Assembly: GCF_038051995.1 (NCBI RefSeq)
Contig: NZ_CP150290.1
Span: 6,424,501-6,488,500, forward strand
Direction: 5' to 3'
From: Paenibacillus sp. FSL H8-0537
GTDB lineage: Bacteria > Bacillota > Bacilli > Paenibacillales > Paenibacillaceae
Length of the DNA: 64,000 bases
Position 1 is the stretch's first letter. Each line of letters opens with the position of its first letter. The translations under genes were made by a program, and so were the position numbers. The notes under the pieces are model-generated. The model ran no database searches and was not told where the DNA came from. It saw only the letters and a list, made by a program, of their open reading frames with translations. Shown piece by piece: positions 1 through 64,000 of this stretch.

Positions 1-2
1 TG

Positions 3-146
3 CACGGCTACCGGGAAGTCGGCATTTTGAAAGAGCATATCTTTAAATATGGACGCTTCCACGATGTTCATGTTATGGAGCTGATGAAGGAAGCCTGGGC
101 TGCAAAAAGCAAGCCAAAAAAATATGCAGACAGCTTTGAACGTTAG
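3..146 (+). CDS. GNAT-family N-acetyltransferase, C-terminal fragment (5' end outside window)
   Basis: The frame is open from the window edge and ends at TAG 144-146, giving 47 residues. It contains GYREVGILKEHIF followed by GRFHDVHVMELM, which matches the last strands of RimJ/RimL/PseH-type GNAT acetyltransferases (a glycine-rich turn, then an E/H, then a 'DV..M.L' strand). These enzymes move an acetyl group from acetyl-CoA to an amine. It lies 26 nt upstream of an acyl carrier protein gene on the same strand. Close to a flagellin glycosylation region it could be PseH-like, acetylating an amino sugar, but the fragment is too short to choose. The family call is fairly safe; the substrate is a guess. 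Confidence 0.6.
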   Translation, partial: HGYREVGILKEHIFKYGRFHDVHVMELMKEAWAAKSKPKKYADSFER

Positions 147-172
147 CAGCTGCCTGCCTTGGAGGAACGATT

Positions 173-400
173 ATGAACGGACAACTATTAAATATATTAA
201 ATGAAATGCTTGAGGAAGCTGGAAATGCACCGATCGCAACTCTTGAAGACAGTCTAAGCCTGAGAGAAGATTTACATATGGATTCCTTTATGCTAGCCGA
301 GCTGACAGTGAGAATCGAAGAGGCATTTGATGTCGACATTTTTGAGGATGGCATTGTTCTGACGATTGGTGAAGTGATTGCCAAGATCGAAGGTCAATAA
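173..400 (+). CDS. acyl carrier protein
   Basis: This 75-residue acidic protein has the typical size and helix pattern of an acyl carrier protein. The phosphopantetheine attachment site is Ser38 in HMDSFMLAEL, a variant of the usual DSL motif. A good ribosome site (GGAGG) lies 8 nt before ATG. The next gene, an AMP-forming ligase, begins 2 nt after the stop codon, so the two are almost certainly co-translated. The ligase probably charges this carrier. Its divergence from housekeeping AcpP (DSF instead of DSL) and its neighbours suggest a dedicated carrier for a special acyl or aminoacyl group, not the fatty-acid synthase carrier. Confidence 0.85.
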   Translation: MNGQLLNILNEMLEEAGNAPIATLEDSLSLREDLHMDSFMLAELTVRIEEAFDVDIFEDGIVLTIGEVIAKIEGQ

Positions 401-401
401 A

Positions 402-1649
402 ATGGAGCCGATTTTTTTGTCCGATGACGGCAAGCCATATACCTACGCCCGACTGCTAGGTGATCTGCAGGCCTTACAAACCTACTCCCCATTCGTTTAT
501 GTGAAAAATAACGAGCCATACGCTATTTTTCTGGCGATTGTGCACAGTCTCGTCCATCAGCATGCCATAGAGGTGCTGGACGGAGATTTTTCACAGCAGG
601 AGCTAACCGCTTTGGGTATAGATGCTGCGGCTCTAGCCGTGGAATACCCTGTTAAGAGGCCGCTCGATATCAAAAATGTGTCTGAATTACTTATGTTAAT
701 TAGGCAAAACAAGGACTGGTCAGCAGCTCTGCTGACCTCCGGCACAACGGGCAGGCCAAAGAAGGTCATTCATACGCTGGAGACGCTAACGCGGACGGTT
801 AAAATAAATGATCGCTTTCGCGACCATGTTTGGGCTTTTGCCTATAACCCAACTCATATGGCCGGCTTACAGGTTTTTTTCCAAGCGTTATTTAACCAAA
901 ATACAATTGTTTATGCCTTTGACGGCAGACAAAGACAGCTTGGCGAACATATTCGGCGATATGCCATTACTCATATTTCGGCAACTGCAACCTTCTATCG
1001 CAATGTGATACCTCATTTGCGCGGAGATGTTTACCCAAGCGTTAAGGCGGTTACTTTTGGCGGTGAGAAATACGATCCCCATTTGGAAGGCTCTATCGCC
1101 ACTCTTTTTCCAAAAGCTAAAATCCGTAATATTTATGCATCTACTGAGGCTGGAAGCTTATTTACAGCTAACGGGGATATTTTTGAAATAGGTGAAGAGA
1201 TGGAGAAGCTCGTCCGCTTCACAGAAGCGAATGAACTAATGATTCACCGTTCCTTGCTTGGTGGCTCAGATACCTTTTCCTTGGATGGAGAATGGTACCG
1301 TACAGGGGATATTGTCGAGCTTGAAGGAGATGGCCGTTTCCGGTTTGTGTCGAGGGAGACTGAACTTATTAATATTGGTGGTTATAAAGTTAATCCTTCT
1401 GAGGTAGAGAATACCTTAATACAGGTACCCGGCGTACTGAATCTACTTGTTAAAGCTAAGGCCAATAGTGTAACGGGCCAGATTCTTGTGATGGATGTCG
1501 TCAAAGACACCGGCTATGAAGATGCTGCTTTAAAAAAAGCGATTAAACAATATGCGACCGAGCAGCTGCAGGAGTGGAAGGTTCCCCGAATTATTAAATT
1601 TGTGGACGACATTCCTGGTTCGCGGACAGGAAAGAAGGTTAGAGCATGA
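402..1649 (+). CDS. AMP-forming acyl/aryl ligase (ANL superfamily)
   Basis: This 415-residue adenylate-forming enzyme would activate a carboxylic acid with ATP and pass it to a thiol, probably the adjacent carrier protein. Visible motifs are the P-loop LLTSGTTGRPKK (about residues 110-121), a Y-A-S-T-E-A segment, the WYRTGD motif, the hinge/core INIGGYKVNPSEVE and a C-terminal TGK with the catalytic lysine. The protein is shorter than the usual 500 or more residues, mainly at the N terminus. ATG 402 is chosen; an in-frame TTG at 378 would overlap the carrier gene. The stop overlaps the next start by 4 nt (ATGA). The substrate cannot be read from sequence. Confidence 0.85.
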   Translation: MEPIFLSDDGKPYTYARLLGDLQALQTYSPFVYVKNNEPYAIFLAIVHSLVHQHAIEVLDGDFSQQELTALGIDAAALAVEYPVKRPLDIKNVSELLMLIRQNKDWSAALLTSGTTGRPKKVIHTLETLTRTVKINDRFRDHVWAFAYNPTHMAGLQVFFQALFNQNTIVYAFDGRQRQLGEHIRRYAITHISATATFYRNVIPHLRGDVYPSVKAVTFGGEKYDPHLEGSIATLFPKAKIRNIYASTEAGSLFTANGDIFEIGEEMEKLVRFTEANELMIHRSLLGGSDTFSLDGEWYRTGDIVELEGDGRFRFVSRETELINIGGYKVNPSEVENTLIQVPGVLNLLVKAKANSVTGQILVMDVVKDTGYEDAALKKAIKQYATEQLQEWKVPRIIKFVDDIPGSRTGKKVRA

Positions 1650-2371
1650 AGTGGATTATAGTGACTGGTCACTCAACCGGCCTCGGCAAAGAAATCGCCA
1701 CTCAAATTTTATCAGAGACGGACTACGGCGTAATTGGAATCAGCCGCTCCGGGGAAGCTTCAGTTCAAGACCTTATAGAGAAGTATCCGGAGAGATTGAA
1801 AGCTATTTCCTTCGACCTGTCGAACAGCTCGGATATTAAAGCGTTATATTTGCAGCAAATTCGCAAAATTGGTCCTGTCTACGGGCTTGTCAACAATTCG
1901 GCCGCTGCATATGACGATATTATTACCAATATGAATATGGAACGGCTAGAGCAAATGTTTCAAGTCAATGTGTTTGCAGCTATGCATTTAACCAAATATG
2001 CGATTCGCGATATGATTTTGAATAAAATCCAGGGCAACATCGTTCATATTTCATCCATCAGCGCCCATACAGGCTACAAGGGGTTAAGCATGTACGCAGC
2101 CACTAAGGGGGCGATGGAGGCATTCTCCAAAAACACCGCCCGTGAATGGGGCAGCAAAGGAATACGCTCGAACTGCGTTGTCCCCGGCTTCATGGAAACG
2201 GCAATGAGCGCTACGCTCACCCCAGAACAAAAGGAACGTATATACAATAGGAACTCCTTGAAGAAAGAAACAGAGCTGGAAAGTGTGGCTAGTACGGTGC
2301 TGTATCTGCTGTCAGAGAAAGCACGATCCATTACGGGAACGGTTATTCATGTGGATAATGGGACGATATAG
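1646..2371 (+). CDS. short-chain dehydrogenase/reductase, FabG-like
   Basis: The 241-residue protein is a classical SDR. It has the cofactor motif TGHSTGLG (residues 7-14), NNSAA (85-89) in place of NNAG, active-site serines near 137-138 (HISSIS), and the catalytic YAATK with Tyr150 and Lys154. Its family reduces 3-ketoacyl groups or sugar ketones with NADPH. ATGA overlap with the ligase and the nearby carrier suggest it acts on a carrier-bound acyl chain, for example making a 3-hydroxyacyl group. It is the last gene of the plus-strand cassette, and a strong terminator follows within 31 nt. Confidence 0.82.
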   Translation: MKWIIVTGHSTGLGKEIATQILSETDYGVIGISRSGEASVQDLIEKYPERLKAISFDLSNSSDIKALYLQQIRKIGPVYGLVNNSAAAYDDIITNMNMERLEQMFQVNVFAAMHLTKYAIRDMILNKIQGNIVHISSISAHTGYKGLSMYAATKGAMEAFSKNTAREWGSKGIRSNCVVPGFMETAMSATLTPEQKERIYNRNSLKKETELESVASTVLYLLSEKARSITGTVIHVDNGTI

Positions 2372-2401
2372 AGTTCGGACCCTTCTGCTAATAGATATTA
2401 A

Positions 2402-2453
2402 GAAAAAAGAACATACCGCCCCTTACTTTAGGAGCAAAGTATGTTCTTTTTTC
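2402..2453. terminator. bidirectional intrinsic terminator between convergent operons
   Basis: A perfect 15-bp inverted repeat pairs 2402-2416 with 2439-2453. Each arm carries an A6/T6 run, so it yields a U-tract on both strands. The 22-nt loop has a weak inner stem (GCCCCT with AGGAGC). It lies between the stop codons of the plus-strand reductase and the minus-strand glycan operon and should stop both. Confidence 0.85.
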
Positions 2454-2465
2454 TTTAAGTCGAAC

Positions 2466-3767
2466 TCAATTATAAAAACTATATATCAGCATATTCTTCT
2501 CTTCATTAAATCCTTTGCCAAGCAATTGTTTCTTTATTTCGGCCGAAGCGTACGATGCGATTATAATAAAATCTGAATGCTCAAGCACATCTGGTTTAAA
2601 AATAGTAATCCCTTGGATAGCTAATCCCCATTTGTTTGGGTCATTATCTATAAATCCTATTGGAGTAATATTTTGTTCCATTAATAGATTCAGAACGTTC
2701 TCACCGTATTTCCCGCTACCGAATATATAAATGCTACTAGTTCCCAAGTTTTTAATTTGTTCTATTTGAAGTCGTATTTCGGCATCCACTGCTTGTTTTC
2801 TTAATCTCTCTTCGGGTATTCCAAAATACTCCCCAATATATTTAACAAATTCCTCTCCGACTGGAATAGATTCAAAATCACCTTTTCCACTTGATATATC
2901 TTCAAATAAGTGCGCTATAGCATATTTTTTCTCAGACGGGCAATGCCAGACTGTCAGTTCCAAATCATTATAGGATACATCTCGTCTTACAGCCGAAAGA
3001 GTCCACATTCTCCTTATAAAAGGAGCTGCTTCGCTTCCTTCGTAACCCAGCTTATAATACAAGAAACTAAGCATATGGGCTTCTTCATTAAACTTTAGCA
3101 GACCTTGATTGAAGCGATTTAAGCTCTCCGACCAAGCTTGATCGACCTCTTCATTTAATTTGCTAATATAACTTACAGTAGCTCCAAACCACTCTCCACC
3201 CGCATAGGACGGCGGTTCTGGAATAGTCCTTTGAAGCAACGCCTCATAGATCTCTTTCATTTCATTTCGTGATAACCCATGAATATCCTCTGTCTCTGTG
3301 AACGGCATATTATAGGCCATAATTTGCTTTTCTGCGATTACATTCATTATGGTGTCTGCTTTGCGTACCCATACGCAATCAGAATCCAAGATAACAAAAC
3401 AATCCTCTGGATTATAATTTGAACCTATGTATTTTAAGATGTCAAAAATGTAAAACTGGTTTCGCCAGCTTGAGAAATACCCTTCAGGGGTTTGATAGGT
3501 TAATGGCAAATGTACAACATCAACCTTTAATTTGGCGAGCTCCTCTTTAATAGAAAAACCATTAACATCCGGAATATCTACACTATTCGTAAATAAAACA
3601 TGATTCATTTCTGGATTATTCTTAACACTAGAACAAAAATAAACATACACACAGCGCCAGTAAACCTCTTGAAAGGATTTATCGGCTGAGTTGTTTCCCA
3701 CTTGTGTGTAGCTGCTTTCCTCATCTTTGGAATCTAAATAAATCCATGTACATATATATTGGCTCAA
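2466..3767 (-). CDS. GT-A-like glycosyltransferase with C-terminal Rossmann-like module
   Basis: This 433-residue protein starts with TTG, placed 7-8 nt after GGGGGA. Residues about 1-330 look like a nucleotide-sugar transferase of GT-A type: a FVILDSDCVWV strand supplies the DxD-like metal site, and a later GGEWFGA segment fits an acceptor loop. I cannot assign it to a named family. Residues about 343-433 form a separate module starting IYIFGSGKYGENVL and GFIDNDPNKWG, also found in three other proteins of this run. It is the last gene of the operon, 14 nt after a GT2 gene. The likely role is adding a sugar in assembly of the glycan encoded here; donor and acceptor are unknown. Confidence 0.6.
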   Translation of the reverse strand: MSQYICTWIYLDSKDEESSYTQVGNNSADKSFQEVYWRCVYVYFCSSVKNNPEMNHVLFTNSVDIPDVNGFSIKEELAKLKVDVVHLPLTYQTPEGYFSSWRNQFYIFDILKYIGSNYNPEDCFVILDSDCVWVRKADTIMNVIAEKQIMAYNMPFTETEDIHGLSRNEMKEIYEALLQRTIPEPPSYAGGEWFGATVSYISKLNEEVDQAWSESLNRFNQGLLKFNEEAHMLSFLYYKLGYEGSEAAPFIRRMWTLSAVRRDVSYNDLELTVWHCPSEKKYAIAHLFEDISSGKGDFESIPVGEEFVKYIGEYFGIPEERLRKQAVDAEIRLQIEQIKNLGTSSIYIFGSGKYGENVLNLLMEQNITPIGFIDNDPNKWGLAIQGITIFKPDVLEHSDFIIIASYASAEIKKQLLGKGFNEEKNMLIYSFYN

Positions 3768-3781
3768 CTGGATTCCCCCGA

Positions 3782-4948
3782 TTATGCTTCGTTACTAGAC
3801 TGTATAAGTCGGAAATAACTATTAAATACGGCATCCTCATCCGATAAAAAATGAATCATTTTTAAAGAGCTGATCTCTCCCTGCTTCAATGCCTCTATGT
3901 TCTTATCTATTAATAAATAGTAAGGCTGCTTTTGTTTGGCTGAGGCAGCGAGCTGCAAGGCATAAGGAATATCACCTTTATATTGAGCAGTAATCATTGC
4001 ATAATTGTGTATGGTATGAAAGCGTTCAGGATCAGTGAGATAGGCTCGCTCCAAATAGTTATAGGCTGATTCAATATTATTTTGCATATGTTTCAGAAGG
4101 CCTAAATAAAAAAATGTCTCCGTGTTACCGCCCGCTTCCTCGGACCGGACCAACCAATGTTGCGCTTGAGTAAAGTTCTTATCAAAATAATAATTCTTTA
4201 TCGCAAAAGTAGTATAAATATCACTAGGCGCCTGTCCTTTTGCTAGCCACACATTTTCTAAGTTATTCATGTCATATCGACTCTGAATCCGAACTACATC
4301 TTGAATCATTCTCATCGATTGCCCTGAGGTATTGTTCGAATGAATTCTATATTGGGTTAACGTTTGATCGATATAAGCAAAACGATATCCGCGCTCGGCA
4401 AATTGCAAACTGATGTCATAGTCTGAACAAATAACTTCCCTGTTTAATCGCAACCATGGTTCATTACGAAAAGAAAGGCCGGTTCCGGTGAAAAAACCTC
4501 TTCGAAACAATTGCATAAAGAAATTATTTGAATCTAAATATTCAGGGAGCCTGAGTGGATGTTTAAAGCTTTCGCCTCTTGCATTAATGAGCTCCATTTG
4601 GGAATATACCATACCAATACGCTCTTCCCCAAAAGCCCTTGCAGTCAGTTCTACACGCTGTGGGAGTGCCACATCATCGGCGTCTAGAAAACAAATAATG
4701 TCACCAGTTACAAGTGGAAATGCTGTACGATAAGCAGCAGTAATTCCCTCATTTTGAGGTTTGTAAATCACTTTCATCTTATCGTTATTTTTCTCGTACC
4801 TTCTTAATAGCTCAGTCGAATCATCACTGCTTCCATCATCGACAAAAATACATTCCATATCCGCATATGTCTGATTCAATAAACTTTGTATACATTCCTC
4901 CAAATATTTATCGTTATTGTATACAGGAGTAATTGTACTAATGCGCAT
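3782..4948 (-). CDS. family 2 glycosyltransferase with TPR-like C-terminal half
   Basis: The 388-residue protein opens with the canonical GT2 start ISTITPVYNNDKYLEECIQS, then FVDDGSSDDS and CFLDADD, which bind the nucleotide sugar and metal. The C-terminal half (about 230-388) reads as tetratricopeptide-like helical pairs, e.g. TFFYLGLLKHMQNNIESAYN. Such repeats are common in GT2 enzymes that act on proteins or in complexes. RBS GGAGGAG precedes ATG. It lies between the GT-A-like gene and the WbsX-like gene. The fold is confident and the sugar is unknown; the TPR half may bind a protein such as flagellin or another enzyme of the run. Confidence 0.82.
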   Translation of the reverse strand: MRISTITPVYNNDKYLEECIQSLLNQTYADMECIFVDDGSSDDSTELLRRYEKNNDKMKVIYKPQNEGITAAYRTAFPLVTGDIICFLDADDVALPQRVELTARAFGEERIGMVYSQMELINARGESFKHPLRLPEYLDSNNFFMQLFRRGFFTGTGLSFRNEPWLRLNREVICSDYDISLQFAERGYRFAYIDQTLTQYRIHSNNTSGQSMRMIQDVVRIQSRYDMNNLENVWLAKGQAPSDIYTTFAIKNYYFDKNFTQAQHWLVRSEEAGGNTETFFYLGLLKHMQNNIESAYNYLERAYLTDPERFHTIHNYAMITAQYKGDIPYALQLAASAKQKQPYYLLIDKNIEALKQGEISSLKMIHFLSDEDAVFNSYFRLIQSSNEA

Positions 4949-4981
4949 AAAAGAATCTCCTCCGCCGCTGCAGCAGGTATT

Positions 4982-6988
4982 TTAATTATCGTGCAGATTA
5001 ATAGATAAATGATTAATAATCAATACATACTGGAAGCCTGTTTTGTACTTTCTATATTCTCGCTCAACTCTATATACGTTAGATTTACTCTGAGTAAAGT
5101 AAGCATGTAGAACATTGGAGGCGTTTTGATCTTTTGCTAAAATAATCAGGTTAGAAGCGCATGCGGTAAGCTGTTCTAGAATAGACAACACTGCTATTTC
5201 ATCCATATTTGAGCGCTGAAGTGAAACCAGGGCATAGTCATAGCCATTATCATCGTGCATTTTGTTTAAGCTGCTTTGCATGCTAGCCGTTGTATTCGTG
5301 AATATTAGCTCTAAAAACGGGATGTTATCTTGGATGGCATTAAGATTCAAAATTTGAACATGCTTGTGGCTAACCCAATTAGACAAAGGTATTCCTGCTG
5401 CGCCCAATTCCTCACCCAGAATCTCAATCAACATTCTCTCTTCTGGTAAAGCCCCACACTTCTGGCAGCGTTGAATGGTATCCATTGAAAACTTACCGAA
5501 CCCACAAATATTGCAAAAGCAATCGTTTTCAAACATAATAAAAGGCTGGCCTTTAGCAGAGTATCTTCTAATGGTTGATTGATTGATATTTATGGCGTAA
5601 TCCTTATTTCTCAACAAGCCAATTGCCATTAAATCATTTTCTATTTCTTCATGGAACATAGACGCAATACAAACGAAAGGTTCCACATTTTGCTGTGCAA
5701 CGCTTAAAGTAGATTTTGAATGAACCGTAACACCATTAATTAATGTACCGACTTTAGAAGCGTTATTATCAATAAACCCTTCTACCTTAATACTCGATGC
5801 ACTTAGCAGCTCCAGTGTCTTTAACCCTGCTGCCCCGGTTCCCCAGATATAAATCGGTCTTAAAACATTTACAGACAAATTAACGCTGTGCTTAAGGGAC
5901 TCGGTAGACTCAGCTTCCTCCCCCATCTCAAGCCTATCTGGCGCACTACCATCACGGGCTTCTTTTGTTGCTTCCAGAAATAAATGGCCATTTTTAAGAT
6001 CCGGCTCCAAATGGCAGCCTTCTCCCCACTCATTCCAAGCATTAATAAATACAATTTGTTCCTCTAGTGCATATTCGTTTACACGCTCTATACTTTGTTG
6101 AAGCCAATGCTTATATAAGCTGGCATCATTATTTTGGATAATCGTTGCATTATTGCTTCTACGTGCTGTATTATCCCAGCTTGGAAATACACATGGAAAA
6201 GCAGGCAGCTTCGTTTCTGCTTCTTTCTGCAAGGCCTTTTCCACCATATCTTGATAGCTATAAACAGTTAAGCCTGGGATTGTGGAAACCGAGAGGTGTT
6301 CATTAGCCGTATCTCTGAAATCAGGAGTGAAGTCATACATCGAGTCAAAACCAGCCTGAATCATATCATCCACCGTTAAACTGGCTTTGGAGTTGTTGGC
6401 ACAGCATAAATATATATCATCAAATCCATATTTCTTAATCTCATTCCGCCAAGCTGCAACCACTTCTTGCAAATTGGTTATTTCATTCGCACGATAGACT
6501 AGGAACAGCGGCTTATTGTCGATTTTGATGTAACGTGGATCTTGAAAAGCCTCCGCCAGCCACTTTATATGCTCCTCAGGGCTATATTCTTCATACTCCT
6601 GCTTTAACAGCAGCTGTTGATCCATTCCATCCCAACGTCTTGACCAGTTCTCGTTCGCCCAACAGAGACAAAAATCCAGATTAGGCTTGCCCGATTGAAG
6701 CACTTCATTAAAGGGACGCTCTAAAATCATTTTTCCATTGAACCAATAATGATAATAGCAAAATGCATCTATGCCATAGCTCGCTGCTAGTTCGCCCTGC
6801 GCTTCTCTTGTTTCCGGCAGCCTTAAATCATAGAATCCTAAATCAGAAGGAATATGGGGCTGATAGTGGCCATTAAACGATGGCCTGGCTTTTGACACAT
6901 TCGTCCATTCTGTAAAACCATTGCCCCACCATTCATTATTTTCTTTAACAGGATGATATTGAGGTAGATAAAAAGCAATGATTTTCAT
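4982..6988 (-). CDS. WbsX-family glycosyltransferase with Rossmann-like module and Zn-ribbon tail
   Basis: This 668-residue protein has three parts. Residues 1 to about 345 match the WbsX family (Glyco_tran_WbsX), with AFYLPQYHPVKENNEWWG, GFTEW, YYHYWFNG, WANENW and INAWNEWGEG, typical of O-antigen and rhamnan-type cell-surface glycan clusters. Residues about 378-475 are the shared module (IYIWGTGAAGLKT, GFIDNN). Residues about 490-668 begin with a CNICGFGKF / RCQKCGALPEER zinc ribbon, as in a group of SAM methyltransferases, but the rest shows no clear SAM motif I. That tail may be a degenerate methyltransferase. RBS GGAGG precedes ATG. The gene is the longest of the run, 43 nt after its upstream neighbour. 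Confidence 0.72.
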   Translation of the reverse strand: MKIIAFYLPQYHPVKENNEWWGNGFTEWTNVSKARPSFNGHYQPHIPSDLGFYDLRLPETREAQGELAASYGIDAFCYYHYWFNGKMILERPFNEVLQSGKPNLDFCLCWANENWSRRWDGMDQQLLLKQEYEEYSPEEHIKWLAEAFQDPRYIKIDNKPLFLVYRANEITNLQEVVAAWRNEIKKYGFDDIYLCCANNSKASLTVDDMIQAGFDSMYDFTPDFRDTANEHLSVSTIPGLTVYSYQDMVEKALQKEAETKLPAFPCVFPSWDNTARRSNNATIIQNNDASLYKHWLQQSIERVNEYALEEQIVFINAWNEWGEGCHLEPDLKNGHLFLEATKEARDGSAPDRLEMGEEAESTESLKHSVNLSVNVLRPIYIWGTGAAGLKTLELLSASSIKVEGFIDNNASKVGTLINGVTVHSKSTLSVAQQNVEPFVCIASMFHEEIENDLMAIGLLRNKDYAININQSTIRRYSAKGQPFIMFENDCFCNICGFGKFSMDTIQRCQKCGALPEERMLIEILGEELGAAGIPLSNWVSHKHVQILNLNAIQDNIPFLELIFTNTTASMQSSLNKMHDDNGYDYALVSLQRSNMDEIAVLSILEQLTACASNLIILAKDQNASNVLHAYFTQSKSNVYRVEREYRKYKTGFQYVLIINHLSINLHDN

Positions 6989-7031
6989 AAAGCCTCCAAG
7001 TTAAAATGTAATGGCTTAAGGCAACCTTTAA

Positions 7032-8159
7032 CTAATTAATTATCCCGAAACAGTAATGAATATGCTGCTTCAAGCCCGCTTCATCCAGCTGTTTTTTGAT
7101 CTCCTTAAAATAAGAGGAACCGATAACAATATAGTCACTCTCTAGTGAGACCTGTTCAAGGGAGGATATAGGAAGCTCCTGCATAACCGTTCCCCACTTT
7201 TTCTCGTTGTTATCAAGGAAACCGCTGACCTTATATCCTAAATCATTTAAAACAGCCATCGTTTTGATTCCGGCCGTTCCTGTGCCCCAAATATATATAT
7301 TTTTCTCGGAAGAGTACTGCTGCATGGCTAGCTCCAAGTAACCCTTTTGTATCAAACCTGAATCCGAGGTAGCAGGTTGAACATTACGCCATTGTGAATC
7401 GAGCTTAGTATCCTCTAAGGAAGCATTGTCCTTAATTAGATATTGACCAAGATAATTAGAGGACTTCACGTAAGCAACAAACGATCTTTCCATCTGAGCA
7501 TACTGCCCGTATTCATCAACACTAATCCCCACTCTTGAAAGCAAGTCATTATAGTCGATTTCCATATAATCTCTAATTCGTACAACTAACTGCTGAATCG
7601 CCCGATAGAGAACATATTTCACGGGGATGTGGAAGTCAAAAACCCATTCATAATCAATAACTTGATATTGTCCATTAATCAAAAATAAATTTTCAAAGGT
7701 TAAATCAATATTCCCGACCGGAAAAACAGTACCGCTGATCGTATCACATTCTGTTCCAAAAACCTGCTTAAATTCATCTGATACGGGAGCTTTATCCACC
7801 TGTAGAACATTTAATGAGTTGAGGAAGCTTACGTATTGGTCCAAAACAGCATAAAATTCTTCAAACTTTTTATTCCGTATGTAATCTAATATCATTTCAT
7901 TTAATGTTTTTTCGGATATATATTCATAAAAAACAGCATTATTTTCTAATGTGACGGGTACCAGCTTCATCGTTTTAATAGTAGAGAAGTGAAGCTGCAG
8001 GAGCTCATAATTTTCCTGAATGCGCTGCACATGCCGAGTGGCTTTATCATTTAATGCCCGCTTGCGTACCGTTAACTGATCGAAGCGGTATCCTATTGCA
8101 GTCTCGGTCTGAAACTGCTCATTACGTTGTCTATTATATCTCGCATATTTAATGTCCAT
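7032..8159 (-). CDS. kinase-like protein with C-terminal Rossmann-like module
   Basis: The first 280 or so of 375 residues resemble a small-molecule or lipopolysaccharide kinase fold. GNIDLTFENLFL stands where kinases have HxDLxxxNxL, and VIDYEWVFDF stands for the metal-binding DFG/DxE segment. The usual catalytic His-x-Asp is altered to Asn-Ile-Asp. Residues about 287-375 are the shared module (IYIWGTGTAGIKT, GFLDNNEKKWGT). It follows a SAM methyltransferase gene by 16 nt. A methyltransferase plus kinase pair is reminiscent of WbdD, which caps O-antigen chains, but the resemblance is architectural and unproven. The kinase-like call is tentative; the module is clear. Confidence 0.45.
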   Translation of the reverse strand: MDIKYARYNRQRNEQFQTETAIGYRFDQLTVRKRALNDKATRHVQRIQENYELLQLHFSTIKTMKLVPVTLENNAVFYEYISEKTLNEMILDYIRNKKFEEFYAVLDQYVSFLNSLNVLQVDKAPVSDEFKQVFGTECDTISGTVFPVGNIDLTFENLFLINGQYQVIDYEWVFDFHIPVKYVLYRAIQQLVVRIRDYMEIDYNDLLSRVGISVDEYGQYAQMERSFVAYVKSSNYLGQYLIKDNASLEDTKLDSQWRNVQPATSDSGLIQKGYLELAMQQYSSEKNIYIWGTGTAGIKTMAVLNDLGYKVSGFLDNNEKKWGTVMQELPISSLEQVSLESDYIVIGSSYFKEIKKQLDEAGLKQHIHYCFGIIN

Positions 8160-8175
8160 ACCATCACCCGTTTTT

Positions 8176-9081
8176 TTAGAATTGACATTTTATTAGAAAT
8201 GAGTTTGAAAAAAAGTCGAACATGTCATTATCAACAATGGAATCCATAGCTAGTTTTTCATTGAAAAGCGAAATTCTCTTTCTATCATAATTAGGAGTGA
8301 CAGAATTGTACTCTCCCGCCTTCGGTAAAAATTCGTCGCTAAAAACCTCATCTGGCATTTTGTAATCCGGGACCGGATAATAGAAATCCAATTGTTTAAA
8401 CCCACATTGTCCAAGTAATTCTTTCAACTCTTTTTTAGAAAAGGTTCTAACGGAGTGATTGGTAGAATGGTAGTTTTCAATGCTATCAAAATAGATGCCG
8501 GAATGATCTTCTGCCGCTCCAGACCAATATTTAAGCCCAAACTTATTCTCAATGGCAATAAGCAGCACGCCATCTTCCTTTAAAAAGGTTTTAACTTTAT
8601 TTAAAAACTTTTCGAAAGGGTTCTCCATACCACTTAAGCCGGCATATTCAAGAACTCCAATAAGCGTTACATAATCGAACTTTTGTTCCATTTCCACATC
8701 GAACAAATCGCCTACAACAATATCAATATTCTCACGTTTCTTATGACGATTTGCTAGTATTTCAGCTCTGCGCATGGATAATTCCAATGCCGTCACCTGC
8801 GACAACTTTTCACTGAACAAGCCTGTTATTGCTCCGCAGCCTGCTCCGATTTCAAGAAGCGTTCCATTCTCAGAAAAGTTATACCACTCCAGAAGGTTTC
8901 TTCTAATGGGAGAGAAATGATACAATATCGGCCAACGATTATCTTTTTGCAATAGAAGATCAATATCCTCATCGTTTCTGACTATATTCAGAATCTCATC
9001 CTCAATACTTCCATCCGAGTAGGTATCTGAACCTTTGTAAAATGTATCATCAATATGAATATGGCCTATTTTTTTAGACAT
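8176..9081 (-). CDS. class I SAM-dependent methyltransferase
   Basis: This 301-residue protein has motif I as LLEIGAGCGAITGLF, the acidic residue after strand 2 (VTALELS), and motif IV-like FDYVTLIGVLEYAG. The family moves a methyl group from S-adenosylmethionine. The C-terminal half includes NKFGLKYWSGA, NYHSTNHSVRTF and YYPVPDYKMP. The gene sits just upstream of the kinase-like gene with a 16-nt gap, so they are probably translated together. The target may be a sugar hydroxyl or the phosphonate of the glycan. The fold is certain; the substrate is unknown. Confidence 0.75.
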   Translation of the reverse strand: MSKKIGHIHIDDTFYKGSDTYSDGSIEDEILNIVRNDEDIDLLLQKDNRWPILYHFSPIRRNLLEWYNFSENGTLLEIGAGCGAITGLFSEKLSQVTALELSMRRAEILANRHKKRENIDIVVGDLFDVEMEQKFDYVTLIGVLEYAGLSGMENPFEKFLNKVKTFLKEDGVLLIAIENKFGLKYWSGAAEDHSGIYFDSIENYHSTNHSVRTFSKKELKELLGQCGFKQLDFYYPVPDYKMPDEVFSDEFLPKAGEYNSVTPNYDRKRISLFNEKLAMDSIVDNDMFDFFSNSFLIKCQF

Positions 9082-9129
9082 TCATAATATTCCCCTTAAA
9101 ATAAAGTTGTCTAGGTTGACTTACCGCTA

Positions 9130-10575
9130 TCATAAACTCATTAACCATCTGGAACTATTATGAAAATCCTCTTCCTCTACAAAGCCTAACTTTGCAAGCT
9201 GTCTAATTACATCATGAGAAAACGACGTTCCGATAAAGATAAACGGTTTGCTGGCATTGTTTTTTTCTAGAGCATCAGGGGCTTCTATACGTATACCTTC
9301 TTTAAAGGTCCCCCATGCTTGTTCGTTTGCATCTACAAATAAATCAGTCTTAATTTGACACTTTTCTAGAAATACAACTGTCTTGGAACCTAAACCCCCG
9401 GCTCCCCAAACAACAATCTTACGTCCTGCAGTACTCTGTATAAGGGACTCCAATTTTTCCATATAAATCTGTTCCCTAACCTGTCTTACATCTTCATTGT
9501 TAATAGCTAAAAGCGCCTGCAATGCTTGTTGATCTAGAGCACCTTCTACTTCAGGCTGAGGCGCAGGAATATTACAATCAACAAAAGAATCTACTAGCTG
9601 CATAATTTGATAAGCACTTGTACCAATATGCTCAAAATTATTCTCTTTATGCTGCTTTGCTTTTAACTTTTCTTCCGTTAAATGATTAAGCAGCTTCTCG
9701 ATTGTTTCAGTTAGCTTTACCTTTTCCGTTTTTATAACATGATCATAAGGAATGTCGGCAAATCTTGAAGGAACCGTGTCTGGTATTAGCCAGTCACTTA
9801 CAGCAACACCACAGGCATCAAATAGTAAGGCTTCAAACAATACACTAGACTCATCAGAAACAATAATATCTGTAAATGCTAAAAAATGCATGATGTTGAT
9901 TTCGCTGTCGGCAACATATACGTTATCGGCATAATTCTCATGCAAAGCATTCATTTCTTTTATATTTTCGATGATATGGGGATAACGCTCAACCCATCCT
10001 GTACCTGCTTTCCACGGTCCCTGTTTCAAAACCAAATTGACAGGCAGCTTCTCGAGCGCTTTTACAAACTCATGCTGTTTTCCATCATTTTCCCAAGAAG
10101 GAGCATACAACACTGTAATTGGATGCTTGAGGTTCATACTTTGCTTCAATTCTGCTACTTCTTTTTTGAAACTATCTGTGGTAATAATATCAGCCTTAGG
10201 CCAACCAAGCTTATATACACCGTTCACTGGCATAGAAATAGGATCCCAAGAGCTATCGACCCATCTTTTGACCCAACCATCGCCTGGTAAAATTCCCACA
10301 TCAAACTTATTCCAAGGCTCACCGTTCCAAATATTAGGCCACCTATTATGTCCTTGTCCCATATCATGCAGCATAATCATAGAAAAGTCTGCATTCTCCG
10401 GATAGCAACGATGCTGGCAATAAACACCGATATGGGCCTTTTCATGGATATCTGCTGATATTGTGACCTTATATCCTCTCGCTTCCGCTTCAGCCGCGAC
10501 AGGTTTGATTTGTTGCAACTCACCACCGTCTGTATAAAAAAAGGTGATATCCTTATGTAGCTCTAGCTCTCTCAT
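9130..10575 (-). CDS. CDP-glycerol glycerophosphotransferase-like protein with C-terminal Rossmann-like module
   Basis: In this 481-residue protein, residues 1 to about 345 have a GT-B fold resembling TagB/TagF. MLHDMGQGHNRWPNIW in the N-terminal half, LYAPSWEND in the middle and DIIVSDESSVLFEALLFD in the nucleotide-binding half match the family's 'APTWR' and 'D.SS..fe' signatures. Relatives transfer glycerol- or ribitol-phosphate from a CDP donor. Since this run makes AEP and encodes nucleotidyltransferases, a CMP-phosphonate donor is plausible here, which is inference. Residues about 386-481 are a diverged copy of the shared module (VVWGAGGLGSKTVV, FVDANEQAWGT). The gene lies 10 nt downstream of the AEP transaminase gene. 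Confidence 0.65.
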   Translation of the reverse strand: MRELELHKDITFFYTDGGELQQIKPVAAEAEARGYKVTISADIHEKAHIGVYCQHRCYPENADFSMIMLHDMGQGHNRWPNIWNGEPWNKFDVGILPGDGWVKRWVDSSWDPISMPVNGVYKLGWPKADIITTDSFKKEVAELKQSMNLKHPITVLYAPSWENDGKQHEFVKALEKLPVNLVLKQGPWKAGTGWVERYPHIIENIKEMNALHENYADNVYVADSEINIMHFLAFTDIIVSDESSVLFEALLFDACGVAVSDWLIPDTVPSRFADIPYDHVIKTEKVKLTETIEKLLNHLTEEKLKAKQHKENNFEHIGTSAYQIMQLVDSFVDCNIPAPQPEVEGALDQQALQALLAINNEDVRQVREQIYMEKLESLIQSTAGRKIVVWGAGGLGSKTVVFLEKCQIKTDLFVDANEQAWGTFKEGIRIEAPDALEKNNASKPFIFIGTSFSHDVIRQLAKLGFVEEEDFHNSSRWLMSL

Positions 10576-10585
10576 AGCACCAACC

Positions 10586-11695
10586 CTATTCTCGGCTTAT
10601 CGTTTGGAAATAAGCTTCTAAGTGAGATAAAAACAACTGAATATCATCACGATTGATATCACCAATATTAGCAATTCGGAAATTTCGATTACCCTCTATC
10701 TTCCCTGGATATATCGTAAATCCTTTATCATATAAAAAGTCATGCATCTCATCAAAATTATAATTCTCATGCTTAGGGTCTTTAATTGCCGTTATAATAC
10801 GTGATTGGTGCTCAATGGGGACGAGATATTCCAGGTTTAATTTTTCTATACCTGAAATAAGTGTTTTCCACGAGTCGGTATATCTTTTATGACGATTAAT
10901 AATGCCCTCATTTTTCGTCTCAATTATAGCCTGCTTTAAAGCGTATAGCGTTTGAACAGGTGGAGTAAACTTCATTTGTCCATGCTCTTCGAAATAACTA
11001 TACTGCTTATATAAGTTCAAATAATAATTATTCGCCTTTACTTGTTTGCTGTGCTTTATTTTCTCTTTATTCCCTATCACAAAGCTTACTCCAGGCAAAC
11101 CTTGTAGATTTTTATTCGAGCTAGCTACTAAATAATCAATATTTGACTCAACCATATGGATTGGAATCGCCCCATACGAGCTCATTGCGTCTACAATTAA
11201 GTCAATTTTATACTTTTTACACAAGGTACCAATTGCATGAATATCATTTAACAGGCCCGTTGTTGTTTCATTATGTACAACTGCAAGGTGAGTAATCCGC
11301 TGTTCTCTTCCCTGCAAATTTCTTTCTAACTGTTCTAAATCTATTGGGTTTAAATAATCACTAACATACTCGTCATAATTCAGTTCATATGCTTGTGCAA
11401 TTTCTATCATTCTTTTACCATAGGCACCATTATTAATAATGAGTAACAAGCCCTCGCCTACAACCGAGCTAATGACAGATTCTACAGCTGCTGTTCCTGA
11501 TCCGCCAATCAACACAGAAGTATATTCCTCTGTGTTGGCAACAAATTCAGTTAGGTTCAAGGACACCCATTTTAGTATTTCTGAAAACTCCTCTTCACGA
11601 GGGCAAATATCCGGAATAATTTGTGCATATTTCACTGAATCAGTTGTTGTGGCAGGGCCTGGATTTAAGAGTATATTCCTTTTTACTTTCTGCAC
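10586..11695 (-). CDS. phnW: 2-aminoethylphosphonate transaminase
   Basis: The enzyme interconverts phosphonoacetaldehyde and 2-aminoethylphosphonate using PLP and an amino donor. It has the family signature LLNPGPATTTDSVK, then DICPREEEF, GGSGTAAVES, VDAMSSYGAIP (PLP-binding Asp) and ASSNKNLQGLPG with the Schiff-base lysine, about Lys195. GTG 11695 is preferred, since AGGTGG directly precedes it after the stop of the upstream methyltransferase; an in-frame ATG at 11725 would overlap that gene. In catabolic clusters PhnW degrades AEP, but beside PEP mutase and phosphonopyruvate decarboxylase it must make it. The product is about 369 residues, the normal length. Confidence 0.9.
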   Translation of the reverse strand: MQKVKRNILLNPGPATTTDSVKYAQIIPDICPREEEFSEILKWVSLNLTEFVANTEEYTSVLIGGSGTAAVESVISSVVGEGLLLIINNGAYGKRMIEIAQAYELNYDEYVSDYLNPIDLEQLERNLQGREQRITHLAVVHNETTTGLLNDIHAIGTLCKKYKIDLIVDAMSSYGAIPIHMVESNIDYLVASSNKNLQGLPGVSFVIGNKEKIKHSKQVKANNYYLNLYKQYSYFEEHGQMKFTPPVQTLYALKQAIIETKNEGIINRHKRYTDSWKTLISGIEKLNLEYLVPIEHQSRIITAIKDPKHENYNFDEMHDFLYDKGFTIYPGKIEGNRNFRIANIGDINRDDIQLFLSHLEAYFQTISRE

Positions 11696-11703
11696 GATTC
11701 CAC

Positions 11704-12393
11704 CTACTCTTTTACGATGTAGCAAGGGCGGGCAGCGAAAGGAAACTGTTTGATCGTCACATCTTTATCCTTAAAGAAGTCATCTACCCCTCTAGTATCT
11801 CCATGATAACTTAATCCGCTTGTACCCTCACCGCCATAGTTGTCCAATAAAATTACTCCGCCCTTCATAACTCTGTCATACATATGCTCCAGAACACAGT
11901 AAGTAGGTTCTACAAAGTCAATATCAATATTAAGCAAGGAGATTTTTAAGCCGCCATTTTTTTGGATATAATCAGGGACAGTATCAAGCACATTCCCCGC
12001 AATAAGCTCATAATTTTTAATACCCTTTTCATTAAATATTTGAGACAGCTGATCTGTAGAAATCGAGCTTGCTCCTGCTGTATTAATCCAGTGCTCTCTT
12101 TGTGCCTGGTCTTCTTCATACGAGGTATTCGGAAACTCATCACTAAACACATCGAATGCAATAAGCTTGGAGGAAAATGAATTGCCTAGCAATTCTCTCA
12201 TCATAGCGAATCTTGTAAATGATGTTCCTTTGAATACACCGCATTCCACGATAGCCCCTGGAACATCTTGAACCATTTTATAGGCTTCATAATGCACCAG
12301 AAATTTAGCAAGCCGATCTGGCTGCAAAGTTAAATGAAAATAAGTCTCGTAATCATACATGGATTGTTCATCAAATTTAGGTAAGGTTATCAT
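11704..12393 (-). CDS. TylF/MycF-family O-methyltransferase
   Basis: This 229-residue protein has GAIVECGVFKGTSF (SAM motif I of the TylF family), FDVFSDEFP, LLNIDIDFVEPTY and GGVILLDNYGGEG, matching the macrocin O-methyltransferase family (PF05711). The DIDF and LLDNY segments carry the Mg-binding aspartates. Members methylate hydroxyls on deoxysugars in antibiotics and surface glycans. The gene sits between the stand-alone nucleotidyltransferase and AEP transaminase, so it probably methylates a sugar of the phosphonate glycan. RBS GAGGA precedes ATG. The family call is confident. Confidence 0.82.
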   Translation of the reverse strand: MITLPKFDEQSMYDYETYFHLTLQPDRLAKFLVHYEAYKMVQDVPGAIVECGVFKGTSFTRFAMMRELLGNSFSSKLIAFDVFSDEFPNTSYEEDQAQREHWINTAGASSISTDQLSQIFNEKGIKNYELIAGNVLDTVPDYIQKNGGLKISLLNIDIDFVEPTYCVLEHMYDRVMKGGVILLDNYGGEGTSGLSYHGDTRGVDDFFKDKDVTIKQFPFAARPCYIVKE

Positions 12394-12418
12394 TAAAATC
12401 CTCTTTTCTGTTGGTGTT

Positions 12419-13165
12419 TTATAATTCGCAAGCTTGTTTATAGTCCGTTAAAGTATCAATTTCTATCCAGCGGCCATCATTCGTGAACACATAGCCTACT
12501 TTATTTTGAATAAAATATTCATTCAATAAATGCTCCCAGTTCAATGGCCAGTTCGTTTCCACCTGAAGAAATTTTTCGCAAGCAGCTATAAACCGCTCTC
12601 TATCTTCTCTGTTAATTCGAATAATTCCTATGGCCTCACCTAAAAAAGAATGACGGCTTAGTTCTTCATTTGTAACTAATCTTTTATCAATTGTTTTTCT
12701 AACATATGAGTTTTCATCTATTAAAACCTTCGCACATTCTATATCTTCTAGGTGACCTTTTCCTACTAAGATAGAGCTTTCTTGTGCTGATTTCACAATG
12801 AAATCTTGAAGGATATCTACTGCATAAAACAAGTCAGCATCAAAAATCAAAATATCTTTTTCAATTTCTTTAACCCCCATATACAGCGAGAAGGAGTTCC
12901 CTTTGACGCGATAATCTGCATTTTCAACGAATTCGATTTGAATATCGTTCTTATACTTTTGTACAGCATTAATAATTAACTCTTGTTTGTACCCAACAAC
13001 GATAACTAGCTTGGCAAGCCCACAATCTATAAACGCCTCTATATGTCTGTCCAATAGAGACTTTCCATTAACTTTCAGTAACACCTTTGGCTCGGTTGTT
13101 AGATCAGCAATTCTTGAACCAATTCCTGCTGCAAGCAGTACTGCCGTTAGCCCTTCGCTACTCAT
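12419..13165 (-). CDS. sugar/phosphonate nucleotidyltransferase, PntC-like
   Basis: This 248-residue single-domain NTP transferase has an intact signature VLLAAGIGSRIADL...[21 protein letters not shown] as the metal-binding aspartates and WIEIDTLTDY at the C terminus. The family includes LicC-type choline-phosphate and PntC-type phosphonate cytidylyltransferases. In this AEP pathway run the simplest role is to make CMP-AEP, or the CMP form of a hydroxylated AEP; a sugar-1-phosphate substrate is the alternative. ATG 13165 is chosen because it overlaps the dioxygenase stop as ATGA and has AAGGAG 8 nt upstream. Unlike the domain fused to PEP mutase, its GxGxR motif is intact. Confidence 0.72.
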   Translation of the reverse strand: MSSEGLTAVLLAAGIGSRIADLTTEPKVLLKVNGKSLLDRHIEAFIDCGLAKLVIVVGYKQELIINAVQKYKNDIQIEFVENADYRVKGNSFSLYMGVKEIEKDILIFDADLFYAVDILQDFIVKSAQESSILVGKGHLEDIECAKVLIDENSYVRKTIDKRLVTNEELSRHSFLGEAIGIIRINREDRERFIAACEKFLQVETNWPLNWEHLLNEYFIQNKVGYVFTNDGRWIEIDTLTDYKQACEL

Positions 13166-14082
13166 CCGTTTATCTCCTTGACCCATGCTCGATCAATCGT
13201 TCTTTTATATCTCTTTCCTGCTGTGAAATCCAGATCCACTACTTCTGCATTTTCAAAATCTGAAAATGTTGTTCTGCCATGGAAAACCTGAGAATCATTA
13301 ATAATAAGTGTTTCCCCTTGCTCCAAGAAAAATCTGCTTTGCAAATCAGAAATTTCCAGAATAGAGTCAAGAGCATCCAATGCCGACAGCTGTTTAGCAG
13401 TTAGAGGGTTCCCAGATTTCTGATGCGCAGATTCTAAATAATCTCTTAAATATCTAAACTGCGCTACACCTTCTTCAGAATAGGTTACAATTGGAGCTTG
13501 ATAGGTGCCATCAGAAATACCTCTGTATTCCCAATAGAATGGGGCTTCTAAAGTACTCAATACGTCAGGCAGCGATTCTTTCAAATAATTATATATATCA
13601 TTTCCATTTAATAAAATGGTTTCCCCACCAACCATCGCTGTCGCAACGCAATGCATGACTAAGTACTCCCATTTCACAGGAACATTAACGTTGTCAGTGT
13701 GGATAGAGCCACCCTGCCGAGTTTGGTGATAACGAGCCCCATCTTCCATTTTTTTCGTTCTATCTCGATCATATACATGAATAATTTTTGCCCCTTCTTT
13801 ATTTTGAACCAATGGCTCTCCTAAAAGGGAAATGACAATCCATGATAAAAATCTATTTTCATGCAAGGATAACTCTTGCAAGGGCTTTAGAACCATAAAG
13901 CCTTTTTGATTAACGTTCTGTTTAATTGCCTTTATTTCTTCCGTCAGCTGTTTAAAGCTATGTAATTTCTCTGGCGTAATATTATCAAAGACAAGACTGT
14001 CGTTATTTTCAGAAAAAAAATGAATAATCTCTTTATGAGACTCTGAAGAAAGCGTAATATAATTTTCAGTCGAAATTTTCAT
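13162..14082 (-). CDS. Fe(II)/2-oxoglutarate-dependent dioxygenase (TauD / clavaminate synthase-like)
   Basis: The 306-residue protein carries the facial triad: His128 and Asp130 in GGSIHTDN, and His268 in NDSQVFHGRTTF. Basic residues follow in GKRYKRTIDR, one of which would grip 2-oxoglutarate. Such enzymes hydroxylate, desaturate or cleave using O2 and 2-oxoglutarate. In phosphonate biology PhnY hydroxylates AEP at C1; next to AEP synthesis genes this protein may hydroxylate AEP or a sugar-linked form, giving 1-hydroxy-AEP. The family also includes amino-acid hydroxylases, so the substrate is inferred only from neighbours. It is translationally coupled (ATGA) to the nucleotidyltransferase. 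Confidence 0.78.
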   Translation of the reverse strand: MKISTENYITLSSESHKEIIHFFSENNDSLVFDNITPEKLHSFKQLTEEIKAIKQNVNQKGFMVLKPLQELSLHENRFLSWIVISLLGEPLVQNKEGAKIIHVYDRDRTKKMEDGARYHQTRQGGSIHTDNVNVPVKWEYLVMHCVATAMVGGETILLNGNDIYNYLKESLPDVLSTLEAPFYWEYRGISDGTYQAPIVTYSEEGVAQFRYLRDYLESAHQKSGNPLTAKQLSALDALDSILEISDLQSRFFLEQGETLIINDSQVFHGRTTFSDFENAEVVDLDFTAGKRYKRTIDRAWVKEING

Positions 14083-14093
14083 TCATGCTCCTC

Positions 14094-14771
14094 CTAATTT
14101 TCAAGTAGAATATTATACCTATGTAGATTGCCAATTGGATAATTTTGATCAAATATTCTTATACGCTTACCTAATTTTTCTGCGACCATATGAAACCATT
14201 TTTTGTCATAGTATAAATGGGGTAACCCTGCATACTTTTTATCGTATTCCTCTTCACTTAAACCCTGACGCCTATATGATTCGGATTTATCTAAATGTGC
14301 AAGATCGGGTATATCAAGAATAGCCGTATATTTATTGGACTTTTCACACATTCTAGCTATGACTTGTTCAGCAAAAGCGTAATCCTTAAAATAGTGAAAT
14401 ACGCTATTGGAAATGACAACATCATACCTTTCGCTTACGTCAAACGCTTCTGCAGCCGCAACTTCAAAGGAGTCCAATGAGAAAGTTAGATTTGCCAGTT
14501 CAATTAGCTTACTGGAGTAATCAACTCCCCCGACTAGATGCCCCTTAAGATAGTAAGGATATAGAAATGCGCCGCAGCCACAGCCAACTTCAAAAATGGA
14601 ATCACTAGGCTGAATATCGATTTCTTGTTTAATATATTCTGTATATTCAATCCATCTATCTATACTGATTTTCCCAGCACCACTGTCAAAGCCATCTGCA
14701 CGCAGCAGCTTCTCTAACCCATTATACTCATGAGAGATTTCCCTTTTATTCCAAATTTCTTCCCAAATCAT
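14094..14771 (-). CDS. class I SAM-dependent methyltransferase
   Basis: In this protein of about 225 residues, FEVGCGCGAFLYPY is SAM motif I, VGGVDYSSKLI the post-I acidic loop and YDVVISNSVFHYF motif IV. The N terminus (WEEIWNKREIS) is typical of small stand-alone methyltransferases. ATG 14771 has GGAG 5 nt upstream; GTG 14777 is an alternative that would overlap the decarboxylase stop (GTGA). Coupling to phosphonopyruvate decarboxylase suggests a phosphonate or AEP derivative as substrate, e.g. N-methyl-AEP, but a sugar is equally possible. One of three methyltransferases in the run. Confidence 0.72.
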   Translation of the reverse strand: MIWEEIWNKREISHEYNGLEKLLRADGFDSGAGKISIDRWIEYTEYIKQEIDIQPSDSIFEVGCGCGAFLYPYYLKGHLVGGVDYSSKLIELANLTFSLDSFEVAAAEAFDVSERYDVVISNSVFHYFKDYAFAEQVIARMCEKSNKYTAILDIPDLAHLDKSESYRRQGLSEEEYDKKYAGLPHLYYDKKWFHMVAEKLGKRIRIFDQNYPIGNLHRYNILLEN

Positions 14772-14773
14772 AA

Positions 14774-15913
14774 TCACTCCGTCCTTGTAAGAAACGCTTG
14801 CAGACGCTCCTTTACTTCAAAAGGTTTAATGACTGGTCTGCCTAATTCTTTTTTAGATCCCTCTGCTATTCTCACATATAGAAATGTTAGTTCAGGGCTT
14901 TCTTGCCACTTCTGTATGCCAGCCTCTAGTTCGCTCAAATTATGAATATAATAAGAGTGCACATAACCACAAGCGTTCGCTACAGTCGTAAAATCAATGT
15001 TGCCTGAGACAGTAAATTGTCCTCCTGTTGAATCATGACAGTTATTATCCAGCAAAATATGAAGCATATTATTCGGTCTATAATATCCAATTGTAGCCAT
15101 GCTTCCCATTCTCATTAGAACGGAGCCGTCGCCGTCAATAACTACAACTTTTTTAGATGTGTTTAAAGCAGCGCCAAGCCCCAGTGAGCTTACACAGCCC
15201 ATAGAACCTACCATATATAAATTATTGCTCGAATCTTCGAGATCATACAGCTCTCTACCTGTTTTCCCTGTTGTAGCTAACTGAATGGTTGAATCGTTCT
15301 TATATTTATTAATAACAGTCAAAGCATCAAATCTTCGTGGAAGCTCGTCTTCCTCTGTCTTGTTCTTTATATATTTATTATAAGGCTTATCGAATTTACT
15401 ATCAGTGACTATCAATTCTTCTTTCGATAGCGTTGCTTGCTTCACAACAAAAAAGAAGGACTGGTTACTTTCTAGTATCTGGTTGGCAGCATCTATTTGC
15501 TCCGCATATTCGCTCTCTGAATCTGAAAGATATGCCCATTTTACATTCATCAAATCCAACAAATCAGTCGTAATTTTCCCCATCAGCTCATGCTGTGGCT
15601 CATCCGCTATTCCTTCCTGTCCTCTTAGACTGACAAAACCAAGCACCGGCAGTCTAAATGTATAGTTTAGTGAAGTTAACGGAGAGACCGCATTGGTTAA
15701 ACCTGAGTTCTGCATCAGTACAACTGGCTTCTTACCCGCCAGATATGCTCCTGATGCAATTGCTACTGCGTCCCCTTCATTTGCAGCAGCAATATACTCA
15801 CAATCATTAATAGCATAATTGATTAAGCTATCAAGAAAGGAACAAGGAACGCCAGTGAAAAAATCGAACCCTTTTTGTTTAAGGTATTGTCCGAAATTTT
15901 TTGTATCGATCAC
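14774..15913 (-). CDS. ppd: phosphonopyruvate decarboxylase
   Basis: This 379-residue ThDP-dependent enzyme turns phosphonopyruvate into phosphonoacetaldehyde and CO2, the step that pulls the unfavourable PEP mutase reaction forward. Visible signatures are [31 protein letters not shown] with the activating Glu, [15 protein letters not shown], and the ThDP/Mg motif [16 protein letters not shown] followed by [14 protein letters not shown]. The length matches known Ppd proteins, which carry both ThDP halves in one chain. Its start overlaps the stop of the PEP mutase gene as ATGA, so the first two steps of the pathway are translationally coupled. Confidence 0.93.
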
Positions 15914-17508
15914 CTTAAATCACCCGCTTTGTGGAGGTCAACGATATTATTGACATCTAGCCACAATCCTCTCACAAACTTGGCACGGACAGGAATAACT
16001 TTAACTAATTCATTGAAGAGGTCATGAAGCATCAAATTTTTAAAATCTGGTCTTTTAGACAGAACCTCCATACAATCTTTAACAGCTTGGGCACCTTTTT
16101 CAGAAACTTTCCAAATGCCGATAAACTCGCCGGTTGCTGATTTTGCTTGCCCGTCTGTAGTCATCTCTACTAGCCCTACAGATTGACTATAATATGTTTT
16201 AGAATATGATTGATCCGTAATAACTATGTTTTTCCCATCGACGGATGAATCAAAATCCGGATCTATAATTAAGGTAACGTCATTATTGTCATCAAATAGT
16301 TCATTTAATATGTAGCTTTTATATATAATATCTCCGTAGCTAACTACGGTAGTACCTTTTAGTTTATCTTTAGCTAAATATAAGGAGTATAAATCCTTTG
16401 TTTCCGCATATTCATCGTTATCTACTGTTGTAATGTTAACAGCCGCAATTTGTTCCTTGCCAAATCCGCGAACAACTGCAATATCTTTTATACCAATTTT
16501 ATTCATATCGTTAATTTGATTAGATAGTAGAGATTTGCCATTAACCTTCAATAGGGTTTTTGGAATGTCTTTAGTAAGCTCTCCAAGATCTCCTTGGCTC
16601 GCAGCTAAAATAATCGCATTAACTTGACGCCCAGCTGTAGGCAAGTATTTTTTTTCGGCAATTCTAAGCTCATCTTCACCTTGAATTCTAAACACTTCAT
16701 CCACTGTAACTACATTATCTTCAACAAACTTCAAGGTTTGATCTTCAAATATTTGCTTACTTGTTTCTTGCATCGCTTTAATGGATGACCGTAAATTATG
16801 ATTAGCCCATATGACCGTGCTAACACCCATTTCCCTAAATTTACTTGTAGGAGTAGAGTAATACTTTGTTGGCACGATGATTACAGGATGCCTGTTATCC
16901 CATTCCTTCATAAATGACTCAATTTCTGCCACATTTGATTTTTTGCTATGTATAAGAATTGCATCGGCACCAGCCAATCTGTAAGCTTCTGCGCGACGTA
17001 AAGCTTCATCCATTCCCCAACCGGCGATTAGTGCTTCTACTCTTGCTGCTACTACAAAATCGGCATTGTTCTGGGAATCCTTTGCAGCCTTAATTTTCCC
17101 GCAAAACTCATCTATACTAGCTAATGGCTGCGACTCCCCGGAAATGAAAGAGTTTGTCTTTGGAAATAGTTTATCTTCAATACATACGCCGCCAATGTTG
17201 CGCTGTTCAAGTTTTCTAACCAAGATTCTCATATTATTAAAGTTTCCGTAGCCTGTATCCCCATCTACTAGAATGGGAATATTGACTGCATCACTCATAA
17301 ATTCCAGCACTTCTAACACTTGCGTCCACGAGGCTTCATTATTATCCCTTACCCCTAAGGATGCAGAGATGGATAGTCCACTAGCCCATATCCCTTTAAA
17401 ACCCGTTTCTTCTACGATTTTTGCCGAAAGCCCATTATGTGCCTCCATAATAAATTCCAAATCCTGCGATGTAATCATTTCCCTCAATTTATATGCATTG
17501 TTATTCAT
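15910..17508 (-). CDS. pepM: phosphoenolpyruvate mutase fused to a nucleotidyltransferase domain
   Basis: The 532-residue protein makes the C-P bond. Residues 1 to about 290 are PEP mutase with [29 protein letters not shown] and the diagnostic EDKxxxxxNS motif (Glu111-Asp-Lys to Asn119-Ser120), which separates true mutases from isocitrate lyase relatives. Residues about 298-532 are a nucleotidyltransferase domain ([30 protein letters not shown]). In this second domain the usual AAGxGxR loop reads [10 protein letters not shown], so the conserved arginine is missing and activity may be weak. RBS GGAGG precedes ATG. Such PepM fusions are known in phosphonolipid and phosphonoglycan clusters. Confidence 0.93.
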
Positions 17509-17550
17509 GCTTATCCTCCTGATGCAATTATGATTGTTTATAACGATTTT

Positions 17551-18540
17551 CTATAGTAATTTTTCGTTTATTATCCAGTTCCGTAATGTTTCCTTATCAA
17601 TACTTCCTTCCTGCGGAATTTTCATATCAATAACTTGATGATTTGTTTTAGGTGTACTTATAAAAGAAGCAGGAATAATATACATTTCCTCTGTTTCTAC
17701 TGCGATTCGCTGTTCATCCAGAGTCATTAATTCCTCATACATTTTTTCTCCTGGACGTAAACCTATTGTATGTATTTCAATCTCATTATCTGATTTCTTT
17801 ATGTGATTCAGCAGGTCTATCATAACTTCTGCTAAATCCCCTAATTTGACTACCGGCATTTTCAAAACTAATACTTCACCGCCGCTTGCGAGCTCATTGG
17901 CACGAAGAAGCAGCTCAATGGCCTGCGTTGGCGTCATCATATACCTAAGCATTTCAGGATCTGTTACAGTAATCCTTCCTTGCTCTACTATTTGCTTCTT
18001 GAATAATGGAATTACAGAGCCGCGGGAGCCCATGACATTACCGAAGCGTACAGAAGAGAAGATTGTTGATTTCGCCCCTTTTTGATACTCTGCCGCAGAT
18101 ACTAGTCTTTCTCCCATTAATTTTGTTGCCCCATATGTATTGGTTGGAGAAATTGCTTTGTCTGAGCTCGTAAAAAGAACCTTTTGAACTCCGGCCTGAA
18201 TGGATGCTTGAATGACGTTTTGTGTTCCAATGACATTCGTCTGAACAGCCTCAAACGGATTGTATTCACAAAAGGGCACATGCTTCATTGCCGCCAAATG
18301 GAAAACAAAATCAACATCTTCAAGCGCTCTGAGCAGCCTCTGCTGATCACGTACATCCCCAATTAAATATCGCATTTTCTCATGATGCTCATGGAAGTCT
18401 TGGCTCATTTGATACTGTTTATATTCATCTCTGCTAAATATACGAATTACGCTTGGATCATAAGTAAGCAGTTGCTTCGTTAATTGATAGCCAATCGTCC
18501 CCGTTCCACCTGTGATAAGAATTTTCTTGTTTTTGTACAT
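17551..18540 (-). CDS. pseB: UDP-N-acetylglucosamine 4,6-dehydratase, PseB/CapD-like
   Basis: This 329-residue extended SDR has the NAD motif GGTGTIG (11-17), HLAAMKHVPFCEYNP, FTSSDKAISPTNTYGATKL with the catalytic Tyr/Lys, SVRFGNVMGSRGSV and GLRPGEKMYEEL. These are hallmarks of PseB/FlaA1-type inverting dehydratases, which turn UDP-GlcNAc into a 4-keto-6-deoxy sugar as the first step to pseudaminic acid or related sugars. The length fits PseB. It is the first gene of the glycan run, 42 nt before PEP mutase. A sigma-D-like promoter lies about 70 nt upstream, pointing to co-expression with flagellin. Later Pse enzymes are not in the window. Confidence 0.82.
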   Translation of the reverse strand: MYKNKKILITGGTGTIGYQLTKQLLTYDPSVIRIFSRDEYKQYQMSQDFHEHHEKMRYLIGDVRDQQRLLRALEDVDFVFHLAAMKHVPFCEYNPFEAVQTNVIGTQNVIQASIQAGVQKVLFTSSDKAISPTNTYGATKLMGERLVSAAEYQKGAKSTIFSSVRFGNVMGSRGSVIPLFKKQIVEQGRITVTDPEMLRYMMTPTQAIELLLRANELASGGEVLVLKMPVVKLGDLAEVMIDLLNHIKKSDNEIEIHTIGLRPGEKMYEELMTLDEQRIAVETEEMYIIPASFISTPKTNHQVIDMKIPQEGSIDKETLRNWIINEKLL

Positions 18541-18613
18541 TTTTTACAAACACCTCTTTTTGGCATCTTGCCTTTGGGAAACGATATGAGATCATTTATC
18601 TACCCTTATATAT

Positions 18614-18640
18614 ATATCGGCTAATAGAAGTCGATTTATA
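18614..18640 (-). promoter_or_regulatory. sigma-D-like promoter before the glycan/phosphonate operon
   Basis: On the minus strand the -10 is GCCGATAT (18621-18614), an exact match to the sigma-D consensus. At the usual 15-nt spacing the -35 reads TATA (18640-18637); an exact TAAA lies at 18638-18635 with only 13 nt of spacing. It sits between the maf terminator and the pseB start, about 70 nt upstream of ATG. The exact -10 is convincing; the -35 is not perfect. Confidence 0.55.
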
Positions 18641-18642
18641 AG

Positions 18643-18677
18643 AAAGACCACAAGGAAATTGTATCCTTGTGGTCTTT
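18643..18677 (-). terminator. intrinsic terminator after maf
   Basis: A perfect 14-bp stem pairs 18643-18656 with 18664-18677, with a 7-nt loop. On the minus strand it is followed by TCTTATAAA, a weak U-tract. It lies 64 nt after the maf stop and just upstream of the pseB promoter, separating flagellar and glycan transcripts. Confidence 0.7.
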
Positions 18678-18740
18678 CAATTTTCAACAAACATATAGTG
18701 GAGGAATTTAATTAATTATCGTAAAAAGAGAGCAAAAGCG

Positions 18741-21002
18741 CTATTCTCTATTCTTCATGTTATTCAATTTTTCAATTGTTTTTCCAGTCACTTCACGTAA
18801 AACAGGAACCTTCTCTATAAGTGCAACAATCAAGGGATACATGATTTCTTTTGCCAAGTCCGATTTTTTCACTATATTCGTTTCTTTAACCAGTTCGGGC
18901 AAGTCACGTTCAAATCTATTAATTTGATTTCGCAAAAGCATATAACAAAAGGCACTAAAAGGAGCACTTGCAACTACCTTGCCCCAATCACTATCTATAT
19001 CGTCTATAGCTTTTATACTTTTCGCAGGATTATTCCGGCTCAATTCAACCGATACTTTAATATTTTTTTCAATTCTTTTTAGCTGCTGTTCAAACTCACT
19101 GATTTGTTTAGGAAGCTGCAGCAGAGACTTGCTAATACGCTGTATACGAACTAAGTCATAGCCCTTTAACTTTTGCAGCTCCTGATTCATAAAGTCATCC
19201 GCTACAAACTTTTCTAAAGACCGCTTTAGCACTTGCTCCATAGGTTCAAATAAAGCACTGCGAATACGTGCTCCTTTTCGAGATGTGTTAACAAATTTTA
19301 CATTAGGATGATTTTCCAATAACTCACAAATATCTTCTAAAACTAACTTCATTATATTGTTCGTCCGATTTAATGTACCTTGTACATTCTCAACCATTAA
19401 ATCTGCTTTTGCAATGGTTTTTTCCATATGCTGCTCCGAAACATGCTGCGAGCCTGGGGCATACATATTTTCTGTGGGAAATGATAGATCCTGCCCAGTA
19501 AATATAATCTCTTTACAGCCCATATACACTGCTGCCTGTATGGCAGTCCCTGTAACAGAATGATTGGATAAAAAGATTGCATCTTTATCTGAAAGCTGAA
19601 AGAAAAACTTAGTTATAAAATCGTTTTCAAAATGAACGTGGAATAGATTATCTTTTTTATAATCCAAAATTTTATATTTAATCAAAGGGGTATATAAAAG
19701 CGGTATTCCTGTTACATCTGTATTTCTAAACACATTAAAATTTGATTCAGCGCCATCCATACTTACAATCAGGTGTGGCCTTATATTATAATGCATTAAC
19801 GATTGTACTGCTGATCCGGCTGCAATAATAATGGTATGTTTTTTAAGCTGACGTAAATATTCAATATCTTCAGCGAGCGATGGCCCTGCACCAACAATTA
19901 CCGCAGTTTTATCGGTAAATTTATTTTTCATCTCTGCAAGTGAAGGCGAATATATAGTTTGCGGCAAATTATACATGCTGTTTTCAAACCATTCTAATCC
20001 ATGTTTTTCATACATCATATACGAGCTGCCAAAGTTTAAAATCGCTAATTTAGCCTCATTACTAAATGCTAAAACATCGTTGTTACTTAATTTATTATAA
20101 ACAGGGAGTACAATAATTTCTGCATCCCCCTTCATATATTTCATAAATCTATACATCATTTTTGCCCGATCATTTATATTTCCGCTAACTGATAAATGCT
20201 TAACATTAGGCAAATCCAATAGCTGTTTTAAGTCCATATTATACATGGCCGAAAGTAAAATTTGCTCATCTGGCTCATATATGTATATATTATGATTTGG
20301 ATATTGCTTAGCATAAGCAAGCGCATGATACCCGTATCCCATACCAAAAAAAATAATTTCATTCTTTTGTTCTACTTTTAAAGCAATATGTTTCAACCAG
20401 TTTTCCATTTCATATTCAGGACTATATTTGCTATATAAATAAATGGCCTTTCCATCTTCTGCTTTAACAAATAAATTAGGCTGGCCATTTCTAGCATTCA
20501 TAAACTCGTAGTTATCTTGATCTCTATGTAACACATTCATTTTACGGAATATATCCGGATACTTTTTGCCTAAAAATCGCAGATTAGCTGCTAATAGCTG
20601 TTCTTGATTTATTCTGCTGCCTTCCTGTCCTAATTCCAATGAAAGCTGATTAAACAATGGAATCAATTCGAAACGGAGACAGTCATTAGCTTCAATATAA
20701 TTTTCTTGATCCATATGAGCGTTCATTTCTTGAAATTTCATACTAAGGTCTCTGGCTGTTCTTTCACATACCTCGTGCAATGCTTGAAAACCCTGCTTGC
20801 TTTCCAGTACGTCTTGGATACTAGATAATGCGCGATATAAGTCATCCATCCCCTCGATTATTTCGGAAAACAACCCCCAAAAGTGCCCAGTTATTGGCTC
20901 AACCAATCGTTCTTGAACAGACTCGGAGGCAGCAATCAGCTTAGGCAAAAACAGGCTGATGTCCTCAATCGTATCTTCAACTTCCCACTGCTGTTCCCCC
21001 AT
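18741..21002 (-). CDS. motility accessory factor (Maf, DUF115) flagellin glycosyltransferase
   Basis: The 753-residue protein contains the DUF115 core at about 365-560: KTAVIVGAGPSLAEDIEYL, IIAAGSAVQSL, PHLIVSMDGAES and IFTGQDLSFP, plus a preceding domain with IIFFGMGYGYHALAY and NHNIYIYEPD. Maf proteins attach nonulosonic acids or related sugars to flagellin in the cytoplasm before export (Campylobacter, Aeromonas, Clostridium, Geobacillus). The N-terminal 150 residues are helical. It lies between the fliD-fliS-fliT operon and the glycan run, with its own terminators on both sides and RBS GAGGAG. The placement makes it the obvious candidate for joining the glycan to flagellin. The family call is strong. 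Confidence 0.88.
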   Translation of the reverse strand: MGEQQWEVEDTIEDISLFLPKLIAASESVQERLVEPITGHFWGLFSEIIEGMDDLYRALSSIQDVLESKQGFQALHEVCERTARDLSMKFQEMNAHMDQENYIEANDCLRFELIPLFNQLSLELGQEGSRINQEQLLAANLRFLGKKYPDIFRKMNVLHRDQDNYEFMNARNGQPNLFVKAEDGKAIYLYSKYSPEYEMENWLKHIALKVEQKNEIIFFGMGYGYHALAYAKQYPNHNIYIYEPDEQILLSAMYNMDLKQLLDLPNVKHLSVSGNINDRAKMMYRFMKYMKGDAEIIVLPVYNKLSNNDVLAFSNEAKLAILNFGSSYMMYEKHGLEWFENSMYNLPQTIYSPSLAEMKNKFTDKTAVIVGAGPSLAEDIEYLRQLKKHTIIIAAGSAVQSLMHYNIRPHLIVSMDGAESNFNVFRNTDVTGIPLLYTPLIKYKILDYKKDNLFHVHFENDFITKFFFQLSDKDAIFLSNHSVTGTAIQAAVYMGCKEIIFTGQDLSFPTENMYAPGSQHVSEQHMEKTIAKADLMVENVQGTLNRTNNIMKLVLEDICELLENHPNVKFVNTSRKGARIRSALFEPMEQVLKRSLEKFVADDFMNQELQKLKGYDLVRIQRISKSLLQLPKQISEFEQQLKRIEKNIKVSVELSRNNPAKSIKAIDDIDSDWGKVVASAPFSAFCYMLLRNQINRFERDLPELVKETNIVKKSDLAKEIMYPLIVALIEKVPVLREVTGKTIEKLNNMKNRE

Positions 21003-21046
21003 ATATAAATACTCCTCACTTTATAAAAAATTTAAAGCATGGACAA

Positions 21047-21086
21047 TTAAAAAATACAAACCGTCAGATTAATATTCCGACGGTTT
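21047..21086 (-). terminator. intrinsic terminator after the fliD-fliS-fliT genes
   Basis: Inverted repeat AAACCGTC/GACGGTTT (21058-21065 with 21079-21086), extended by G-C pairs inside. On the minus strand it is followed by GTATTTTTTAATT. It lies 33 nt after the fliT-like stop. Confidence 0.8.
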
Positions 21087-21118
21087 CATAAATGTTAACA
21101 TATACTCCAAGGTTTCAA

Positions 21119-21442
21119 TCATTCCCTTAAATCAACAAAATAACTTTCTGCATTATATGCTTGTTCATACTTTTGTTTTTGCATGCGATGCAGCTTAATT
21201 TTATTCAAACTTGTAGCGGCTTCATCCTTTAACTCCTGCATACGTTTTAGGATCGTATCGTCATACTCGCCAATCAAACGAATTACCGCCTTCATCTCTT
21301 CTGAAACCTGGGTCTGCTGAAGTTTATTAACGATTTCTGTTCTAAAATCAGCTAATTCGACTAATTCTTCATAGCTTGCCTCCTGAATATGCTCAGCTAT
21401 ATACAGAGTCTGATCATATAGAGACTGCAAGGATGATATCAT
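21119..21442 (-). CDS. fliT: FliT-like flagellar chaperone
   Basis: This 107-residue, all-helical protein starts ISSLQSLYDQTLYIAEHIQ and has a middle ELADFRTEIVNKLQQ segment followed by a charged coiled-coil tail. Size, helix content and position directly after fliS (4-nt ATGA overlap) match FliT, the export chaperone for the cap protein FliD. Sequence identity in this family is low, so the call rests mostly on gene order. It is last in the flaG-fliD-fliS-fliT operon. Confidence 0.65.
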   Translation of the reverse strand: MISSLQSLYDQTLYIAEHIQEASYEELVELADFRTEIVNKLQQTQVSEEMKAVIRLIGEYDDTILKRMQELKDEAATSLNKIKLHRMQKQKYEQAYNAESYFVDLRE

Positions 21443-21834
21443 CGAGGAGCTCCTGTTGGTGCATCATTTGCAGCAGCTAGCATCGCTTGCTTCCATGTAT
21501 CACGAAATTCCTGCAAATACCCCAGCGCTTCCTTAGCTGCGGCTATATTTTTCTTCATATTGGCTTCTATCAAAAGATGCAGCATATATTCATAAATACG
21601 TGAAAGCTCTTTGGAAATTTCAAAACTAGTATCCAATGAGGCTGTCAGTTCATGTATAATTGCCTGTGCCTTTTTCAAGTTTTTGTTAGTAGCCTCGTAA
21701 TTTTTCTTTTCCAAGCCGTCAATTGCCGCTTTTGTAAAGCGGATGGCTCCTTCATACAGCATAATAATTAGCTGACCAGGTGTCGCTGTCTGAACAGAGG
21801 ACTGCTGATAAATTTGATACGGCGAGTTTAACAA
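21439..21834 (-). CDS. fliS: flagellin export chaperone FliS
   Basis: This 131-residue protein begins NSPYQIYQQSSVQTATPGQL, the classic FliS start, followed by IIMLYEGAIRFTKAA, both flagellin-contacting segments. FliS is a four-helix bundle that binds the C-terminal D0 helix of flagellin to stop early polymerisation and, in Bacillus, also works with FliW and CsrA to tune flagellin synthesis. It lies between fliD (14 nt upstream) and the fliT-like gene (overlapping). The length is normal. Confidence 0.93.
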   Translation of the reverse strand: MLNSPYQIYQQSSVQTATPGQLIIMLYEGAIRFTKAAIDGLEKKNYEATNKNLKKAQAIIHELTASLDTSFEISKELSRIYEYMLHLLIEANMKKNIAAAKEALGYLQEFRDTWKQAMLAAANDAPTGAPR

Positions 21835-21848
21835 TCCGGTTCACTCCT

Positions 21849-23330
21849 TTAGCTAGTAAAACTCATTAAAGCGGATGACTGTGTATTAAAGCTGCTAATT
21901 GCTTTTTCCATTGCACTGAATTGCTTAAAATATTGCGTTTCGATACTATTAAGTCTGGAAAGCATGCGGCTTTCCTGATCCTTCATAGTACGAAGCTGTG
22001 CGCTAATGAGTGAGCTCTCCAGAAAAGCTGCACTCGTGTCTGAGCTAACTGTCGAAGTTCCCGCTTTTGTAGAAATGCTTTTCAGTGCGGTCATCGAGGA
22101 TGCACTCATCTTGGCAAATACGCCAGATGTTGAGCTGCCCGGCGAAGTATCCGTACTCTTAGCTGTAAAGAGGTTGATTACCTTATCTGGGCTAGCCTCT
22201 AATGCCGTTCTCAATTTACTTTCATCAAGTACAAGCTTCCCCTTCTCGGTATAGGTGCCTGTTGTGATACCAATTGTTAATTTATTTCCGTTACCGTCTA
22301 CTATTCCAGCTACTAATGAAGTCGCCGCAATACGGAGATCGGAAAGCATCGTGCTGAGTGTACCATCGTTACGCAATGTGCCACTGCGCGCTTTTTCTTC
22401 CCACTGTTTAATTTCATCATCAGTCATTTCTTTTTTCTCTTCAGCAGTCAGTGGTTTGTAGGTACGATTGACAGCTTCAGAAAGCTCTGAGTTAACCGAA
22501 GCAATTAAGCTGTTATATTCAGTCACAAACGATTTTATGGTATCAATAATTTTAGCTGTATCCTGTACAGCAGAAATCGTTGTAGGAACAGAAGTTGCTG
22601 ACTGTGCTTTAACGGTAAAGTCGAAGCCGTTGACTGCAAAACGATTACTAGCTTGCTTATAGCTGATGCCATTAATCTTCACTTCTGCATCCGTACCAGC
22701 TTGCCCTCCTGTCGGAGTACGAGAGGTAAACACATTGTCCTGAAGCGACAATTGATTTTCACCAGTCTGAGTGGCCGATATGGAGAACTGTCCCGAATTG
22801 GCATCGTATAATGCTGTCGCTTTCAGCGTACCTGCGTTTGTGCTAATAGCTGCTGCAAGATCACTTAGCTTTGCATCCTTGCTCACTTTAATCGTTTGAT
22901 TATTAATATTAACGTTAACCGTGCTTGAGCCCGCGCCCGATAAAGCAAATCCTAAATCTTCCAAGGTCTTGCCTTTATCTGCAGCAGAAAACGTATACAC
23001 ACTGTTTCCAGTTGTAGCCACCTTGTCTACTGTTACATTTAAAGAACCATTTGCGGTAGATGCTGTTGCATTGATAGTCAACGTGTTCGTATCACCGCTG
23101 ACCTGCGATGTTTTCGCACTGATAGCTGAGGACATATTAAAGGAAGAAAGCTTATTGTTCCGGAAATCAACAATTTTACTACTCATTGACCGGTAATCTT
23201 CTTGCTGCCACTCCAGCTTCGTGCGTTTTTTGATCATGTTATCGTAACTTGTCCGGCGAGCCTTCATCATTTCCTTGACTAAATTATCAACGTCCATGCC
23301 AGAAGCTAAGCCTGTAATTCTGTTTGCCAT
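21849..23330 (-). CDS. fliD: flagellar filament capping protein FliD (HAP2)
   Basis: This 493-residue protein starts ANRITGLASGMDVDNLVKEM, the conserved FliD N terminus, and ends with a heptad-rich C terminus (QESRMLSRLNSIETQYFKQF). The middle holds the hook-associated repeats (NINNQTIKVSKDAKLSDLAA) and the FliD C-terminal domain (TIKSFVTEYNSLI). FliD forms the pentameric cap under which flagellin polymerises. The length is normal. It lies between flaG and fliS, in the standard Bacillus order. Confidence 0.95.
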   Translation of the reverse strand: MANRITGLASGMDVDNLVKEMMKARRTSYDNMIKKRTKLEWQQEDYRSMSSKIVDFRNNKLSSFNMSSAISAKTSQVSGDTNTLTINATASTANGSLNVTVDKVATTGNSVYTFSAADKGKTLEDLGFALSGAGSSTVNVNINNQTIKVSKDAKLSDLAAAISTNAGTLKATALYDANSGQFSISATQTGENQLSLQDNVFTSRTPTGGQAGTDAEVKINGISYKQASNRFAVNGFDFTVKAQSATSVPTTISAVQDTAKIIDTIKSFVTEYNSLIASVNSELSEAVNRTYKPLTAEEKKEMTDDEIKQWEEKARSGTLRNDGTLSTMLSDLRIAATSLVAGIVDGNGNKLTIGITTGTYTEKGKLVLDESKLRTALEASPDKVINLFTAKSTDTSPGSSTSGVFAKMSASSMTALKSISTKAGTSTVSSDTSAAFLESSLISAQLRTMKDQESRMLSRLNSIETQYFKQFSAMEKAISSFNTQSSALMSFTS

Positions 23331-23346
23331 GAATATTCCCCTCCTT

Positions 23347-23736
23347 CTAAATCTTCTCGTCGATTAAAATCCCATTGATAATACCATTTTGCTCCATCAG
23401 CTTGGCTGCCATATCCAGCAATTTCTCTTCGGGGATCTCACGTATAACTTCTCCCGTTTCCTTATTGCGAATTTTATAAATAATATGATTTGTTTCTTCA
23501 TGTACGGAGCGGTCCACAGTTGTCTCTGGCCCACTAATCGATTCTATAACCCGATCAACACTCTTCGTAAGCTGCTGATCATCACCCTGAATAGAAGCCA
23601 CTTGTGAAAATCCGTCGATTGTAGTGCCAGGACCAGATATTGCACCAATGGCTCCTGTAATCGGTTTTATTGGAGCGGCTCCTGCCGCCTTATCTGATGT
23701 ATAGCCCGCTGTGGTATTTACAGATGAAATATTCAT
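23347..23736 (-). CDS. flaG: flagellar protein FlaG (YvyC)
   Basis: About 129 residues. The C-terminal part (about 75-129) holds the FlaG signature IIYKIRNKETGEVIREIP and LLDMAAKLMEQNGIINGILI. The N-terminal half is a variable, Gly/Pro-rich linker. FlaG is linked to filament length and sits before fliD in most polar and peritrichous systems. ATG 23736 is chosen, 9 nt after AGGTGG; ATGs at 23742 and 23754 are also in frame. It is first in the flaG-fliD-fliS-fliT operon. Confidence 0.85.
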   Translation of the reverse strand: MNISSVNTTAGYTSDKAAGAAPIKPITGAIGAISGPGTTIDGFSQVASIQGDDQQLTKSVDRVIESISGPETTVDRSVHEETNHIIYKIRNKETGEVIREIPEEKLLDMAAKLMEQNGIINGILIDEKI

Positions 23737-23777
23737 CTTCATTCCCCACCTCAAATGAAATTGGTTATCTATATTTA

Positions 23778-23804
23778 ATATCGGATTGAAGCATATATTT
23801 TATT
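23778..23804 (-). promoter_or_regulatory. possible weak sigma-D promoter before flaG
   Basis: TCCGATAT (23785-23778) differs from the sigma-D -10 by one base. At 15-nt spacing the -35 is AATA, while a TAAA is present at 13 nt. The position, about 40 nt before the flaG start and after the hag terminator, is right for the late flagellar genes, but the match is marginal. Confidence 0.35.
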
Positions 23805-23849
23805 AGCCTTAGACCGTTATTTCAATCCTATTTATTCATTTAATTATAG

Positions 23850-23880
23850 AAAAAGAGGCCCTAGATAATCTAAGGCCTCT
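23850..23880 (-). terminator. intrinsic terminator of the flagellin gene
   Basis: Stem AGAGGCC/GGCCTCT (23854-23860 with 23874-23880), extended by CTTAGA/TCTAGG-type partial pairing, followed on the minus strand by TTTTTCTATAATT. It begins 16 nt after the hag stop, as expected for a highly expressed single-gene transcript. Confidence 0.88.
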
Positions 23881-23896
23881 CCGCTCAGAGCAACGA

Positions 23897-24664
23897 TTAT
23901 TGCAGCAAGGACAGAACGCCTTGTGGTTGCGAGTTTGCTTGAGCAAGCATCGATTGGGAAGCTTGAAGAAGAATGTTGTTCTTCGTAAGCTTAACCATTT
24001 CACTAGCCATGTCTGTATCACGAATACGGGATTCGGAAGCAGTCAGGTTCTCAACAGTTGTACCCAGGTTGTTGGAAGTGTACTCCAAACGGTTTTGAAC
24101 AGCACCAAGCTTAGCGCGCTCAGTCGAAACGGATTTGATAGCTGTTTCGATAGTAGAAAGAGCACTGCTGCTGTTAAGAGCATTAAAATCAGTAGTAGTA
24201 ATGCTACCGATTTTAATCGTTTGTGCATTATCATCCGATTGAATTGTAGCACCGCTTGTAATTGCCATGCCGTTGAATTTAGTATCAGTCATGATGCTCT
24301 TGATTTGCGAACCCAACTCGTTCAACTCAACGTCAATGTTAGCTTTGTCGCCGGAGCTGTAAGTATCGTTCAGCTTTTGTACGTTCAATTCTTTCATACG
24401 AGTCAGCATGGAGCTAACTTCGTTCATTGCGCCCTCAGCTGTTTGTACGAAGGATACGCCGTCTTGAACGTTCTTTTGAGCTTGCTCAAGACCACGGATT
24501 TGACCACGCATTTTTTCGGATACTGCCAGACCAGCAGCATCGTCAGCCGCACGGTTGATACGAAGACCTGAAGAAAGTTTCTCCATGTTCTTACCTGCTG
24601 CAGCGTTGTTCAAAGTCATGTTACGGTGAGTGTTCAAAGCTGTGATGTTGTGATTAATACGCAT
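23897..24664 (-). CDS. hag: flagellin
   Basis: This 255-residue filament subunit starts MRINHNITALNTHRNM and ends with the D0 helix KNNILLQASQSMLAQANSQP. D1 motifs KLSSGLRINRAADDAAGLA and NVQDGVSFVQTAEGAM are intact. The variable middle is short (about 140-190, ITSGATIQSDDNAQT and following), so any surface glycosylation would fall on Ser/Thr in this small segment, which holds TSGAT, TITTTD and NSSSALST. ATG 24664 is chosen (GGGAGG 8 nt upstream); an in-frame extension upstream is not supported. It has its own sigma-D promoter, a leader with CsrA sites, and a strong terminator. Confidence 0.96.
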   Translation of the reverse strand: MRINHNITALNTHRNMTLNNAAAGKNMEKLSSGLRINRAADDAAGLAVSEKMRGQIRGLEQAQKNVQDGVSFVQTAEGAMNEVSSMLTRMKELNVQKLNDTYSSGDKANIDVELNELGSQIKSIMTDTKFNGMAITSGATIQSDDNAQTIKIGSITTTDFNALNSSSALSTIETAIKSVSTERAKLGAVQNRLEYTSNNLGTTVENLTASESRIRDTDMASEMVKLTKNNILLQASQSMLAQANSQPQGVLSLLQ

Positions 24665-24671
24665 TGTTGTT

Positions 24672-24710
24672 TCCTCCCTGAAATGGTTATTTAGTCCCAC
24701 ATCCTTGTGG
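24672..24710 (-). promoter_or_regulatory. hag leader with two likely CsrA-binding sites
   Basis: On the minus strand 24710-24697 is CCACAAGGATGTGG: a 4-bp stem showing AAGGAT in the loop, the preferred CsrA site. The second site is the ribosome site itself, CAGGGAGGA (near 24680-24672). In Bacillus subtilis CsrA binds two such sites in the hag leader to block translation and FliW relieves this. Both csrA and fliW lie just upstream here. Confidence 0.65.
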
Positions 24711-24751
24711 TTAGCCGATTAAGCTGTGAAGCTCATCCTGCTCTAATATAG

Positions 24752-24778
24752 TTATCGGCATATTTAACCAAGAGTTTA
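24752..24778 (-). promoter_or_regulatory. sigma-D promoter of hag
   Basis: TAAA (24778-24775), then exactly 15 nt, then GCCGATAA (24759-24752): a near-perfect sigma-D promoter. It begins 9 nt after the csrA stop and gives a leader of about 80 nt before the flagellin ATG. Confidence 0.92.
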
Positions 24779-24786
24779 TAGCCAAA

Positions 24787-25023
24787 TCAATTTTTTTTAA
24801 GATTTTTGAATTGATTTTTCAGCTCGTTGGCCGTTATAACCGATTGCCCTGCATTCATGTTCATATTCTCAACGGAGACATACAGCTCTTTTCTTAAAAG
24901 CTCCACTTCCTTTGGCGCTTTAATGCCTAGCTTCACCGTATCTCCCACTACCTCCAGGACGGTAAGCTCAATATGCTCGCCGATTAGAATGGATTCTCCT
25001 TTTTTTCTTGAAAGCACCAGCAT
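24787..25023 (-). CDS. csrA: carbon storage regulator CsrA
   Basis: This 78-residue RNA-binding translational repressor has the family start MLVLSRKKGESILIG, followed by IELTVLEVVGDTVKLGI and APKEVELLRKELY, covering both RNA-binding strands. It forms a beta-swapped dimer that binds GGA-containing hairpins; the target here is the hag leader directly downstream. The fliW stop is 1 nt upstream, so the antagonist FliW and CsrA are made together. The C-terminal tail is slightly long, as in other Firmicutes. Confidence 0.96.
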   Translation of the reverse strand: MLVLSRKKGESILIGEHIELTVLEVVGDTVKLGIKAPKEVELLRKELYVSVENMNMNAGQSVITANELKNQFKNLKKN

Positions 25024-25024
25024 T

Positions 25025-25468
25025 CTATTCCCCTCCTGTCTTCAAATCGTCACTGAACAGCTGATGCTGAATGGAATAGGGACTATTTGGCAGAATATAT
25101 TGTACCGCCATTTGCTTTGTCGTATTCATAATAATAGGAGCAAGTAAATTAATCGTTGCTGATGACAACTCCTCAGGTACTCTTACAATATTATAGATTT
25201 CCAAGCTCTCTCCATCCTTAATCTCAAGTTCTTCCTTTACCTGTTCTGATAAATCAAACTCATAATTAGGAAAGAACTCGAAAGGCGACACGATAATGAA
25301 GGCTAACTCGCCATCCTCCAACGATTGCAAATACTGAAAAGGACTATCTTCTATGCCTACAATCATAAATTTGTCGTACTGCTTAAAACCAGGAATACCC
25401 ACCACGAATGATATGATTTGCTCTGGACTATATTCAAGCGATCCAAACCGCGTTGTTTCTACTATCAT
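25025..25468 (-). CDS. fliW: flagellar assembly factor FliW
   Basis: This protein of about 147 residues has the FliW pattern TTRFGSLEYSPEQIISFVVG, IPGFKQYDKFMIV, and PFQYLQSLEDGELAFIIVSP. FliW binds CsrA away from its RNA site and blocks it; flagellin in turn binds FliW, so flagellin secretion is coupled to its own synthesis. ATG 25468 (GGAG 9 nt upstream) is preferred over the in-frame TTG at 25477. It is translationally adjacent to csrA and follows the flgL terminator. Confidence 0.95.
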   Translation of the reverse strand: MIVETTRFGSLEYSPEQIISFVVGIPGFKQYDKFMIVGIEDSPFQYLQSLEDGELAFIIVSPFEFFPNYEFDLSEQVKEELEIKDGESLEIYNIVRVPEELSSATINLLAPIIMNTTKQMAVQYILPNSPYSIQHQLFSDDLKTGGE

Positions 25469-25492
25469 TATGCTCAACTCCGCTCCCTTTAA

Positions 25493-25541
25493 TTAAAAAT
25501 GTAGAAGCTACGGCATCGTTGCTGATTCCATAGCTTCTACA
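25493..25541 (-). terminator. intrinsic terminator after flgL
   Basis: A 14-bp stem with one mismatch pairs 25500-25513 with 25528-25541, followed on the minus strand by TTTTTAATT. It separates the flgM-N-K-L transcript from fliW-csrA. Confidence 0.85.
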
Positions 25542-25578
25542 TTATTTTTCTTCTTGTGATCATGCTAACCTAAATAGA

Positions 25579-26502
25579 TTAACTTAAAAAGTCTACCAAT
25601 GATTTGCTGATAACCTTTGCCCCAACGGATAATGAAGCCTCATAAATATTTTGCGCTGTAGTCGAATCAATAAGCACCTGCTCCAGATCAGCATCCTCAA
25701 CTTTGGATTGCATATCTGTAAGACTTAATTTAAAGTCTGCGATTCGATTTTGCATGAGCTCAACCCGGTTGACTTTAGCTCCAACAGCTGCCCGGGCATT
25801 TAGCATCCGATCCATGCTCGTTTCAATACTTGGGATTTCATTTGAAATAGCATCATAACTGGTAGTTGGAGGAGTCATAGCCGTCATCAAGCGATCCAGG
25901 ACCGAAAACACATTATTTCCAGTTCCAGCTGGATCCGCATCTCCAAATACCGAATTTCCTGTCAAGCTTATTCCGACTGTTACGTTGGCGCCTAAAGCAT
26001 ACTCAACGCTTTCTGTATCGGTAACAATATTTTTAGCATCAAAACCAGCTGCCGACGTATCGAAAGGAACCTCATTAAACTTCTCACCATTAAAAATATA
26101 CTTGCCGTTAAATTTACTGTTTGCAATATCAACCAATTGAGTTTTCAACTCAACAATTTCACTTTTGATCGCATCGAGCGCTTCCTGAGGATTAGTACCG
26201 TTAGCCGCTTGGGTTGCAAGCTCCTTCACCCTCTGCAAAACGTCACCGGCTTGGTTAATAACGCTATCCGTATAATCCAGCCAAGACAAAGCCTGGTCCG
26301 TATTTTTCTCATACTGATCATTTGAGCCAAGCTCTGTACGATATCGAAGGGAGTAGGTTATCCCTACTGGATTATCAGACGCCTTATGCAGCTTCATGCC
26401 AGTGGAGGACTGGTTCTGGATATCGGCCATCTTGTTTAAATTTTTACTGATATTTCGTGTAAGCTGAGCATGCATCATACCTTGTGTAATACGAAGTGCC
26501 AT
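25579..26502 (-). CDS. flgL: flagellar hook-filament junction protein FlgL (HAP3)
   Basis: This 307-residue protein starts ALRITQGMMHAQLTRNISKN and has LHKASDNPVGITYSLRYR, the flagellin-like D1 start, plus a C-terminal flagellin-like helix (TTAQNIYEASLSVGAKV). It forms the second junction ring on which flagellin assembles. The middle is a beta domain typical of HAP3. It follows flgK by 46 nt in the standard late-operon order. Confidence 0.95.
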   Translation of the reverse strand: MALRITQGMMHAQLTRNISKNLNKMADIQNQSSTGMKLHKASDNPVGITYSLRYRTELGSNDQYEKNTDQALSWLDYTDSVINQAGDVLQRVKELATQAANGTNPQEALDAIKSEIVELKTQLVDIANSKFNGKYIFNGEKFNEVPFDTSAAGFDAKNIVTDTESVEYALGANVTVGISLTGNSVFGDADPAGTGNNVFSVLDRLMTAMTPPTTSYDAISNEIPSIETSMDRMLNARAAVGAKVNRVELMQNRIADFKLSLTDMQSKVEDADLEQVLIDSTTAQNIYEASLSVGAKVISKSLVDFLS

Positions 26503-26548
26503 TACTTCTAGCCTCCTTGGAAAATTAAAGTGATTATGCTATTTTCGT

Positions 26549-28081
26549 TTAACGTCCTACTACACCCGTATTATTAATGAGCTTATTCAGCATCTCATCA
26601 AACGTCGTCATAAAGCGCGCCGCTGCACTGTAAGCATATTGATATTTAATCATATCGGACATTTCCTCATCCAAGGAAACACCACTGGTAGACATCCGGC
26701 TTCCGTCTACTTGAGCCAGTTGGGCTTCCGCATTGGAGTTTTCCCGGGCAGCTGATTGGCTCTTAACTCCTAGCGCACCTACCAAGGCGCTGTAGAAATC
26801 TCCTAATGTAGCTTCCTTTATTCCGCCACCAGTAGCCGTCTCATCGAAGGAGAACTTTGCTTCGGTCATTTGAGACATGAGCAGCGCTAAAGTGTTATTG
26901 CCTTTTATAACTGTCGTAACACCTGCACCATCTGTTGTTGTTCGCATGGAAGAAGCAATTAGGTTTGAGTCTGCAGCAATGTCGGAGTTAATTTGGATGC
27001 TTGCTGCAGTTATCGTTGTAGATCCTGCCTTTATCGTAAACAACGGTTGTCCAGCAGCAGCCGGATTGCCAAGTGTATATCCAAGCTGATGCAGCCCATT
27101 TATACCGTCGACCGTCATCACTTGATCGGCCGTTGTAGGCACCGTCGTTCCCGGCAAGACAGAGCCTTTAGGAATCGTAACATCGAACTTGCCGTTCACA
27201 ATCGTATTAGCAAGTGTATCCAACTGCCCGACAAATTCAGCAACTGTATCCAAAGATACAAACATCCCGTGAACCTCTCCGCCAGTCAGAGTGCCATTAT
27301 TATAGGACTGCTCCAGCGAAAGAGCCGTTAGAGGCGTCGTTTCTCCACCAGTAACGAGGTTTGCACCTCCCATATTAATGGTATATCCATCCTCTGTATC
27401 CGTAACGGTAACATTTACGAGTTTGGACAACTTATCCGTTAACAGATCACGCTGGTCGCGAAGGTCGTTGGCATTGTCGCCAAGCGATTCTATTTTTTTA
27501 ATTTGGTCGTTCAACGCCGCGATGGAGCTCATCATGGAATTGGCTTGCTCCGCCGAGGTGTCGATCGTCATATTAATGTCAGCATCAAGATCGGACAATT
27601 GCTTGCTAAGTCCATTAAAGGTATCGGTTAGTGCTTGAGTACGTTCTACAAGTATTTGGCGAGCCGTTACATTTTCTGGATCTTTGCTGAGATCTGACCA
27701 AGCATTCCAGAAATCCGACAAAACGGTACGAATACCTGTGTCCGACGGTTCATTAACAAAAGATTCAAGTTTGCTCAGCGTATCCATCTGCACAGCCGTT
27801 GTTCCAGCAATATCCGATTGATCACGGTACTGCGCATCGAGAAAAGCATCGCGGATACGTGTAATCGATGTATATTCTACACCTGTTCCGATTTGACCTG
27901 GTGCTGTGGATTTCGTCATGCCATAGGCTTCCATTGGACGGGTTGCCACCATTGTTACTTTTTGCCGTGTATATCCTTCTGTGTTGGCGTTTGCAATGTT
28001 ATGACTGAGTGTAGTCAAAGCGACCTGCTGGGTAATCAGGCTTCGCTTCGATGTCTCTAATGAATGAAAAGTTGAGGTCAT
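26549..28081 (-). CDS. flgK: flagellar hook-associated protein FlgK (HAP1)
   Basis: This 510-residue protein has the rod/hook-family start TSTFHSLETSKRSLITQQ, the signature LSHNIANANTEGYTRQKV, and a C terminus MIKYQYAYSAAARFMTTFDE followed by MLNKLINNTG. FlgK is the first junction protein between hook and filament. The length is normal. It lies between flgN (its export chaperone) and flgL. Confidence 0.96.
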   Translation of the reverse strand: MTSTFHSLETSKRSLITQQVALTTLSHNIANANTEGYTRQKVTMVATRPMEAYGMTKSTAPGQIGTGVEYTSITRIRDAFLDAQYRDQSDIAGTTAVQMDTLSKLESFVNEPSDTGIRTVLSDFWNAWSDLSKDPENVTARQILVERTQALTDTFNGLSKQLSDLDADINMTIDTSAEQANSMMSSIAALNDQIKKIESLGDNANDLRDQRDLLTDKLSKLVNVTVTDTEDGYTINMGGANLVTGGETTPLTALSLEQSYNNGTLTGGEVHGMFVSLDTVAEFVGQLDTLANTIVNGKFDVTIPKGSVLPGTTVPTTADQVMTVDGINGLHQLGYTLGNPAAAGQPLFTIKAGSTTITAASIQINSDIAADSNLIASSMRTTTDGAGVTTVIKGNNTLALLMSQMTEAKFSFDETATGGGIKEATLGDFYSALVGALGVKSQSAARENSNAEAQLAQVDGSRMSTSGVSLDEEMSDMIKYQYAYSAAARFMTTFDEMLNKLINNTGVVGR

Positions 28082-28096
28082 CTGCTTGTCTCCTCC

Positions 28097-28594
28097 TTAA
28101 GCTTTACTATCAAATAATCCATTGCGCTTACTGCCTGGATATTGATTCATCGGATGCTGATAGACAAGATCCTCATTCGGGTCATCCATCATCAGGCTGA
28201 TTGAGAAATCCAGAAAAGACAACGATTGTTTAATTAATTGCTGGTTTAAAGTACTTGCTTCCTTAAGCTGAGCCAGTACCGTATTGAGCTGACCGTGCAT
28301 CTCCATCAGCTGGGATTTGATGACAGGATCAGTGACGGAGCGAATCAGCTCAGCTAAAATACCACTGCGGATTCTAAAACCGATATCTTTAAAATAACGG
28401 GAAGTCAGCTGGGTTCGCATACGCTCAAGCTCTTCTGCCTTTGCAACAAGCAGCTTCTGCTTCTGAGTGTGTACATTTAATTGCAGAACATCATTCTGAA
28501 TAATCATGTCCTTCTTACTCTGTTCAATTTCCAACAGGGTTCTATAGAGCTTTAACTGCTGCTGCAGAGTATCTGCAATTAACTCAAGAGACAT
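28097..28594 (-). CDS. flgN: flagellar export chaperone FlgN
   Basis: This 165-residue, wholly helical protein has ELIADTLQQQLKLYRTLLEI at the start and the FlgN-type heptads LLVAKAEELERMRTQLTSRY. It would bind the C termini of FlgK and FlgL before export. The position between flgM and flgK is diagnostic, and length and helix pattern agree. The last 20 residues (EDLVYQHPMNQYPG) look disordered. Sequence similarity in this family is weak, so synteny carries much of the call. Confidence 0.88.
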   Translation of the reverse strand: MSLELIADTLQQQLKLYRTLLEIEQSKKDMIIQNDVLQLNVHTQKQKLLVAKAEELERMRTQLTSRYFKDIGFRIRSGILAELIRSVTDPVIKSQLMEMHGQLNTVLAQLKEASTLNQQLIKQSLSFLDFSISLMMDDPNEDLVYQHPMNQYPGSKRNGLFDSKA

Positions 28595-28610
28595 CTCCGT
28601 TCACCTGTCC

Positions 28611-28889
28611 TCATTCACTTGGATTGTTGCTGAAGTAAGGAAGCAGCTTCTCAGCCAGCTTGCCTGAATCAACGTGATACGTTCCAGATGTTATGGATTG
28701 CTTCAAGCTCTCAATTTGCTTAGCGCGTTCAGGGCCATTCGTCTGACTCGTAGAGAGCATCTCCTTCGCGGCGGCTGAGATTTGCACCTCATCCTTCTTC
28801 TGCTTCTTATTGGCATTATTCACTGCCATGTCATTCTTCTTCTGGTACTGGTTAATCGAGTGGATACGACCAGGTTCATTTATCTTCAA
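28611..28889 (-). CDS. flgM: anti-sigma-D factor FlgM
   Basis: This 92-residue protein holds sigma-D inactive until the hook is complete. The family start KINEPGRIHSINQYQKK follows a TTG start codon at 28889, with AGGTGA 6 nt upstream; no ATG fits. The C-terminal half DEVQISAAAKEML and ITSGTYHVDSGKLAEKLL matches the sigma-binding helices. The upstream in-frame extension runs through the sigma-D promoter and is rejected. It is first in the flgM-N-K-L operon and so under feedback by the sigma factor it inhibits. Confidence 0.92.
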   Translation of the reverse strand: MKINEPGRIHSINQYQKKNDMAVNNANKKQKKDEVQISAAAKEMLSTSQTNGPERAKQIESLKQSITSGTYHVDSGKLAEKLLPYFSNNPSE

Positions 28890-28945
28890 TTTATTCACCT
28901 CATTTATTTGGACACATGCTAATAAGCCGATAACCTTTAACAGTA

Positions 28946-28972
28946 TTATCGGCTTATTCCCCAAGAAATTTA
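28946..28972 (-). promoter_or_regulatory. sigma-D promoter of flgM, with -10 inside an inverted repeat
   Basis: TAAA (28972-28969), 15 nt, GCCGATAA (28953-28946): a near-perfect sigma-D promoter about 55 nt upstream of the flgM start. The -10 lies in one arm of a perfect 13-bp inverted repeat whose other arm is 28921-28933, within the early transcribed region. Confidence 0.9.
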
Positions 28973-29007
28973 TAGTTATATCGACGATTGACAAATATTA
29001 ATAAATT

Positions 29008-29430
29008 CTAACGATCCTTATAGCGATCTATGCCTTTGTAAATGTTCTGATTTGCCTTCTGTGCTTCCAGCTCCTCAGCCCTTCTGGCATCCTCGCTGCG
29101 CATCTTCCCAGTATCACTAATTAAACGGGATCTACAGCTGTCACACATATTATTATCCCTAATGAACGTCCCGCAAACCTCGCACGGATAGGACATATTT
29201 GGCGCGTTCACAATCGAAATTCTTCCTTCTCGAACAAACTTCGTAATCTGGCGGACGGATACTCCCGTTTCATTGGATAAATCATTTATGTTTGTGCCTT
29301 TGTTTTTACGCAAATAATCGGAGCAAAGCTCATACTCTTTATCTATTTCTTTAATACAAGCCGGACAGACGTCACGAAAGTTCTTGGAGAACAGCTTGCC
29401 GCAGCGTGGACAATTATCTAAATTCATCAT
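29008..29430 (-). CDS. yvyF: YvyF-like flagellar operon protein
   Basis: This 140-residue protein matches the TIGR03826/YvyF family found before flgM in Firmicutes. It has a zinc ribbon (CPRCGKLFSK, then CPAC), a helix-turn-helix-like stretch (ETGVSVRQITKFVREGRI) resembling MerR/excisionase DNA readers, and a second ribbon (CEVCGTFIRDNNMCDSC). The role is unclear; in Bacillus it is linked to flagellin regulation. RBS GGGAGG lies 8 nt before the first of two tandem ATGs. A gap of 117 nt separates it from comFC. Confidence 0.88.
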   Translation of the reverse strand: MMNLDNCPRCGKLFSKNFRDVCPACIKEIDKEYELCSDYLRKNKGTNINDLSNETGVSVRQITKFVREGRISIVNAPNMSYPCEVCGTFIRDNNMCDSCRSRLISDTGKMRSEDARRAEELEAQKANQNIYKGIDRYKDR

Positions 29431-29546
29431 TAATTTCCGACCTCCCTGATCTACCTTTTGAAGTTATGATTAGCTCTATTCTAGCTGAAACAAACAATAA
29501 TTTCACTAGTAATCTTAATGAACTGGAAAAAAGTGATAGATTCTAA

Positions 29547-30458
29547 TTAAGATCTCGCCCATGTTAGAGCATAAATATCGATACGTGTTGGGCTTGCTTT
29601 TTGCAGAGCTTCCGAGCAAGCTTGAATCGTGCTTCCCGTTGTATAGATGTCGTCCACGAGCAGCAGTCGCAGTGTATGTTGATTTTCTTTCCGTGGATTT
29701 GCTAATAGAAGCTTCTCCACAACCACCGGTTTAACAGCGAAAAGACTCTCCATATCCTGCATGCGGGCTGAGCGGGTCTTAAAGCTTTGTTTAGCTGAAT
29801 GGCGGTTACGCTCCAATAAATGCATTAGAGGAATTTGAGCTTGGCGCGATACGATTCCTGCCAGTCTTTCTGCTTGGTTGAATCCTCGCTCCTCCGCACG
29901 TTCTGTGCTAACAGGCACATAGGTAATTGCATCCCAAACGGAAAATTCCCGCCTATCAAAGTTTCTTTGAGCCAAAAAATCCCTGCTGCCCGTGTAAATC
30001 CCTAGCCGGCCCGTTAATTCAAGCGTCATCCCAGTCAGAGGAGACATCAACATCTGTCCCATATACGGCTCCAGAGTTTCATTACCCCGATATTTATATC
30101 TGGCCAAAACCTCTCGCATTTCCTTGCTATATTGTACGGCGCTCCTATTACAAACAAAGGCTGTGTCACTTCGTCTTATACAGTCTGGACAAAAGACGCC
30201 ACGTCCACAAATTCGGCATTGCACCTGCTGAATCCAGGGGATGGAGGATAAACATGCCCTGCAAATCAGCTTATAAAAACTTGGGGACAGCGCGGCCCGT
30301 TGCCCGGACTTTAGAGAAGCTAATTCGGATGAAAAAGGCTTTGCCGATTTGCCGCATAGTGGACAAAGACGAATGGTCGGGCCGAGGAGACTAATGGCGT
30401 CTCCTAAATATTTGGTCAGTTGACGACCAAAACGGGATAAAGTAAGCCTGTTCATCAT
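29547..30458 (-). CDS. comFC: competence protein ComFC, phosphoribosyltransferase-like
   Basis: About 303 residues. The N-terminal zinc cluster (CPLCGKSAKPF, CRACLSS, CRICGRGVFCPDCIRR) is followed by a phosphoribosyltransferase domain with YVPVSTERAEERGFNQAE and the PRPP loop LLLVDDIYTTGSTI. ComFC works with the ComFA helicase in DNA uptake during transformation. ATG 30458 sits 5 nt after AAGGGGG and just after the comFA stop; an in-frame start at 30482 would overlap comFA. The length is somewhat above the usual 240 because of the N-terminal extension. Confidence 0.9.
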   Translation of the reverse strand: MMNRLTLSRFGRQLTKYLGDAISLLGPTIRLCPLCGKSAKPFSSELASLKSGQRAALSPSFYKLICRACLSSIPWIQQVQCRICGRGVFCPDCIRRSDTAFVCNRSAVQYSKEMREVLARYKYRGNETLEPYMGQMLMSPLTGMTLELTGRLGIYTGSRDFLAQRNFDRREFSVWDAITYVPVSTERAEERGFNQAERLAGIVSRQAQIPLMHLLERNRHSAKQSFKTRSARMQDMESLFAVKPVVVEKLLLANPRKENQHTLRLLLVDDIYTTGSTIQACSEALQKASPTRIDIYALTWARS

Positions 30459-30468
30459 GGGGTCCCCC

Positions 30469-32679
30469 TTACTTAGATACATGTTGAAAATAGCCTTTCG
30501 CCCGTGCGATACGGTTCATTTTTTTAATATGCTTGACGGCCAGCATTTGTGGGCGTGTACGTTCTTTTGCGCAAAAAACAACCCTTCCGTTTGGATCATC
30601 GCTGGCTCTTCCTGCTCTACCCGCCATTTGCACGAGTGAAGCTTCATCGAACAGCTGCCCGTCGGCATCCAGAATAAACACGTCGCTCCTAGGGATCGTA
30701 ACGCCACGCTCTAAAATCGTAGTCGTCACCAAAATGCGTATTTCTCCCGTGCGGAATTGCTGAACTTTGTCTCCCCGCTCTGGATCTTGGGAGGAGGTGC
30801 CTGCTACTTGAGAAATATTAAGCTTTTGTCTCAATAATGCTGCCATCCGCTCCACCTGTGAAATACGCTGAACAAAAACGAACAGCTGCGCGCCGCGACC
30901 ATAGGAGCGGAGCATGGCATCATTAAGCTGCCTAGGCAATTGAAGCTTGTCCAGCATTTGTCCCACACTCACCGTGTGAAGCAGTACTGGAACAGGAAGC
31001 GGATGGCGGTGAAAACGTACCGGGACTCTCGCATGTTCAAGCTTTCCACGTCGCGCCAGCTGCTGCAGCTTTGCTGGAGGTGTAGCCGAGAGCAGAATTT
31101 TGACGCCGTCAGGAGCGCAGCTTTTGTTGGCAGCATAGTGCAGTTGGGGATCATTATGATAGGGGAATGCATCCAGCTCATCAATAATGACCAAATCAAA
31201 AGCAAAATGGAATCTCAGCAGTTGATGCGTCGTCGCCAGTGTGATGTCGCCCTGCTCCCATTTTTGCTCGCTGCCGCCGTATAATGTGACCACATCACAC
31301 CCCGAAAAGGCTTTTCTAATACGCGGGCTCAGCTCCAGCACGACATCGCGGCGCGGTGTAGCGATTAGGACTTTGCCACCTCGCAGCAGAGTGGATTCGA
31401 CTATAGGAAACACCATCTCGGTTTTGCCAGCGCCGGTGACCGCCCATAGCAGAAAGCTGTTTTGTGTTGCGGCGAGCGGGCCAGCCGAAGCACTGCGAAG
31501 CGGCCGCTCTGTAAAATGCAGCGCGGCTTCTGCCGCCGCTGATTGAGCAGGGCTTAGCCCCCAGCGCGCGAGACGCTGCTGCGGGGGCGGCAGATCCATG
31601 GAGGAGCGGCTGCCGCCAGCTCCTCCTCCTATGATGAGCAGCTCGCATTCGCGGCTGCGTCCCATTGTGAGGCATGCGGTGCAATACGCGCATGCCTCTT
31701 GCCCGCAAGCTGCACAAGGTGTCATGTGCAGCTGCTCTTCTCCGCTGCCGCAGCGCAGGCAGCGAAGCGCGCGCTTAGCGCGCCGAGGCCAGCCGGCTTC
31801 GCGGCTGGCCTTCTTTGATACAGCGCTGCGCAGCTGTATCAAGCCCTGTAAGGACGCCAGCTGCAGCGTGGCGTCCTTATCCATGGAAGGGACAGCTGCC
31901 GCAGGCGCTGTCCCTGCAAGCAGTGCGTGCGCTTCGCCGCGCAGCAGCGCACGGCCTTGCAGCGCCGCTGCCGCCAGCTGCGCGGCGGCGGCAAGCGCCT
32001 CTGCAGGCGCGCGATCCACTCCGCGCGCCTGTCCACTACGCTCGCACCTATCCGCAGCCAATGCTGCCTGGTCTACTAAAGCAGACTGGCTTCGCCCAGC
32101 TTGTCCGACGGGTATCAGTATCATCCTTATTCTCTTCCCATCAAGTTCCTCCTGAGCTCCCTCTACCTGCACAAGCACTCCGCTGCTTGCCTTACTGATA
32201 GCAGCAGCAAGCCTATCTGACACCTCATCATCCCTTTCATTCCTGCAACGTGAGGCCCTTTCAGCCGCGGCTCCCGCCCCCTTTGGTTCCCATGGCTGTT
32301 TTCCCTGCATTTTCTGATACGGTTTCCCCGAGTATACCCCTCTCTGCCCACTGTCCTCCCTCCCTTGTCCAGCATTCCTACTTTTTCTGCCCGACCATCT
32401 CTTCGCTTGTATATCCAGCCAGCCTTTGAAGGAGCGTAGCCTTTCCATTCCTGCACTCTGATTTGCACTCTGCTTACTTTGCCTAACATACTGACCATCT
32501 CTATTATCATATTCGTTGAAGTGCCCAGCAGCCTCCAGCGCAATGCCGAGCGGAAGCGGTGCTTTCCATAGAAGCATCCCATCCGCATATTGCCAGAAGT
32601 CAATATCTACCTCAGGCGCAATAGTTACTTTACAAGACCAGCTGCCGAATTGCCGTACAACATAAATATAGGCTTTCAT
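30469..32679 (-). CDS. comFA: competence protein ComFA, DEAD-like ATPase with long Ala-rich N-terminal region
   Basis: The 736-residue protein is much longer than Bacillus subtilis ComFA (about 460). The C-terminal ATPase has Walker A AVTGAGKTEM (about 413), DELD (about 501), LLSATPP, LVTTTILERGVTIP and QMAGRAGR (motif VI). A four-cysteine zinc ribbon lies at about 303-335 (CLRCG, CAACG, CAYC). Residues about 80-300 are low-complexity, charged then alanine-rich, and GC-rich in DNA, with chained hairpins (separate entry). ComFA drives single-stranded DNA import. RBS AAAGGGGG; only about 30 nt separates the upstream terminator from ATG. Confidence 0.9.
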   Translation of the reverse strand: MKAYIYVVRQFGSWSCKVTIAPEVDIDFWQYADGMLLWKAPLPLGIALEAAGHFNEYDNRDGQYVRQSKQSANQSAGMERLRSFKGWLDIQAKRWSGRKSRNAGQGREDSGQRGVYSGKPYQKMQGKQPWEPKGAGAAAERASRCRNERDDEVSDRLAAAISKASSGVLVQVEGAQEELDGKRIRMILIPVGQAGRSQSALVDQAALAADRCERSGQARGVDRAPAEALAAAAQLAAAALQGRALLRGEAHALLAGTAPAAAVPSMDKDATLQLASLQGLIQLRSAVSKKASREAGWPRRAKRALRCLRCGSGEEQLHMTPCAACGQEACAYCTACLTMGRSRECELLIIGGGAGGSRSSMDLPPPQQRLARWGLSPAQSAAAEAALHFTERPLRSASAGPLAATQNSFLLWAVTGAGKTEMVFPIVESTLLRGGKVLIATPRRDVVLELSPRIRKAFSGCDVVTLYGGSEQKWEQGDITLATTHQLLRFHFAFDLVIIDELDAFPYHNDPQLHYAANKSCAPDGVKILLSATPPAKLQQLARRGKLEHARVPVRFHRHPLPVPVLLHTVSVGQMLDKLQLPRQLNDAMLRSYGRGAQLFVFVQRISQVERMAALLRQKLNISQVAGTSSQDPERGDKVQQFRTGEIRILVTTTILERGVTIPRSDVFILDADGQLFDEASLVQMAGRAGRASDDPNGRVVFCAKERTRPQMLAVKHIKKMNRIARAKGYFQHVSK
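31600..32031. repeat. chain of perfect intragenic hairpins in comFA
   Basis: Consecutive short perfect inverted repeats lie within the coding region. Pairs are 31600-31607/31619-31626 (8 bp), 31769-31774/31778-31783 (6), 31787-31795/31802-31810 (9), 31815-31824/31833-31842 (10), 31849-31859/31869-31879 (11), 31888-31896/31907-31915 (9) and 32004-32012/32023-32031 (9). Loops are 3 to 11 nt. Arms do not resemble each other, so this is not a dispersed repeat. They encode the poorly conserved Ala-rich linker and zinc region. Confidence 0.8.
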
Positions 32680-32708
32680 CCAGATATCCCCCTTTTAATA
32701 TCAAACGC

Positions 32709-32756
32709 AAAAAAAGCACATCTCAACAACGCCTAAGCGTTATCAAAGATGTGCTT
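32709..32756 (-). terminator. intrinsic terminator between the 33037 gene and comFA
   Basis: Stem AAGCACATCT/AGATGTGCTT (32714-32723 with 32747-32756) with an inner AACGC/GCGTT stem, followed on the minus strand by TTTTTTTGCG. The rest of the gap 32757-33036 shows no clear gene. Confidence 0.85.
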
Positions 32757-33036
32757 CATCCCGATTTTCCAAAAACTGTTTTGCTTGCTGAGTTCGACTT
32801 GCACATATAGGAAAACTGAGCCAACAAGCAACAACTGTTATTTGATTGCTCTAACTATAATGGATTAAACCGTTTTTATCAACGGTATACTTATTTAAAT
32901 GGCCAATTGCTAAATCTTCTGACCTTACTGTAAAGACTTTAGTCCGTATCTTTATTTCTCGCCTTGCTAAAACCGCTTCTCTGTCTTCAATATTTGCGCC
33001 CCACTTAGGCTCCTACACCTTCAAATCCCACATCTC

Positions 33037-33576
33037 TCAAAAAGGAATCTTCCCTAAATCGTCGGGGTTATGCAAATCGATGACGACAGGATACTCATTT
33101 TTGGTTATTACTCCATCCACCTGCAGTCGCCACAGCAGGCTGGAAGCCTCTGCTTCTTGTTTGTTTACGTTCGATTCGGCTTGCTGCTCATATTCATTCT
33201 GCCCTTGCTCTAGTCCACCTTCGAATTCTCTATTCTGCTCCAATTGCTTTGACAACAAATGAGTTAACTCGCTATCTTCATGCCTATCTACATAGAGACG
33301 TACTCCACCAGCTGCCCGATTCAACCGCTCGATGATTTCACGTGTTTGCTCACTGAGGCCGGCATCTACGACAGTCAAGTGTACGTCTACTCCCATCCAC
33401 CGCGAGAAGGAGAAGAAGGAGCGAATAGTCCGTTCCATATTGGAATACTGACGACTCGCAAGCAGCACATAATGTTTAGCGGAACGCCGCCGCTGGCGTT
33501 TCAAGCGGTAAACTGCATGCACAATGAAGCCAGCCAGCACATAGCAGCCCACGACTAACAAGAAAATTTTGATCAT
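33037..33576 (-). CDS. membrane-anchored hypothetical protein
   Basis: This 179-residue protein is of unknown function. Residues 3-22 (KIFLLVVGCYVLAGFIVHAV) form one membrane segment followed by a strongly basic stretch (RLKRQRRRS), so the rest should face the cytoplasm. The middle (KHYVLLASRQYSNMERTIRS, then VHLTVVDAGLSEQTREIIER) looks like the first strands of a GT-A-type nucleotide-sugar domain, but no DxD is seen. The end is Glu/Gln-rich then LWRLQVDGVITKNEYPVVID. RBS AGGAGG-like sequence precedes ATG. Its own terminator follows. Likely a real gene; no function assigned. Confidence 0.7.
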   Translation of the reverse strand: MIKIFLLVVGCYVLAGFIVHAVYRLKRQRRRSAKHYVLLASRQYSNMERTIRSFFSFSRWMGVDVHLTVVDAGLSEQTREIIERLNRAAGGVRLYVDRHEDSELTHLLSKQLEQNREFEGGLEQGQNEYEQQAESNVNKQEAEASSLLWRLQVDGVITKNEYPVVIDLHNPDDLGKIPF

Positions 33577-33964
33577 GGCACCGCACCTCCTGAAAATAAT
33601 ATAAGCCTTCCTTCCCTATCCCACACCCAGGTATTTTCCCATACATGCTTGGCCCTATTTTGCAGCCATCTCTTTTATTCCAAACTGCTGTTGCCGTTAG
33701 TCGGACTTATTTTCCTGCAAGGTTTAGAGTATTAAACAGACGGCTTTGCTGCTGCTCCCAACCTGTCTTGTTCTGCATTATATGCCTGCGGGCGCCCAGT
33801 GGTTCCTTCCTTGAAGGACATGCACACAGCTGTTGCCGAAAAAAACAATACCCGTTACAGCTAACACTTTGGCTCTCCTGTTTCTCGCTTTCTTTTTGTC
33901 ATCCACCCGGATTTGGGATCAGCTTTCTGTGTTCATCCTCCATCCCTTCACATCAAAGAGGCAA

Positions 33965-34010
33965 CAAAAAAAGAGCTTCCGCCCATGTAAACATGGTTCC
34001 AGAAGCTCTT
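33965..34010 (-). terminator. intrinsic terminator downstream of degU
   Basis: Stem AAGAGCTTC/GAAGCTCTT (33971-33979 with 34002-34010), inner stem CCATGT/ACATGG, and TTTTTTTG on the minus strand. It lies 175 nt after the degU stop, in a 600-nt gap (33577-34184) in which I see no other convincing feature. Confidence 0.82.
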
Positions 34011-34184
34011 CATTCGATCCTATCCGCCTTTATTCATTCCAATTCATATCATATTCCTGACATGTGCCCTAAGAACACTATGTAGATTGTCAAAAAGGGC
34101 AAACAGCGCAAGTATCCTCTGCCCTCATGAGTCACAGGAGCTTAACCTAGAACGCCCCAACCTTAATTCCCCTGGTCAGAAGAA

Positions 34185-34913
34185 CTACAGCGTAACCCAG
34201 CCAAACTTAATGGAGTTGATAACGGCTTGCGTACGATCATCCACTTCCATTTTTTGCAAAATGCTGCTGACGTGGTTTTTAACCGTTTTTTCGCTGATGA
34301 ATAGAAACTCGCCAATAAGCTTGTTACTTTTGCCCTCAGCCATCAGGCGCAATACTTCGGCCTCACGCCGCGTTAATGGATTATCATCGCCAGCGACAAA
34401 TTTCACGCCTGGCTCTTTCGCTGCTGCTGCGCCCGACACGACACCCATTTCATCCAAGTATGTCATACGACGCAGCTGGTTAATCAGCTTGCCTGTGACT
34501 TTAGGATGTATGTAAGCATGTCCGTTAACTACAGAGCGTATAGCATTAATAAGAGCCTCCGCTTCCATATCCTTCAGCAGGTAGCCTGTCGCTCCTTTGC
34601 GCAGCGTCTCAAATACATAACTTTCATCATCATGAATCGACAAAATGATGACCTTCACATCTGGGAAAATCGTCTTAAGCCGCTCAGTCGTCACGACCCC
34701 ATTTTCAATCGGCATATTAATATCCATCAGAACGATTTCTGGAATGGTATGATTGCAAAATTCGAGCACCTGAATGCCGTCACCGCATTCGCCAATGACC
34801 TCCAGGTCCTCCTCCATATTCAAGATACGTTTCAATCCTTCACGAAAAAGCTGATGATCGTCAGCAAGCAAAATTTTAATTTTACGTTTATGGTTAGGTG
34901 CGCTTTGGTTCAT
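34185..34913 (-). CDS. degU: response regulator DegU
   Basis: This 242-residue NarL/FixJ-type regulator has [18 protein letters not shown], phosphoacceptor Asp64 in IVLMDINMP, and a LuxR-type helix-turn-helix ([20 protein letters not shown], then [14 protein letters not shown]). DegU controls exoenzymes, competence (it assists ComK at comK), biofilm and, in Bacillus, flagellar genes. A linker of about 30 residues ([16 protein letters not shown]) between the domains is longer than usual. It follows degS by 8 nt with AAGGAG upstream. Confidence 0.95.
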
Positions 34914-34921
34914 TCGTCATC

Positions 34922-36082
34922 TTACTCCTTTCTATTCTCCGCTGTAATAGGGATTTTAAATATAATCTTCGTGCCTTTTCCTAAATTTGAGTCTATGTCC
35001 ATCTTCCCTTCCAAGAGGTCAATCCTTTCCTGCATGCCTACTAACCCAAAATGCGAGTTGTCTCCGTTATGCACCTGAATGAGCTCTTGTTGGAATCCAC
35101 TTCCATTGTCGAATACGGTGATTGTAACTGAATCTGAGGTATAAACCATGTCTAGAGTAACGTAAGAGGCATTAGCATGCTTAAGCGCATTGGAGTAGGC
35201 TTCTTGAACCAAACGATAAATAGCAGCTTCCATGGCGGAAGGCATCCGAATTTCTCTGCCCGTAAGGTCAAATACAGTATGTATTTTAGTTTTTTCTTCA
35301 AAATCCTGTACAAATTTGCGCAGCGTGGGTACAAGTCCCAAATCATCAAGCGCCATTGGACGCAGATTGAAAATAATTTTACGAATTTCCTCGAGTCCTA
35401 GACGAACCTGACCCTTCAAATCTACTAATTCGTCCTGTACTAGCTGAAATTCCTTCTTTAGAAACATTCTTTCTGCAATTTCCGTACGCATGACAATATT
35501 TGCAAGGGATTGCGCCGGTCCGTCATGGATCTCACGGGCTATACGCTTGCGCTCTTCCTCTTGGGCTAAAATAATTTTCAGGCCAATCAGCTGCCTTGTT
35601 TTTGCGGATTCTAAAATACGCGTAACCTGATTGAGGTCGCCCGACAAATATTCCAATACGACGTTAATTTGCGATGCAATCATCTCCGCACGCTCAATCG
35701 AGGACTCTACATTGCGCACACGCTTTTGCAGATCATCCCGTCTCGATTTTAAATACGTTTCCTTCTCGCGGCAAACCATCAAATCCAGCTGAATCTGCGT
35801 CGCTTTCTCATACGCGGATTTAATATCCTCTTCCTTATATCTGACGAAATCACGGCTAACTTCCGTTAGGCGTATTCTAGCCTGCCTGTAATCCAGCTCA
35901 AGCTGATCGACTCGTTCAATCGTCTTTACCGTTTCCTGAATGACCACTTCGAGCTCCTGCTCCAGCGATTCAAGTTCAGCGCGTGCAGCCTCGCAAATTT
36001 CAAAAATCTGAAATTTACTGTCCTCCATGACCTGCGTCGCATTCGTAATGACACGGTTAATATCTAAAATATGTTGATCCAT
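34922..36082 (-). CDS. degS: sensor histidine kinase DegS
   Basis: This 386-residue soluble kinase has no membrane segment. A sensor domain of long coiled coils occupies residues 1-170, followed by the HisKA_3 site EERKRIAREIHDGPAQSL with His186, then the ATPase motifs LVQEAYSNALKHANAS (N box), VFDNGSGF (G1) and GLVGMQERIDLLEGKM with GKGTKI (G2). It autophosphorylates and passes phosphate to DegU. The coiled-coil sensor resembles Bacillus DegS. A near-tandem operon with degU. Confidence 0.95.
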   Translation of the reverse strand: MDQHILDINRVITNATQVMEDSKFQIFEICEAARAELESLEQELEVVIQETVKTIERVDQLELDYRQARIRLTEVSRDFVRYKEEDIKSAYEKATQIQLDLMVCREKETYLKSRRDDLQKRVRNVESSIERAEMIASQINVVLEYLSGDLNQVTRILESAKTRQLIGLKIILAQEEERKRIAREIHDGPAQSLANIVMRTEIAERMFLKKEFQLVQDELVDLKGQVRLGLEEIRKIIFNLRPMALDDLGLVPTLRKFVQDFEEKTKIHTVFDLTGREIRMPSAMEAAIYRLVQEAYSNALKHANASYVTLDMVYTSDSVTITVFDNGSGFQQELIQVHNGDNSHFGLVGMQERIDLLEGKMDIDSNLGKGTKIIFKIPITAENRKE

Positions 36083-36166
36083 AAAAAATCGGCAACCTTT
36101 CCAATAGAAGGTTCTTTTAGACTATCATAACACAATTGCATAGTCCGCCGCCTCCTTGGCCTTGAA

Positions 36167-36279
36167 CTCTAGCTGTCGAACACTGCGGGAACGAGAGGGA
36201 ATAGAGGCAGGTTTACCCATGCATTTCAGGCAAAAATCCCTCTATTTCCCTCTCTTCCTCCTGCAATCCCGGTTAGAGC
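36167..36279. repeat. imperfect long intergenic palindrome
   Basis: GAGAGGGAATAGAGG (36193-36207) pairs with CCTCTATTTCCCTCTC (36239-36254, one bulge). Flanking CTCTA (near 36167) pairs with TAGAG (36274-36278). The centre includes an ATGCAT. It lies directly after the stop of the 36286-38997 gene on the minus strand. It lacks a T-tract, so it may be a repeat element, not a terminator. Confidence 0.5.
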
Positions 36280-36285
36280 TCTTCC

Positions 36286-38997
36286 CTAGTTAATGGTAAT
36301 TTTCTTCGTGCTATTATCGAAGCCTACCTTAAGTCCCAGCTGCTCCGAAAATAGTCGAATGGGAATGAGCGTACGATTGTTCCGCACAATAGGCGCAACC
36401 TCTGTCGTGGAGCGCTTGCCATTCGCTACAATCTCTTTTTTACCAATAACCATCTCAAGCAAATGGGCGCCATCAAATACCGTCACCCGGTTCAGCTTAT
36501 TGTCCCATTGAAGATTGGCTCCAAGCGCTTCGGATACGAAACGGATTGGAACGTAGGTTGTGCCCTTCAGCGTAATTGGCGTCACGTCAAGCGTTGTCGT
36601 CTTGCCACCGATGGAAGCCGCTTTGCTGCCAATCGTCATGACAATGTCTTTCGCTTGGGAATTCGCAGCTTCGCCTGGATATTGCAGCTTCATATTGTCA
36701 ATGCCAATCGTGCCGGTTGCCGCGCGCTCATCCGCACCCTCCGCGATTGTAACGACGTATACCCGCTTCAGCTTAACCGGATATTTCATCCCATAAGACG
36801 ATAAGTCAGCCTTCACCGTCTTCCAGCCGCTCCAATTGAGCTGCTTCGCCACATCCACCAGATGCGATTTGCCATCAGCATCGGTGAATTCCGCCCGCAG
36901 CCAGTTGAGGCTCTTATCACTAAAAACATCAAGCGTCATGGCAGTAGGCGAGCCTTCAACCGTTTTGCCGGAAGTGCCATTAAACACAGCATAGACTGCC
37001 TTCGTCCCTGTTCCTGCGCTAAAATCATACGTCAGCTGCAAAGCTTTAGCCGATGTCTGGCCCGCCAGATCACTAGTCAGCTTGACGCTGCCCTTTGTCG
37101 TGGCCGATGGCGTTAGCTGCGTCGAAATGCTGTAATTCACATTTTCAAAATCCTCAAGCGGCTTCTCCGAGCCTCCCTGTGTAAGCGGGAGCATCGTTGG
37201 ATAACCGTCATAGCGACCGATGGCATAGCCTGTCGTTGCGCCTTCAATGACTGATTGCACCGTAAGCGTATCGCCCGACACTTTGCCGGTAAAGCCTACA
37301 AACTCCCATTTAAGCGAATCGCCGCTCAGCTTATAGCTTTTGCCATTTTTCAAGGTCATCGTTACTGGCACCGAGACAGTTGCTCCTTTGGAAAGCATGC
37401 CTGCTGCACTGTCAATCGTCATCGACGCAATTTGATCCTGTCCGACAACATCTACCTTGTATGTAGCACTCGCTGAGCCCGACTTGACGCTAATGGTCGT
37501 AGAGCCCGCTTTTGTGGCCGTAAAGTCCGCACCCTTGAAGGTGCCGATCGCCGAGGAGCTGCTCCATTTGGCATTGGTGCCGTCAACCGCTACCGGATTG
37601 TAATAGGTATCGTACCCTTTTACCGTAAAGGTCGCCTGCTGCCCAATAAGCAAGGCATTCGTGCCGCCTACTGTAATGCCTTTGACTTCCCCTTTAGGCG
37701 CTGTCGAAAACACGCCTATTCCACTGGCTACGCTGCGCATCGTCGTCCCATAAGTTGTGGAATGCGCGGATTGCAGGGCAAACTGCCCGAGCGGGCGCTC
37801 AATCATCGTTGTTGATCCGCCGCCATCCAGATTCATGCCTTTGTAGACGCCAAGCTTCACCATAATCTGCTGCAGCTCCGCCAAATTCACGCCCGTGCTG
37901 TCTCCGTACTGTTCGCTGGTGATCAGATATACCTTTGTACCGTCCTTGGAATAGCCCACGGCTGAACGGGAAAGGTACGCCGCTCCGCTAACACCTGTAA
38001 TGCTGCGCGAGAATGTCGATGCTGCCCCATTATTAACCAGAATCGTATGACCGCTAACTATCATTTCGAATTGATTAGGATCTACTTTGCTTCCCGTCGT
38101 TTGAGAGACTAACGAGTAGTCTGACTTCAGCTTGTCCCCGACCTTGATCTCGGCGCGGATGAATTTAGCTGCCGTACCGTTGGCGCGTAAAATATATCCG
38201 TCTTTAGGCGGCGCCATCGTGAGCGCAGTCCCATCGGAAATCTGCTCGACAACGCCATTACGAACAAGCACTTCGGTCGGCAATGCGGCGGAATTTTTCG
38301 GACGCTCCGTGCCTGCCCACGCACTCGTATAGATATACATCGTGTTGGCGTGGCTGTAAGTGGAGTCTCCACTATCCGGCGTATAAGCCGACTGGTTAAT
38401 GCCAGTAAGGACAAAGGAAGAGCCGCCTGCAGACGTTACCGTGCCACTAAAGCTGTAGCTGTCGATTTTCGGCTGGCGGTCCTTTGTGACTCCAAAAGCA
38501 TACATGCCTTTAATTTGCATCGGCGTTGTCATGAGCGTTCCGCTAGTAATTTGCGCCCCCATCGGCGAGCCTTCGCCCGTTGTCACATAGACGTCGCCGT
38601 TAATGCCGGCTACCGCTCCACTCGTTTTCGCCATATTCAAAATCGTATCGCGATCGCCGATCGTATTGTTTTTGCCGCTCAACGCATTCAATTGCACGTA
38701 TTTATTCGTGAGATCGACTTCAATGACATGGACGTTCGCTTGCGCCGTTCTGCCGCTGCGTGTTGTCGTCCAAAGATAATCGACTCGTTTGGCACCTGAT
38801 GTCACATAGGACTGCTGCAGCTGTTTAAGCGTTCCGCTGCTTGCTGCTGCGGCCGTTTCTATTTTAAGCATCTTCCAGCTTGCCGGAGCAATTTCTGAAA
38901 TTGGATGCAGGAGCAGCGCTCCTCCGATTATAACAATAGCTACCTTTTTGCCTATTCCGCGGTTATCTTGGTCGTATCCTCTTACTAGCTTGCGCAT
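36286..38997 (-). CDS. secreted phosphodiester glycosidase (NAGPA)-like protein with copper amine oxidase-type C-terminal domain
   Basis: This 903-residue exported protein has one N-terminal hydrophobic segment (KKVAIVIIGGALLLHPI). Residues about 60-430 match the NAGPA domain (GINGDVYVTTGEGSPMG, then YKGMNLDGGGSTTMIERP), which in lysosomes uncovers mannose-6-phosphate and in bacteria probably cleaves phosphodiester-linked sugars of wall or capsule. A bacterial Ig-like/beta region follows (about 440-770), then two copper amine oxidase N-like repeats (KGTTYVPIRFVSEALGANLQWD and a second copy), common in Paenibacillus surface proteins. A possible ECF promoter lies upstream. Substrate unknown. 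Confidence 0.82.
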   Translation of the reverse strand: MRKLVRGYDQDNRGIGKKVAIVIIGGALLLHPISEIAPASWKMLKIETAAAASSGTLKQLQQSYVTSGAKRVDYLWTTTRSGRTAQANVHVIEVDLTNKYVQLNALSGKNNTIGDRDTILNMAKTSGAVAGINGDVYVTTGEGSPMGAQITSGTLMTTPMQIKGMYAFGVTKDRQPKIDSYSFSGTVTSAGGSSFVLTGINQSAYTPDSGDSTYSHANTMYIYTSAWAGTERPKNSAALPTEVLVRNGVVEQISDGTALTMAPPKDGYILRANGTAAKFIRAEIKVGDKLKSDYSLVSQTTGSKVDPNQFEMIVSGHTILVNNGAASTFSRSITGVSGAAYLSRSAVGYSKDGTKVYLITSEQYGDSTGVNLAELQQIMVKLGVYKGMNLDGGGSTTMIERPLGQFALQSAHSTTYGTTMRSVASGIGVFSTAPKGEVKGITVGGTNALLIGQQATFTVKGYDTYYNPVAVDGTNAKWSSSSAIGTFKGADFTATKAGSTTISVKSGSASATYKVDVVGQDQIASMTIDSAAGMLSKGATVSVPVTMTLKNGKSYKLSGDSLKWEFVGFTGKVSGDTLTVQSVIEGATTGYAIGRYDGYPTMLPLTQGGSEKPLEDFENVNYSISTQLTPSATTKGSVKLTSDLAGQTSAKALQLTYDFSAGTGTKAVYAVFNGTSGKTVEGSPTAMTLDVFSDKSLNWLRAEFTDADGKSHLVDVAKQLNWSGWKTVKADLSSYGMKYPVKLKRVYVVTIAEGADERAATGTIGIDNMKLQYPGEAANSQAKDIVMTIGSKAASIGGKTTTLDVTPITLKGTTYVPIRFVSEALGANLQWDNKLNRVTVFDGAHLLEMVIGKKEIVANGKRSTTEVAPIVRNNRTLIPIRLFSEQLGLKVGFDNSTKKITIN

Positions 38998-39098
38998 TAT
39001 TTTTGCAACTCTCCCATCTCAGGCCCCGCCCCATCCATGCCAAAAATATGAAAAAGGGATGTTGGCAGCAGCCTAATCTACTAAGCCTATTAATTATA

Positions 39099-39124
39099 GA
39101 CTATAAAGAGGTGCAAAAAGTTCC
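39099..39124 (-). promoter_or_regulatory. possible ECF-type promoter before the NAGPA-like gene
   Basis: GGAAC (39124-39120) resembles the -35 of ECF promoters. AGTCTATAAT follows after 17 nt, against CGTC expected. The -35 matches those found upstream of the SLH genes, but the -10 does not, so this is only suggestive. It lies about 105 nt before ATG. Confidence 0.3.
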
Positions 39125-39263
39125 GCTAATCTTCCGATTTTTGCGAATTTTGTCGTATGGCAACAGCGTTCGTCTCTGATCCTGCCTCTTGCTGTGAGCG
39201 CCTGTCGCTGCGGCATCAGTCCTCTCTCAAATGAATGTAACCCCAAATTTGTAAATGCTTATT

Positions 39264-39306
39264 AAAAAAAGCCCCGTACAACCTTTATACAAGGTGTCCC
39301 GGGGCT
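39264..39306 (-). terminator. intrinsic terminator of the 39319 surface gene
   Basis: Stem AGCCCCG/CGGGGCT (39270-39276 with 39300-39306), inner ACAACCTT/AAGGTGT pairing, then TTTTTTTAAT on the minus strand. It lies 13 nt after the stop codon. Confidence 0.88.
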
Positions 39307-39318
39307 GGTACCAATTTA

Positions 39319-42300
39319 CTACGTGTTTAAAAATTGAATATGCTCTAACAAGCGCTTGATCATGACGACTGCTTCTGCCCGGGTTGCATTCGTCAAAGGA
39401 CTAAAGGTTTTTGTAGTTTTACCGCCGATTACGCCGGTATAAATCGCTTTTGCCGCATCCGTACGCGCCCATGAGCTGATGCTGTTGCGATCAGTAAATG
39501 GCTGCAAATACGTAGAGGCTGAAGATGGAAGTTGAATGGTGGCGCCAGCTGCACTTGCTGCGCGCGTCATCATTGCCGACATCTCCTGGCGTTGAATATA
39601 TTTATCTGCTTTGAACGTTCCGTCCGTATAGCCAAGCACAATGCCTGCTTCGGAGGCCGCTCCAATATAAGCTGCAAGCTCGCTGCCTACATTAACGTCC
39701 GAATATTTGGCAGCCGCTGCCTGGTTGCCTGAAAGCCCTAATCCCTTCGCAATATACGTAGCGAACTCACCGCGGGTAATCGGCCTGTCTGGAACGAACT
39801 GGTTGCCTGTGCGCGCTGCAACAATGTTTTTGTTGGCAAGCGACTGCGCAGTTGGGCCAGCCCAATGGCTGCTAATATCAACAAGGCTGACGGAATTGCT
39901 AACTAATGCAAAGGCGCCGATGCTTTTGCTTCTAAAGGTAGCAACCGTCTTGCCGCTCAACGTAGAAAACATCGTCGGTACATAGGTCAATGCACCCGCA
40001 ACTGGGTCAACCCGTACGATTGCCGTATTTTTCCTCGTCACAGCCAAGGATGTATCCACGCTTAAAGTCGCATAGCCGTTAAGCTCTGTAATCTCGCTTT
40101 TCATTGTACCACTAACAGCATAGAGCTGAAAATGTACAATTCCTGATAATAGCGAAATTGTTGATAGATTCAGCCTATTCGTCAGCGCTGTTGTGAGTGA
40201 TGTCGTACCAAGCTCGATCTCAATAAGCAGTTCACCCGTGGAGCCCACGCTGCTAGTAAGCTTGGAATAGTTCAAGGCACCCAGCGGAATTTCATATGAG
40301 GTGCCATTATATTTTACAACAAAAAACGGATTCATATTAATAGAGCTTGCATTCAGCAGTGTGGACAGTGGCACAGCTACAACAGCCGCATTTTCCGAAT
40401 TCGGAATTTCTACTATAATTCGCGATTTCGTAAGATTAGCCGTTCTTGCCGCTTGATAGGCAGGAGCAAGCTTGTCGGCTGAGATAGAATATTTCACTGA
40501 CGATCTTCCTGAAGCGGTCTGATAAGACGTCTTTGTAAAAGCACCGCTCGTCATTAGAACCCCGCCATCGGACGATTGGGTAAACTCTCCCGGAATCAAA
40601 TCAATGATTGACGAACTGTTCGTTACCGATTGGCTTATTATGTTCTCAATGATTTTGCCCGATGAAGTACGAAGCGTCGTTCCTGAAGCATAATAGCTAA
40701 AGGTTACTGTACTGGTCGAAGCAATCGCCGTTGCGAGCGTCAGCGTAACGGTTGAACCGCTAATGGATACACCGGATACTGTCGCAGTTGCGCTGCCTGC
40801 CAGAATTGAAAACTGCGTTGTATAAGGTACATAGGAGCTATTCATCGTTTCTCCGAATGTAAGCACAAGGGAGTTTCCTTTAATGACTGCTGAAGACAGC
40901 GAGCTGTTTGCGGTTCCCATAGATGCTCTTTGTGTAGAGAAGCTTGCTGCCGCGTTCCCAGCCAGATCCACTACTCTAGGTGAAGACATATTATACGATA
41001 CATAGATCGTATCGCTTGAGCTAATGGCCGAGCTTAGTGTAAGCAGTACTTGACTTCCTGACACAGAAATCTGCACGATCGAACGGAGACTCCCATTCAC
41101 GCTAACTGTATAGCTGCTAACAGGTGGAATTGCCCCCGTGCTCAGCGACTCATTGTAGCTCAGCGTAATGATGCTTCCATTTGCATATACGCCTTGCAGG
41201 GTTGGAGCCGTTACATCAACCGTATTCGTAATGTAATAGCTGCTAAAAGCGGCCACATTGGCTCCGTCCATACTTTTAAGCGGATAGCTGCCTGGTGTGT
41301 AAGACACGTAAACGGACTGATTGGCAATCGTCGCATTTACACTCATCGTGACAACCGAGCCATTGATACTAATAGCCGTCGGTGTATAGGACGCACCACC
41401 GATATTGACGCGGAATTGCTGATACGCCAAATTATTGACGGAAGCCAGCGCTTTATTGAACGTGAGCGTCACAACACTGCCTGTTGCCGTTCCGCTGGAA
41501 AGCGTTGGCGCTGTTGCATCTACGGCAAATGCTACGTCCTGATTCGCAATGCTTAGCGCCTGATTGCCAACGAGATCCTGTATGCCACCAGTTGTCGTCG
41601 TAGGCTTAGAATAGGACAGCTTGACTGTCTGAATATTAACGAGCGTTCCCGCTAACGTCAGAGTAACGGTACTTCCCGATACAGCAGCCGACAGCAATTC
41701 GCGCCGCTCGCCATTAACAGTAACATAGAAACTGCTTAAGGCAGGGACAGAGCTTCCTTTAAGATCCTCGTTAAAGGTCATGACGATAGTGGAGCCCCTG
41801 ACCTCCATCTTGCTGACCGCAGGAGGCGTCGTATCTATACCTATTGTTTTAAAAGCCCACTGATAAGCGTTCTGAATACCTAGAAACGCATTATCCGATA
41901 GATCGTAGATTGCTGTTGGACTAATCTCGATATAATAATTCGTGTTCGGTACCATTGTTGTTCCTGTTGGAAGCGTGATGACCAACTGACGGCTGTTATC
42001 CGGATTAATGTAGAAATTAGCTGGAATATCGACTACGCCAGGCGCTGGTGTAACCGGTCTAATCGTAATCGTTCCAGTGCCTTTGACAATCGTCTCGCTG
42101 AAAATAGCGGCAAAGTACGCATCTGTAAGTACATTTTGTGTATTATTAACAGCATATTGCGACTCAATCGTTGGTCTTACGGTATCTTGAGTCACCCTGA
42201 ACGTCCAACTGTTCGCCAAAAGTCCAGTGAAATAGTTCCCCGCGGCATCGCGGAAAGCACTGCTGCCGATAACCACATAATACTGCGAGTTGTTAATAAA

Positions 42301-43677
42301 GGTCTTATTCGGGTTAATCGTAATTTTGCTCGTTCCGCCACCCGTTACATAGCTTGAAGTTACGGGAATAGTGGCAAAAATTGTATTGTTCGAGTTTCGA
42401 ATTTCAATGTTGCCTGCGCTCGGATAAACCGGCTCTGTAAAGTTAATTTCAATGCTGGAGTTAAGCGTCCCAATTGCAGCTGTATGTGCAGGATAAGTAC
42501 TCTGAATCCGTGGCGGATCGGTTTCGTCGCCTGGGCTCGTTGTAAAGCTCCACGTAGCAGCATTGGAAACACCTTGGAACCAGTCCCCAGTCGCACTGTC
42601 CGTGAAGGCCCCTGCATCAATCAAAATATAATAGCGGGTGTTTGCCAGCAGCTTCGGAGGCGTAAAGGTAACGGTATTTCCGCTAACGATCACACGAGAA
42701 GTGTCTGTAGCCTGATAGCGATCCGCATAATTATCATTTACGCGTACGAGGCTTATGTATTTTCCAGCGTTCGCTGTCACATTTTTATCAAAGCTAATGT
42801 TAAAAGAACTGCTAACTCCCACTGAAGTAGCGGAATTTCCAGGGGTTAAACCCGTTGCATTAACTGGCGCAGGAGCGGTTGTAAAACGCCAAGTCGTTCC
42901 TGCATAGCGATTTCCAGAGCTGTCTTGAATAACATGACTAGGAATCGAAATCGTATACGTCGTATTCGGATAGAGCGCTTCAGAAGGCTTAATCGTCAGA
43001 GTGGAGGTACCACTTCCTACCACCTGCGCGGAATTGACCGCTATTTCTCTAGAGTCATAAGCTGTTGCGCTTGGAGCAGACACGAGCGTAATCGCCCCAT
43101 ATGTCGTATATACGTTTTCATTAAATGGTAGCGTTATTGTTGTTGTAATGAGCGCTCCACCCGATTCAGGAGCAGGAGACACCGCCGACCGTAAATCTGG
43201 AGGTGTACTGTCAACCTGACTTACGGTTTTAAAGTTCCAATCCGCAGCATTGGATATGCCGCTAAAATTCGCACCATTGGATGCATTCACAAATGCTCCT
43301 TGGTCAATGAATACATAATATTCGGTGCCTACGGCAAAAGAAGTACTAGGCTGTACCGTAACCGTTCTTCCAGTAGCATCAATGGTAACTCGATTGCTTG
43401 TCGCAACATTAAACGTCTCAAATCGAGTATTATTCGAATAATTGTAGATGGTAATTGAAGCAGGACCTGTTCCTTTTATTACACTTTCATCAAAAGTAAA
43501 GGAAAGAGGCGCACCGAGTCCGACATTTCCAAAAGTATTAGCTGGTGATTTGCTTGTAATAACAGGTCCGGTGACTGCCGCATGCACTTCATTGGTCAGA
43601 AGGCTGCTGCTTGGCGGCAATGCAATTTGTAGCAAGAGTACGAATACTAGAAGAATACTAATTTTGTAACGACTCAT
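39319..43677 (-). CDS. large SLH-anchored surface protein with Ig-like (Big_5) and SwmB-type repeats
   Basis: In this protein of about 1452 residues a signal peptide (KISILLVFVLLLQIALPPSS) precedes about five Ig-like repeats (each with 'FNENV' or 'FDKNV', 'PNTTYTISI' and 'WRFTT' strands). About five SwmB-like repeats follow (TLTFNKALASVNNLAYQQF; VYVSYTPGSYPLKSMDG). A linker and three C-terminal SLH domains (DISSHWAGPTAQSL, PDRPITRGEFATYI, TNATRAEAVVMIKRL) end the chain. SLH domains bind pyruvylated wall polymer, so it is a non-covalent surface protein. ATG 43677 is preferred (GGGGAG 8 nt upstream) over GTG 43686. Function probably adhesive or structural; not known. Confidence 0.88.
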   Translation of the reverse strand: MSRYKISILLVFVLLLQIALPPSSSLLTNEVHAAVTGPVITSKSPANTFGNVGLGAPLSFTFDESVIKGTGPASITIYNYSNNTRFETFNVATSNRVTIDATGRTVTVQPSTSFAVGTEYYVFIDQGAFVNASNGANFSGISNAADWNFKTVSQVDSTPPDLRSAVSPAPESGGALITTTITLPFNENVYTTYGAITLVSAPSATAYDSREIAVNSAQVVGSGTSTLTIKPSEALYPNTTYTISIPSHVIQDSSGNRYAGTTWRFTTAPAPVNATGLTPGNSATSVGVSSSFNISFDKNVTANAGKYISLVRVNDNYADRYQATDTSRVIVSGNTVTFTPPKLLANTRYYILIDAGAFTDSATGDWFQGVSNAATWSFTTSPGDETDPPRIQSTYPAHTAAIGTLNSSIEINFTEPVYPSAGNIEIRNSNNTIFATIPVTSSYVTGGGTSKITINPNKTFINNSQYYVVIGSSAFRDAAGNYFTGLLANSWTFRVTQDTVRPTIESQYAVNNTQNVLTDAYFAAIFSETIVKGTGTITIRPVTPAPGVVDIPANFYINPDNSRQLVITLPTGTTMVPNTNYYIEISPTAIYDLSDNAFLGIQNAYQWAFKTIGIDTTPPAVSKMEVRGSTIVMTFNEDLKGSSVPALSSFYVTVNGERRELLSAAVSGSTVTLTLAGTLVNIQTVKLSYSKPTTTTGGIQDLVGNQALSIANQDVAFAVDATAPTLSSGTATGSVVTLTFNKALASVNNLAYQQFRVNIGGASYTPTAISINGSVVTMSVNATIANQSVYVSYTPGSYPLKSMDGANVAAFSSYYITNTVDVTAPTLQGVYANGSIITLSYNESLSTGAIPPVSSYTVSVNGSLRSIVQISVSGSQVLLTLSSAISSSDTIYVSYNMSSPRVVDLAGNAAASFSTQRASMGTANSSLSSAVIKGNSLVLTFGETMNSSYVPYTTQFSILAGSATATVSGVSISGSTVTLTLATAIASTSTVTFSYYASGTTLRTSSGKIIENIISQSVTNSSSIIDLIPGEFTQSSDGGVLMTSGAFTKTSYQTASGRSSVKYSISADKLAPAYQAARTANLTKSRIIVEIPNSENAAVVAVPLSTLLNASSINMNPFFVVKYNGTSYEIPLGALNYSKLTSSVGSTGELLIEIELGTTSLTTALTNRLNLSTISLLSGIVHFQLYAVSGTMKSEITELNGYATLSVDTSLAVTRKNTAIVRVDPVAGALTYVPTMFSTLSGKTVATFRSKSIGAFALVSNSVSLVDISSHWAGPTAQSLANKNIVAARTGNQFVPDRPITRGEFATYIAKGLGLSGNQAAAAKYSDVNVGSELAAYIGAASEAGIVLGYTDGTFKADKYIQRQEMSAMMTRAASAAGATIQLPSSASTYLQPFTDRNSISSWARTDAAKAIYTGVIGGKTTKTFSPLTNATRAEAVVMIKRLLEHIQFLNT

Positions 43678-43791
43678 TTCATTCACTCCCCAAAAATTTA
43701 CACTCGTACCTTATTTGTCGGCTTCTGAACGCCAAAAATGTAGGTTTTCCGGATAATTTCCATCCATTTTGAATAATTCGTCATTTCTCAT

Positions 43792-43851
43792 TAAAAATAG
43801 CCTGTGAATGGCATTCTCCATTGAGAAAATGCTTATTCGCAGGCTATTTTT
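43792..43851. terminator. bidirectional hairpin terminator between a gene relic and the 39319 gene
   Basis: Stem AAAAATAGCCTG/CAGGCTATTTTT (43793-43804 with 43840-43851), inner GAAT/ATTC and GCATT/AAATGC pairs, T-tracts on both strands. It ends the transcript of the decayed gene at 43944-44282, and shows that a functional gene once stood there. Confidence 0.75.
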
Positions 43852-43943
43852 ATATGAGTCAATTAATATAAACAGATTTCTTATTCAAACAATATCCCAA
43901 ACTAAAGTTATTAATTCAGATTTAATGCAGGAAGATTATCAAA

Positions 43944-44282
43944 TCACATTGTTATATAATTGGCAGTCCCATTACTATAAATACGATTATACCCTGTAAC
44001 GACCAAATCATTACCTTCCCAATAAAAATATTGCAAATAATCTATATTCTCATAAACACCTTGAGGGATTTGATAGTTCTACAAGAGTACATTTTGTGTA
44101 TTCCTTACTTCAATAATCTTTAATTGTTGATTGTTGATTGTTTTGGTTTTCACCCAAGCAACAAGGTTATTACCATTAAAGCTTGCACTTACCAAATAAG
44201 CTTGATTAAGAGCGAAGTTCATATGTCTTGAAGGAATCTGTCTATCAATCCAGCCAGTTCCTCCATTTCTTTTCACGAACAA
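43944..44282 (-). pseudogene. decayed gene fragment with an in-frame amber codon
   Basis: On the minus strand an open stretch of 67 codons from 44282 ends at TAG (44081-44079). The same frame then continues for another 44 codons to TGA (43946-43944) with protein-like sequence: NYQIPQGVYENIDYLQYFYW, then EGNDLVVTGYNRIYSNG. The first part includes YLVSASFNGNNLVAWVKTKT. The beta-rich, aromatic-rich character fits an exported or propeller-like protein, but I recognise no family. There is no proper start codon (TTG only, no ribosome site), and the 5' side runs into the metK terminator, so the gene is truncated as well as interrupted. Confidence 0.6.
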
Positions 44283-44289
44283 TTTCGCA

Positions 44290-44350
44290 TAAAAAAAGCC
44301 CTTCAGAAAAGTTAAGAACCGATGTTCTCAACTTTTTTCTAAAGGGCTTT
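44290..44350. terminator. intrinsic terminator of metK
   Basis: Stem AAAGCCCTT/AAGGGCTTT (44295-44303 with 44342-44350), inner GTTaagaac/gttctcAAC pairing, T-run TTTTTTTATG on the minus strand. It lies 17 nt after the metK stop. Confidence 0.88.
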
Positions 44351-44366
44351 GGTTTTAAAACTTTAA

Positions 44367-45569
44367 TTAAACCAAAGCATCTGCTTTCAACTTATCCGCT
44401 TTGTCAACGCGTTCCCAAGGAAGATCCACATCTGTACGGCCAAAGTGACCATATGCAGCTGTTTGACGGTAAATTGGGCGACGAAGATCCAGCATTTTAA
44501 TAATGCCAGCAGGGCGAAGGTCGAAGTTGTTGCTGATAACTTCAACAAGCTTCTCTTCATCCACTTTACCTGTTCCGTATGTGTCTACACTGATAGAAAC
44601 CGGATTTGCCACGCCAATCGCGTAAGCAAGCTGAATTTCACATTTATCAGCTAGGCCAGCTGCAACGATGTTTTTAGCTACATAACGAGCCGCATACGCT
44701 GCAGAACGGTCAACTTTTGTAGGATCCTTACCGGAGAATGCGCCGCCGCCATGACGTGCATAACCACCGTACGTATCAACGATGATTTTACGGCCAGTAA
44801 GACCTGCATCACCTTGAGGACCGCCGATAACGAAACGGCCTGTTGGGTTAATGTAATATTTTGTTTCAGCGTCCAGCCATTCAACTGGTACAACTGGTTT
44901 AATAACGTGCTCAAGAATATCGCTTTGAATTTGCTCCAAGCCAATTTCTTCAGCATGCTGTGTAGATACAACGATTGCATCAACACGTACTGGCTTGCCA
45001 TCGACATACTCAATTGTAACTTGAGTTTTGCCGTCTGGACGAAGATACTCGAGAGTTCCGTTTTTACGCACTTCAGACAAACGACGCGCAATGCGGTGCG
45101 ATAGAGCGATCGGAAGAGGCATAAGCTCTGGTGTCTCGTTAGTAGCAAAACCAAACATCAGGCCTTGGTCACCAGCACCAATATCTTCGTTTTCTTGTTG
45201 AATATCTTTGCCATCACGTGTTTCCAGTGCAGCATTCACGCCTTGAGCAATATCAGCGGACTGCTCATTAAGCGAAGTCAGAACCGCACAAGTGCTGGAA
45301 TCGAAACCAAACTTAGCTCTAGTGTACCCAATTTCTTTAATTGTACGACGCGCGATAGCCGAGATATCGACATAGTCTGCACGGCTGCTAATTTCACCAA
45401 TAACGAGAACAAGTCCTGTCGCTACAGATACTTCACACGCTACACGCGCATAAGGATCTGACTCCAGGAATGCATCCAATACTGCATCGGAAATTTGGTC
45501 ACAAATCTTATCGGGATGACCTTCCGTTACTGATTCTGATGTAAATAAATGACGACCTTTAATTGACAC
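44367..45569 (-). CDS. metK: S-adenosylmethionine synthetase
   Basis: This 400-residue enzyme makes SAM from methionine and ATP. Signatures: [20 protein letters not shown], the ATP motif [32 protein letters not shown] and the P-loop-like [22 protein letters not shown] 45569 is chosen, 9 nt after AGGAGG; the in-frame TTG at 45578 overlaps that spacing region. It lies between a spore protein and a dead gene, i.e. as a single-gene transcript. The SAM it makes would feed the methyltransferases encoded elsewhere in the window. Confidence 0.97.
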
Positions 45570-45620
45570 CCGTATCAACCTCCTACAGCTTTAGTATAAA
45601 TAAGTTCAGAACGTATAAAC

Positions 45621-45652
45621 AAAAAACGAACCTTTTCCTTAGGGAAAAGGTT
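45621..45652 (-). terminator. hairpin terminator in the metK upstream region
   Basis: Perfect 10-bp stem AACCTTTTCC/GGAAAAGGTT (45629-45638 with 45643-45652), 4-nt loop, then CGTTTTTTG on the minus strand, heading towards metK. It lies between a good promoter (45676-45704) and the metK start, so it acts either as an attenuator or as a second barrier after the spore gene. Confidence 0.8.
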
Positions 45653-45675
45653 GTTTTACAACTCTCTAATAAAGT

Positions 45676-45704
45676 ATGTTACCGAAAATGTCGCTTCCTG
45701 TCAA
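45676..45704 (-). promoter_or_regulatory. sigma-A promoter upstream of the metK leader hairpin
   Basis: TTGACA (45704-45699), 17 nt, TAACAT (45681-45676). The -35 is perfect, the -10 matches 4 of 6. Transcription from it meets the terminator at 45652 within about 20 nt. A second, weaker candidate (TTGTTT, 18 nt, TATACT) lies beyond the hairpin, next to the metK ribosome site. Confidence 0.6.
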
Positions 45705-45797
45705 TGGATACTATCCCGATAAGATTTAATTTTCGGTAAAGGTTAAGGTAAAACGGCTGTCGCCGTCCTCTGGCGTCGTGGCTCGTTTCAGTCCGAG

Positions 45798-45840
45798 AAA
45801 TATAGAGAATGGATATCTAAAGATATCCTTTCCTATATTT
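45798..45840 (-). terminator. hairpin just after the spore protein gene
   Basis: Nested repeats AAATATAG/CTATATTT (45798-45805 with 45833-45840) and GGATATCT/AGATATCC (45811-45818 with 45821-45828). It overlaps the stop codon and has no good T-tract, so it may be an mRNA-stabilising 3' hairpin or a weak terminator. Confidence 0.55.
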
Positions 45841-46112
45841 TAAATATAACCGTTTAAAACAGACTCTGCTTGAGCTACAAGGCGTTTCGTCATTTCTCCG
45901 CCAACAGAACCGGCTTGCCTTGTTGAAAGCTGTGACCAGTGCACTGAGCCTGTAGTTTGTGGTACTGATCCTAGCTCGCCCGCAAACTCCGTATCATCAC
46001 CGGACGGCCCGGAAACATACGAGTAAAGCCCAAATTCTTCAGCGATTTCATATTTCATTTGCTGCAGTGCTGCTTTACTTAATGGAACGGCTACTTTATT
46101 AGAACGACTCAT
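45840..46112 (-). CDS. alpha/beta-type small acid-soluble spore protein
   Basis: In this 90-residue protein, LSKAALQQMKYEIAEEFGLY and SVGGEMTKRLVAQAESVLNG carry the two conserved SASP segments, including the GPR protease-like E-I-A site and the C-terminal GGxMxKRLVxxAE motif. These proteins coat spore DNA in an A-like form and protect it from UV and heat, then are digested on germination. A middle insert (SGPSGDDTEFAGELGSVPQT) makes it longer than the usual 60-70. Expression should be sigma-G dependent; I could not pick out a firm sigma-G promoter. Confidence 0.9.
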   Translation of the reverse strand: MSRSNKVAVPLSKAALQQMKYEIAEEFGLYSYVSGPSGDDTEFAGELGSVPQTTGSVHWSQLSTRQAGSVGGEMTKRLVAQAESVLNGYI

Positions 46113-46218
46113 TATAAGAACACCTCACTGTTGGATGATTGGAGCATGGTCTTATTTTAACCTCAAGGCATTTGTTCAAGCGTATAATCTATTGTCAACT
46201 TGTACAAATTATACTAAC

Positions 46219-46737
46219 TCAGTTAACGGATTGCAGTTTATATCCACCTCGGACCAATACGGTCAACGATTTAGTGTAGCCTGTCGCGGCCGTAACTCCC
46301 CTGCCTGAGCGAGGCATCAGCAAAAGGTGATTGTTAGTAACGGATTTCCCTTTAACCAGGTCCTTGCCATCCGTTATATCCACGATACCACTGCTATCTG
46401 AGCTGTAGGCTACTGCTTTACCCACACGAAGAATAATCTCTGTGCCTTCATCACCAAGCAGCACTTTGCCGCTAGGTACACTAACGACTTGCAGTGAAGC
46501 CTGAGCACTGGAAGCGTTCGACGAGCCACTAGAGCCATTCCCCGAGCTGCTGCTGCCATCAGATACTTTAGCAAGCTGCTCATCTAAATAACTTTTTGTA
46601 ATAACAGGATCGTCGATAGAGCCTGGAGTTGTTGATACGCCATCTGCTTCGATCGCTTTCGGATTAAGAATACCAATACCGAAACCTACCAATAGGAGTG
46701 CTGCACCAATAGCCACTTTCATTGTCGTTTTCTTCAA
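46219..46737 (-). CDS. exported protein of unknown function
   Basis: 172 residues. A signal or anchor segment (MKVAIGAALLLVGFGIGIL) leads into IDDPVITKSYLDEQLAKV, a Ser/Gly/Asn-rich linker (about 60-80) and a beta-rich C-terminal domain (PSGKVLLGDEGTEIILRVGK; NNHLLLMPRSGRGV). The DPVITKSYLDEQ motif followed by such a domain recurs in uncharacterised Firmicute exported proteins. The start is TTG 46737, with GAGGAG 8 nt before. It begins only about 20 nt after the terminator of the upstream gene, so it is probably expressed by read-through from the 46833 gene. Confidence 0.75.
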   Translation of the reverse strand: MKKTTMKVAIGAALLLVGFGIGILNPKAIEADGVSTTPGSIDDPVITKSYLDEQLAKVSDGSSSSGNGSSGSSNASSAQASLQVVSVPSGKVLLGDEGTEIILRVGKAVAYSSDSSGIVDITDGKDLVKGKSVTNNHLLLMPRSGRGVTAATGYTKSLTVLVRGGYKLQSVN

Positions 46738-46755
46738 CTCTATTACTCCTCTCAG

Positions 46756-46793
46756 AAAAAAAATCAGGTATCTTATTAAGATACCTGATTTTT
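46756..46793 (-). terminator. strong terminator after the 46833 exported-protein gene
   Basis: Perfect 16-bp stem, 46759-46774 with 46778-46793, 3-nt loop, T-run TTTTTTTCTG on the minus strand. It stands between the 46833-48977 gene and the 46219 gene. Confidence 0.92.
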
Positions 46794-46832
46794 AAAAAAT
46801 TAACTACAATATTTTAATTAGCTATTATGAAA

Positions 46833-48977
46833 TTAAAATTCCTTATTTTTTGGATCAGCCCAGTTCAGGTATGCCGACCACTTAATATTTTTGGATACCA
46901 GCTTTGTTTTGTAACCATTAATCTCCTCATAAATATTGAGCTGAATGGTTTTGGCAACTAGCTTATCTGTGACGCTTTGGACAATGTTCGTATAGTTGTT
47001 GCCAACTTTCCAAACATATTGACCTGCAGTACCACCTGCACCTTCGAGTTCAAATGGAGCATTAATCATGGAAATATTAGTAGATTGGTCCTCGATAGCA
47101 AAAGTGAACTTCTTAGCGCTAAAGCCTTCATAGCTAAGATCCTTCGTTACTTGACCAGAGAAATCAACATCGATTTTGTCATCAGTCAAATAAGTAATAA
47201 TATTATCCATATTAATCGTATAAGGACCAACTTGAACCTTGTTAAATTCGGATGTTATCGTCTGGCTATACTGTGGCAATGCATAGCTCACTGGATTTAC
47301 AAAGCCTGAAATTTCAGCATCATCTTTTTTAACAATACCTTGGGCATTAAAAGCACTACCCAGCACAACCGACGCGCCTGTTAAATCAAGCTGCTTCGGC
47401 ACTTCTGTAGTAATAATAATTTGTTCCTTCTTGCCCGGATTGATCAAATTGCTTGTTTTTAACAATTTAATATCGTATTTGTCTCCATCAGCTGTTTTCA
47501 GAAAACCGACAAGCTTGGAAGTTGCAATTGCGCGGGATTGTTTATTCGTAACATCCATATATACAGTATACAGATTGTTAGAATTTCCTTCGAACAATTG
47601 TGTTTTCATAACATTTACTGTGAAGTTTTCTCCAATATCATTAACATTATTTTCACTGCCGATTGCAATTGATTTTGGTACGATAGCCGCAGGTGTTTTC
47701 AATGCAGCCAATTCTGTTTGTGATTCACCAGACTTCTCAAAAAGCTTGAGCTTCAAATCAGTTAACGATGTAGTTGTAGGAACTGTACCCGTATAATAGA
47801 TCGTTATAGAGCTCTTAGCTGGAATAGCTACAGGGTTCGTAAATGGAATAATGGTTGTTTTCACAGCCGCTTTATCCCCAAGATACAATGAACCCTCAAT
47901 TGCTGGGATTGGAGCTGTTTTGGAGCTTGTATTTGTAATAACAAGCTTTCCGATCAGGCTGTCTTCGCCGCCCCAAGTATTTCTTTGAATAGAAGCAACG
48001 TTCATTTTATAAGTGTAATCATCTTTAATATATTCATAGCTAGTTGATGTTGCTGTATTCGCTGTTTTTAAATTATACCCTATTTTAGAAACAGGCAGGG
48101 ATAAGCTAGATGCTCCTTCTCCAGTTCCAGAGCTAATACCTTGTGTAATAACAAGCTTTTGCCCTTTTGTAGAAACAGATTTAGGAAGAGTGATGCTTAA
48201 TTTAATCGTTTCAAGAATTTTCGGACGCAAGACGATAGCATCTGCTGTACCTGAGGTAGTCGAAGTGACTTTCATCTTGTACATTCCACCAGCTGCGGAC
48301 TGAGCCAAAAATTGCAGATTGGCAATCGAAAGCTCCGAACTGCTGGTATTTCGCATTGCAAGTTCAATATTAACCGTATTATTATCTGTGCTCGTCGACA
48401 TCGTCGATTTGCTAATTCTAATATTTACAGGAGTACTATTCAACTTCACAGAGCTGTAGCCGCCTGCTTTAACATCTGTAGAATAGTCTGCTGGAAACTT
48501 AAATTGTCCTAATGTCTTCTCATAACCGGCCACACTAAAATCAAACTTCACCACTTTAAAAATGAGTTTAGGCAAAGTCATGCTTGATGGCAGCTCGCTA
48601 TAAAAAGTCAAAGTAACATTCGAATTGGCTTGAACAGTTTTTTTCGTTTTATCGCTGTCCAGCATATACAACGTATATTTAGTACCACTAGTAGAAGCCA
48701 AACGGAACCAATAGTCTTGAAGATTAATTGCTTTGCTTCCGCCATTATAAAGCGTGATCGTAAAGCTTGCTGTTTTCCCTTTGCTAGTAGACAGGATATC
48801 CGCGCTATCCAGCTTTACATATGAATTACTGTTTATGTACACAGGTTTAATGCTACTCGCATTAGAGGCCGCCTCACTACTGCTTGGTAATGAAGGAAAA
48901 AGCAATGCTGCAACCAACAACATGGCTACATAGAAACGCCATTTCAATCTTGAGCTTCCAGAAACAACTGTCTGCAT
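46833..48977 (-). CDS. large exported protein of unknown function, possibly surface-associated
   Basis: About 714 residues. A signal peptide (RFYVAMLLVAALLFPSLPSS then SEAAS) is followed only by beta-strand-rich sequence with repeated adhesin-like 'ANSNVTLTFYSELPSSM', 'KGQKLVITQGIS', 'AKSSITIYYTGTVPT' and 'GKKEQIIITTEVPKQL' strands, roughly every 140 residues. This suggests four immunoglobulin-like repeats. No SLH, sortase or enzyme motif is seen. ATG 48977 fits GGAG 8 nt upstream and the short leader from the ECF promoter at 49009-49034; an in-frame ATG at 48995 lies too close to the promoter. Confidence 0.78.
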   Translation of the reverse strand: MQTVVSGSSRLKWRFYVAMLLVAALLFPSLPSSSEAASNASSIKPVYINSNSYVKLDSADILSTSKGKTASFTITLYNGGSKAINLQDYWFRLASTSGTKYTLYMLDSDKTKKTVQANSNVTLTFYSELPSSMTLPKLIFKVVKFDFSVAGYEKTLGQFKFPADYSTDVKAGGYSSVKLNSTPVNIRISKSTMSTSTDNNTVNIELAMRNTSSSELSIANLQFLAQSAAGGMYKMKVTSTTSGTADAIVLRPKILETIKLSITLPKSVSTKGQKLVITQGISSGTGEGASSLSLPVSKIGYNLKTANTATSTSYEYIKDDYTYKMNVASIQRNTWGGEDSLIGKLVITNTSSKTAPIPAIEGSLYLGDKAAVKTTIIPFTNPVAIPAKSSITIYYTGTVPTTTSLTDLKLKLFEKSGESQTELAALKTPAAIVPKSIAIGSENNVNDIGENFTVNVMKTQLFEGNSNNLYTVYMDVTNKQSRAIATSKLVGFLKTADGDKYDIKLLKTSNLINPGKKEQIIITTEVPKQLDLTGASVVLGSAFNAQGIVKKDDAEISGFVNPVSYALPQYSQTITSEFNKVQVGPYTINMDNIITYLTDDKIDVDFSGQVTKDLSYEGFSAKKFTFAIEDQSTNISMINAPFELEGAGGTAGQYVWKVGNNYTNIVQSVTDKLVAKTIQLNIYEEINGYKTKLVSKNIKWSAYLNWADPKNKEF

Positions 48978-49008
48978 TAAAATATCACTCCACATCTTTT
49001 TTTATATA

Positions 49009-49034
49009 GACGTTCATACCCAACAAAAAGTTTC
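49009..49034 (-). promoter_or_regulatory. ECF-type promoter before the 46833 gene
   Basis: GAAAC (49034-49030), 17 nt, CGTC (49012-49009), then TATATA. It follows the ECF sigma pattern AAC-N16/17-CGTC seen at sigma-M/W/X-type promoters, and gives a leader of about 25 nt. Confidence 0.55.
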
Positions 49035-49118
49035 GCTGTAATGCCGAGCAATTCACCCCTTCAGAACATTTTTTTCTACTTTAAGTATAACAAACTTTTA
49101 TGAATCAAGTGTGAACGC

Positions 49119-49157
49119 AAAAAAAGAAACCGATGAGAAAATCTCATCGGTTTCTTT
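49119..49157 (-). terminator. terminator of the S-layer protein gene
   Basis: Perfect 16-bp stem, 49123-49138 with 49142-49157, 3-nt loop, then TTTTTGCG. It starts 14 nt after the stop codon, typical of a very highly expressed gene. Confidence 0.92.
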
Positions 49158-49171
49158 GGGTTAAAGAAATA

Positions 49172-51808
49172 TTATTTCTTTTTAACAACTACGATTGCTT
49201 TAGCAAGTGTGAAGTTGCCATAGCTTGCATCGCCAACGATAGCGATACCGTATTTGTTAGTTGCTTCACCAAGGTGAGCAGATACATCAGCAAAGATACC
49301 ATCAGTTACAAGGGTATTATTTGCTTCGTCGTAAACATAGATTGCAGTCGAGCTGTTAACGTAGTATACTTTATCGTTAACTTTCACAGTCGAATCAGAG
49401 TTATTTACTTCTTGTAGAGCATTTGTAGCAGCATACACATTTACTGTGTCGTAAGAAGTGCTAGCTTCTGCAAGGTTACCAGCAGCGCCAACAATTACAG
49501 AGTCCTTAACTTCAACCAAAGTTCTGGAGTCTTTTTCGTAAGTCGAGTTACCAGCAGATTTGCTAGTTACGATCGAGTTGTAAATAGCAGCACCTTCAGT
49601 ACCAGTCAAAGCAAGAGTTTCCTCTGTACCTTTTACGTTGATAGTGATCGAGTAGTCGTCACCAGTTTTAGCAGCGCCAACAAACAAACCGTACTTAGTT
49701 TCTTTAGCATCAGTAGCCGATTTTTTAGTGATCAGGACATACTTAGCAAAAGTAGAAGTACCATCAGGTACGATAGTTACTTTGTTACCCACTGCAAGGT
49801 TTGCAAGAGTGCTAGTTTCAACTTTACGATCACCAGCAGTTGCTTTGTTGTAAGTGTTAGCATCAAGAACTACAGTGTTAGCATTGATTTCGTAAGTGAT
49901 TGTTGTAGTTCCGTTAGATACTTTCAAAGTAGTATCTTTCTTCTCTTTAACTTCCCATGCTTCAGACAATGGTGTGATTTCTTTAATACCATTGATGCTT
50001 GCATCGGAGTTTTTCAAAGTCCATGTAACGAATGCAGCTGCAGTGTTGTTAAATGCAGTTGTAGCACCAGTAAATGGAGCAGCATCTACAGCATCACCCA
50101 AACGGATTGTAGTTTGAACAGCTTTGTTAGCATCAGTTCCGCCAACCCAAGTAAGTTCATTCAAGCTTACTTCAGCAGTTTTGTTTTCTTTAATCGAGTA
50201 GTATTTGAATACGTCTTTGTTGTCACCAAATGCGCCCGATGGGGACACTTTGTTTTCAGCGTTCAGGATAACACCGTATTTAGCATCGGAGCTTCCACCG
50301 CTCAACAATTCAGCACCAGCAACTTTACCGTCTTTGTTCAAGAACAGTTTGAAAGAACCATCTTTAGTAACTTCTTTCGAACCAGTAAGGTTAGCACCTT
50401 TTACACTTGTGTAAGTTTTGCCATCGATAGTGTACACGAATGTACCATCAACAGATGTGCTTACAAGAGTAACTTTACCTTCAACAACATTACGAGTCGC
50501 AACAACTTTAACTGCTACTCTGTCTTTGTTATAAACAATGTCAAGAACATCGTTTTTAGCAAGGTCAGTTGCAGCTTTAGCTTCACCGTTCAGAACGATA
50601 GAAGTGGAGTCGTTAAGCGATACAGAAAGGTTATCTTGTGTAAGGATACGAGCTTTAGCAGTCGAAGTTGCAGCGATGTAAGAATCAAGCAACTTGTCAG
50701 CGCCGTTAGCTTTGGATACAACTACTGCGCGAACTTTACCAACTACACCAGCGCTAACGTTAGTGGAATTGTTATCGAACAGGTAAACAGACACATCAGC
50801 GTCTTTTTTCAGGTTCGAGTCATTACCAGCAACAGAATCACTGTTGAAATAGTAAACCGAGTTTCCTACAGTGTTGTACTTAGTAACAGCAGTACCGTTT
50901 TTAACTTCAACTTGTAGAGCGTTGTTGAAATCAGCATTCAGTTTACCAGTTACTACATTGTTCTCATTTTGGTTGCTGGTAATAGCGCGAATGCGACCAT
51001 CAGTATCAGCCAAAACTGTTACATTGTGAGCAAGCAGGTCAACCAATTTCACTCCACCAGTGATGATGAAGTTAGGCGCCAAAGTTTTGGAAAGACCGTT
51101 CAACGAAAGGCGACCGTTGTCATCAAGAACTGCAGAAGTAACAACTTCTTCAGTTGTTGTTCCCAGACGGGAGATCAATTTCTTTCCGTTTTTACCATAA
51201 AGTTTGGAATCTGCATTCCATTCAACCAAATCAGTACCAAGTGCGTTGCTAACTTGTTGTGCTACAACACCACGTGTTGCTGCAGTACCAAGAGCTAGAT
51301 CAACTTTTTTGAATACGCCAACTTCTTCAGCTTTCAAAGTGACGTTATAAGGCCACGAACCAGTCAGGTTAGAATCTTGGTAACCAAGAGCACGAACCAC
51401 GATTGCAGCAACTTCTTCGAACTTGATGTTAGCGTTCGGGCGGAAGTTTTTAGTACCTTTGTCACCAAGCAGCAAACCTTTGCCAGTTGCTACGTTGATG
51501 TAACCAGTGTACCATTCGTTTGTTTTAACGTCTTTAAATGACGATTTAACGTTTTGCAGTGCAGTAGCAGCTTTCTCGCTACCTGTTGCGATAACGATAA
51601 TTTTAGCAAGCTCAGCACGAGTAATGCTGTTGCCTGGTTTGAATGTACCGTCAGTATAACCATTGATAATTCCAAGAGCTACAAGCTCCTCAATTGCACT
51701 TTGTTCTTTCACGCCTGCTACGTCAGTTGGAGTTGCAGCAAATGCTGGAACTGTTACGGCCATAGCAAGGGAGAGAGATAGCACGGATGCCAATAAACTT
51801 TTCTTCAT
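49172..51808 (-). CDS. S-layer protein with N-terminal SLH domains
   Basis: About 878 residues. A signal peptide (KKSLLASVLSLSLAMAVTVP then AFAATP) is followed by three SLH repeats: VKEQSAIEELVALGIINGYT with NSITRAELAKIIV; then FKDVKTNEWYTGYINVATGK; then KFEEVAAIVVRALG. A long Thr/Val/Lys/Asp-rich beta region with no cysteine completes it. These are the marks of the main S-layer protein of Paenibacillus and Bacillus. ATG 51808 is chosen as the first codon of the signal peptide, with GAGGAGG 11 nt before; earlier in-frame codons have no such support. Strong terminator; long leader of 200-330 nt, also typical. Codon use is uniform, consistent with high expression. Confidence 0.88.
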   Translation of the reverse strand: MKKSLLASVLSLSLAMAVTVPAFAATPTDVAGVKEQSAIEELVALGIINGYTDGTFKPGNSITRAELAKIIVIATGSEKAATALQNVKSSFKDVKTNEWYTGYINVATGKGLLLGDKGTKNFRPNANIKFEEVAAIVVRALGYQDSNLTGSWPYNVTLKAEEVGVFKKVDLALGTAATRGVVAQQVSNALGTDLVEWNADSKLYGKNGKKLISRLGTTTEEVVTSAVLDDNGRLSLNGLSKTLAPNFIITGGVKLVDLLAHNVTVLADTDGRIRAITSNQNENNVVTGKLNADFNNALQVEVKNGTAVTKYNTVGNSVYYFNSDSVAGNDSNLKKDADVSVYLFDNNSTNVSAGVVGKVRAVVVSKANGADKLLDSYIAATSTAKARILTQDNLSVSLNDSTSIVLNGEAKAATDLAKNDVLDIVYNKDRVAVKVVATRNVVEGKVTLVSTSVDGTFVYTIDGKTYTSVKGANLTGSKEVTKDGSFKLFLNKDGKVAGAELLSGGSSDAKYGVILNAENKVSPSGAFGDNKDVFKYYSIKENKTAEVSLNELTWVGGTDANKAVQTTIRLGDAVDAAPFTGATTAFNNTAAAFVTWTLKNSDASINGIKEITPLSEAWEVKEKKDTTLKVSNGTTTITYEINANTVVLDANTYNKATAGDRKVETSTLANLAVGNKVTIVPDGTSTFAKYVLITKKSATDAKETKYGLFVGAAKTGDDYSITINVKGTEETLALTGTEGAAIYNSIVTSKSAGNSTYEKDSRTLVEVKDSVIVGAAGNLAEASTSYDTVNVYAATNALQEVNNSDSTVKVNDKVYYVNSSTAIYVYDEANNTLVTDGIFADVSAHLGEATNKYGIAIVGDASYGNFTLAKAIVVVKKK

Positions 51809-52024
51809 AACCTTTTTTTCTCCTCCTCTAAATTGCTTCGGTTGTTGAGAGTTTTCTTTAGAAAATGAATTGCTCGTTTCCCTCATGTGTGTGTCACCCC
51901 CTTCCCAGAGTTGAGCAGTATTTAGTATAAATAATGTCTGTCGCCATGTTTAACCCTATGTAATAACATGTCGCAGAAACTCGTAAACACGCAGAAAATT
52001 GCTAGACCCTTATACCACTATAAC

Positions 52025-52053
52025 ATTATACAATGGCATACCCTTATCGTAAA
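52025..52053 (-). promoter_or_regulatory. sigma-A promoter in the S-layer gene leader
   Basis: TTTACG (52053-52048), 17 nt, TATAAT (52030-52025). The -10 is perfect, the -35 matches 4 of 6. Start would be near 52018, giving a 5' leader of about 210 nt. With the ECF promoter further upstream it would form a tandem promoter, common for S-layer genes. Confidence 0.55.
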
Positions 52054-52141
52054 GAGAAAGTTGAGAATTCATTCCAACTAACTCTGATATTAGGCAAGTC
52101 TAAGGATTTTTTTTGCCGATTGATGTAACACCACTTAATTA

Positions 52142-52166
52142 GACGCACAGGTCTCAGAAAAGTTGC
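52142..52166 (-). promoter_or_regulatory. ECF-type promoter upstream of the S-layer gene
   Basis: GCAAC (52166-52162), 16 nt, CGTC (52145-52142), then TAATT. It shares the TTTTCT after the -35 and GCGTCTAATT at the -10 with the promoter at 56279-56303. Confidence 0.62.
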
Positions 52167-52366
52167 GCTCACCTTAAAAATAATTTCAAAAAAGTTTTAC
52201 CCTCGCTATGTAGCTTCGAAACAACTGCATGCGATCTTCAAGAAAACGGTCGCTCTGGTTCTAAATGCACTTCTATGTTTTATTACTTTTTCAGTATAGC
52301 TTGGCTTCCTGCCTTACGTCGATGCAAAAGATTTTCCATGGATAATCTTACTCATTTCTTTAATGA

Positions 52367-52403
52367 ACAGGTGAGGATCAGCAAGTGGCTAATCCTCACC
52401 TGT
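52367..52403 (-). terminator. hairpin after the 52420 SLH gene
   Basis: Perfect 12-bp stem ACAGGTGAGGAT/ATCCTCACCTGT (52367-52378 with 52392-52403), 13-nt loop. The minus-strand sequence after it (TCATTAAAG) is a poor T-tract, so efficiency is uncertain. Confidence 0.7.
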
Positions 52404-52419
52404 ACGAATTAAACTGATT

Positions 52420-55400
52420 TTACAGAAGCTTGTTCTTTCTCATAACACGCTCTGCGATTATAGAAGCATCGCCCCGTTTAAGATTAGCTTTAGGATCAAA
52501 ACGATATGTTGGTTTAGCTGTGCCAGCAGTAGTATTAGGCAATCCTTCTAAATACTTAGCTTTTACTACTGAAATAACAGAGCTTAAAGCGTACCCATCA
52601 ATAGAGTTTGCATCTGTAAACTGTTTTTGAAGTGTTGCTCTATCTTTTGTTTGATCATCCTTGCCATCCTTGAGAAGATTAGCAGCACGCGCAATCATAA
52701 CCGCCGCTTCCTCTCTTGTCAGAGCTTCATTCGGAAGAAACTGACGAGGACCTTTACCTCGAATAATCCCTTTTCTCACTGCAGTTTCGATGTAACGATA
52801 ATCCCATAAACGGCTTATACCAATCACTGGGATTACATCATCAAAGGTCATATCGTTTGGATTATAATCCAATGGTATTTGGAACATTTTCACGAGAAGC
52901 TGGGCAAATTCACCGCGGGTAATATTATCATAAACTCCGAATTCGTTACTGCTCGTCGAAGCCATTACACCTCGTGCAAACATAAGCTCCATAGAGTTTC
53001 GAGCATAAGAATGTCCAATGACATCTGTAAAGCTATAACGTAACTGCATTACGACATAATAACCAAATCCATCGATTGGTGCAGTAATGGTCTTGCTTCC
53101 TGTATTCACTTTGCCACCTACATTACTCCACTGACCATTGTAATAACGCCAAACACTTAATGTATTTGCCGCCGTATTTATAATACCTGAATCATATTTC
53201 AGCGTAATAGTACCCTGATTAGTGGTTTCCAGCCAACGTGTCAACGGTCTTGTATGGAATACGTTGCCCGTTGCATAAGGTTGTTGACCTGTCACAAAAT
53301 TATAATCCGTGCCCTTCGAGCCTTCTACATAGCCTGGATCAATCCAGAATAGCTTAGAAGCATAACCAAAGTGTGCTGAAGGCCGTAAAACGGCTGCGCC
53401 ATAGTCATCATAGCCAATAGCTGTAAAGGTCCCATCTTTTGCTGTAGGGTCCGAACCTGTCGTATACTCTCCAACAGCATTATAAAGCTTCGTTGTTCTA
53501 CCATCAGCACGATCAGCGATGGAGAATAGAATTTGCTGTGAATCAAACATGTCAATCGTAGTTACATCTTGTCCCGGGCTAACGTTGGCTGGGCGCAAGA
53601 ATGTATTTTTAGGGAAGTTAACCGTCAACTCGCCTTTGAAAGCCGATGCTTTACCAGCTTTGGTAATTGATGTTTTGTACTGGGCTCCAGATGAATTATC
53701 AGCAGCATAGTTTACTGAAAATTCGCCATTTATTTTTTGGGTTCCACGAAGCACCGTAAATTTAACTTTATTGACTCCTGCTTTGAGACCAGTTAGTTCA
53801 TGACGGAAGATATCATCCGTAATACTTTTATTCATCTCAGCTTTGCCGATTACAATGCTGTCAGCACCTTCTGCGCGAATACTTACATTCAGAAAGTTTT
53901 GATTAATAACAGCCTCTTGTGGAAGTTTAGGCGATAAAACTTCATAAGTCGGACGCTCTCTAGTAATCGTTACAGTCTGGCTTACGCTTTCTGTACCTAC
54001 TTGCGAGGTAACCGTAATGCTTTTAGCTCCTGTTGCAGGTAATGCGATATTATAGAGACGCAGTCGATATTGTTTATTCGCTGAGTCTGTTCCTACAGGC
54101 TCTAAATATAAGTTGTTGTTAGGTGCTGGGAACACGATATTATTGCTCCCATTTACAGATGCCGTTGTAAATGTCTGACCATCTACGGAAATAATCAAAT
54201 TAGCCAGCTTCGTAACAGTAAAGAGCAAATCCACCTTTTTCTCGGTAGTTGTAAAGGTATCAGCTGTATCGCCAGGTATGAACTTATTGTCGATATCACT
54301 TTGATAACGACTGTTGGTTGAATCCGTCGTAGGATCAATAGCATAAGGAACAGGAATGAGCTTTGTTACTCCCGGCTGTTGATCGGAGAATCGGTATATA
54401 AGCAGCGTATTTGTAACAAAAACCCCATTAGCACGCCCACTTAATACTAATTCATTGCTTCCAAATACGAGCTTTGAACTTGTATCAGGGTTTGTTAATG
54501 GAATGGTAAATTCTGTCCCGCTAAACATAGATGCATCAAGCGCTATGTCTGACCCGTTCAATTTAAATGAAATAGAAGAAATATCAGTCGTTAAGTTAAA
54601 ATTCAAGAGCTTACCTTTTAGGGTAGCTAGACCATTTCCATAATACACTGCGCCATTGTAGGTATTGGTCACTTGAATGGAGGAAATAGGATTGAAATTG
54701 AATGTTCTGGTAACAGTATCCTTCTCTGCACCTTTAATAATGGTAAATGTTAATTCTATTTCCCCTTGAGGCATATTATCAATACGATAAACACGCTCTG
54801 AGTTCGGGCCGGTAAATGCCGTAGAGCTAAAAGACGATCCTGAAATTGCTGTGCCATTTAATTTCGCCGTTAATGTTGTCGAACCGCCCGCCAAACTAAA
54901 ATTAGATGTATCAATAGCCACATATAATGGTAGCTGTGTTACTGCAGCATTATTCGAGAAAATTCCACTTGATGTATAGCCTACTGTCGACCCCGATGGA
55001 ACTGCATCATATACTTGCTTAAGTCCTGTGATATACGGTGCAGTAGCCGTTCTCACTGTAAAACTAACCGGGAAGTTAGCCTGCTGACCGCTGTATGCTG
55101 AGCTCTTAACACGCAATTGGTACTTACCACTATTCGCCGCTGTTAAGACAGTATCTGACGTAAAGTTAAACTGTGTATAATCAGTATTCGTTGTACCTGC
55201 AGTTACTGTAGTTGCATGAGTACTTACAACGGTTCCTGTATCATCAAAAAGCTCCAAAGTAATTGTAGGAGCTGCGGTTGCAGCAGCTGGTGTTGAGAAT
55301 AGAACTTTACCAGTAATCGTTTGATTGGAAATTGGTGAAATGATAGGATTCCCATCAAGCTGCGTAGTATTGGCAAAAACATTATAAGCAGCTGGAGTAT

Positions 55401-56082
55401 TCGCTCTAAAATATACCAATTCGCGATTCAACGTATAGCTTTTGTCTCCATTACGAGAAACAATCGTTAGCTTATTCAAGCCAAGTTGCAACTCCAAATC
55501 GGAAGTAACGAATGTGCCTGCGCCACCGTTAAACATAGCCGTACCGTTAATTAAAACTTCAGTCGCATTAGCCGCTTTGACAAGAAGTGAAGGACGGGCA
55601 GCCGTGACAATTTTAGGTTGTCCCTCCTGAAGTACAGTCCCATCAGCAAGAGCGATGCTTGAGATAACCGGAACATTGCCATAGCTGACGTAACTTACGC
55701 CTTCTACTGTCCCTCCATTACCTGTAATACTGCTACTCATACCTGTTACTGTAATCTTATTCAAGCCCTCATAGAGCTGTACTCCTGCAAACAAAAAGGT
55801 GTTGCCTACAATTGACGGAGTGAGTGCTCCATTAGAAGAAGCAACTACAGCCCCATTAACAAGACGCTCTACTTTGAAGGTAATCGAGTTAGCCGATACA
55901 TCACTGAAAGAACCCCTTAAATCAACAGTGCTCGTATTCACAATGGTCGGACTTGCCTCTACTGTACTAAAATCGGTAAATTGGAAATAGATTGACGCAG
56001 CCTTCGCCGGTTGGAGCGGAGCCAACGTTACAATCAAGGCAATTGATAAAAATAAGCTTAGCATTTGTTTCCACTTTCTCAT
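52420..56082 (-). CDS. large surface protein with C-terminal SLH domains
   Basis: 1220 residues. A signal peptide (KQMLSLFLSIALIVTLAPLQ then PAKA) precedes a long series of beta domains with repeated 'LNKITVTG', 'LNKLTIVSRNGDKSY' and 'VNKVKFTVLRG' strands, then three SLH repeats at about 1030-1220 (SFTDVIGHSYARNSMELMFA with DNITRGEFAQLLVKM; IETAVRKGIIRGKGP with NEALTREEAAVMIARAA; then ALSSVISVVKAKYLEGLP). It is thus anchored to pyruvylated wall polymer. RBS AAGGAGG precedes ATG. The ECF-type promoter at 56279-56303 lies about 200 nt upstream. Position next to the S-layer gene suggests a second S-layer or S-layer-associated protein. Confidence 0.87.
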   Translation of the reverse strand: MRKWKQMLSLFLSIALIVTLAPLQPAKAASIYFQFTDFSTVEASPTIVNTSTVDLRGSFSDVSANSITFKVERLVNGAVVASSNGALTPSIVGNTFLFAGVQLYEGLNKITVTGMSSSITGNGGTVEGVSYVSYGNVPVISSIALADGTVLQEGQPKIVTAARPSLLVKAANATEVLINGTAMFNGGAGTFVTSDLELQLGLNKLTIVSRNGDKSYTLNRELVYFRANTPAAYNVFANTTQLDGNPIISPISNQTITGKVLFSTPAAATAAPTITLELFDDTGTVVSTHATTVTAGTTNTDYTQFNFTSDTVLTAANSGKYQLRVKSSAYSGQQANFPVSFTVRTATAPYITGLKQVYDAVPSGSTVGYTSSGIFSNNAAVTQLPLYVAIDTSNFSLAGGSTTLTAKLNGTAISGSSFSSTAFTGPNSERVYRIDNMPQGEIELTFTIIKGAEKDTVTRTFNFNPISSIQVTNTYNGAVYYGNGLATLKGKLLNFNLTTDISSISFKLNGSDIALDASMFSGTEFTIPLTNPDTSSKLVFGSNELVLSGRANGVFVTNTLLIYRFSDQQPGVTKLIPVPYAIDPTTDSTNSRYQSDIDNKFIPGDTADTFTTTEKKVDLLFTVTKLANLIISVDGQTFTTASVNGSNNIVFPAPNNNLYLEPVGTDSANKQYRLRLYNIALPATGAKSITVTSQVGTESVSQTVTITRERPTYEVLSPKLPQEAVINQNFLNVSIRAEGADSIVIGKAEMNKSITDDIFRHELTGLKAGVNKVKFTVLRGTQKINGEFSVNYAADNSSGAQYKTSITKAGKASAFKGELTVNFPKNTFLRPANVSPGQDVTTIDMFDSQQILFSIADRADGRTTKLYNAVGEYTTGSDPTAKDGTFTAIGYDDYGAAVLRPSAHFGYASKLFWIDPGYVEGSKGTDYNFVTGQQPYATGNVFHTRPLTRWLETTNQGTITLKYDSGIINTAANTLSVWRYYNGQWSNVGGKVNTGSKTITAPIDGFGYYVVMQLRYSFTDVIGHSYARNSMELMFARGVMASTSSNEFGVYDNITRGEFAQLLVKMFQIPLDYNPNDMTFDDVIPVIGISRLWDYRYIETAVRKGIIRGKGPRQFLPNEALTREEAAVMIARAANLLKDGKDDQTKDRATLQKQFTDANSIDGYALSSVISVVKAKYLEGLPNTTAGTAKPTYRFDPKANLKRGDASIIAERVMRKNKLL

Positions 56083-56278
56083 CGCACTGGTTCCTCCTTA
56101 TATGCATTGCTTTTGAATAAGCACCCTGATGACCGGTACTTATTCTTCATAAAAATAGTTTATGAACATACTGTATAGACAAACGTTGATATCACACAGA
56201 AGAGCTATCGTCCTCTATTCTATAAACTTTCCTCCTTCTCCCTCTTGAGTGAATGTTTGTCAATGTCCGTTACAATTA

Positions 56279-56303
56279 GACGCAAAGACCCAAGAAAAGT
56301 TCC
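56279..56303 (-). promoter_or_regulatory. ECF-type promoter of the 52420 SLH gene
   Basis: GGAAC (56303-56299), 16 nt, CGTC (56282-56279), then TAATT. It is the best match of the three such promoters in this surface-protein region. The rest of the 359-nt gap 56083-56441 holds the leader and the tagO terminator. Confidence 0.65.
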
Positions 56304-56361
56304 GTACTGTAGTTATCGGTTATTAACGCCTATATTTTTAGTCTATTTAGGAAAGTTAAGC

Positions 56362-56399
56362 AAAAAAGCTCCACAGCCTTTGCAAAGGCTGTGGAGCTT
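56362..56399 (-). terminator. terminator of tagO
   Basis: Perfect 16-bp stem, 56366-56381 with 56384-56399, 2-nt loop, TTTTTTG on the minus strand. It begins 42 nt after the tagO stop. Confidence 0.92.
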
Positions 56400-56441
56400 C
56401 ATCATAAAATCCTATAATAAAATAATAGCGGGAATCCTAAA

Positions 56442-57584
56442 TTATTTCGAACGCGATTGCGCATCTACCTTTGTCCGCAGCAGCAGCCGATTAAAGAAGT
56501 TAATAACCGGGCGGCGCGTTTTGTCAACGATCCCAATAAGCTCGGCGCCAATTTGCAGGCCAAACATCAGCAAGCAAATAACGGAGAACGTGACCCAATT
56601 GGCTGCGGTCGATTGTATGACGGTAGACTGCAAAATCGCAAAACCTCCAAATATCCCCGCCACGCCCCAAATAATCAGAACTGTACGACGATGGCTGAAG
56701 CCAAGCTCCTGCAAGCAATGATGCAAGTGCCCTTTATCCGGTGCAAAAATCGGGCGCTTGTTCACCCAGCGGCGAACGATTGCAAAAAAGGTATCCGAAA
56801 GCGGAACGCCGATAATCAGCAATGGAGTAACGAACGAAACAATTGTAACCTGCTTAAAGCCAATCATGGACAACGTAGCCAGGCTGAATCCGAGGAACAG
56901 CGAGCCCGAATCGCCCATAAAGATTTTCGCAGGATGGAAGTTGAAAAATAAAAATCCGACAATGCCGCCGAGCAGCAGGCTGCTGAGCAGAATAATAGGG
57001 ATATTGCCCATTACAATCGCCATGATCAAAATGGTAGAGATCGCAATACCGGAAACTCCAGCCGCGAGCCCATCCAAACCATCGATTAAATTAATCGCAT
57101 TGGTTACGCCGACAATCCAGAGAATGGTAATCGGAACAGCGATCCAGCCAGCAATCGGCTGCATAGCCTCACCGAACGGAATGTTAACTAGATCGATTTT
57201 GATACCAAAACCAAATACGACAACGCTTGCCGCAACGAGCTGGCCCAGCAGCTTCACTTTGGCAGACAGCTCAAACCGGTCATCCAAAGCGCCAATCAAA
57301 ATAATAATCGTGCCGCCTACAAGCAGCGCTTTAATCATATTCATATTTGCATCTGTCAGCATTCCATCAGGAATGAACGGGAACAGCAATAAAAACCCTG
57401 CAACAAATGCAGCATAAATTGCCAGACCACCCATGCGTGGCATAATGCGGGTATGAACCTTCCGATGATTCGGCTTATCAATCGCACCGACGAAAAAAGC
57501 GAATTTTTTAACAAGCGGTGTCATGACTAGCGCTAACGTCAGAGCAAGAATAAAACCAATCGAATACAATAAGCCTTCTGGCAT
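56442..57584 (-). CDS. tagO: undecaprenyl-phosphate N-acetylglucosaminyl 1-phosphate transferase
   Basis: This 380-residue, multi-helix membrane enzyme starts cell-surface glycan synthesis by transferring GlcNAc-1-phosphate to undecaprenyl phosphate. Signatures: AIDKPNHRKVHTRIMPRMGG, NAINLIDGLDGLAAG (Asp pair), FMGDSGSLFLGFSLA and PDKGHLHHCLQELGFSHRRT with the His cluster. About ten membrane segments are visible. In Paenibacillus and Bacillus it begins secondary wall polymer and teichoic acid. It lies just downstream of tagA and csaB, in line with a wall polymer locus that feeds SLH anchoring. Confidence 0.94.
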   Translation of the reverse strand: MPEGLLYSIGFILALTLALVMTPLVKKFAFFVGAIDKPNHRKVHTRIMPRMGGLAIYAAFVAGFLLLFPFIPDGMLTDANMNMIKALLVGGTIIILIGALDDRFELSAKVKLLGQLVAASVVVFGFGIKIDLVNIPFGEAMQPIAGWIAVPITILWIVGVTNAINLIDGLDGLAAGVSGIAISTILIMAIVMGNIPIILLSSLLLGGIVGFLFFNFHPAKIFMGDSGSLFLGFSLATLSMIGFKQVTIVSFVTPLLIIGVPLSDTFFAIVRRWVNKRPIFAPDKGHLHHCLQELGFSHRRTVLIIWGVAGIFGGFAILQSTVIQSTAANWVTFSVICLLMFGLQIGAELIGIVDKTRRPVINFFNRLLLRTKVDAQSRSK

Positions 57585-57687
57585 GTAATGCAGCTCCCCT
57601 TTTGTGTCTACCGAAGTGAATTATACTCCGATCGAAAAAGAAACTCCAATCCCGTTTTCATTCAATTTCAACGGTTTTCACGAGTTT

Positions 57688-58449
57688 TTACGATAATGGC
57701 CCAGGTTTTGTTACGTTTTCTTTGTCGCGCATCACTTTCACAACGAATTTCGGCAAAACGAGCATTCTTGGCAGCCTTTTTGGCTCCTGAAGCAAGCGGT
57801 AAAACCACTCTAAACGCAGCTTTTGAAAAATCATCGGCGCACGCTTCAGCTTGCCTGCGATAATATCGAAGCTGCCTCCAATGCCCATTATATATGGGAC
57901 GCCGAGTTGTTGCTTATATTTCGCAATCCAAGGCTCCTGCGTCTCTGCTCCTCTGGCAACGAGCAATATGTGCGGCGCAGCCTGGCGAATCTCCTCCACA
58001 ACCTCCTGATCCTGATCTGGACCAAAAAATCCGTTGCGATATCCTACGATTCGCACCTGCGGATATTGAAGCTGCAGCTTTTCGGCTGCTGTTTCAATAA
58101 CCTCTTGAGATGTTCCGAGCAGGTAAGCCGTCCATTTGCGCTGCTCGCCTTCACGCATTAAACGATGCATCAGGTCAAAGCCAGCAACTCGCTCGGCGAC
58201 AGGCGTGCCCACATAATTAGCTGCCCATACTACGCCTGCGCCGTCAGGTACAATAAGCTCTGCCTTCGTCATCATTCGGTAGTAATCAGCACTCTCCAGA
58301 GCAGACATCACCATAATCGGATTAGCTGTAATGACATGCGTTTGACGCTTCTCCTCAATTGCTTTCACTAAATAGCTGACCGTCTCATCCATTGTCATTT
58401 TAGAGAAGGGTATGCCGTAAATTGATACGGTTGGAACATGGTTCGACAA
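57688..58449 (-). CDS. tagA: N-acetylmannosaminyltransferase TagA (WecG/TagA/CpsF family)
   Basis: In this 253-residue, membrane-associated family protein, THVITANPIMVMSALESADY, LIVPDGAGVVWAANYVGTP, RVAGFDLMHRLM and ILLVARGAETQEPWIAKYKQ match the WecG/TagA signature. TagA adds ManNAc to the TagO product, the second step of the linkage unit. TTG start 58449, 8 nt after AGGTG. It follows csaB by 7 nt. With tagO next in order this gives the two priming steps of a wall polymer. Confidence 0.92.
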   Translation of the reverse strand: MSNHVPTVSIYGIPFSKMTMDETVSYLVKAIEEKRQTHVITANPIMVMSALESADYYRMMTKAELIVPDGAGVVWAANYVGTPVAERVAGFDLMHRLMREGEQRKWTAYLLGTSQEVIETAAEKLQLQYPQVRIVGYRNGFFGPDQDQEVVEEIRQAAPHILLVARGAETQEPWIAKYKQQLGVPYIMGIGGSFDIIAGKLKRAPMIFQKLRLEWFYRLLQEPKRLPRMLVLPKFVVKVMRDKENVTKPGPLS

Positions 58450-58456
58450 ACGAATA

Positions 58457-59656
58457 TCACCTCGATATGGGATGGAGCAGCAGCTTCATAATTTGTTCAG
58501 CAGGCTGCTGCGCTTGTTGCTTCAACTTCGAAATAGCTTCCTGATGCGATCTGCGCCAGCTGTCGCCGTTCTCCAGCATCCGCTCCGCCTCATCGGCGAA
58601 AGCTTCTGCGTCAAGCAGCTCCGTTGAGCCAATCGGCTGCAAATGGATTCTTTTCAGAAATTGATCGATTTTGGGATCATAGGATAAACCAAGCATGGGC
58701 ACCATCTGGTTTGCCGCATAAATTAATGCATGCAGCCGCATTCCGAATAATATATCGCAATGGCTCACTTCCAGCAGCATTTGCTGCGGGTCGTCGCCCG
58801 GCGACGCCAGCTCAGCGATGCTTCCGCTGGCAAGCTGCCCTTTCAGCCGTTCCATGACCTGCTTCGAGCTTTGCACATCATCTGGGGTATGGAACGGTAG
58901 AAACCGCAGCCGCACCTGGCGGCGGCGCGTCAGCGCGATTAGCGCATCGGCGGCGCGCGCAAGATCCGCGCCGTCTTCGCGCCAGCGGCGCAGGGACACG
59001 CCGACGACCGGCATAGCTCCGCTGCCGGCCTGCGCGGTCCCCGCACCGCTAGGCGCAGCCGCCGCGGTTGCCTCGCCGCCTGGCGCCCCGGCCGCCGCTG
59101 CGCCTAGCGGCAGCGGCAAGCCCATAACCGGATCGGGTACAACCTCGATCCGGTCATGCGGGACGCCCATCCGCCCAAGCAAAGCGGCGGATTGGTCGTC
59201 CCGCACTGAAACATAAGCGCTCCGCCGCATAACATGGCGGATCATCGGGTCCATCCACCGGCGGTTCACCGGCCCGATGCCCTGCGAATAAATGAATGTC
59301 GGCTTGCCCAGCAATTGGGCAAGCTTCACGATTCCGGTGTAATACGGAATCGTCTTCGTGCCTGTGGCGTCCTGCAGCAGGCTTCCACCGCCGCTGATCA
59401 GCCCGTCGCAGCTGCGCAGCGCGCCCCACACGTCCGCGGGGCGCATCCGATGTACGGCCTCTACGCCGTACATCGCCTTCGTCCAAGCCGGATCGGCCGA
59501 CAGCACGACCGGCTGCACCTCAAGCCCATGCGCCTTGCTCTGCTCGGCAAGCGCCAGCAAAATCGAACGCAGCACAGCCTCGTCGCCACTATTACTAAAG
59601 CCGTAGTAGCCAGAAATCACTATTCGGCGAATATGCGTTTGAGGGCCGGCGACCAT
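58457..59656 (-). CDS. csaB: polysaccharide pyruvyl transferase CsaB
   Basis: This 399-residue protein has ISGYYGFSNSGDEAVLRSIL, the family start, CDGLISGGGSLLQDATGTKT and GMRLHALIYAANQMVPMLGL. CsaB puts a pyruvate ketal on wall-polymer ManNAc, which SLH domains require for anchoring (known in Bacillus anthracis and Paenibacillus). Residues about 184-213 are an Ala/Gly-rich insert (GAAAAGAPGGEATAAAA) not seen in the usual family. Its coding DNA holds a 14-bp inverted repeat and other hairpins (separate entry). The start overlaps the stop of the DUF5693 gene by 37 nt, implying coupling. Confidence 0.92.
   Translation of the reverse strand: MVAGPQTHIRRIVISGYYGFSNSGDEAVLRSILLALAEQSKAHGLEVQPVVLSADPAWTKAMYGVEAVHRMRPADVWGALRSCDGLISGGGSLLQDATGTKTIPYYTGIVKLAQLLGKPTFIYSQGIGPVNRRWMDPMIRHVMRRSAYVSVRDDQSAALLGRMGVPHDRIEVVPDPVMGLPLPLGAAAAGAPGGEATAAAAPSGAGTAQAGSGAMPVVGVSLRRWREDGADLARAADALIALTRRRQVRLRFLPFHTPDDVQSSKQVMERLKGQLASGSIAELASPGDDPQQMLLEVSHCDILFGMRLHALIYAANQMVPMLGLSYDPKIDQFLKRIHLQPIGSTELLDAEAFADEAERMLENGDSWRRSHQEAISKLKQQAQQPAEQIMKLLLHPISR
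59046..59475. repeat. perfect inverted repeats within csaB
   Basis: Within the coding region: 59046-59059/59097-59110 (14 bp, 37-nt loop, in the Ala/Gly-rich insert), 59127-59135/59146-59154 (9 bp), 59302-59310/59316-59324 (9 bp, 5-nt loop), 59421-59427/59438-59444 (7 bp) and 59448-59458/59465-59475 (11 bp, 6-nt loop). Arms are unrelated to each other. The pattern resembles that in comFA. Confidence 0.75.
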
Positions 59657-61770
59657 TTAGACCAGACTCCTTCCAGAAGCTGCCACACTCCGATGAGAAT
59701 AAATCCGACCGCCGCACCCAGGCCAAGGCCAAGGAATACGCGGATGATGGAAATATGCAGCGGCGTATGGATATGCGCAAATGTGTCGACCATCGAAAGC
59801 TGGCCAATGGAGCCAATAATAACGAACAGCCAGGCGGCGCGGTAACGCAGCGCGGCGAACAACCCCACCAGCAGCAGTGGATGCGCCAGCAAAAACTCTT
59901 TATTTCGCGGACGGACGCCAAACGTGCCTTCCAGCCATTCGCGGAAAGGACGCTCAAAGGGCAGCGTCTGTCCCTCATTACCTGTACGTGATAAATAATA
60001 CATACCCGCAGCTACAACAATTAAACCAATGACAACCATTAGCACGTTAATCGGCGTAGACAGCATTTTGCGAATGCGGGCAATTGGAGCATGTCCTGTA
60101 TAAAACACAACATAGATCGCAACAAGCCCAATCGGCGCGAGATGCAGCAGGCTTACTCCGCGGAATTGTTGAAGCACAAGCATATACGTAATATTGTTCA
60201 GCAAGCCGAACACATAAGGGACTGCAATAAGCGACATGAGCGCTACTACAATAAACCAACTGAAAGCAAGTCCCAGACGGCGGCGCGCCGGCAAGCCTTC
60301 AAATACCCACTTGCCGCCAGCATCACCAGAGCTGCTCAGCGGGATAACAACGCCTTTTCCTTTATCTTTGTTGCGGAAAGTCCAATCCGCTCCGCCAACA
60401 AAACGCTGGTTTCCTTCGGTTCTGGAGTAAATTCGGTTCATGACCCAGATAAGCGCAAGTGTTGGCGCACTAATACCGGCTCCAAGCGCAAGCGCCTGCT
60501 CCAGCACGGAGCTGCTCAGCACATACAAGCCGCCGCTTCCGACCATACCGAGCAGGAACACCGCAATAAGCGTGCCTGGCAGAAAAGCGTTGATTAATAG
60601 TGCAATTAAGGCAATCGCGCCAATAACAACGATTCCTTTTAGCATTTTAACCCATGACGGATATTCCCGATCAAACGGCTCCGCTGTACCTGGAGCAAAT
60701 CCGGCATCTGCCAAACGCTGAATCGTGCCTTTGGTTCCATCCTCCCCTTTAAGAGACAGGTAGAGGTTGTCCAGTGGATTAATAACAGCCGATTTCTCCT
60801 GGCTCGACGATGGGGCACCATTTAGGAAAAACATCCGAATGTTGCGGTCCTTCGCTGCAAGCAGGAAGCGATCAGCAATATCTTCTGGCTTCATTTTCAT
60901 CGCATCCGTAGGAGACAATGAATAAAGACGTACAATATTATAATCCGTCAGGTAGGCGAGTGTCGTCATGCCCGATTGCTCTTTTTTCAAATTCTCGATG
61001 GTCGTTACACCGATTTGATATTTGTTAAGCAGCTCGGCAAATGCACGCAAGCTCTTATCCTCGGCATTATCGGTGTAGCCTGTTACCTTATCACCGTCGA
61101 ACAAAATCCGTGTAACACCGTAATTTTTCAACTGGGCAAGAGTCGCCTCTGCTTCTTCCTGTGAATACGGAAGCACCCGGTCAGTCAAACGAGGCAGAAC
61201 ACTGAAGCCTGCTGCTTTAATTCTTTCCAGTGACATCGGATCAAAGCCAAGCGGTTGAAGCAGCGAATTTTGCAGCGGCAGCTCCACCACAAGACCATCG
61301 CGACCATCGAAAGACCAGTCCCGATAAACGACGCCAGCCCGGTCATATGCAGCGCGAACAATCGGTCCAACCTGCTCCTTCTCCTCGCTGCCAGTATACA
61401 AAATATAAGTGAAATTTTGCCCCGGCGTCTCCAGCTTGCCCTGAAGCAAGGCTGCATCCTTGGAGTTATAGTAGGTCAATCTGCCCGCCTGCATCAGCTC
61501 GCGAAGCGAGCTTTCATAGACGGCCATCGTCGATACGCCGGCTTCTTTCATAAAAATGAGATGCTGCGCTAGAAAATCCTGCGGCTTCGCCGAATATTCC
61601 GCAATTTCGATCAAGTCGCGATAATCAAACACATACTCCACTTGCTTAGACGTTGACTCCGTATTCATTCGATTATAACCAATAGGAAGTGCCGCCATCA
61701 CGCCAATCAGCGTAATGATCCAGAGCCACTGCTTAGCTCTGCGATTCCATTGCAGCCAGTTTTGAAGCAC
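59620..61770 (-). CDS. DUF5693 family membrane protein
   Basis: About 716 residues. One N-terminal membrane segment (WLWIITLIGVMAALPIGYNR) is followed by a large extracytoplasmic domain (about 40-390), then about eight membrane helices to the C terminus (IVVIGAIALIALLINAFLPG; IAVFLLGMVGSGGLYVLSS; LLHLAPIGLVAIYVVFYTGH). This architecture and position next to csaB match the DUF5693 family, found beside csaB in Paenibacillus and Bacillus; the role is unknown but linked to wall-polymer pyruvylation. GTG 61770 (6 nt after GGAGG) is preferred over ATG 61800. The 3' end overlaps csaB by 37 nt. Confidence 0.85.
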   Translation of the reverse strand: MLQNWLQWNRRAKQWLWIITLIGVMAALPIGYNRMNTESTSKQVEYVFDYRDLIEIAEYSAKPQDFLAQHLIFMKEAGVSTMAVYESSLRELMQAGRLTYYNSKDAALLQGKLETPGQNFTYILYTGSEEKEQVGPIVRAAYDRAGVVYRDWSFDGRDGLVVELPLQNSLLQPLGFDPMSLERIKAAGFSVLPRLTDRVLPYSQEEAEATLAQLKNYGVTRILFDGDKVTGYTDNAEDKSLRAFAELLNKYQIGVTTIENLKKEQSGMTTLAYLTDYNIVRLYSLSPTDAMKMKPEDIADRFLLAAKDRNIRMFFLNGAPSSSQEKSAVINPLDNLYLSLKGEDGTKGTIQRLADAGFAPGTAEPFDREYPSWVKMLKGIVVIGAIALIALLINAFLPGTLIAVFLLGMVGSGGLYVLSSSVLEQALALGAGISAPTLALIWVMNRIYSRTEGNQRFVGGADWTFRNKDKGKGVVIPLSSSGDAGGKWVFEGLPARRRLGLAFSWFIVVALMSLIAVPYVFGLLNNITYMLVLQQFRGVSLLHLAPIGLVAIYVVFYTGHAPIARIRKMLSTPINVLMVVIGLIVVAAGMYYLSRTGNEGQTLPFERPFREWLEGTFGVRPRNKEFLLAHPLLLVGLFAALRYRAAWLFVIIGSIGQLSMVDTFAHIHTPLHISIIRVFLGLGLGAAVGFILIGVWQLLEGVWSKWSPALKRIFAE

Positions 61771-61857
61771 GAAAATCCTCCGTTCATCTATCCTTTTCAT
61801 TCCGCTTCCTATAGCTCTATTGTCGAGCAGCCGTCCACGGTTGAAGCCAAATATTCC

Positions 61858-63567
61858 TTATCCGTCTACTCTTGCCATAACCGCCTGACGCAAAGCATTC
61901 AGCGATTCTTCAGCTTGCGAAGTCGATTCACCGCGAACTGCAAAATAAACTTTAATCTTCGGCTCGGTACCCGATGGACGAAGGCAGAACCATGAGCCAT
62001 CAGCCAGCATATATTTCAGCACGTTTTCCGGGCGGAGACCATCCAGACCGAGCTTATAATCGAGCACCTGCTCTACTTTCACGCCGTTAATATCAACGGG
62101 CGGCTGATTGCGCCAGCTGTCCATAATGCCAGCAATTTTTTGCACGCCGTCAAGACCCTTCAGTGTCCGCGACTCCAAACCTTCCAAATAAACGCCATGC
62201 TTCTCATACAGCTCAAGCAATACATCATATAGTGTTTTACCTAAGCTTCTATAATATGCTGCTGCTTCACAAATCAGCAAAGCCGCTACGATAGCATCCT
62301 TATCCCGTGCGTAAGTTCCAGTCAAATAACCGTAGCTTTCCTCATAGCCGAAAAGGAAGGAGCGCTCGCCTGTTTTTTCATAGCCAGTCATTTTCTCGCC
62401 GATATATTTAAAGCCAGTAAGCGTGTTTTCAACAGCTACACCGTAAGAACGAGCAATATCCGCACCCATCTCGCTCGTAACAATCGTTTTAATAACAACG
62501 CCGTTATCCGGCAATTGTCCGCGCTCCGTGAGCTGGCTGAGCACATAATTCACCATCAAAGCGCCCGATTGGTTGCCTGTCAGCACAACATATTCACCGT
62601 TATTATTTTTCACAACTGCACCCATACGGTCGGCATCTGGATCAGTTCCGATAATAATATCGGCATTTACCTGCTGCGCCAGCTTGATTGCTAGCGTAAA
62701 CGCCTCGCGTTCTTCCGGGTTAGGAGATTTTACAGTGCTAAAGTAGCCATCCGGCTGCTCCTGCTCCGCGACAATATGTACATTGCTGAATCCGACTTTC
62801 GCAAGCACCTCGCGAACGGGCATATTGCCTGTTCCATGAAGCGGAGTGAATACTACGCTGAACTGCTCGCCAACACCGCTGCGAATAAGCTCCACATTCA
62901 GGCTTTGCGCGACGACCGTATTAATGTAGGATTCGTCGGCATCCTCCCCCAGCCATACGAGCAAGCCTTGTGCCTCTGCTTCTTCACGGCTCAGACGCTT
63001 CACCTGATCAAAGCCCGTTACCTGCTGAATCGAAGCGATAACCTGCTCCGCAGCCTCAGGAATGAGCTGGCAGCCGTCAGCACCATAAGCCTTATAGCCA
63101 TTATATTCAGGCGGATTATGGCTTGCCGTAATTACAATACCGCTCGAAGCTTTAAGCGAGCGCACCGCATACGACAGCTGTGGCGTTGCGCGCAGCGATT
63201 GGAACAAATACGTTTTCACGCCGTTAGCCGCCAGCACAAGCGCTGAATCGAGCGCAAATTCCGGTGAATAGTTGCGGGAGTCATGAGCGATAACCATTGA
63301 AGGAGCATCGTCCGCAGCATTACCCAGCAGCCAGTTCGCCAGCCCCTGCGTCGCTTTGCCTACGGTATAAGTATTAAGACGATTCGTACCAGCGCCCATC
63401 ACGCCGCGCAGACCGCCTGTACCAAATTCCAGATCGCGGTAGAAACGGTCTGTAATCTCCTTCTCATCGTCCGCGATGCCGCGAAGCTCCTCTTTTGTCG
63501 CCTCATCGATCAACGGATCATTTAACCAAGCATTGTAACGCTGGATTGCCGCTTCATTTTGACTCAT
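61858..63567 (-). CDS. pgcA: phosphoglucomutase / phosphosugar mutase
   Basis: This 569-residue enzyme of the alpha-D-phosphohexomutase family has the phosphoserine loop GIVITASHNPPEYNGYKAYG, the metal loop GTDPDADRMGA, the sugar loop GYEESYGYLTG and the phosphate-binding RPSGTEPKIKVY. PgcA interconverts glucose-6-P and glucose-1-P for UDP-glucose, wall polymer and teichoic acid glucosylation. The length is that of Bacillus PgcA (about 580). RBS AGGAGA precedes ATG. It follows fabZ by 33 nt and precedes the DUF5693-csaB-tagA-tagO genes. Confidence 0.93.
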   Translation of the reverse strand: MSQNEAAIQRYNAWLNDPLIDEATKEELRGIADDEKEITDRFYRDLEFGTGGLRGVMGAGTNRLNTYTVGKATQGLANWLLGNAADDAPSMVIAHDSRNYSPEFALDSALVLAANGVKTYLFQSLRATPQLSYAVRSLKASSGIVITASHNPPEYNGYKAYGADGCQLIPEAAEQVIASIQQVTGFDQVKRLSREEAEAQGLLVWLGEDADESYINTVVAQSLNVELIRSGVGEQFSVVFTPLHGTGNMPVREVLAKVGFSNVHIVAEQEQPDGYFSTVKSPNPEEREAFTLAIKLAQQVNADIIIGTDPDADRMGAVVKNNNGEYVVLTGNQSGALMVNYVLSQLTERGQLPDNGVVIKTIVTSEMGADIARSYGVAVENTLTGFKYIGEKMTGYEKTGERSFLFGYEESYGYLTGTYARDKDAIVAALLICEAAAYYRSLGKTLYDVLLELYEKHGVYLEGLESRTLKGLDGVQKIAGIMDSWRNQPPVDINGVKVEQVLDYKLGLDGLRPENVLKYMLADGSWFCLRPSGTEPKIKVYFAVRGESTSQAEESLNALRQAVMARVDG

Positions 63568-63600
63568 ATAGCTATCTCTCCTTTATATATAAATGAAAAT

Positions 63601-63999
63601 TTAGGCTGGGTTCGACAGGGCAAACATAAGCTCGCCTTCAGCAACCACTTGGTCTCCTACTTTTGCAGTAGCTTGTCCTTTGCCGATGCTGCCTTTCAAT
63701 CTCGTAATGACGACCTCAAGTGTAAGCGTATCGCCAGGCTTCACTTGACCACGGAATCGAAAGCCATCAATGCCTGCAAAAAAGCCTAATTTTCCTTTAT
63801 TAACCTCCAGCATTAGCATCGCCACAGTGCCGACTTGAGCCAGTGCCTCAACGATAAGCACGCCGGGCATAACCGGATAACCTGGAAAATGTCCTACAAA
63901 ATAAGGTTCGTTCATCGTTACATTTTTAAGGCCAACCGCTCTGACTCCCGGCTCTACCTCCAAAATACGGTCAATGAGCAGAAATGGAGGGCGATGGGG
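63601..63999 (-). CDS. fabZ: 3-hydroxyacyl-ACP dehydratase FabZ (start beyond the window)
   Basis: The last 132 residues are present. The frame is open to the window edge, beginning [18 protein letters not shown], the conserved hot-dog start, then [20 protein letters not shown] with the catalytic His and Glu, and [20 protein letters not shown]. FabZ removes water from 3-hydroxyacyl-ACP in fatty-acid elongation. Only about 10 N-terminal residues are missing, judging by the family's 140-150 residues. The frame runs upstream of 63963 without a stop, so any start inside the window would be false. Confidence 0.94.
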
Positions 64000-64000
64000 G

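Follow-up and report, generated by a model that had tools for sequence, protein, structure and literature searches.

The genes described here probably form the biosynthetic section of an island for flagellin glycosylation, in which 2-aminoethylphosphonate (AEP) would be made, tailored, CMP-activated and transferred to the flagellin glycan. It lies in a stretch of 64,000 nt from Paenibacillus sp. FSL H8-0537 (NZ_CP150290.1, positions 6,424,501-6,488,500, forward strand), hereafter the window. Phosphonate on flagellin is itself already known, and what is new here is the comparative part, that is, the recurrence of phosphonate-flagellin islands. In the available text of PMC8861647, 2-AEP, which gives m/z 126.03, is reported by mass spectrometry on a small part of the C. 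difficile flagellin glycan, the source of the AEP not being known and the organism being pepM-negative. Phosphonate moieties as part of flagellin glycans also come up in the accessible part of a 2025 review (PMC12645811). The first-pass annotation of this DNA had been aware of no described phosphonate-modified flagellin, but 2-AEP on C. difficile FliC had been published in 2022.

Gene content and flagellar setting

378-2371 (+): AMP-binding acyl ligase and SDR reductase (PF00501/PF13193, SDR)
2466-3767 (-): protein without Pfam family, glycosyltransferase-like only by position and shared C-terminal domain
3782-4948 (-): GT2 glycosyltransferase (PF00535, 121.9 bits)
4982-6988 (-): WbsX-family glycosyltransferase (PF14307, 449.8 bits)
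7032-8159 (-): protein reaching no Pfam cut-off, its N-terminal part kinase-like on visual judgement alone, its C-terminus the shared Rossmann-like domain
8176-9081 (-): SAM methyltransferase (PF08241/PF08242/PF13489)
9130-10575 (-): GlyP, TagF-like CDP-alcohol phosphotransferase with C-terminal Rossmann-like domain (PF04464, 31.7 bits, cut-off 22.1)
10586-11725 (-): AEP transaminase, AepZ/PhnW type (TIGR03301, 388.6 bits, cut-off 360.8)
11704-12393 (-): TylF/macrocin-type O-methyltransferase (PF05711, 58.4 bits)
12419-13186 (-): LicC/PntC-like cytidylyltransferase, proposed CMP-(hydroxy)AEP synthase (PF12804, 46.1 bits)
13162-14082 (-): TauD/2-oxoglutarate dioxygenase, proposed AEP 1-hydroxylase (PF02668, 92.1 bits)
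14094-14777 (-): SAM methyltransferase MTn, proposed AEP N-methyltransferase (PF08241/PF13649)
14774-15913 (-): ThDP phosphonopyruvate decarboxylase, Ppd (TIGR03297, 406.6 bits, cut-off 312.5)
15910-17508 (-): PEP mutase, PepM, fused to a LicC/PntC-like nucleotidyltransferase domain (TIGR02320, EDKxxxxxNS, PDB matches)
17551-18540 (-): UDP-HexNAc 4,6-dehydratase, PseB/FnlA-like (PF02719, 359.1 bits)
18741-21002 (-): Maf flagellin glycosyltransferase (PF01973, 140.7 bits; PF20157, 38.5; 5mu5, E 6e-6)
21119-23754 (-): fliT (weak), fliS, fliD, flaG (PF05400, PF02561, PF02465/PF07195, PF03646)
23897-24664 (-): hag, flagellin of 255 aa, proposed acceptor (PF00669, 139.8; PF00700, 104.2)

The genes of AEP biosynthesis, pepM, ppd and the transaminase gene, stand together at the locus, with pepM about 1.2 kb from maf and about 6 kb from hag. 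PepM scores 395.7 bits with TIGR02320 (cut-off 319.55), possesses the EDKxxxxxNS motif on checking the sequence and matches the PEP mutase 1m1b (E 1e-134). The core named by the first-pass annotation is all there, above curated cut-offs. The translational linkage that it had described with dioxygenase and methyltransferase genes was likewise found as overlaps of 4 to 25 bases, each frame being taken to begin at its first start codon: 4 for PepM/Ppd and for Ppd/MTn, 25 for TauD/cytidylyltransferase and 22 for TylF/transaminase. The nucleotidyltransferase domain at the C-terminus of PepM is absent from that annotation; it matches PF12804 with 26.1 bits, just below the cut-off of 27, and LicC 1jyk with E 3e-14. 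From its sequence, PepM is predicted to make phosphonopyruvate and possibly also CMP-phosphonate.

Regarding the flagellar side, the Maf protein, the genes fliT-fliS-fliD-flaG and hag adjoin the phosphonate genes, as had been proposed, with fliT at 27.1 bits under the Pfam cut-off of 29.5 for PF05400. The Maf match 5mu5, deposited as an uncharacterized protein, is one that we take to be a Maf. For hag, a GTG at 24700 is the first start codon of the frame, but the ATG at 24664 is the likely start. The dehydratase at 17551-18540 reaches 335.3 bits with the PseB model TIGR03589, under its cut-off of 407.75. Left of the window, 0.6-9 kb away, are NeuB, a CMP-NulO synthetase-like protein (CTP_transf_3), DegT, a dehydratase and a formyltransferase, the NeuB being the stronger of two family matches in the genome. 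The island extends past the left edge of the window to this cluster, and the acyl ligase/SDR pair at 378-2371 lies between the gene block and the cluster, convergent to the block. The locus has these genetic elements of a Maf island: a Maf with MptE-like and Maf N domains beside flagellin genes, and CMP-nonulosonate genes in the genome. The Maf/nonulosonate islands of Geobacillus and Clostridium share with it a maf by flagellar genes, variable glycan genes and NeuB-type genes, and in the available text of two surveys of such islands the string "phosphon" occurs 0 times (PMC5109656, PMC13317340). Between maf and the gene block there is a gap of 200 bp that contains a strong hairpin (-25.7 kcal/mol), so co-transcription of the two is not claimed.

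The absence of Wzx, Wzy or an ABC exporter from the run, as first annotated, agrees with hydropathy: none of the 30 non-overlapping ORFs of at least 100 aa in window positions 1-30000 had two or more hydrophobic segments, and none of the 14 ORFs of the left flank (13.5 kb, L005) had three or more. Flippase, polymerase and exporter families were likewise lacking among the island and flank proteins searched.

Proposed tailoring, activation and transfer

From the enzyme families, their linkage and their recurrence, all of them observed, we infer the substrates, the transfer step and the final structure as follows. PepM and Ppd would produce phosphonoacetaldehyde, which the transaminase would convert to AEP; the amine is probably N-methylated by MTn and C1 probably hydroxylated by the TauD enzyme, so that the product may be not plain AEP but a derivative with a 1-hydroxy and/or an N-methyl group. 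The CMP-phosphonate would come from the cytidylyltransferase at 12419-13186 and/or the PepM-fused domain, and the soluble TagF-like enzyme at 9130-10575 would form a phosphonate ester on a hydroxyl of the flagellin glycan. Maf, supplied with CMP-nonulosonate from the NeuB cluster left of the window, would initiate flagellin glycosylation in the cytoplasm; chain extension would fall to the GT2 and WbsX proteins, with sugar O-methylation the probable role of the TylF-type enzyme (11704-12393).

The first-pass annotation had placed AEP or a derivative on the flagellin glycan "through a C-P bond". The island membership in this claim stood: on the evidence of gene content, the phosphonate genes are most likely part of a flagellin glycosylation island, because of their linkage to flagellin in nine genomes, the lack of an exporter and the CMP-NulO-type genes nearby. 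The bond type did not, as AEP would keep its own C-P bond and its attachment is most likely a P-O ester formed from the CMP-activated donor.

The cytidylyltransferase carries an AAGxGSR...PK motif, and its best PDB matches are LicC 1jyk (E 5e-12) and PntC-AEPT 6pd1 (E 5e-10). A LicC-like cytidylyltransferase is thus present both fused to PepM and as a separate gene, an arrangement shared with Pnt pathways, where PepM is fused to a PF12804-type domain (PMC6697681, in its available text). The Pnt clusters described so far bear LicD-like transferases or glycosyltransferases and were not linked to flagella, whereas the window has a TagF-like transferase and flagellin genes; "flagell" occurs 0 times in the accessible text of that paper on Pnt pathways. 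In marine microbes, a PepM-dependent phosphonate was proposed on glycoproteins of cell-surface layers, not on flagellin (PMC8931226, available part).

GlyP, the proposed phosphonyl transferase, has no transmembrane segment, and its profile matches are the TagF-like Cps3D 8qoy (E 9e-8) and TagF 3l7m (E 4e-5). The top Foldseek match of its structure model (pLDDT 84.5) is TagF 3l7k (E 3.7e-10), and by VIA-align UDP-GlcNAc 2-epimerases are level with TagF or slightly ahead; the fold is compatible with either, and the sequence family leans towards TagF. The protein at 7032-8159 resembles the GlyP C-terminus (30% over 89 aa). By family, a LicC-like cytidylyltransferase, a TagF-like phosphotransferase and a methyltransferase, there an N-methyltransferase, also stand in one locus in C. 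difficile type A (CD0240-CD0244; in the published model, LicC-like CD0242, TagF-like CD0244 and methyltransferase CD0243) and the P. aeruginosa b-type (PA1088-1091), where the glycan is capped via a phosphorus-containing group, as proposed here (PMC10714395, PMC11833859, both in their available text). However, the main group in these systems is phospho-N-methylthreonine, made without PepM, whereas the window encodes a phosphonate route in the island and, compared to C. difficile type A, has Maf/NulO-type genes. A CD0241-like phosphoserine phosphatase/phosphotransferase family was not found among the island proteins, where 2466-3767, most of 7032-8159 and L005:8879-10024 have no assignable family.

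The TauD enzyme matches 7n7v ("Predicted hydroxylase", E 7e-13), FrbJ 5eqn (E 8e-12) and TmpA 6npb (E 1.5e-4), and in a class search with it all relatives beyond the window had at most 32% identity. The TauD-cytidylyltransferase pair is 46% and 45% identical to that of pepM-bearing Bacteriovorax loci, with the HxD and distal H of TauD conserved in two relatives of that order, and it stands beside pepM, as in the window, in all 12 extended loci from the order to which a Bacteriovorax genome belongs, a count that includes the two search seeds. These loci likely represent a hydroxy-AEP sphingophosphonolipid pathway like that of Bdellovibrio stolpii, whose membrane lipids are reported to contain hydroxy-AEP (PMC8154272, in its available text). 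A phosphonolipid use of the same module in the window is nevertheless very improbable: a PF01066 CDP-alcohol phosphatidyltransferase directly follows the pair in the one Bacteriovorax-order locus tested (L229), whereas no PF01066 occurs among the island proteins of the window, where the soluble TagF-like protein is the nearest equivalent. No flagellin match was found in the Bacteriovorax-order stretches with the pair.

Pathways to phosphonate antibiotics likewise include FrbJ-like dioxygenases and nucleotidyltransferases, and the FrbJ-like dioxygenase of the window could suggest a small diffusible antibiotic or signal. This is hardly to be expected, as the families found include neither an exporter nor a resistance gene nor a peptide ligase, the genes are interleaved with glycosyltransferases, and the flagellin setting recurs in eight other genomes.

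Recurrence beside flagellin genes

Comparative genomics of pepM next to maf and hag, suggested with the first-pass annotation, showed that the linkage recurs: a PepM-nucleotidyltransferase fusion lies within 20 kb of flagellin in eight further genomes, giving nine islands with the window. All eight have the fused PepM, Ppd and flagellin, and seven a Maf homologue. In a class sample of 398 genomes, whose rows were split by length of the match to the window PepM and not by architecture, full-length matches were within 20 kb of flagellin in 5/5 rows (4/4 without the window), a limit chosen after the places were seen. The same applied to 0/32 other PepM rows, including G093, for which the evidence is the absence of a flagellar match in 20 kb per side, and to 0/18 in flagellin-bearing genomes (Fisher against these 18, 3e-5; without the window, 1.4e-4). 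Chance linkage was set aside on this contrast. The "other" rows are not all stand-alone PepM, as at least G524 has a fused PepM whose C-terminal domain has diverged; it lies 37 kb away from flagellin.

Flagellin linkage is not general for fused PepM and was not seen in ten of the 13 named Bacillota genomes and in all three other phylum-sample matches examined. In five of those ten (G148, G154, G155, G156 and G160) a contig end lies 2-11 kb from pepM, so their lack of linkage cannot count firmly; in the three phylum-sample matches it lies within 1-9 kb, and G1040 has places identical to G156. In a PepM tree of 93 of 108 sequences (15 loci were left out for want of a usable open frame), the flagellar copies group together, with 4 changes compared to 8.7 when shuffled and 0/500 shuffles as low. 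The tree is compatible with a single origin; therefore, we do not argue for independent recruitments.

That many fused pepM loci in other genomes lack flagellin linkage speaks for a rival reading, in which the phosphonate block serves another surface polymer, such as a capsule, a teichoic-type or a secondary wall polymer, the flagellar neighbourhood being incidental in a variable region. Bacterial phosphonate capacity is said to be mostly devoted to cell-surface tailoring (PMC6697681, available sections), PepM loci had flagellar matches up to 20 kb per side in 0/20 other relatives, and the gap with the hairpin before maf fits this view as well. It is still unlikely, considering the nine flagellin-linked islands, the class-sample contrast and the lack of multi-span membrane proteins and export families noted above.

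The nine islands are of two types, one with a transaminase and a shared methyltransferase (4/4), the other with an Fe-alcohol dehydrogenase (5/5), Bacillus ndiopicus and Cohnella fermenti being examples of species of the latter type. A full-length homologue of MTn, the shared methyltransferase, was found in the stretches of all four transaminase islands and of none of the five dehydrogenase islands, a distribution that favours the route proposed above. The former would make AEP-type phosphonates and the latter, probably, the hydroxyethylphosphonate type. We see about even chances that these are a family of Bacilli flagellin islands with self-made phosphonates, in (N-methyl)AEP and 2-hydroxyethylphosphonate chemotypes, and that the window is a third flavour, where a borrowed Bacteriovorax-type hydroxylase-cytidylyltransferase module leads to flagellin decorated with 1-hydroxy-(N-methyl)-AEP; in this view the phosphonate is dedicated to flagellin and built wholly in the island.

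As far as the open-access literature was searched, no earlier genetic candidates are on record for a route that leads, complete within one locus, from PEP to a flagellin glycan capped with phosphonate; these islands provide them and name candidate activating and transferring enzymes. If true, a rare and poorly understood protein decoration becomes easy to test. The available text of PMC6697681 describes the later steps in the tailoring of phosphonates as enigmatic, and flagellin is an acceptor easy to purify. The phosphonates are predicted to differ between transaminase and dehydrogenase islands, with N-methylation only where an amine exists.

Gene content and genome setting of the island

The block proposed at 2466-24664 on the minus strand was borne out by profile matches, with phosphonate, tailoring, glycosyltransferase and flagellar genes all present. 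The PEP mutase PepM (15910-17508) matches TIGR02320 with 395.7 bits (curated cut-off 319.55), the phosphonopyruvate decarboxylase Ppd (14774-15913) TIGR03297 with 406.6 bits (312.5) and the 2-aminoethylphosphonate (AEP) transaminase TIGR03301 with 388.6 bits (360.8). PepM bears its ten-residue motif and a fused nucleotidyltransferase domain, overlooked by the first-pass annotation, which matches LicC (E 3e-14) and scores 26.1 bits with PF12804, just below the cut-off of 27. Around this core, family searches also found a TauD dioxygenase (13162-14082), a LicC-like cytidylyltransferase (12419-13186), a PF04464 TagF-like protein, WbsX and GT2 glycosyltransferases and a PseB/FnlA-like dehydratase, besides three methyltransferases.

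Methyltransferases of the block
14094-14777, minus strand: SAM methyltransferase MTn
11704-12393, minus strand: TylF-type methyltransferase
8176-9081, minus strand: third methyltransferase

Regarding the flagellar run, read earlier as maf and fliT-fliS-fliD-flaG-hag, Maf, fliS, fliD, flaG and hag are present, but the fliT match falls short of the Pfam cut-off. A strong 15-bp hairpin (-25.7 kcal/mol) lacking a clear T-run lies at 18630-18700, in the gap that separates the dehydratase gene from maf.

A single contig of 7.0 Mb makes up the genome, which contains one match to PepM and two to MptE/Maf. The left flank (L005) encodes a methyltransferase, a DegT aminotransferase, a dehydratase, a formyltransferase, a DUF4910 protein, NeuB, a 381-aa protein without family and a protein resembling CMP-NulO synthetases; secA lies still further out. 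As the stronger of the genome's two NeuB-family matches falls in this cluster, the island seems to extend between the NeuB genes and hag. At 37.6% GC, 2466-21100 falls below six other pieces of the genome (44-48%), one of them the NeuB cluster (46.4%), a difference that suggests acquired DNA. No multi-span membrane protein was found by hydropathy in window positions 1-30000 or the left flank.

An AMP-binding acyl ligase and an SDR reductase on the opposite strand (378-2371) separate the NeuB cluster from the glycosyltransferases, and a GNAT acetyltransferase lies beyond them to the left (L005:11066-11647); these possibly serve acyl decoration of the same glycan. In addition, a Rossmann-like domain of about 90 aa forms the C-terminus of four otherwise different island proteins (28-37% identity), possibly for docking or sugar-nucleotide binding, and similar stretches occur in other islands on glycosyltransferases and some alkaline-phosphatase-superfamily proteins.

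Proteins with the common C-terminal domain
2466-3767, minus strand
4982-6988, minus strand
7032-8159, minus strand
9130-10575, minus strand (the TagF-like protein)

The genome's second Maf-like protein (PF01973, 102.7 bits) and, encoded immediately after it, a protein that contains 19 Big_5 Ig-like stretches and is at least 2386 aa long together occupy L004:9997-18999 (contig C1 at about 4733000-4742000). No flagellin-gene match was found in the 19 kb searched there; this Maf possibly glycosylates a non-flagellar surface protein.

Recurrence of pepM beside flagellin

At a threshold of E 1e-60 or better, used for relatives and class sample, 22 of 148 relatives' genomes have a PepM match, which extends over more than 500 residues only in the window's genome (G000) and in G134, where flagellin lies about 4 kb from pepM. 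The 398-genome class sample gave 37 PepM rows from 35 genomes; a flagellin-family gene lies 5.6-17 kb away in all five rows exceeding 500 residues (G000, G468, G200, G316 and G414), and none of the remaining 32 is within 30 kb of flagellin (nearest, 37 kb). With a distance limit picked after the places were seen, Fisher p is 3e-5 against 18 other rows in flagellin-bearing genomes, and 1.4e-4 (4/4) without the window, which had raised the question. Further linked islands came from the named genomes of Viridibacillus soli, Bacillus ndiopicus and Cohnella fermenti. The arrangement of pepM beside flagellin is present in nine islands, the window's included; the 20 other relatives had no flagellar match beside pepM in stretches of up to 20 kb per side, some ended by the contig.

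Linkage as a general trait of fused PepM is not borne out, since in ten of 13 named Bacillota genomes the contig with pepM has no flagellin closer than 30 kb (five with a contig end 1-11 kb off) and the three other fused matches of a 398-genome phylum sample are unlinked (all with a contig end 1-11 kb from pepM, one apparently repeating one of the ten). It thus marks one particular set of Bacilli islands. When 93 of 108 PepM proteins were placed on a tree (the other 15 being dropped), the flagellar copies, nine in all, required 4 changes compared to 8.7 when shuffled, with 0/500 shuffles as low; they may have a single origin.

The first-pass annotation knew of no phosphonate-modified flagellin; this was mistaken, as 2-AEP on the GlcNAc of Clostridioides difficile FliC is published, and that article states that C. 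difficile was pepM-negative in a survey (PMC8861647). Another article describes a three-gene AEP operon in Paenibacillus thiaminolyticus clinical isolates (PMC9765702). Among the open-access papers listed, no title or abstract opening reports pepM within a flagellin glycosylation island. The phosphonate-flagellin island is real and well supported as genomics, with its chemistry predicted: a self-supplied phosphonate capping of flagellin glycans, a variant on an already known modification. Flagellin is the probable destination of the phosphonate.

Two predicted island chemotypes

The AEP transaminase occurs in four of the nine islands (G000, G134, G468 and V. soli), and the other three of these carry an MTn homologue with 38-46% identity to the window's MTn. 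An iron alcohol dehydrogenase takes the place of the transaminase in G200, G316, G414, C. fermenti and B. ndiopicus, with TIGR03405 (Phn_Fe-ADH) as best NCBIfam match in all five (331-393 bits, under the cut-off of 423.7). No MTn match over half its length was found in these five (the stretch searched was about 21.6 kb in B. ndiopicus and longer in the other four), the only match in G200 being 44 residues of a general methyltransferase. As MTn was found only where the amine-forming transaminase is present, it is most simply read as a putative N-methyltransferase. In known phosphonate pathways, such dehydrogenases lead to hydroxyethylphosphonate, and by analogy the dehydrogenase islands would yield this compound. 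Maf homologues occur in eight of the nine islands, with none in the 21.6 kb of B. ndiopicus, and NeuB homologues in six of the other eight, besides the window's own flank.

Proposed activation and transfer of the phosphonate

Of 80 named pepM loci, two from Bacteriovorax were the only ones found to carry, as an adjacent pair, close relatives of both TauD (46-47% identity) and the cytidylyltransferase (44-46%), and no other TauD relative above 32% identity was found in the 398 class genomes. The order of one of these Bacteriovorax has TauD matches in 19 of 129 genomes, and in all 19 the best one directly adjoins a cytidylyltransferase homologue (19/24 rows; five second copies do not). Twelve of these loci, two of them seeding loci, were fetched wider, containing PepM (12/12), Ppd (11/12) and transaminase (9/12). 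Solved relatives of TauD are 7n7v ('Predicted hydroxylase'), FrbJ and TmpA, with both FrbJ and TmpA (the latter by deposited name) acting on phosphonates. Bdellovibrio stolpii now bears the name Bacteriovorax stolpii. A hydroxy-AEP lipid is reported from it (PMC8154272). The pair beside pepM, this lipid and the phosphonate-acting relatives point to hydroxylation followed by CMP activation as the likely job: TauD would hydroxylate, the cytidylyltransferase would then make the CMP-activated form, and the final transferase would be swapped according to the acceptor. A CDP-alcohol phosphatidyltransferase directly follows the pair in the one Bacteriovorax-order locus tested, whereas the window combines the same type of pair with the TagF-like protein. 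The exact group is, tentatively, 1-hydroxy and/or N-methyl AEP, an assignment somewhat short of even chances.

An alkaline-phosphatase-superfamily ('Sulfatase' family) protein is next to pepM or within about 6 kb in eight of the nine islands, the exception being the window, with the TagF-like protein in its place. These proteins have no hydrophobic segments, conserve D302, T341 and DHG, and are putative phosphonyl transferases of a new, cytosolic kind; that of G200 was placed solely by similarity to that of G134.

Alkaline-phosphatase-superfamily proteins of the eight islands
L018:7940-9970
L016:16588-18627
L116:9772-11541
L185:3-1853
L191:2-1804
L188:15947-17803
L186:12195-14075
L012:7224-9284

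The G134 island also encodes a 1022-aa protein (L116:4836-7904) with PPDK-type ATP, PEP-utilising mobile and peptidase C26/glutamine amidotransferase domains.
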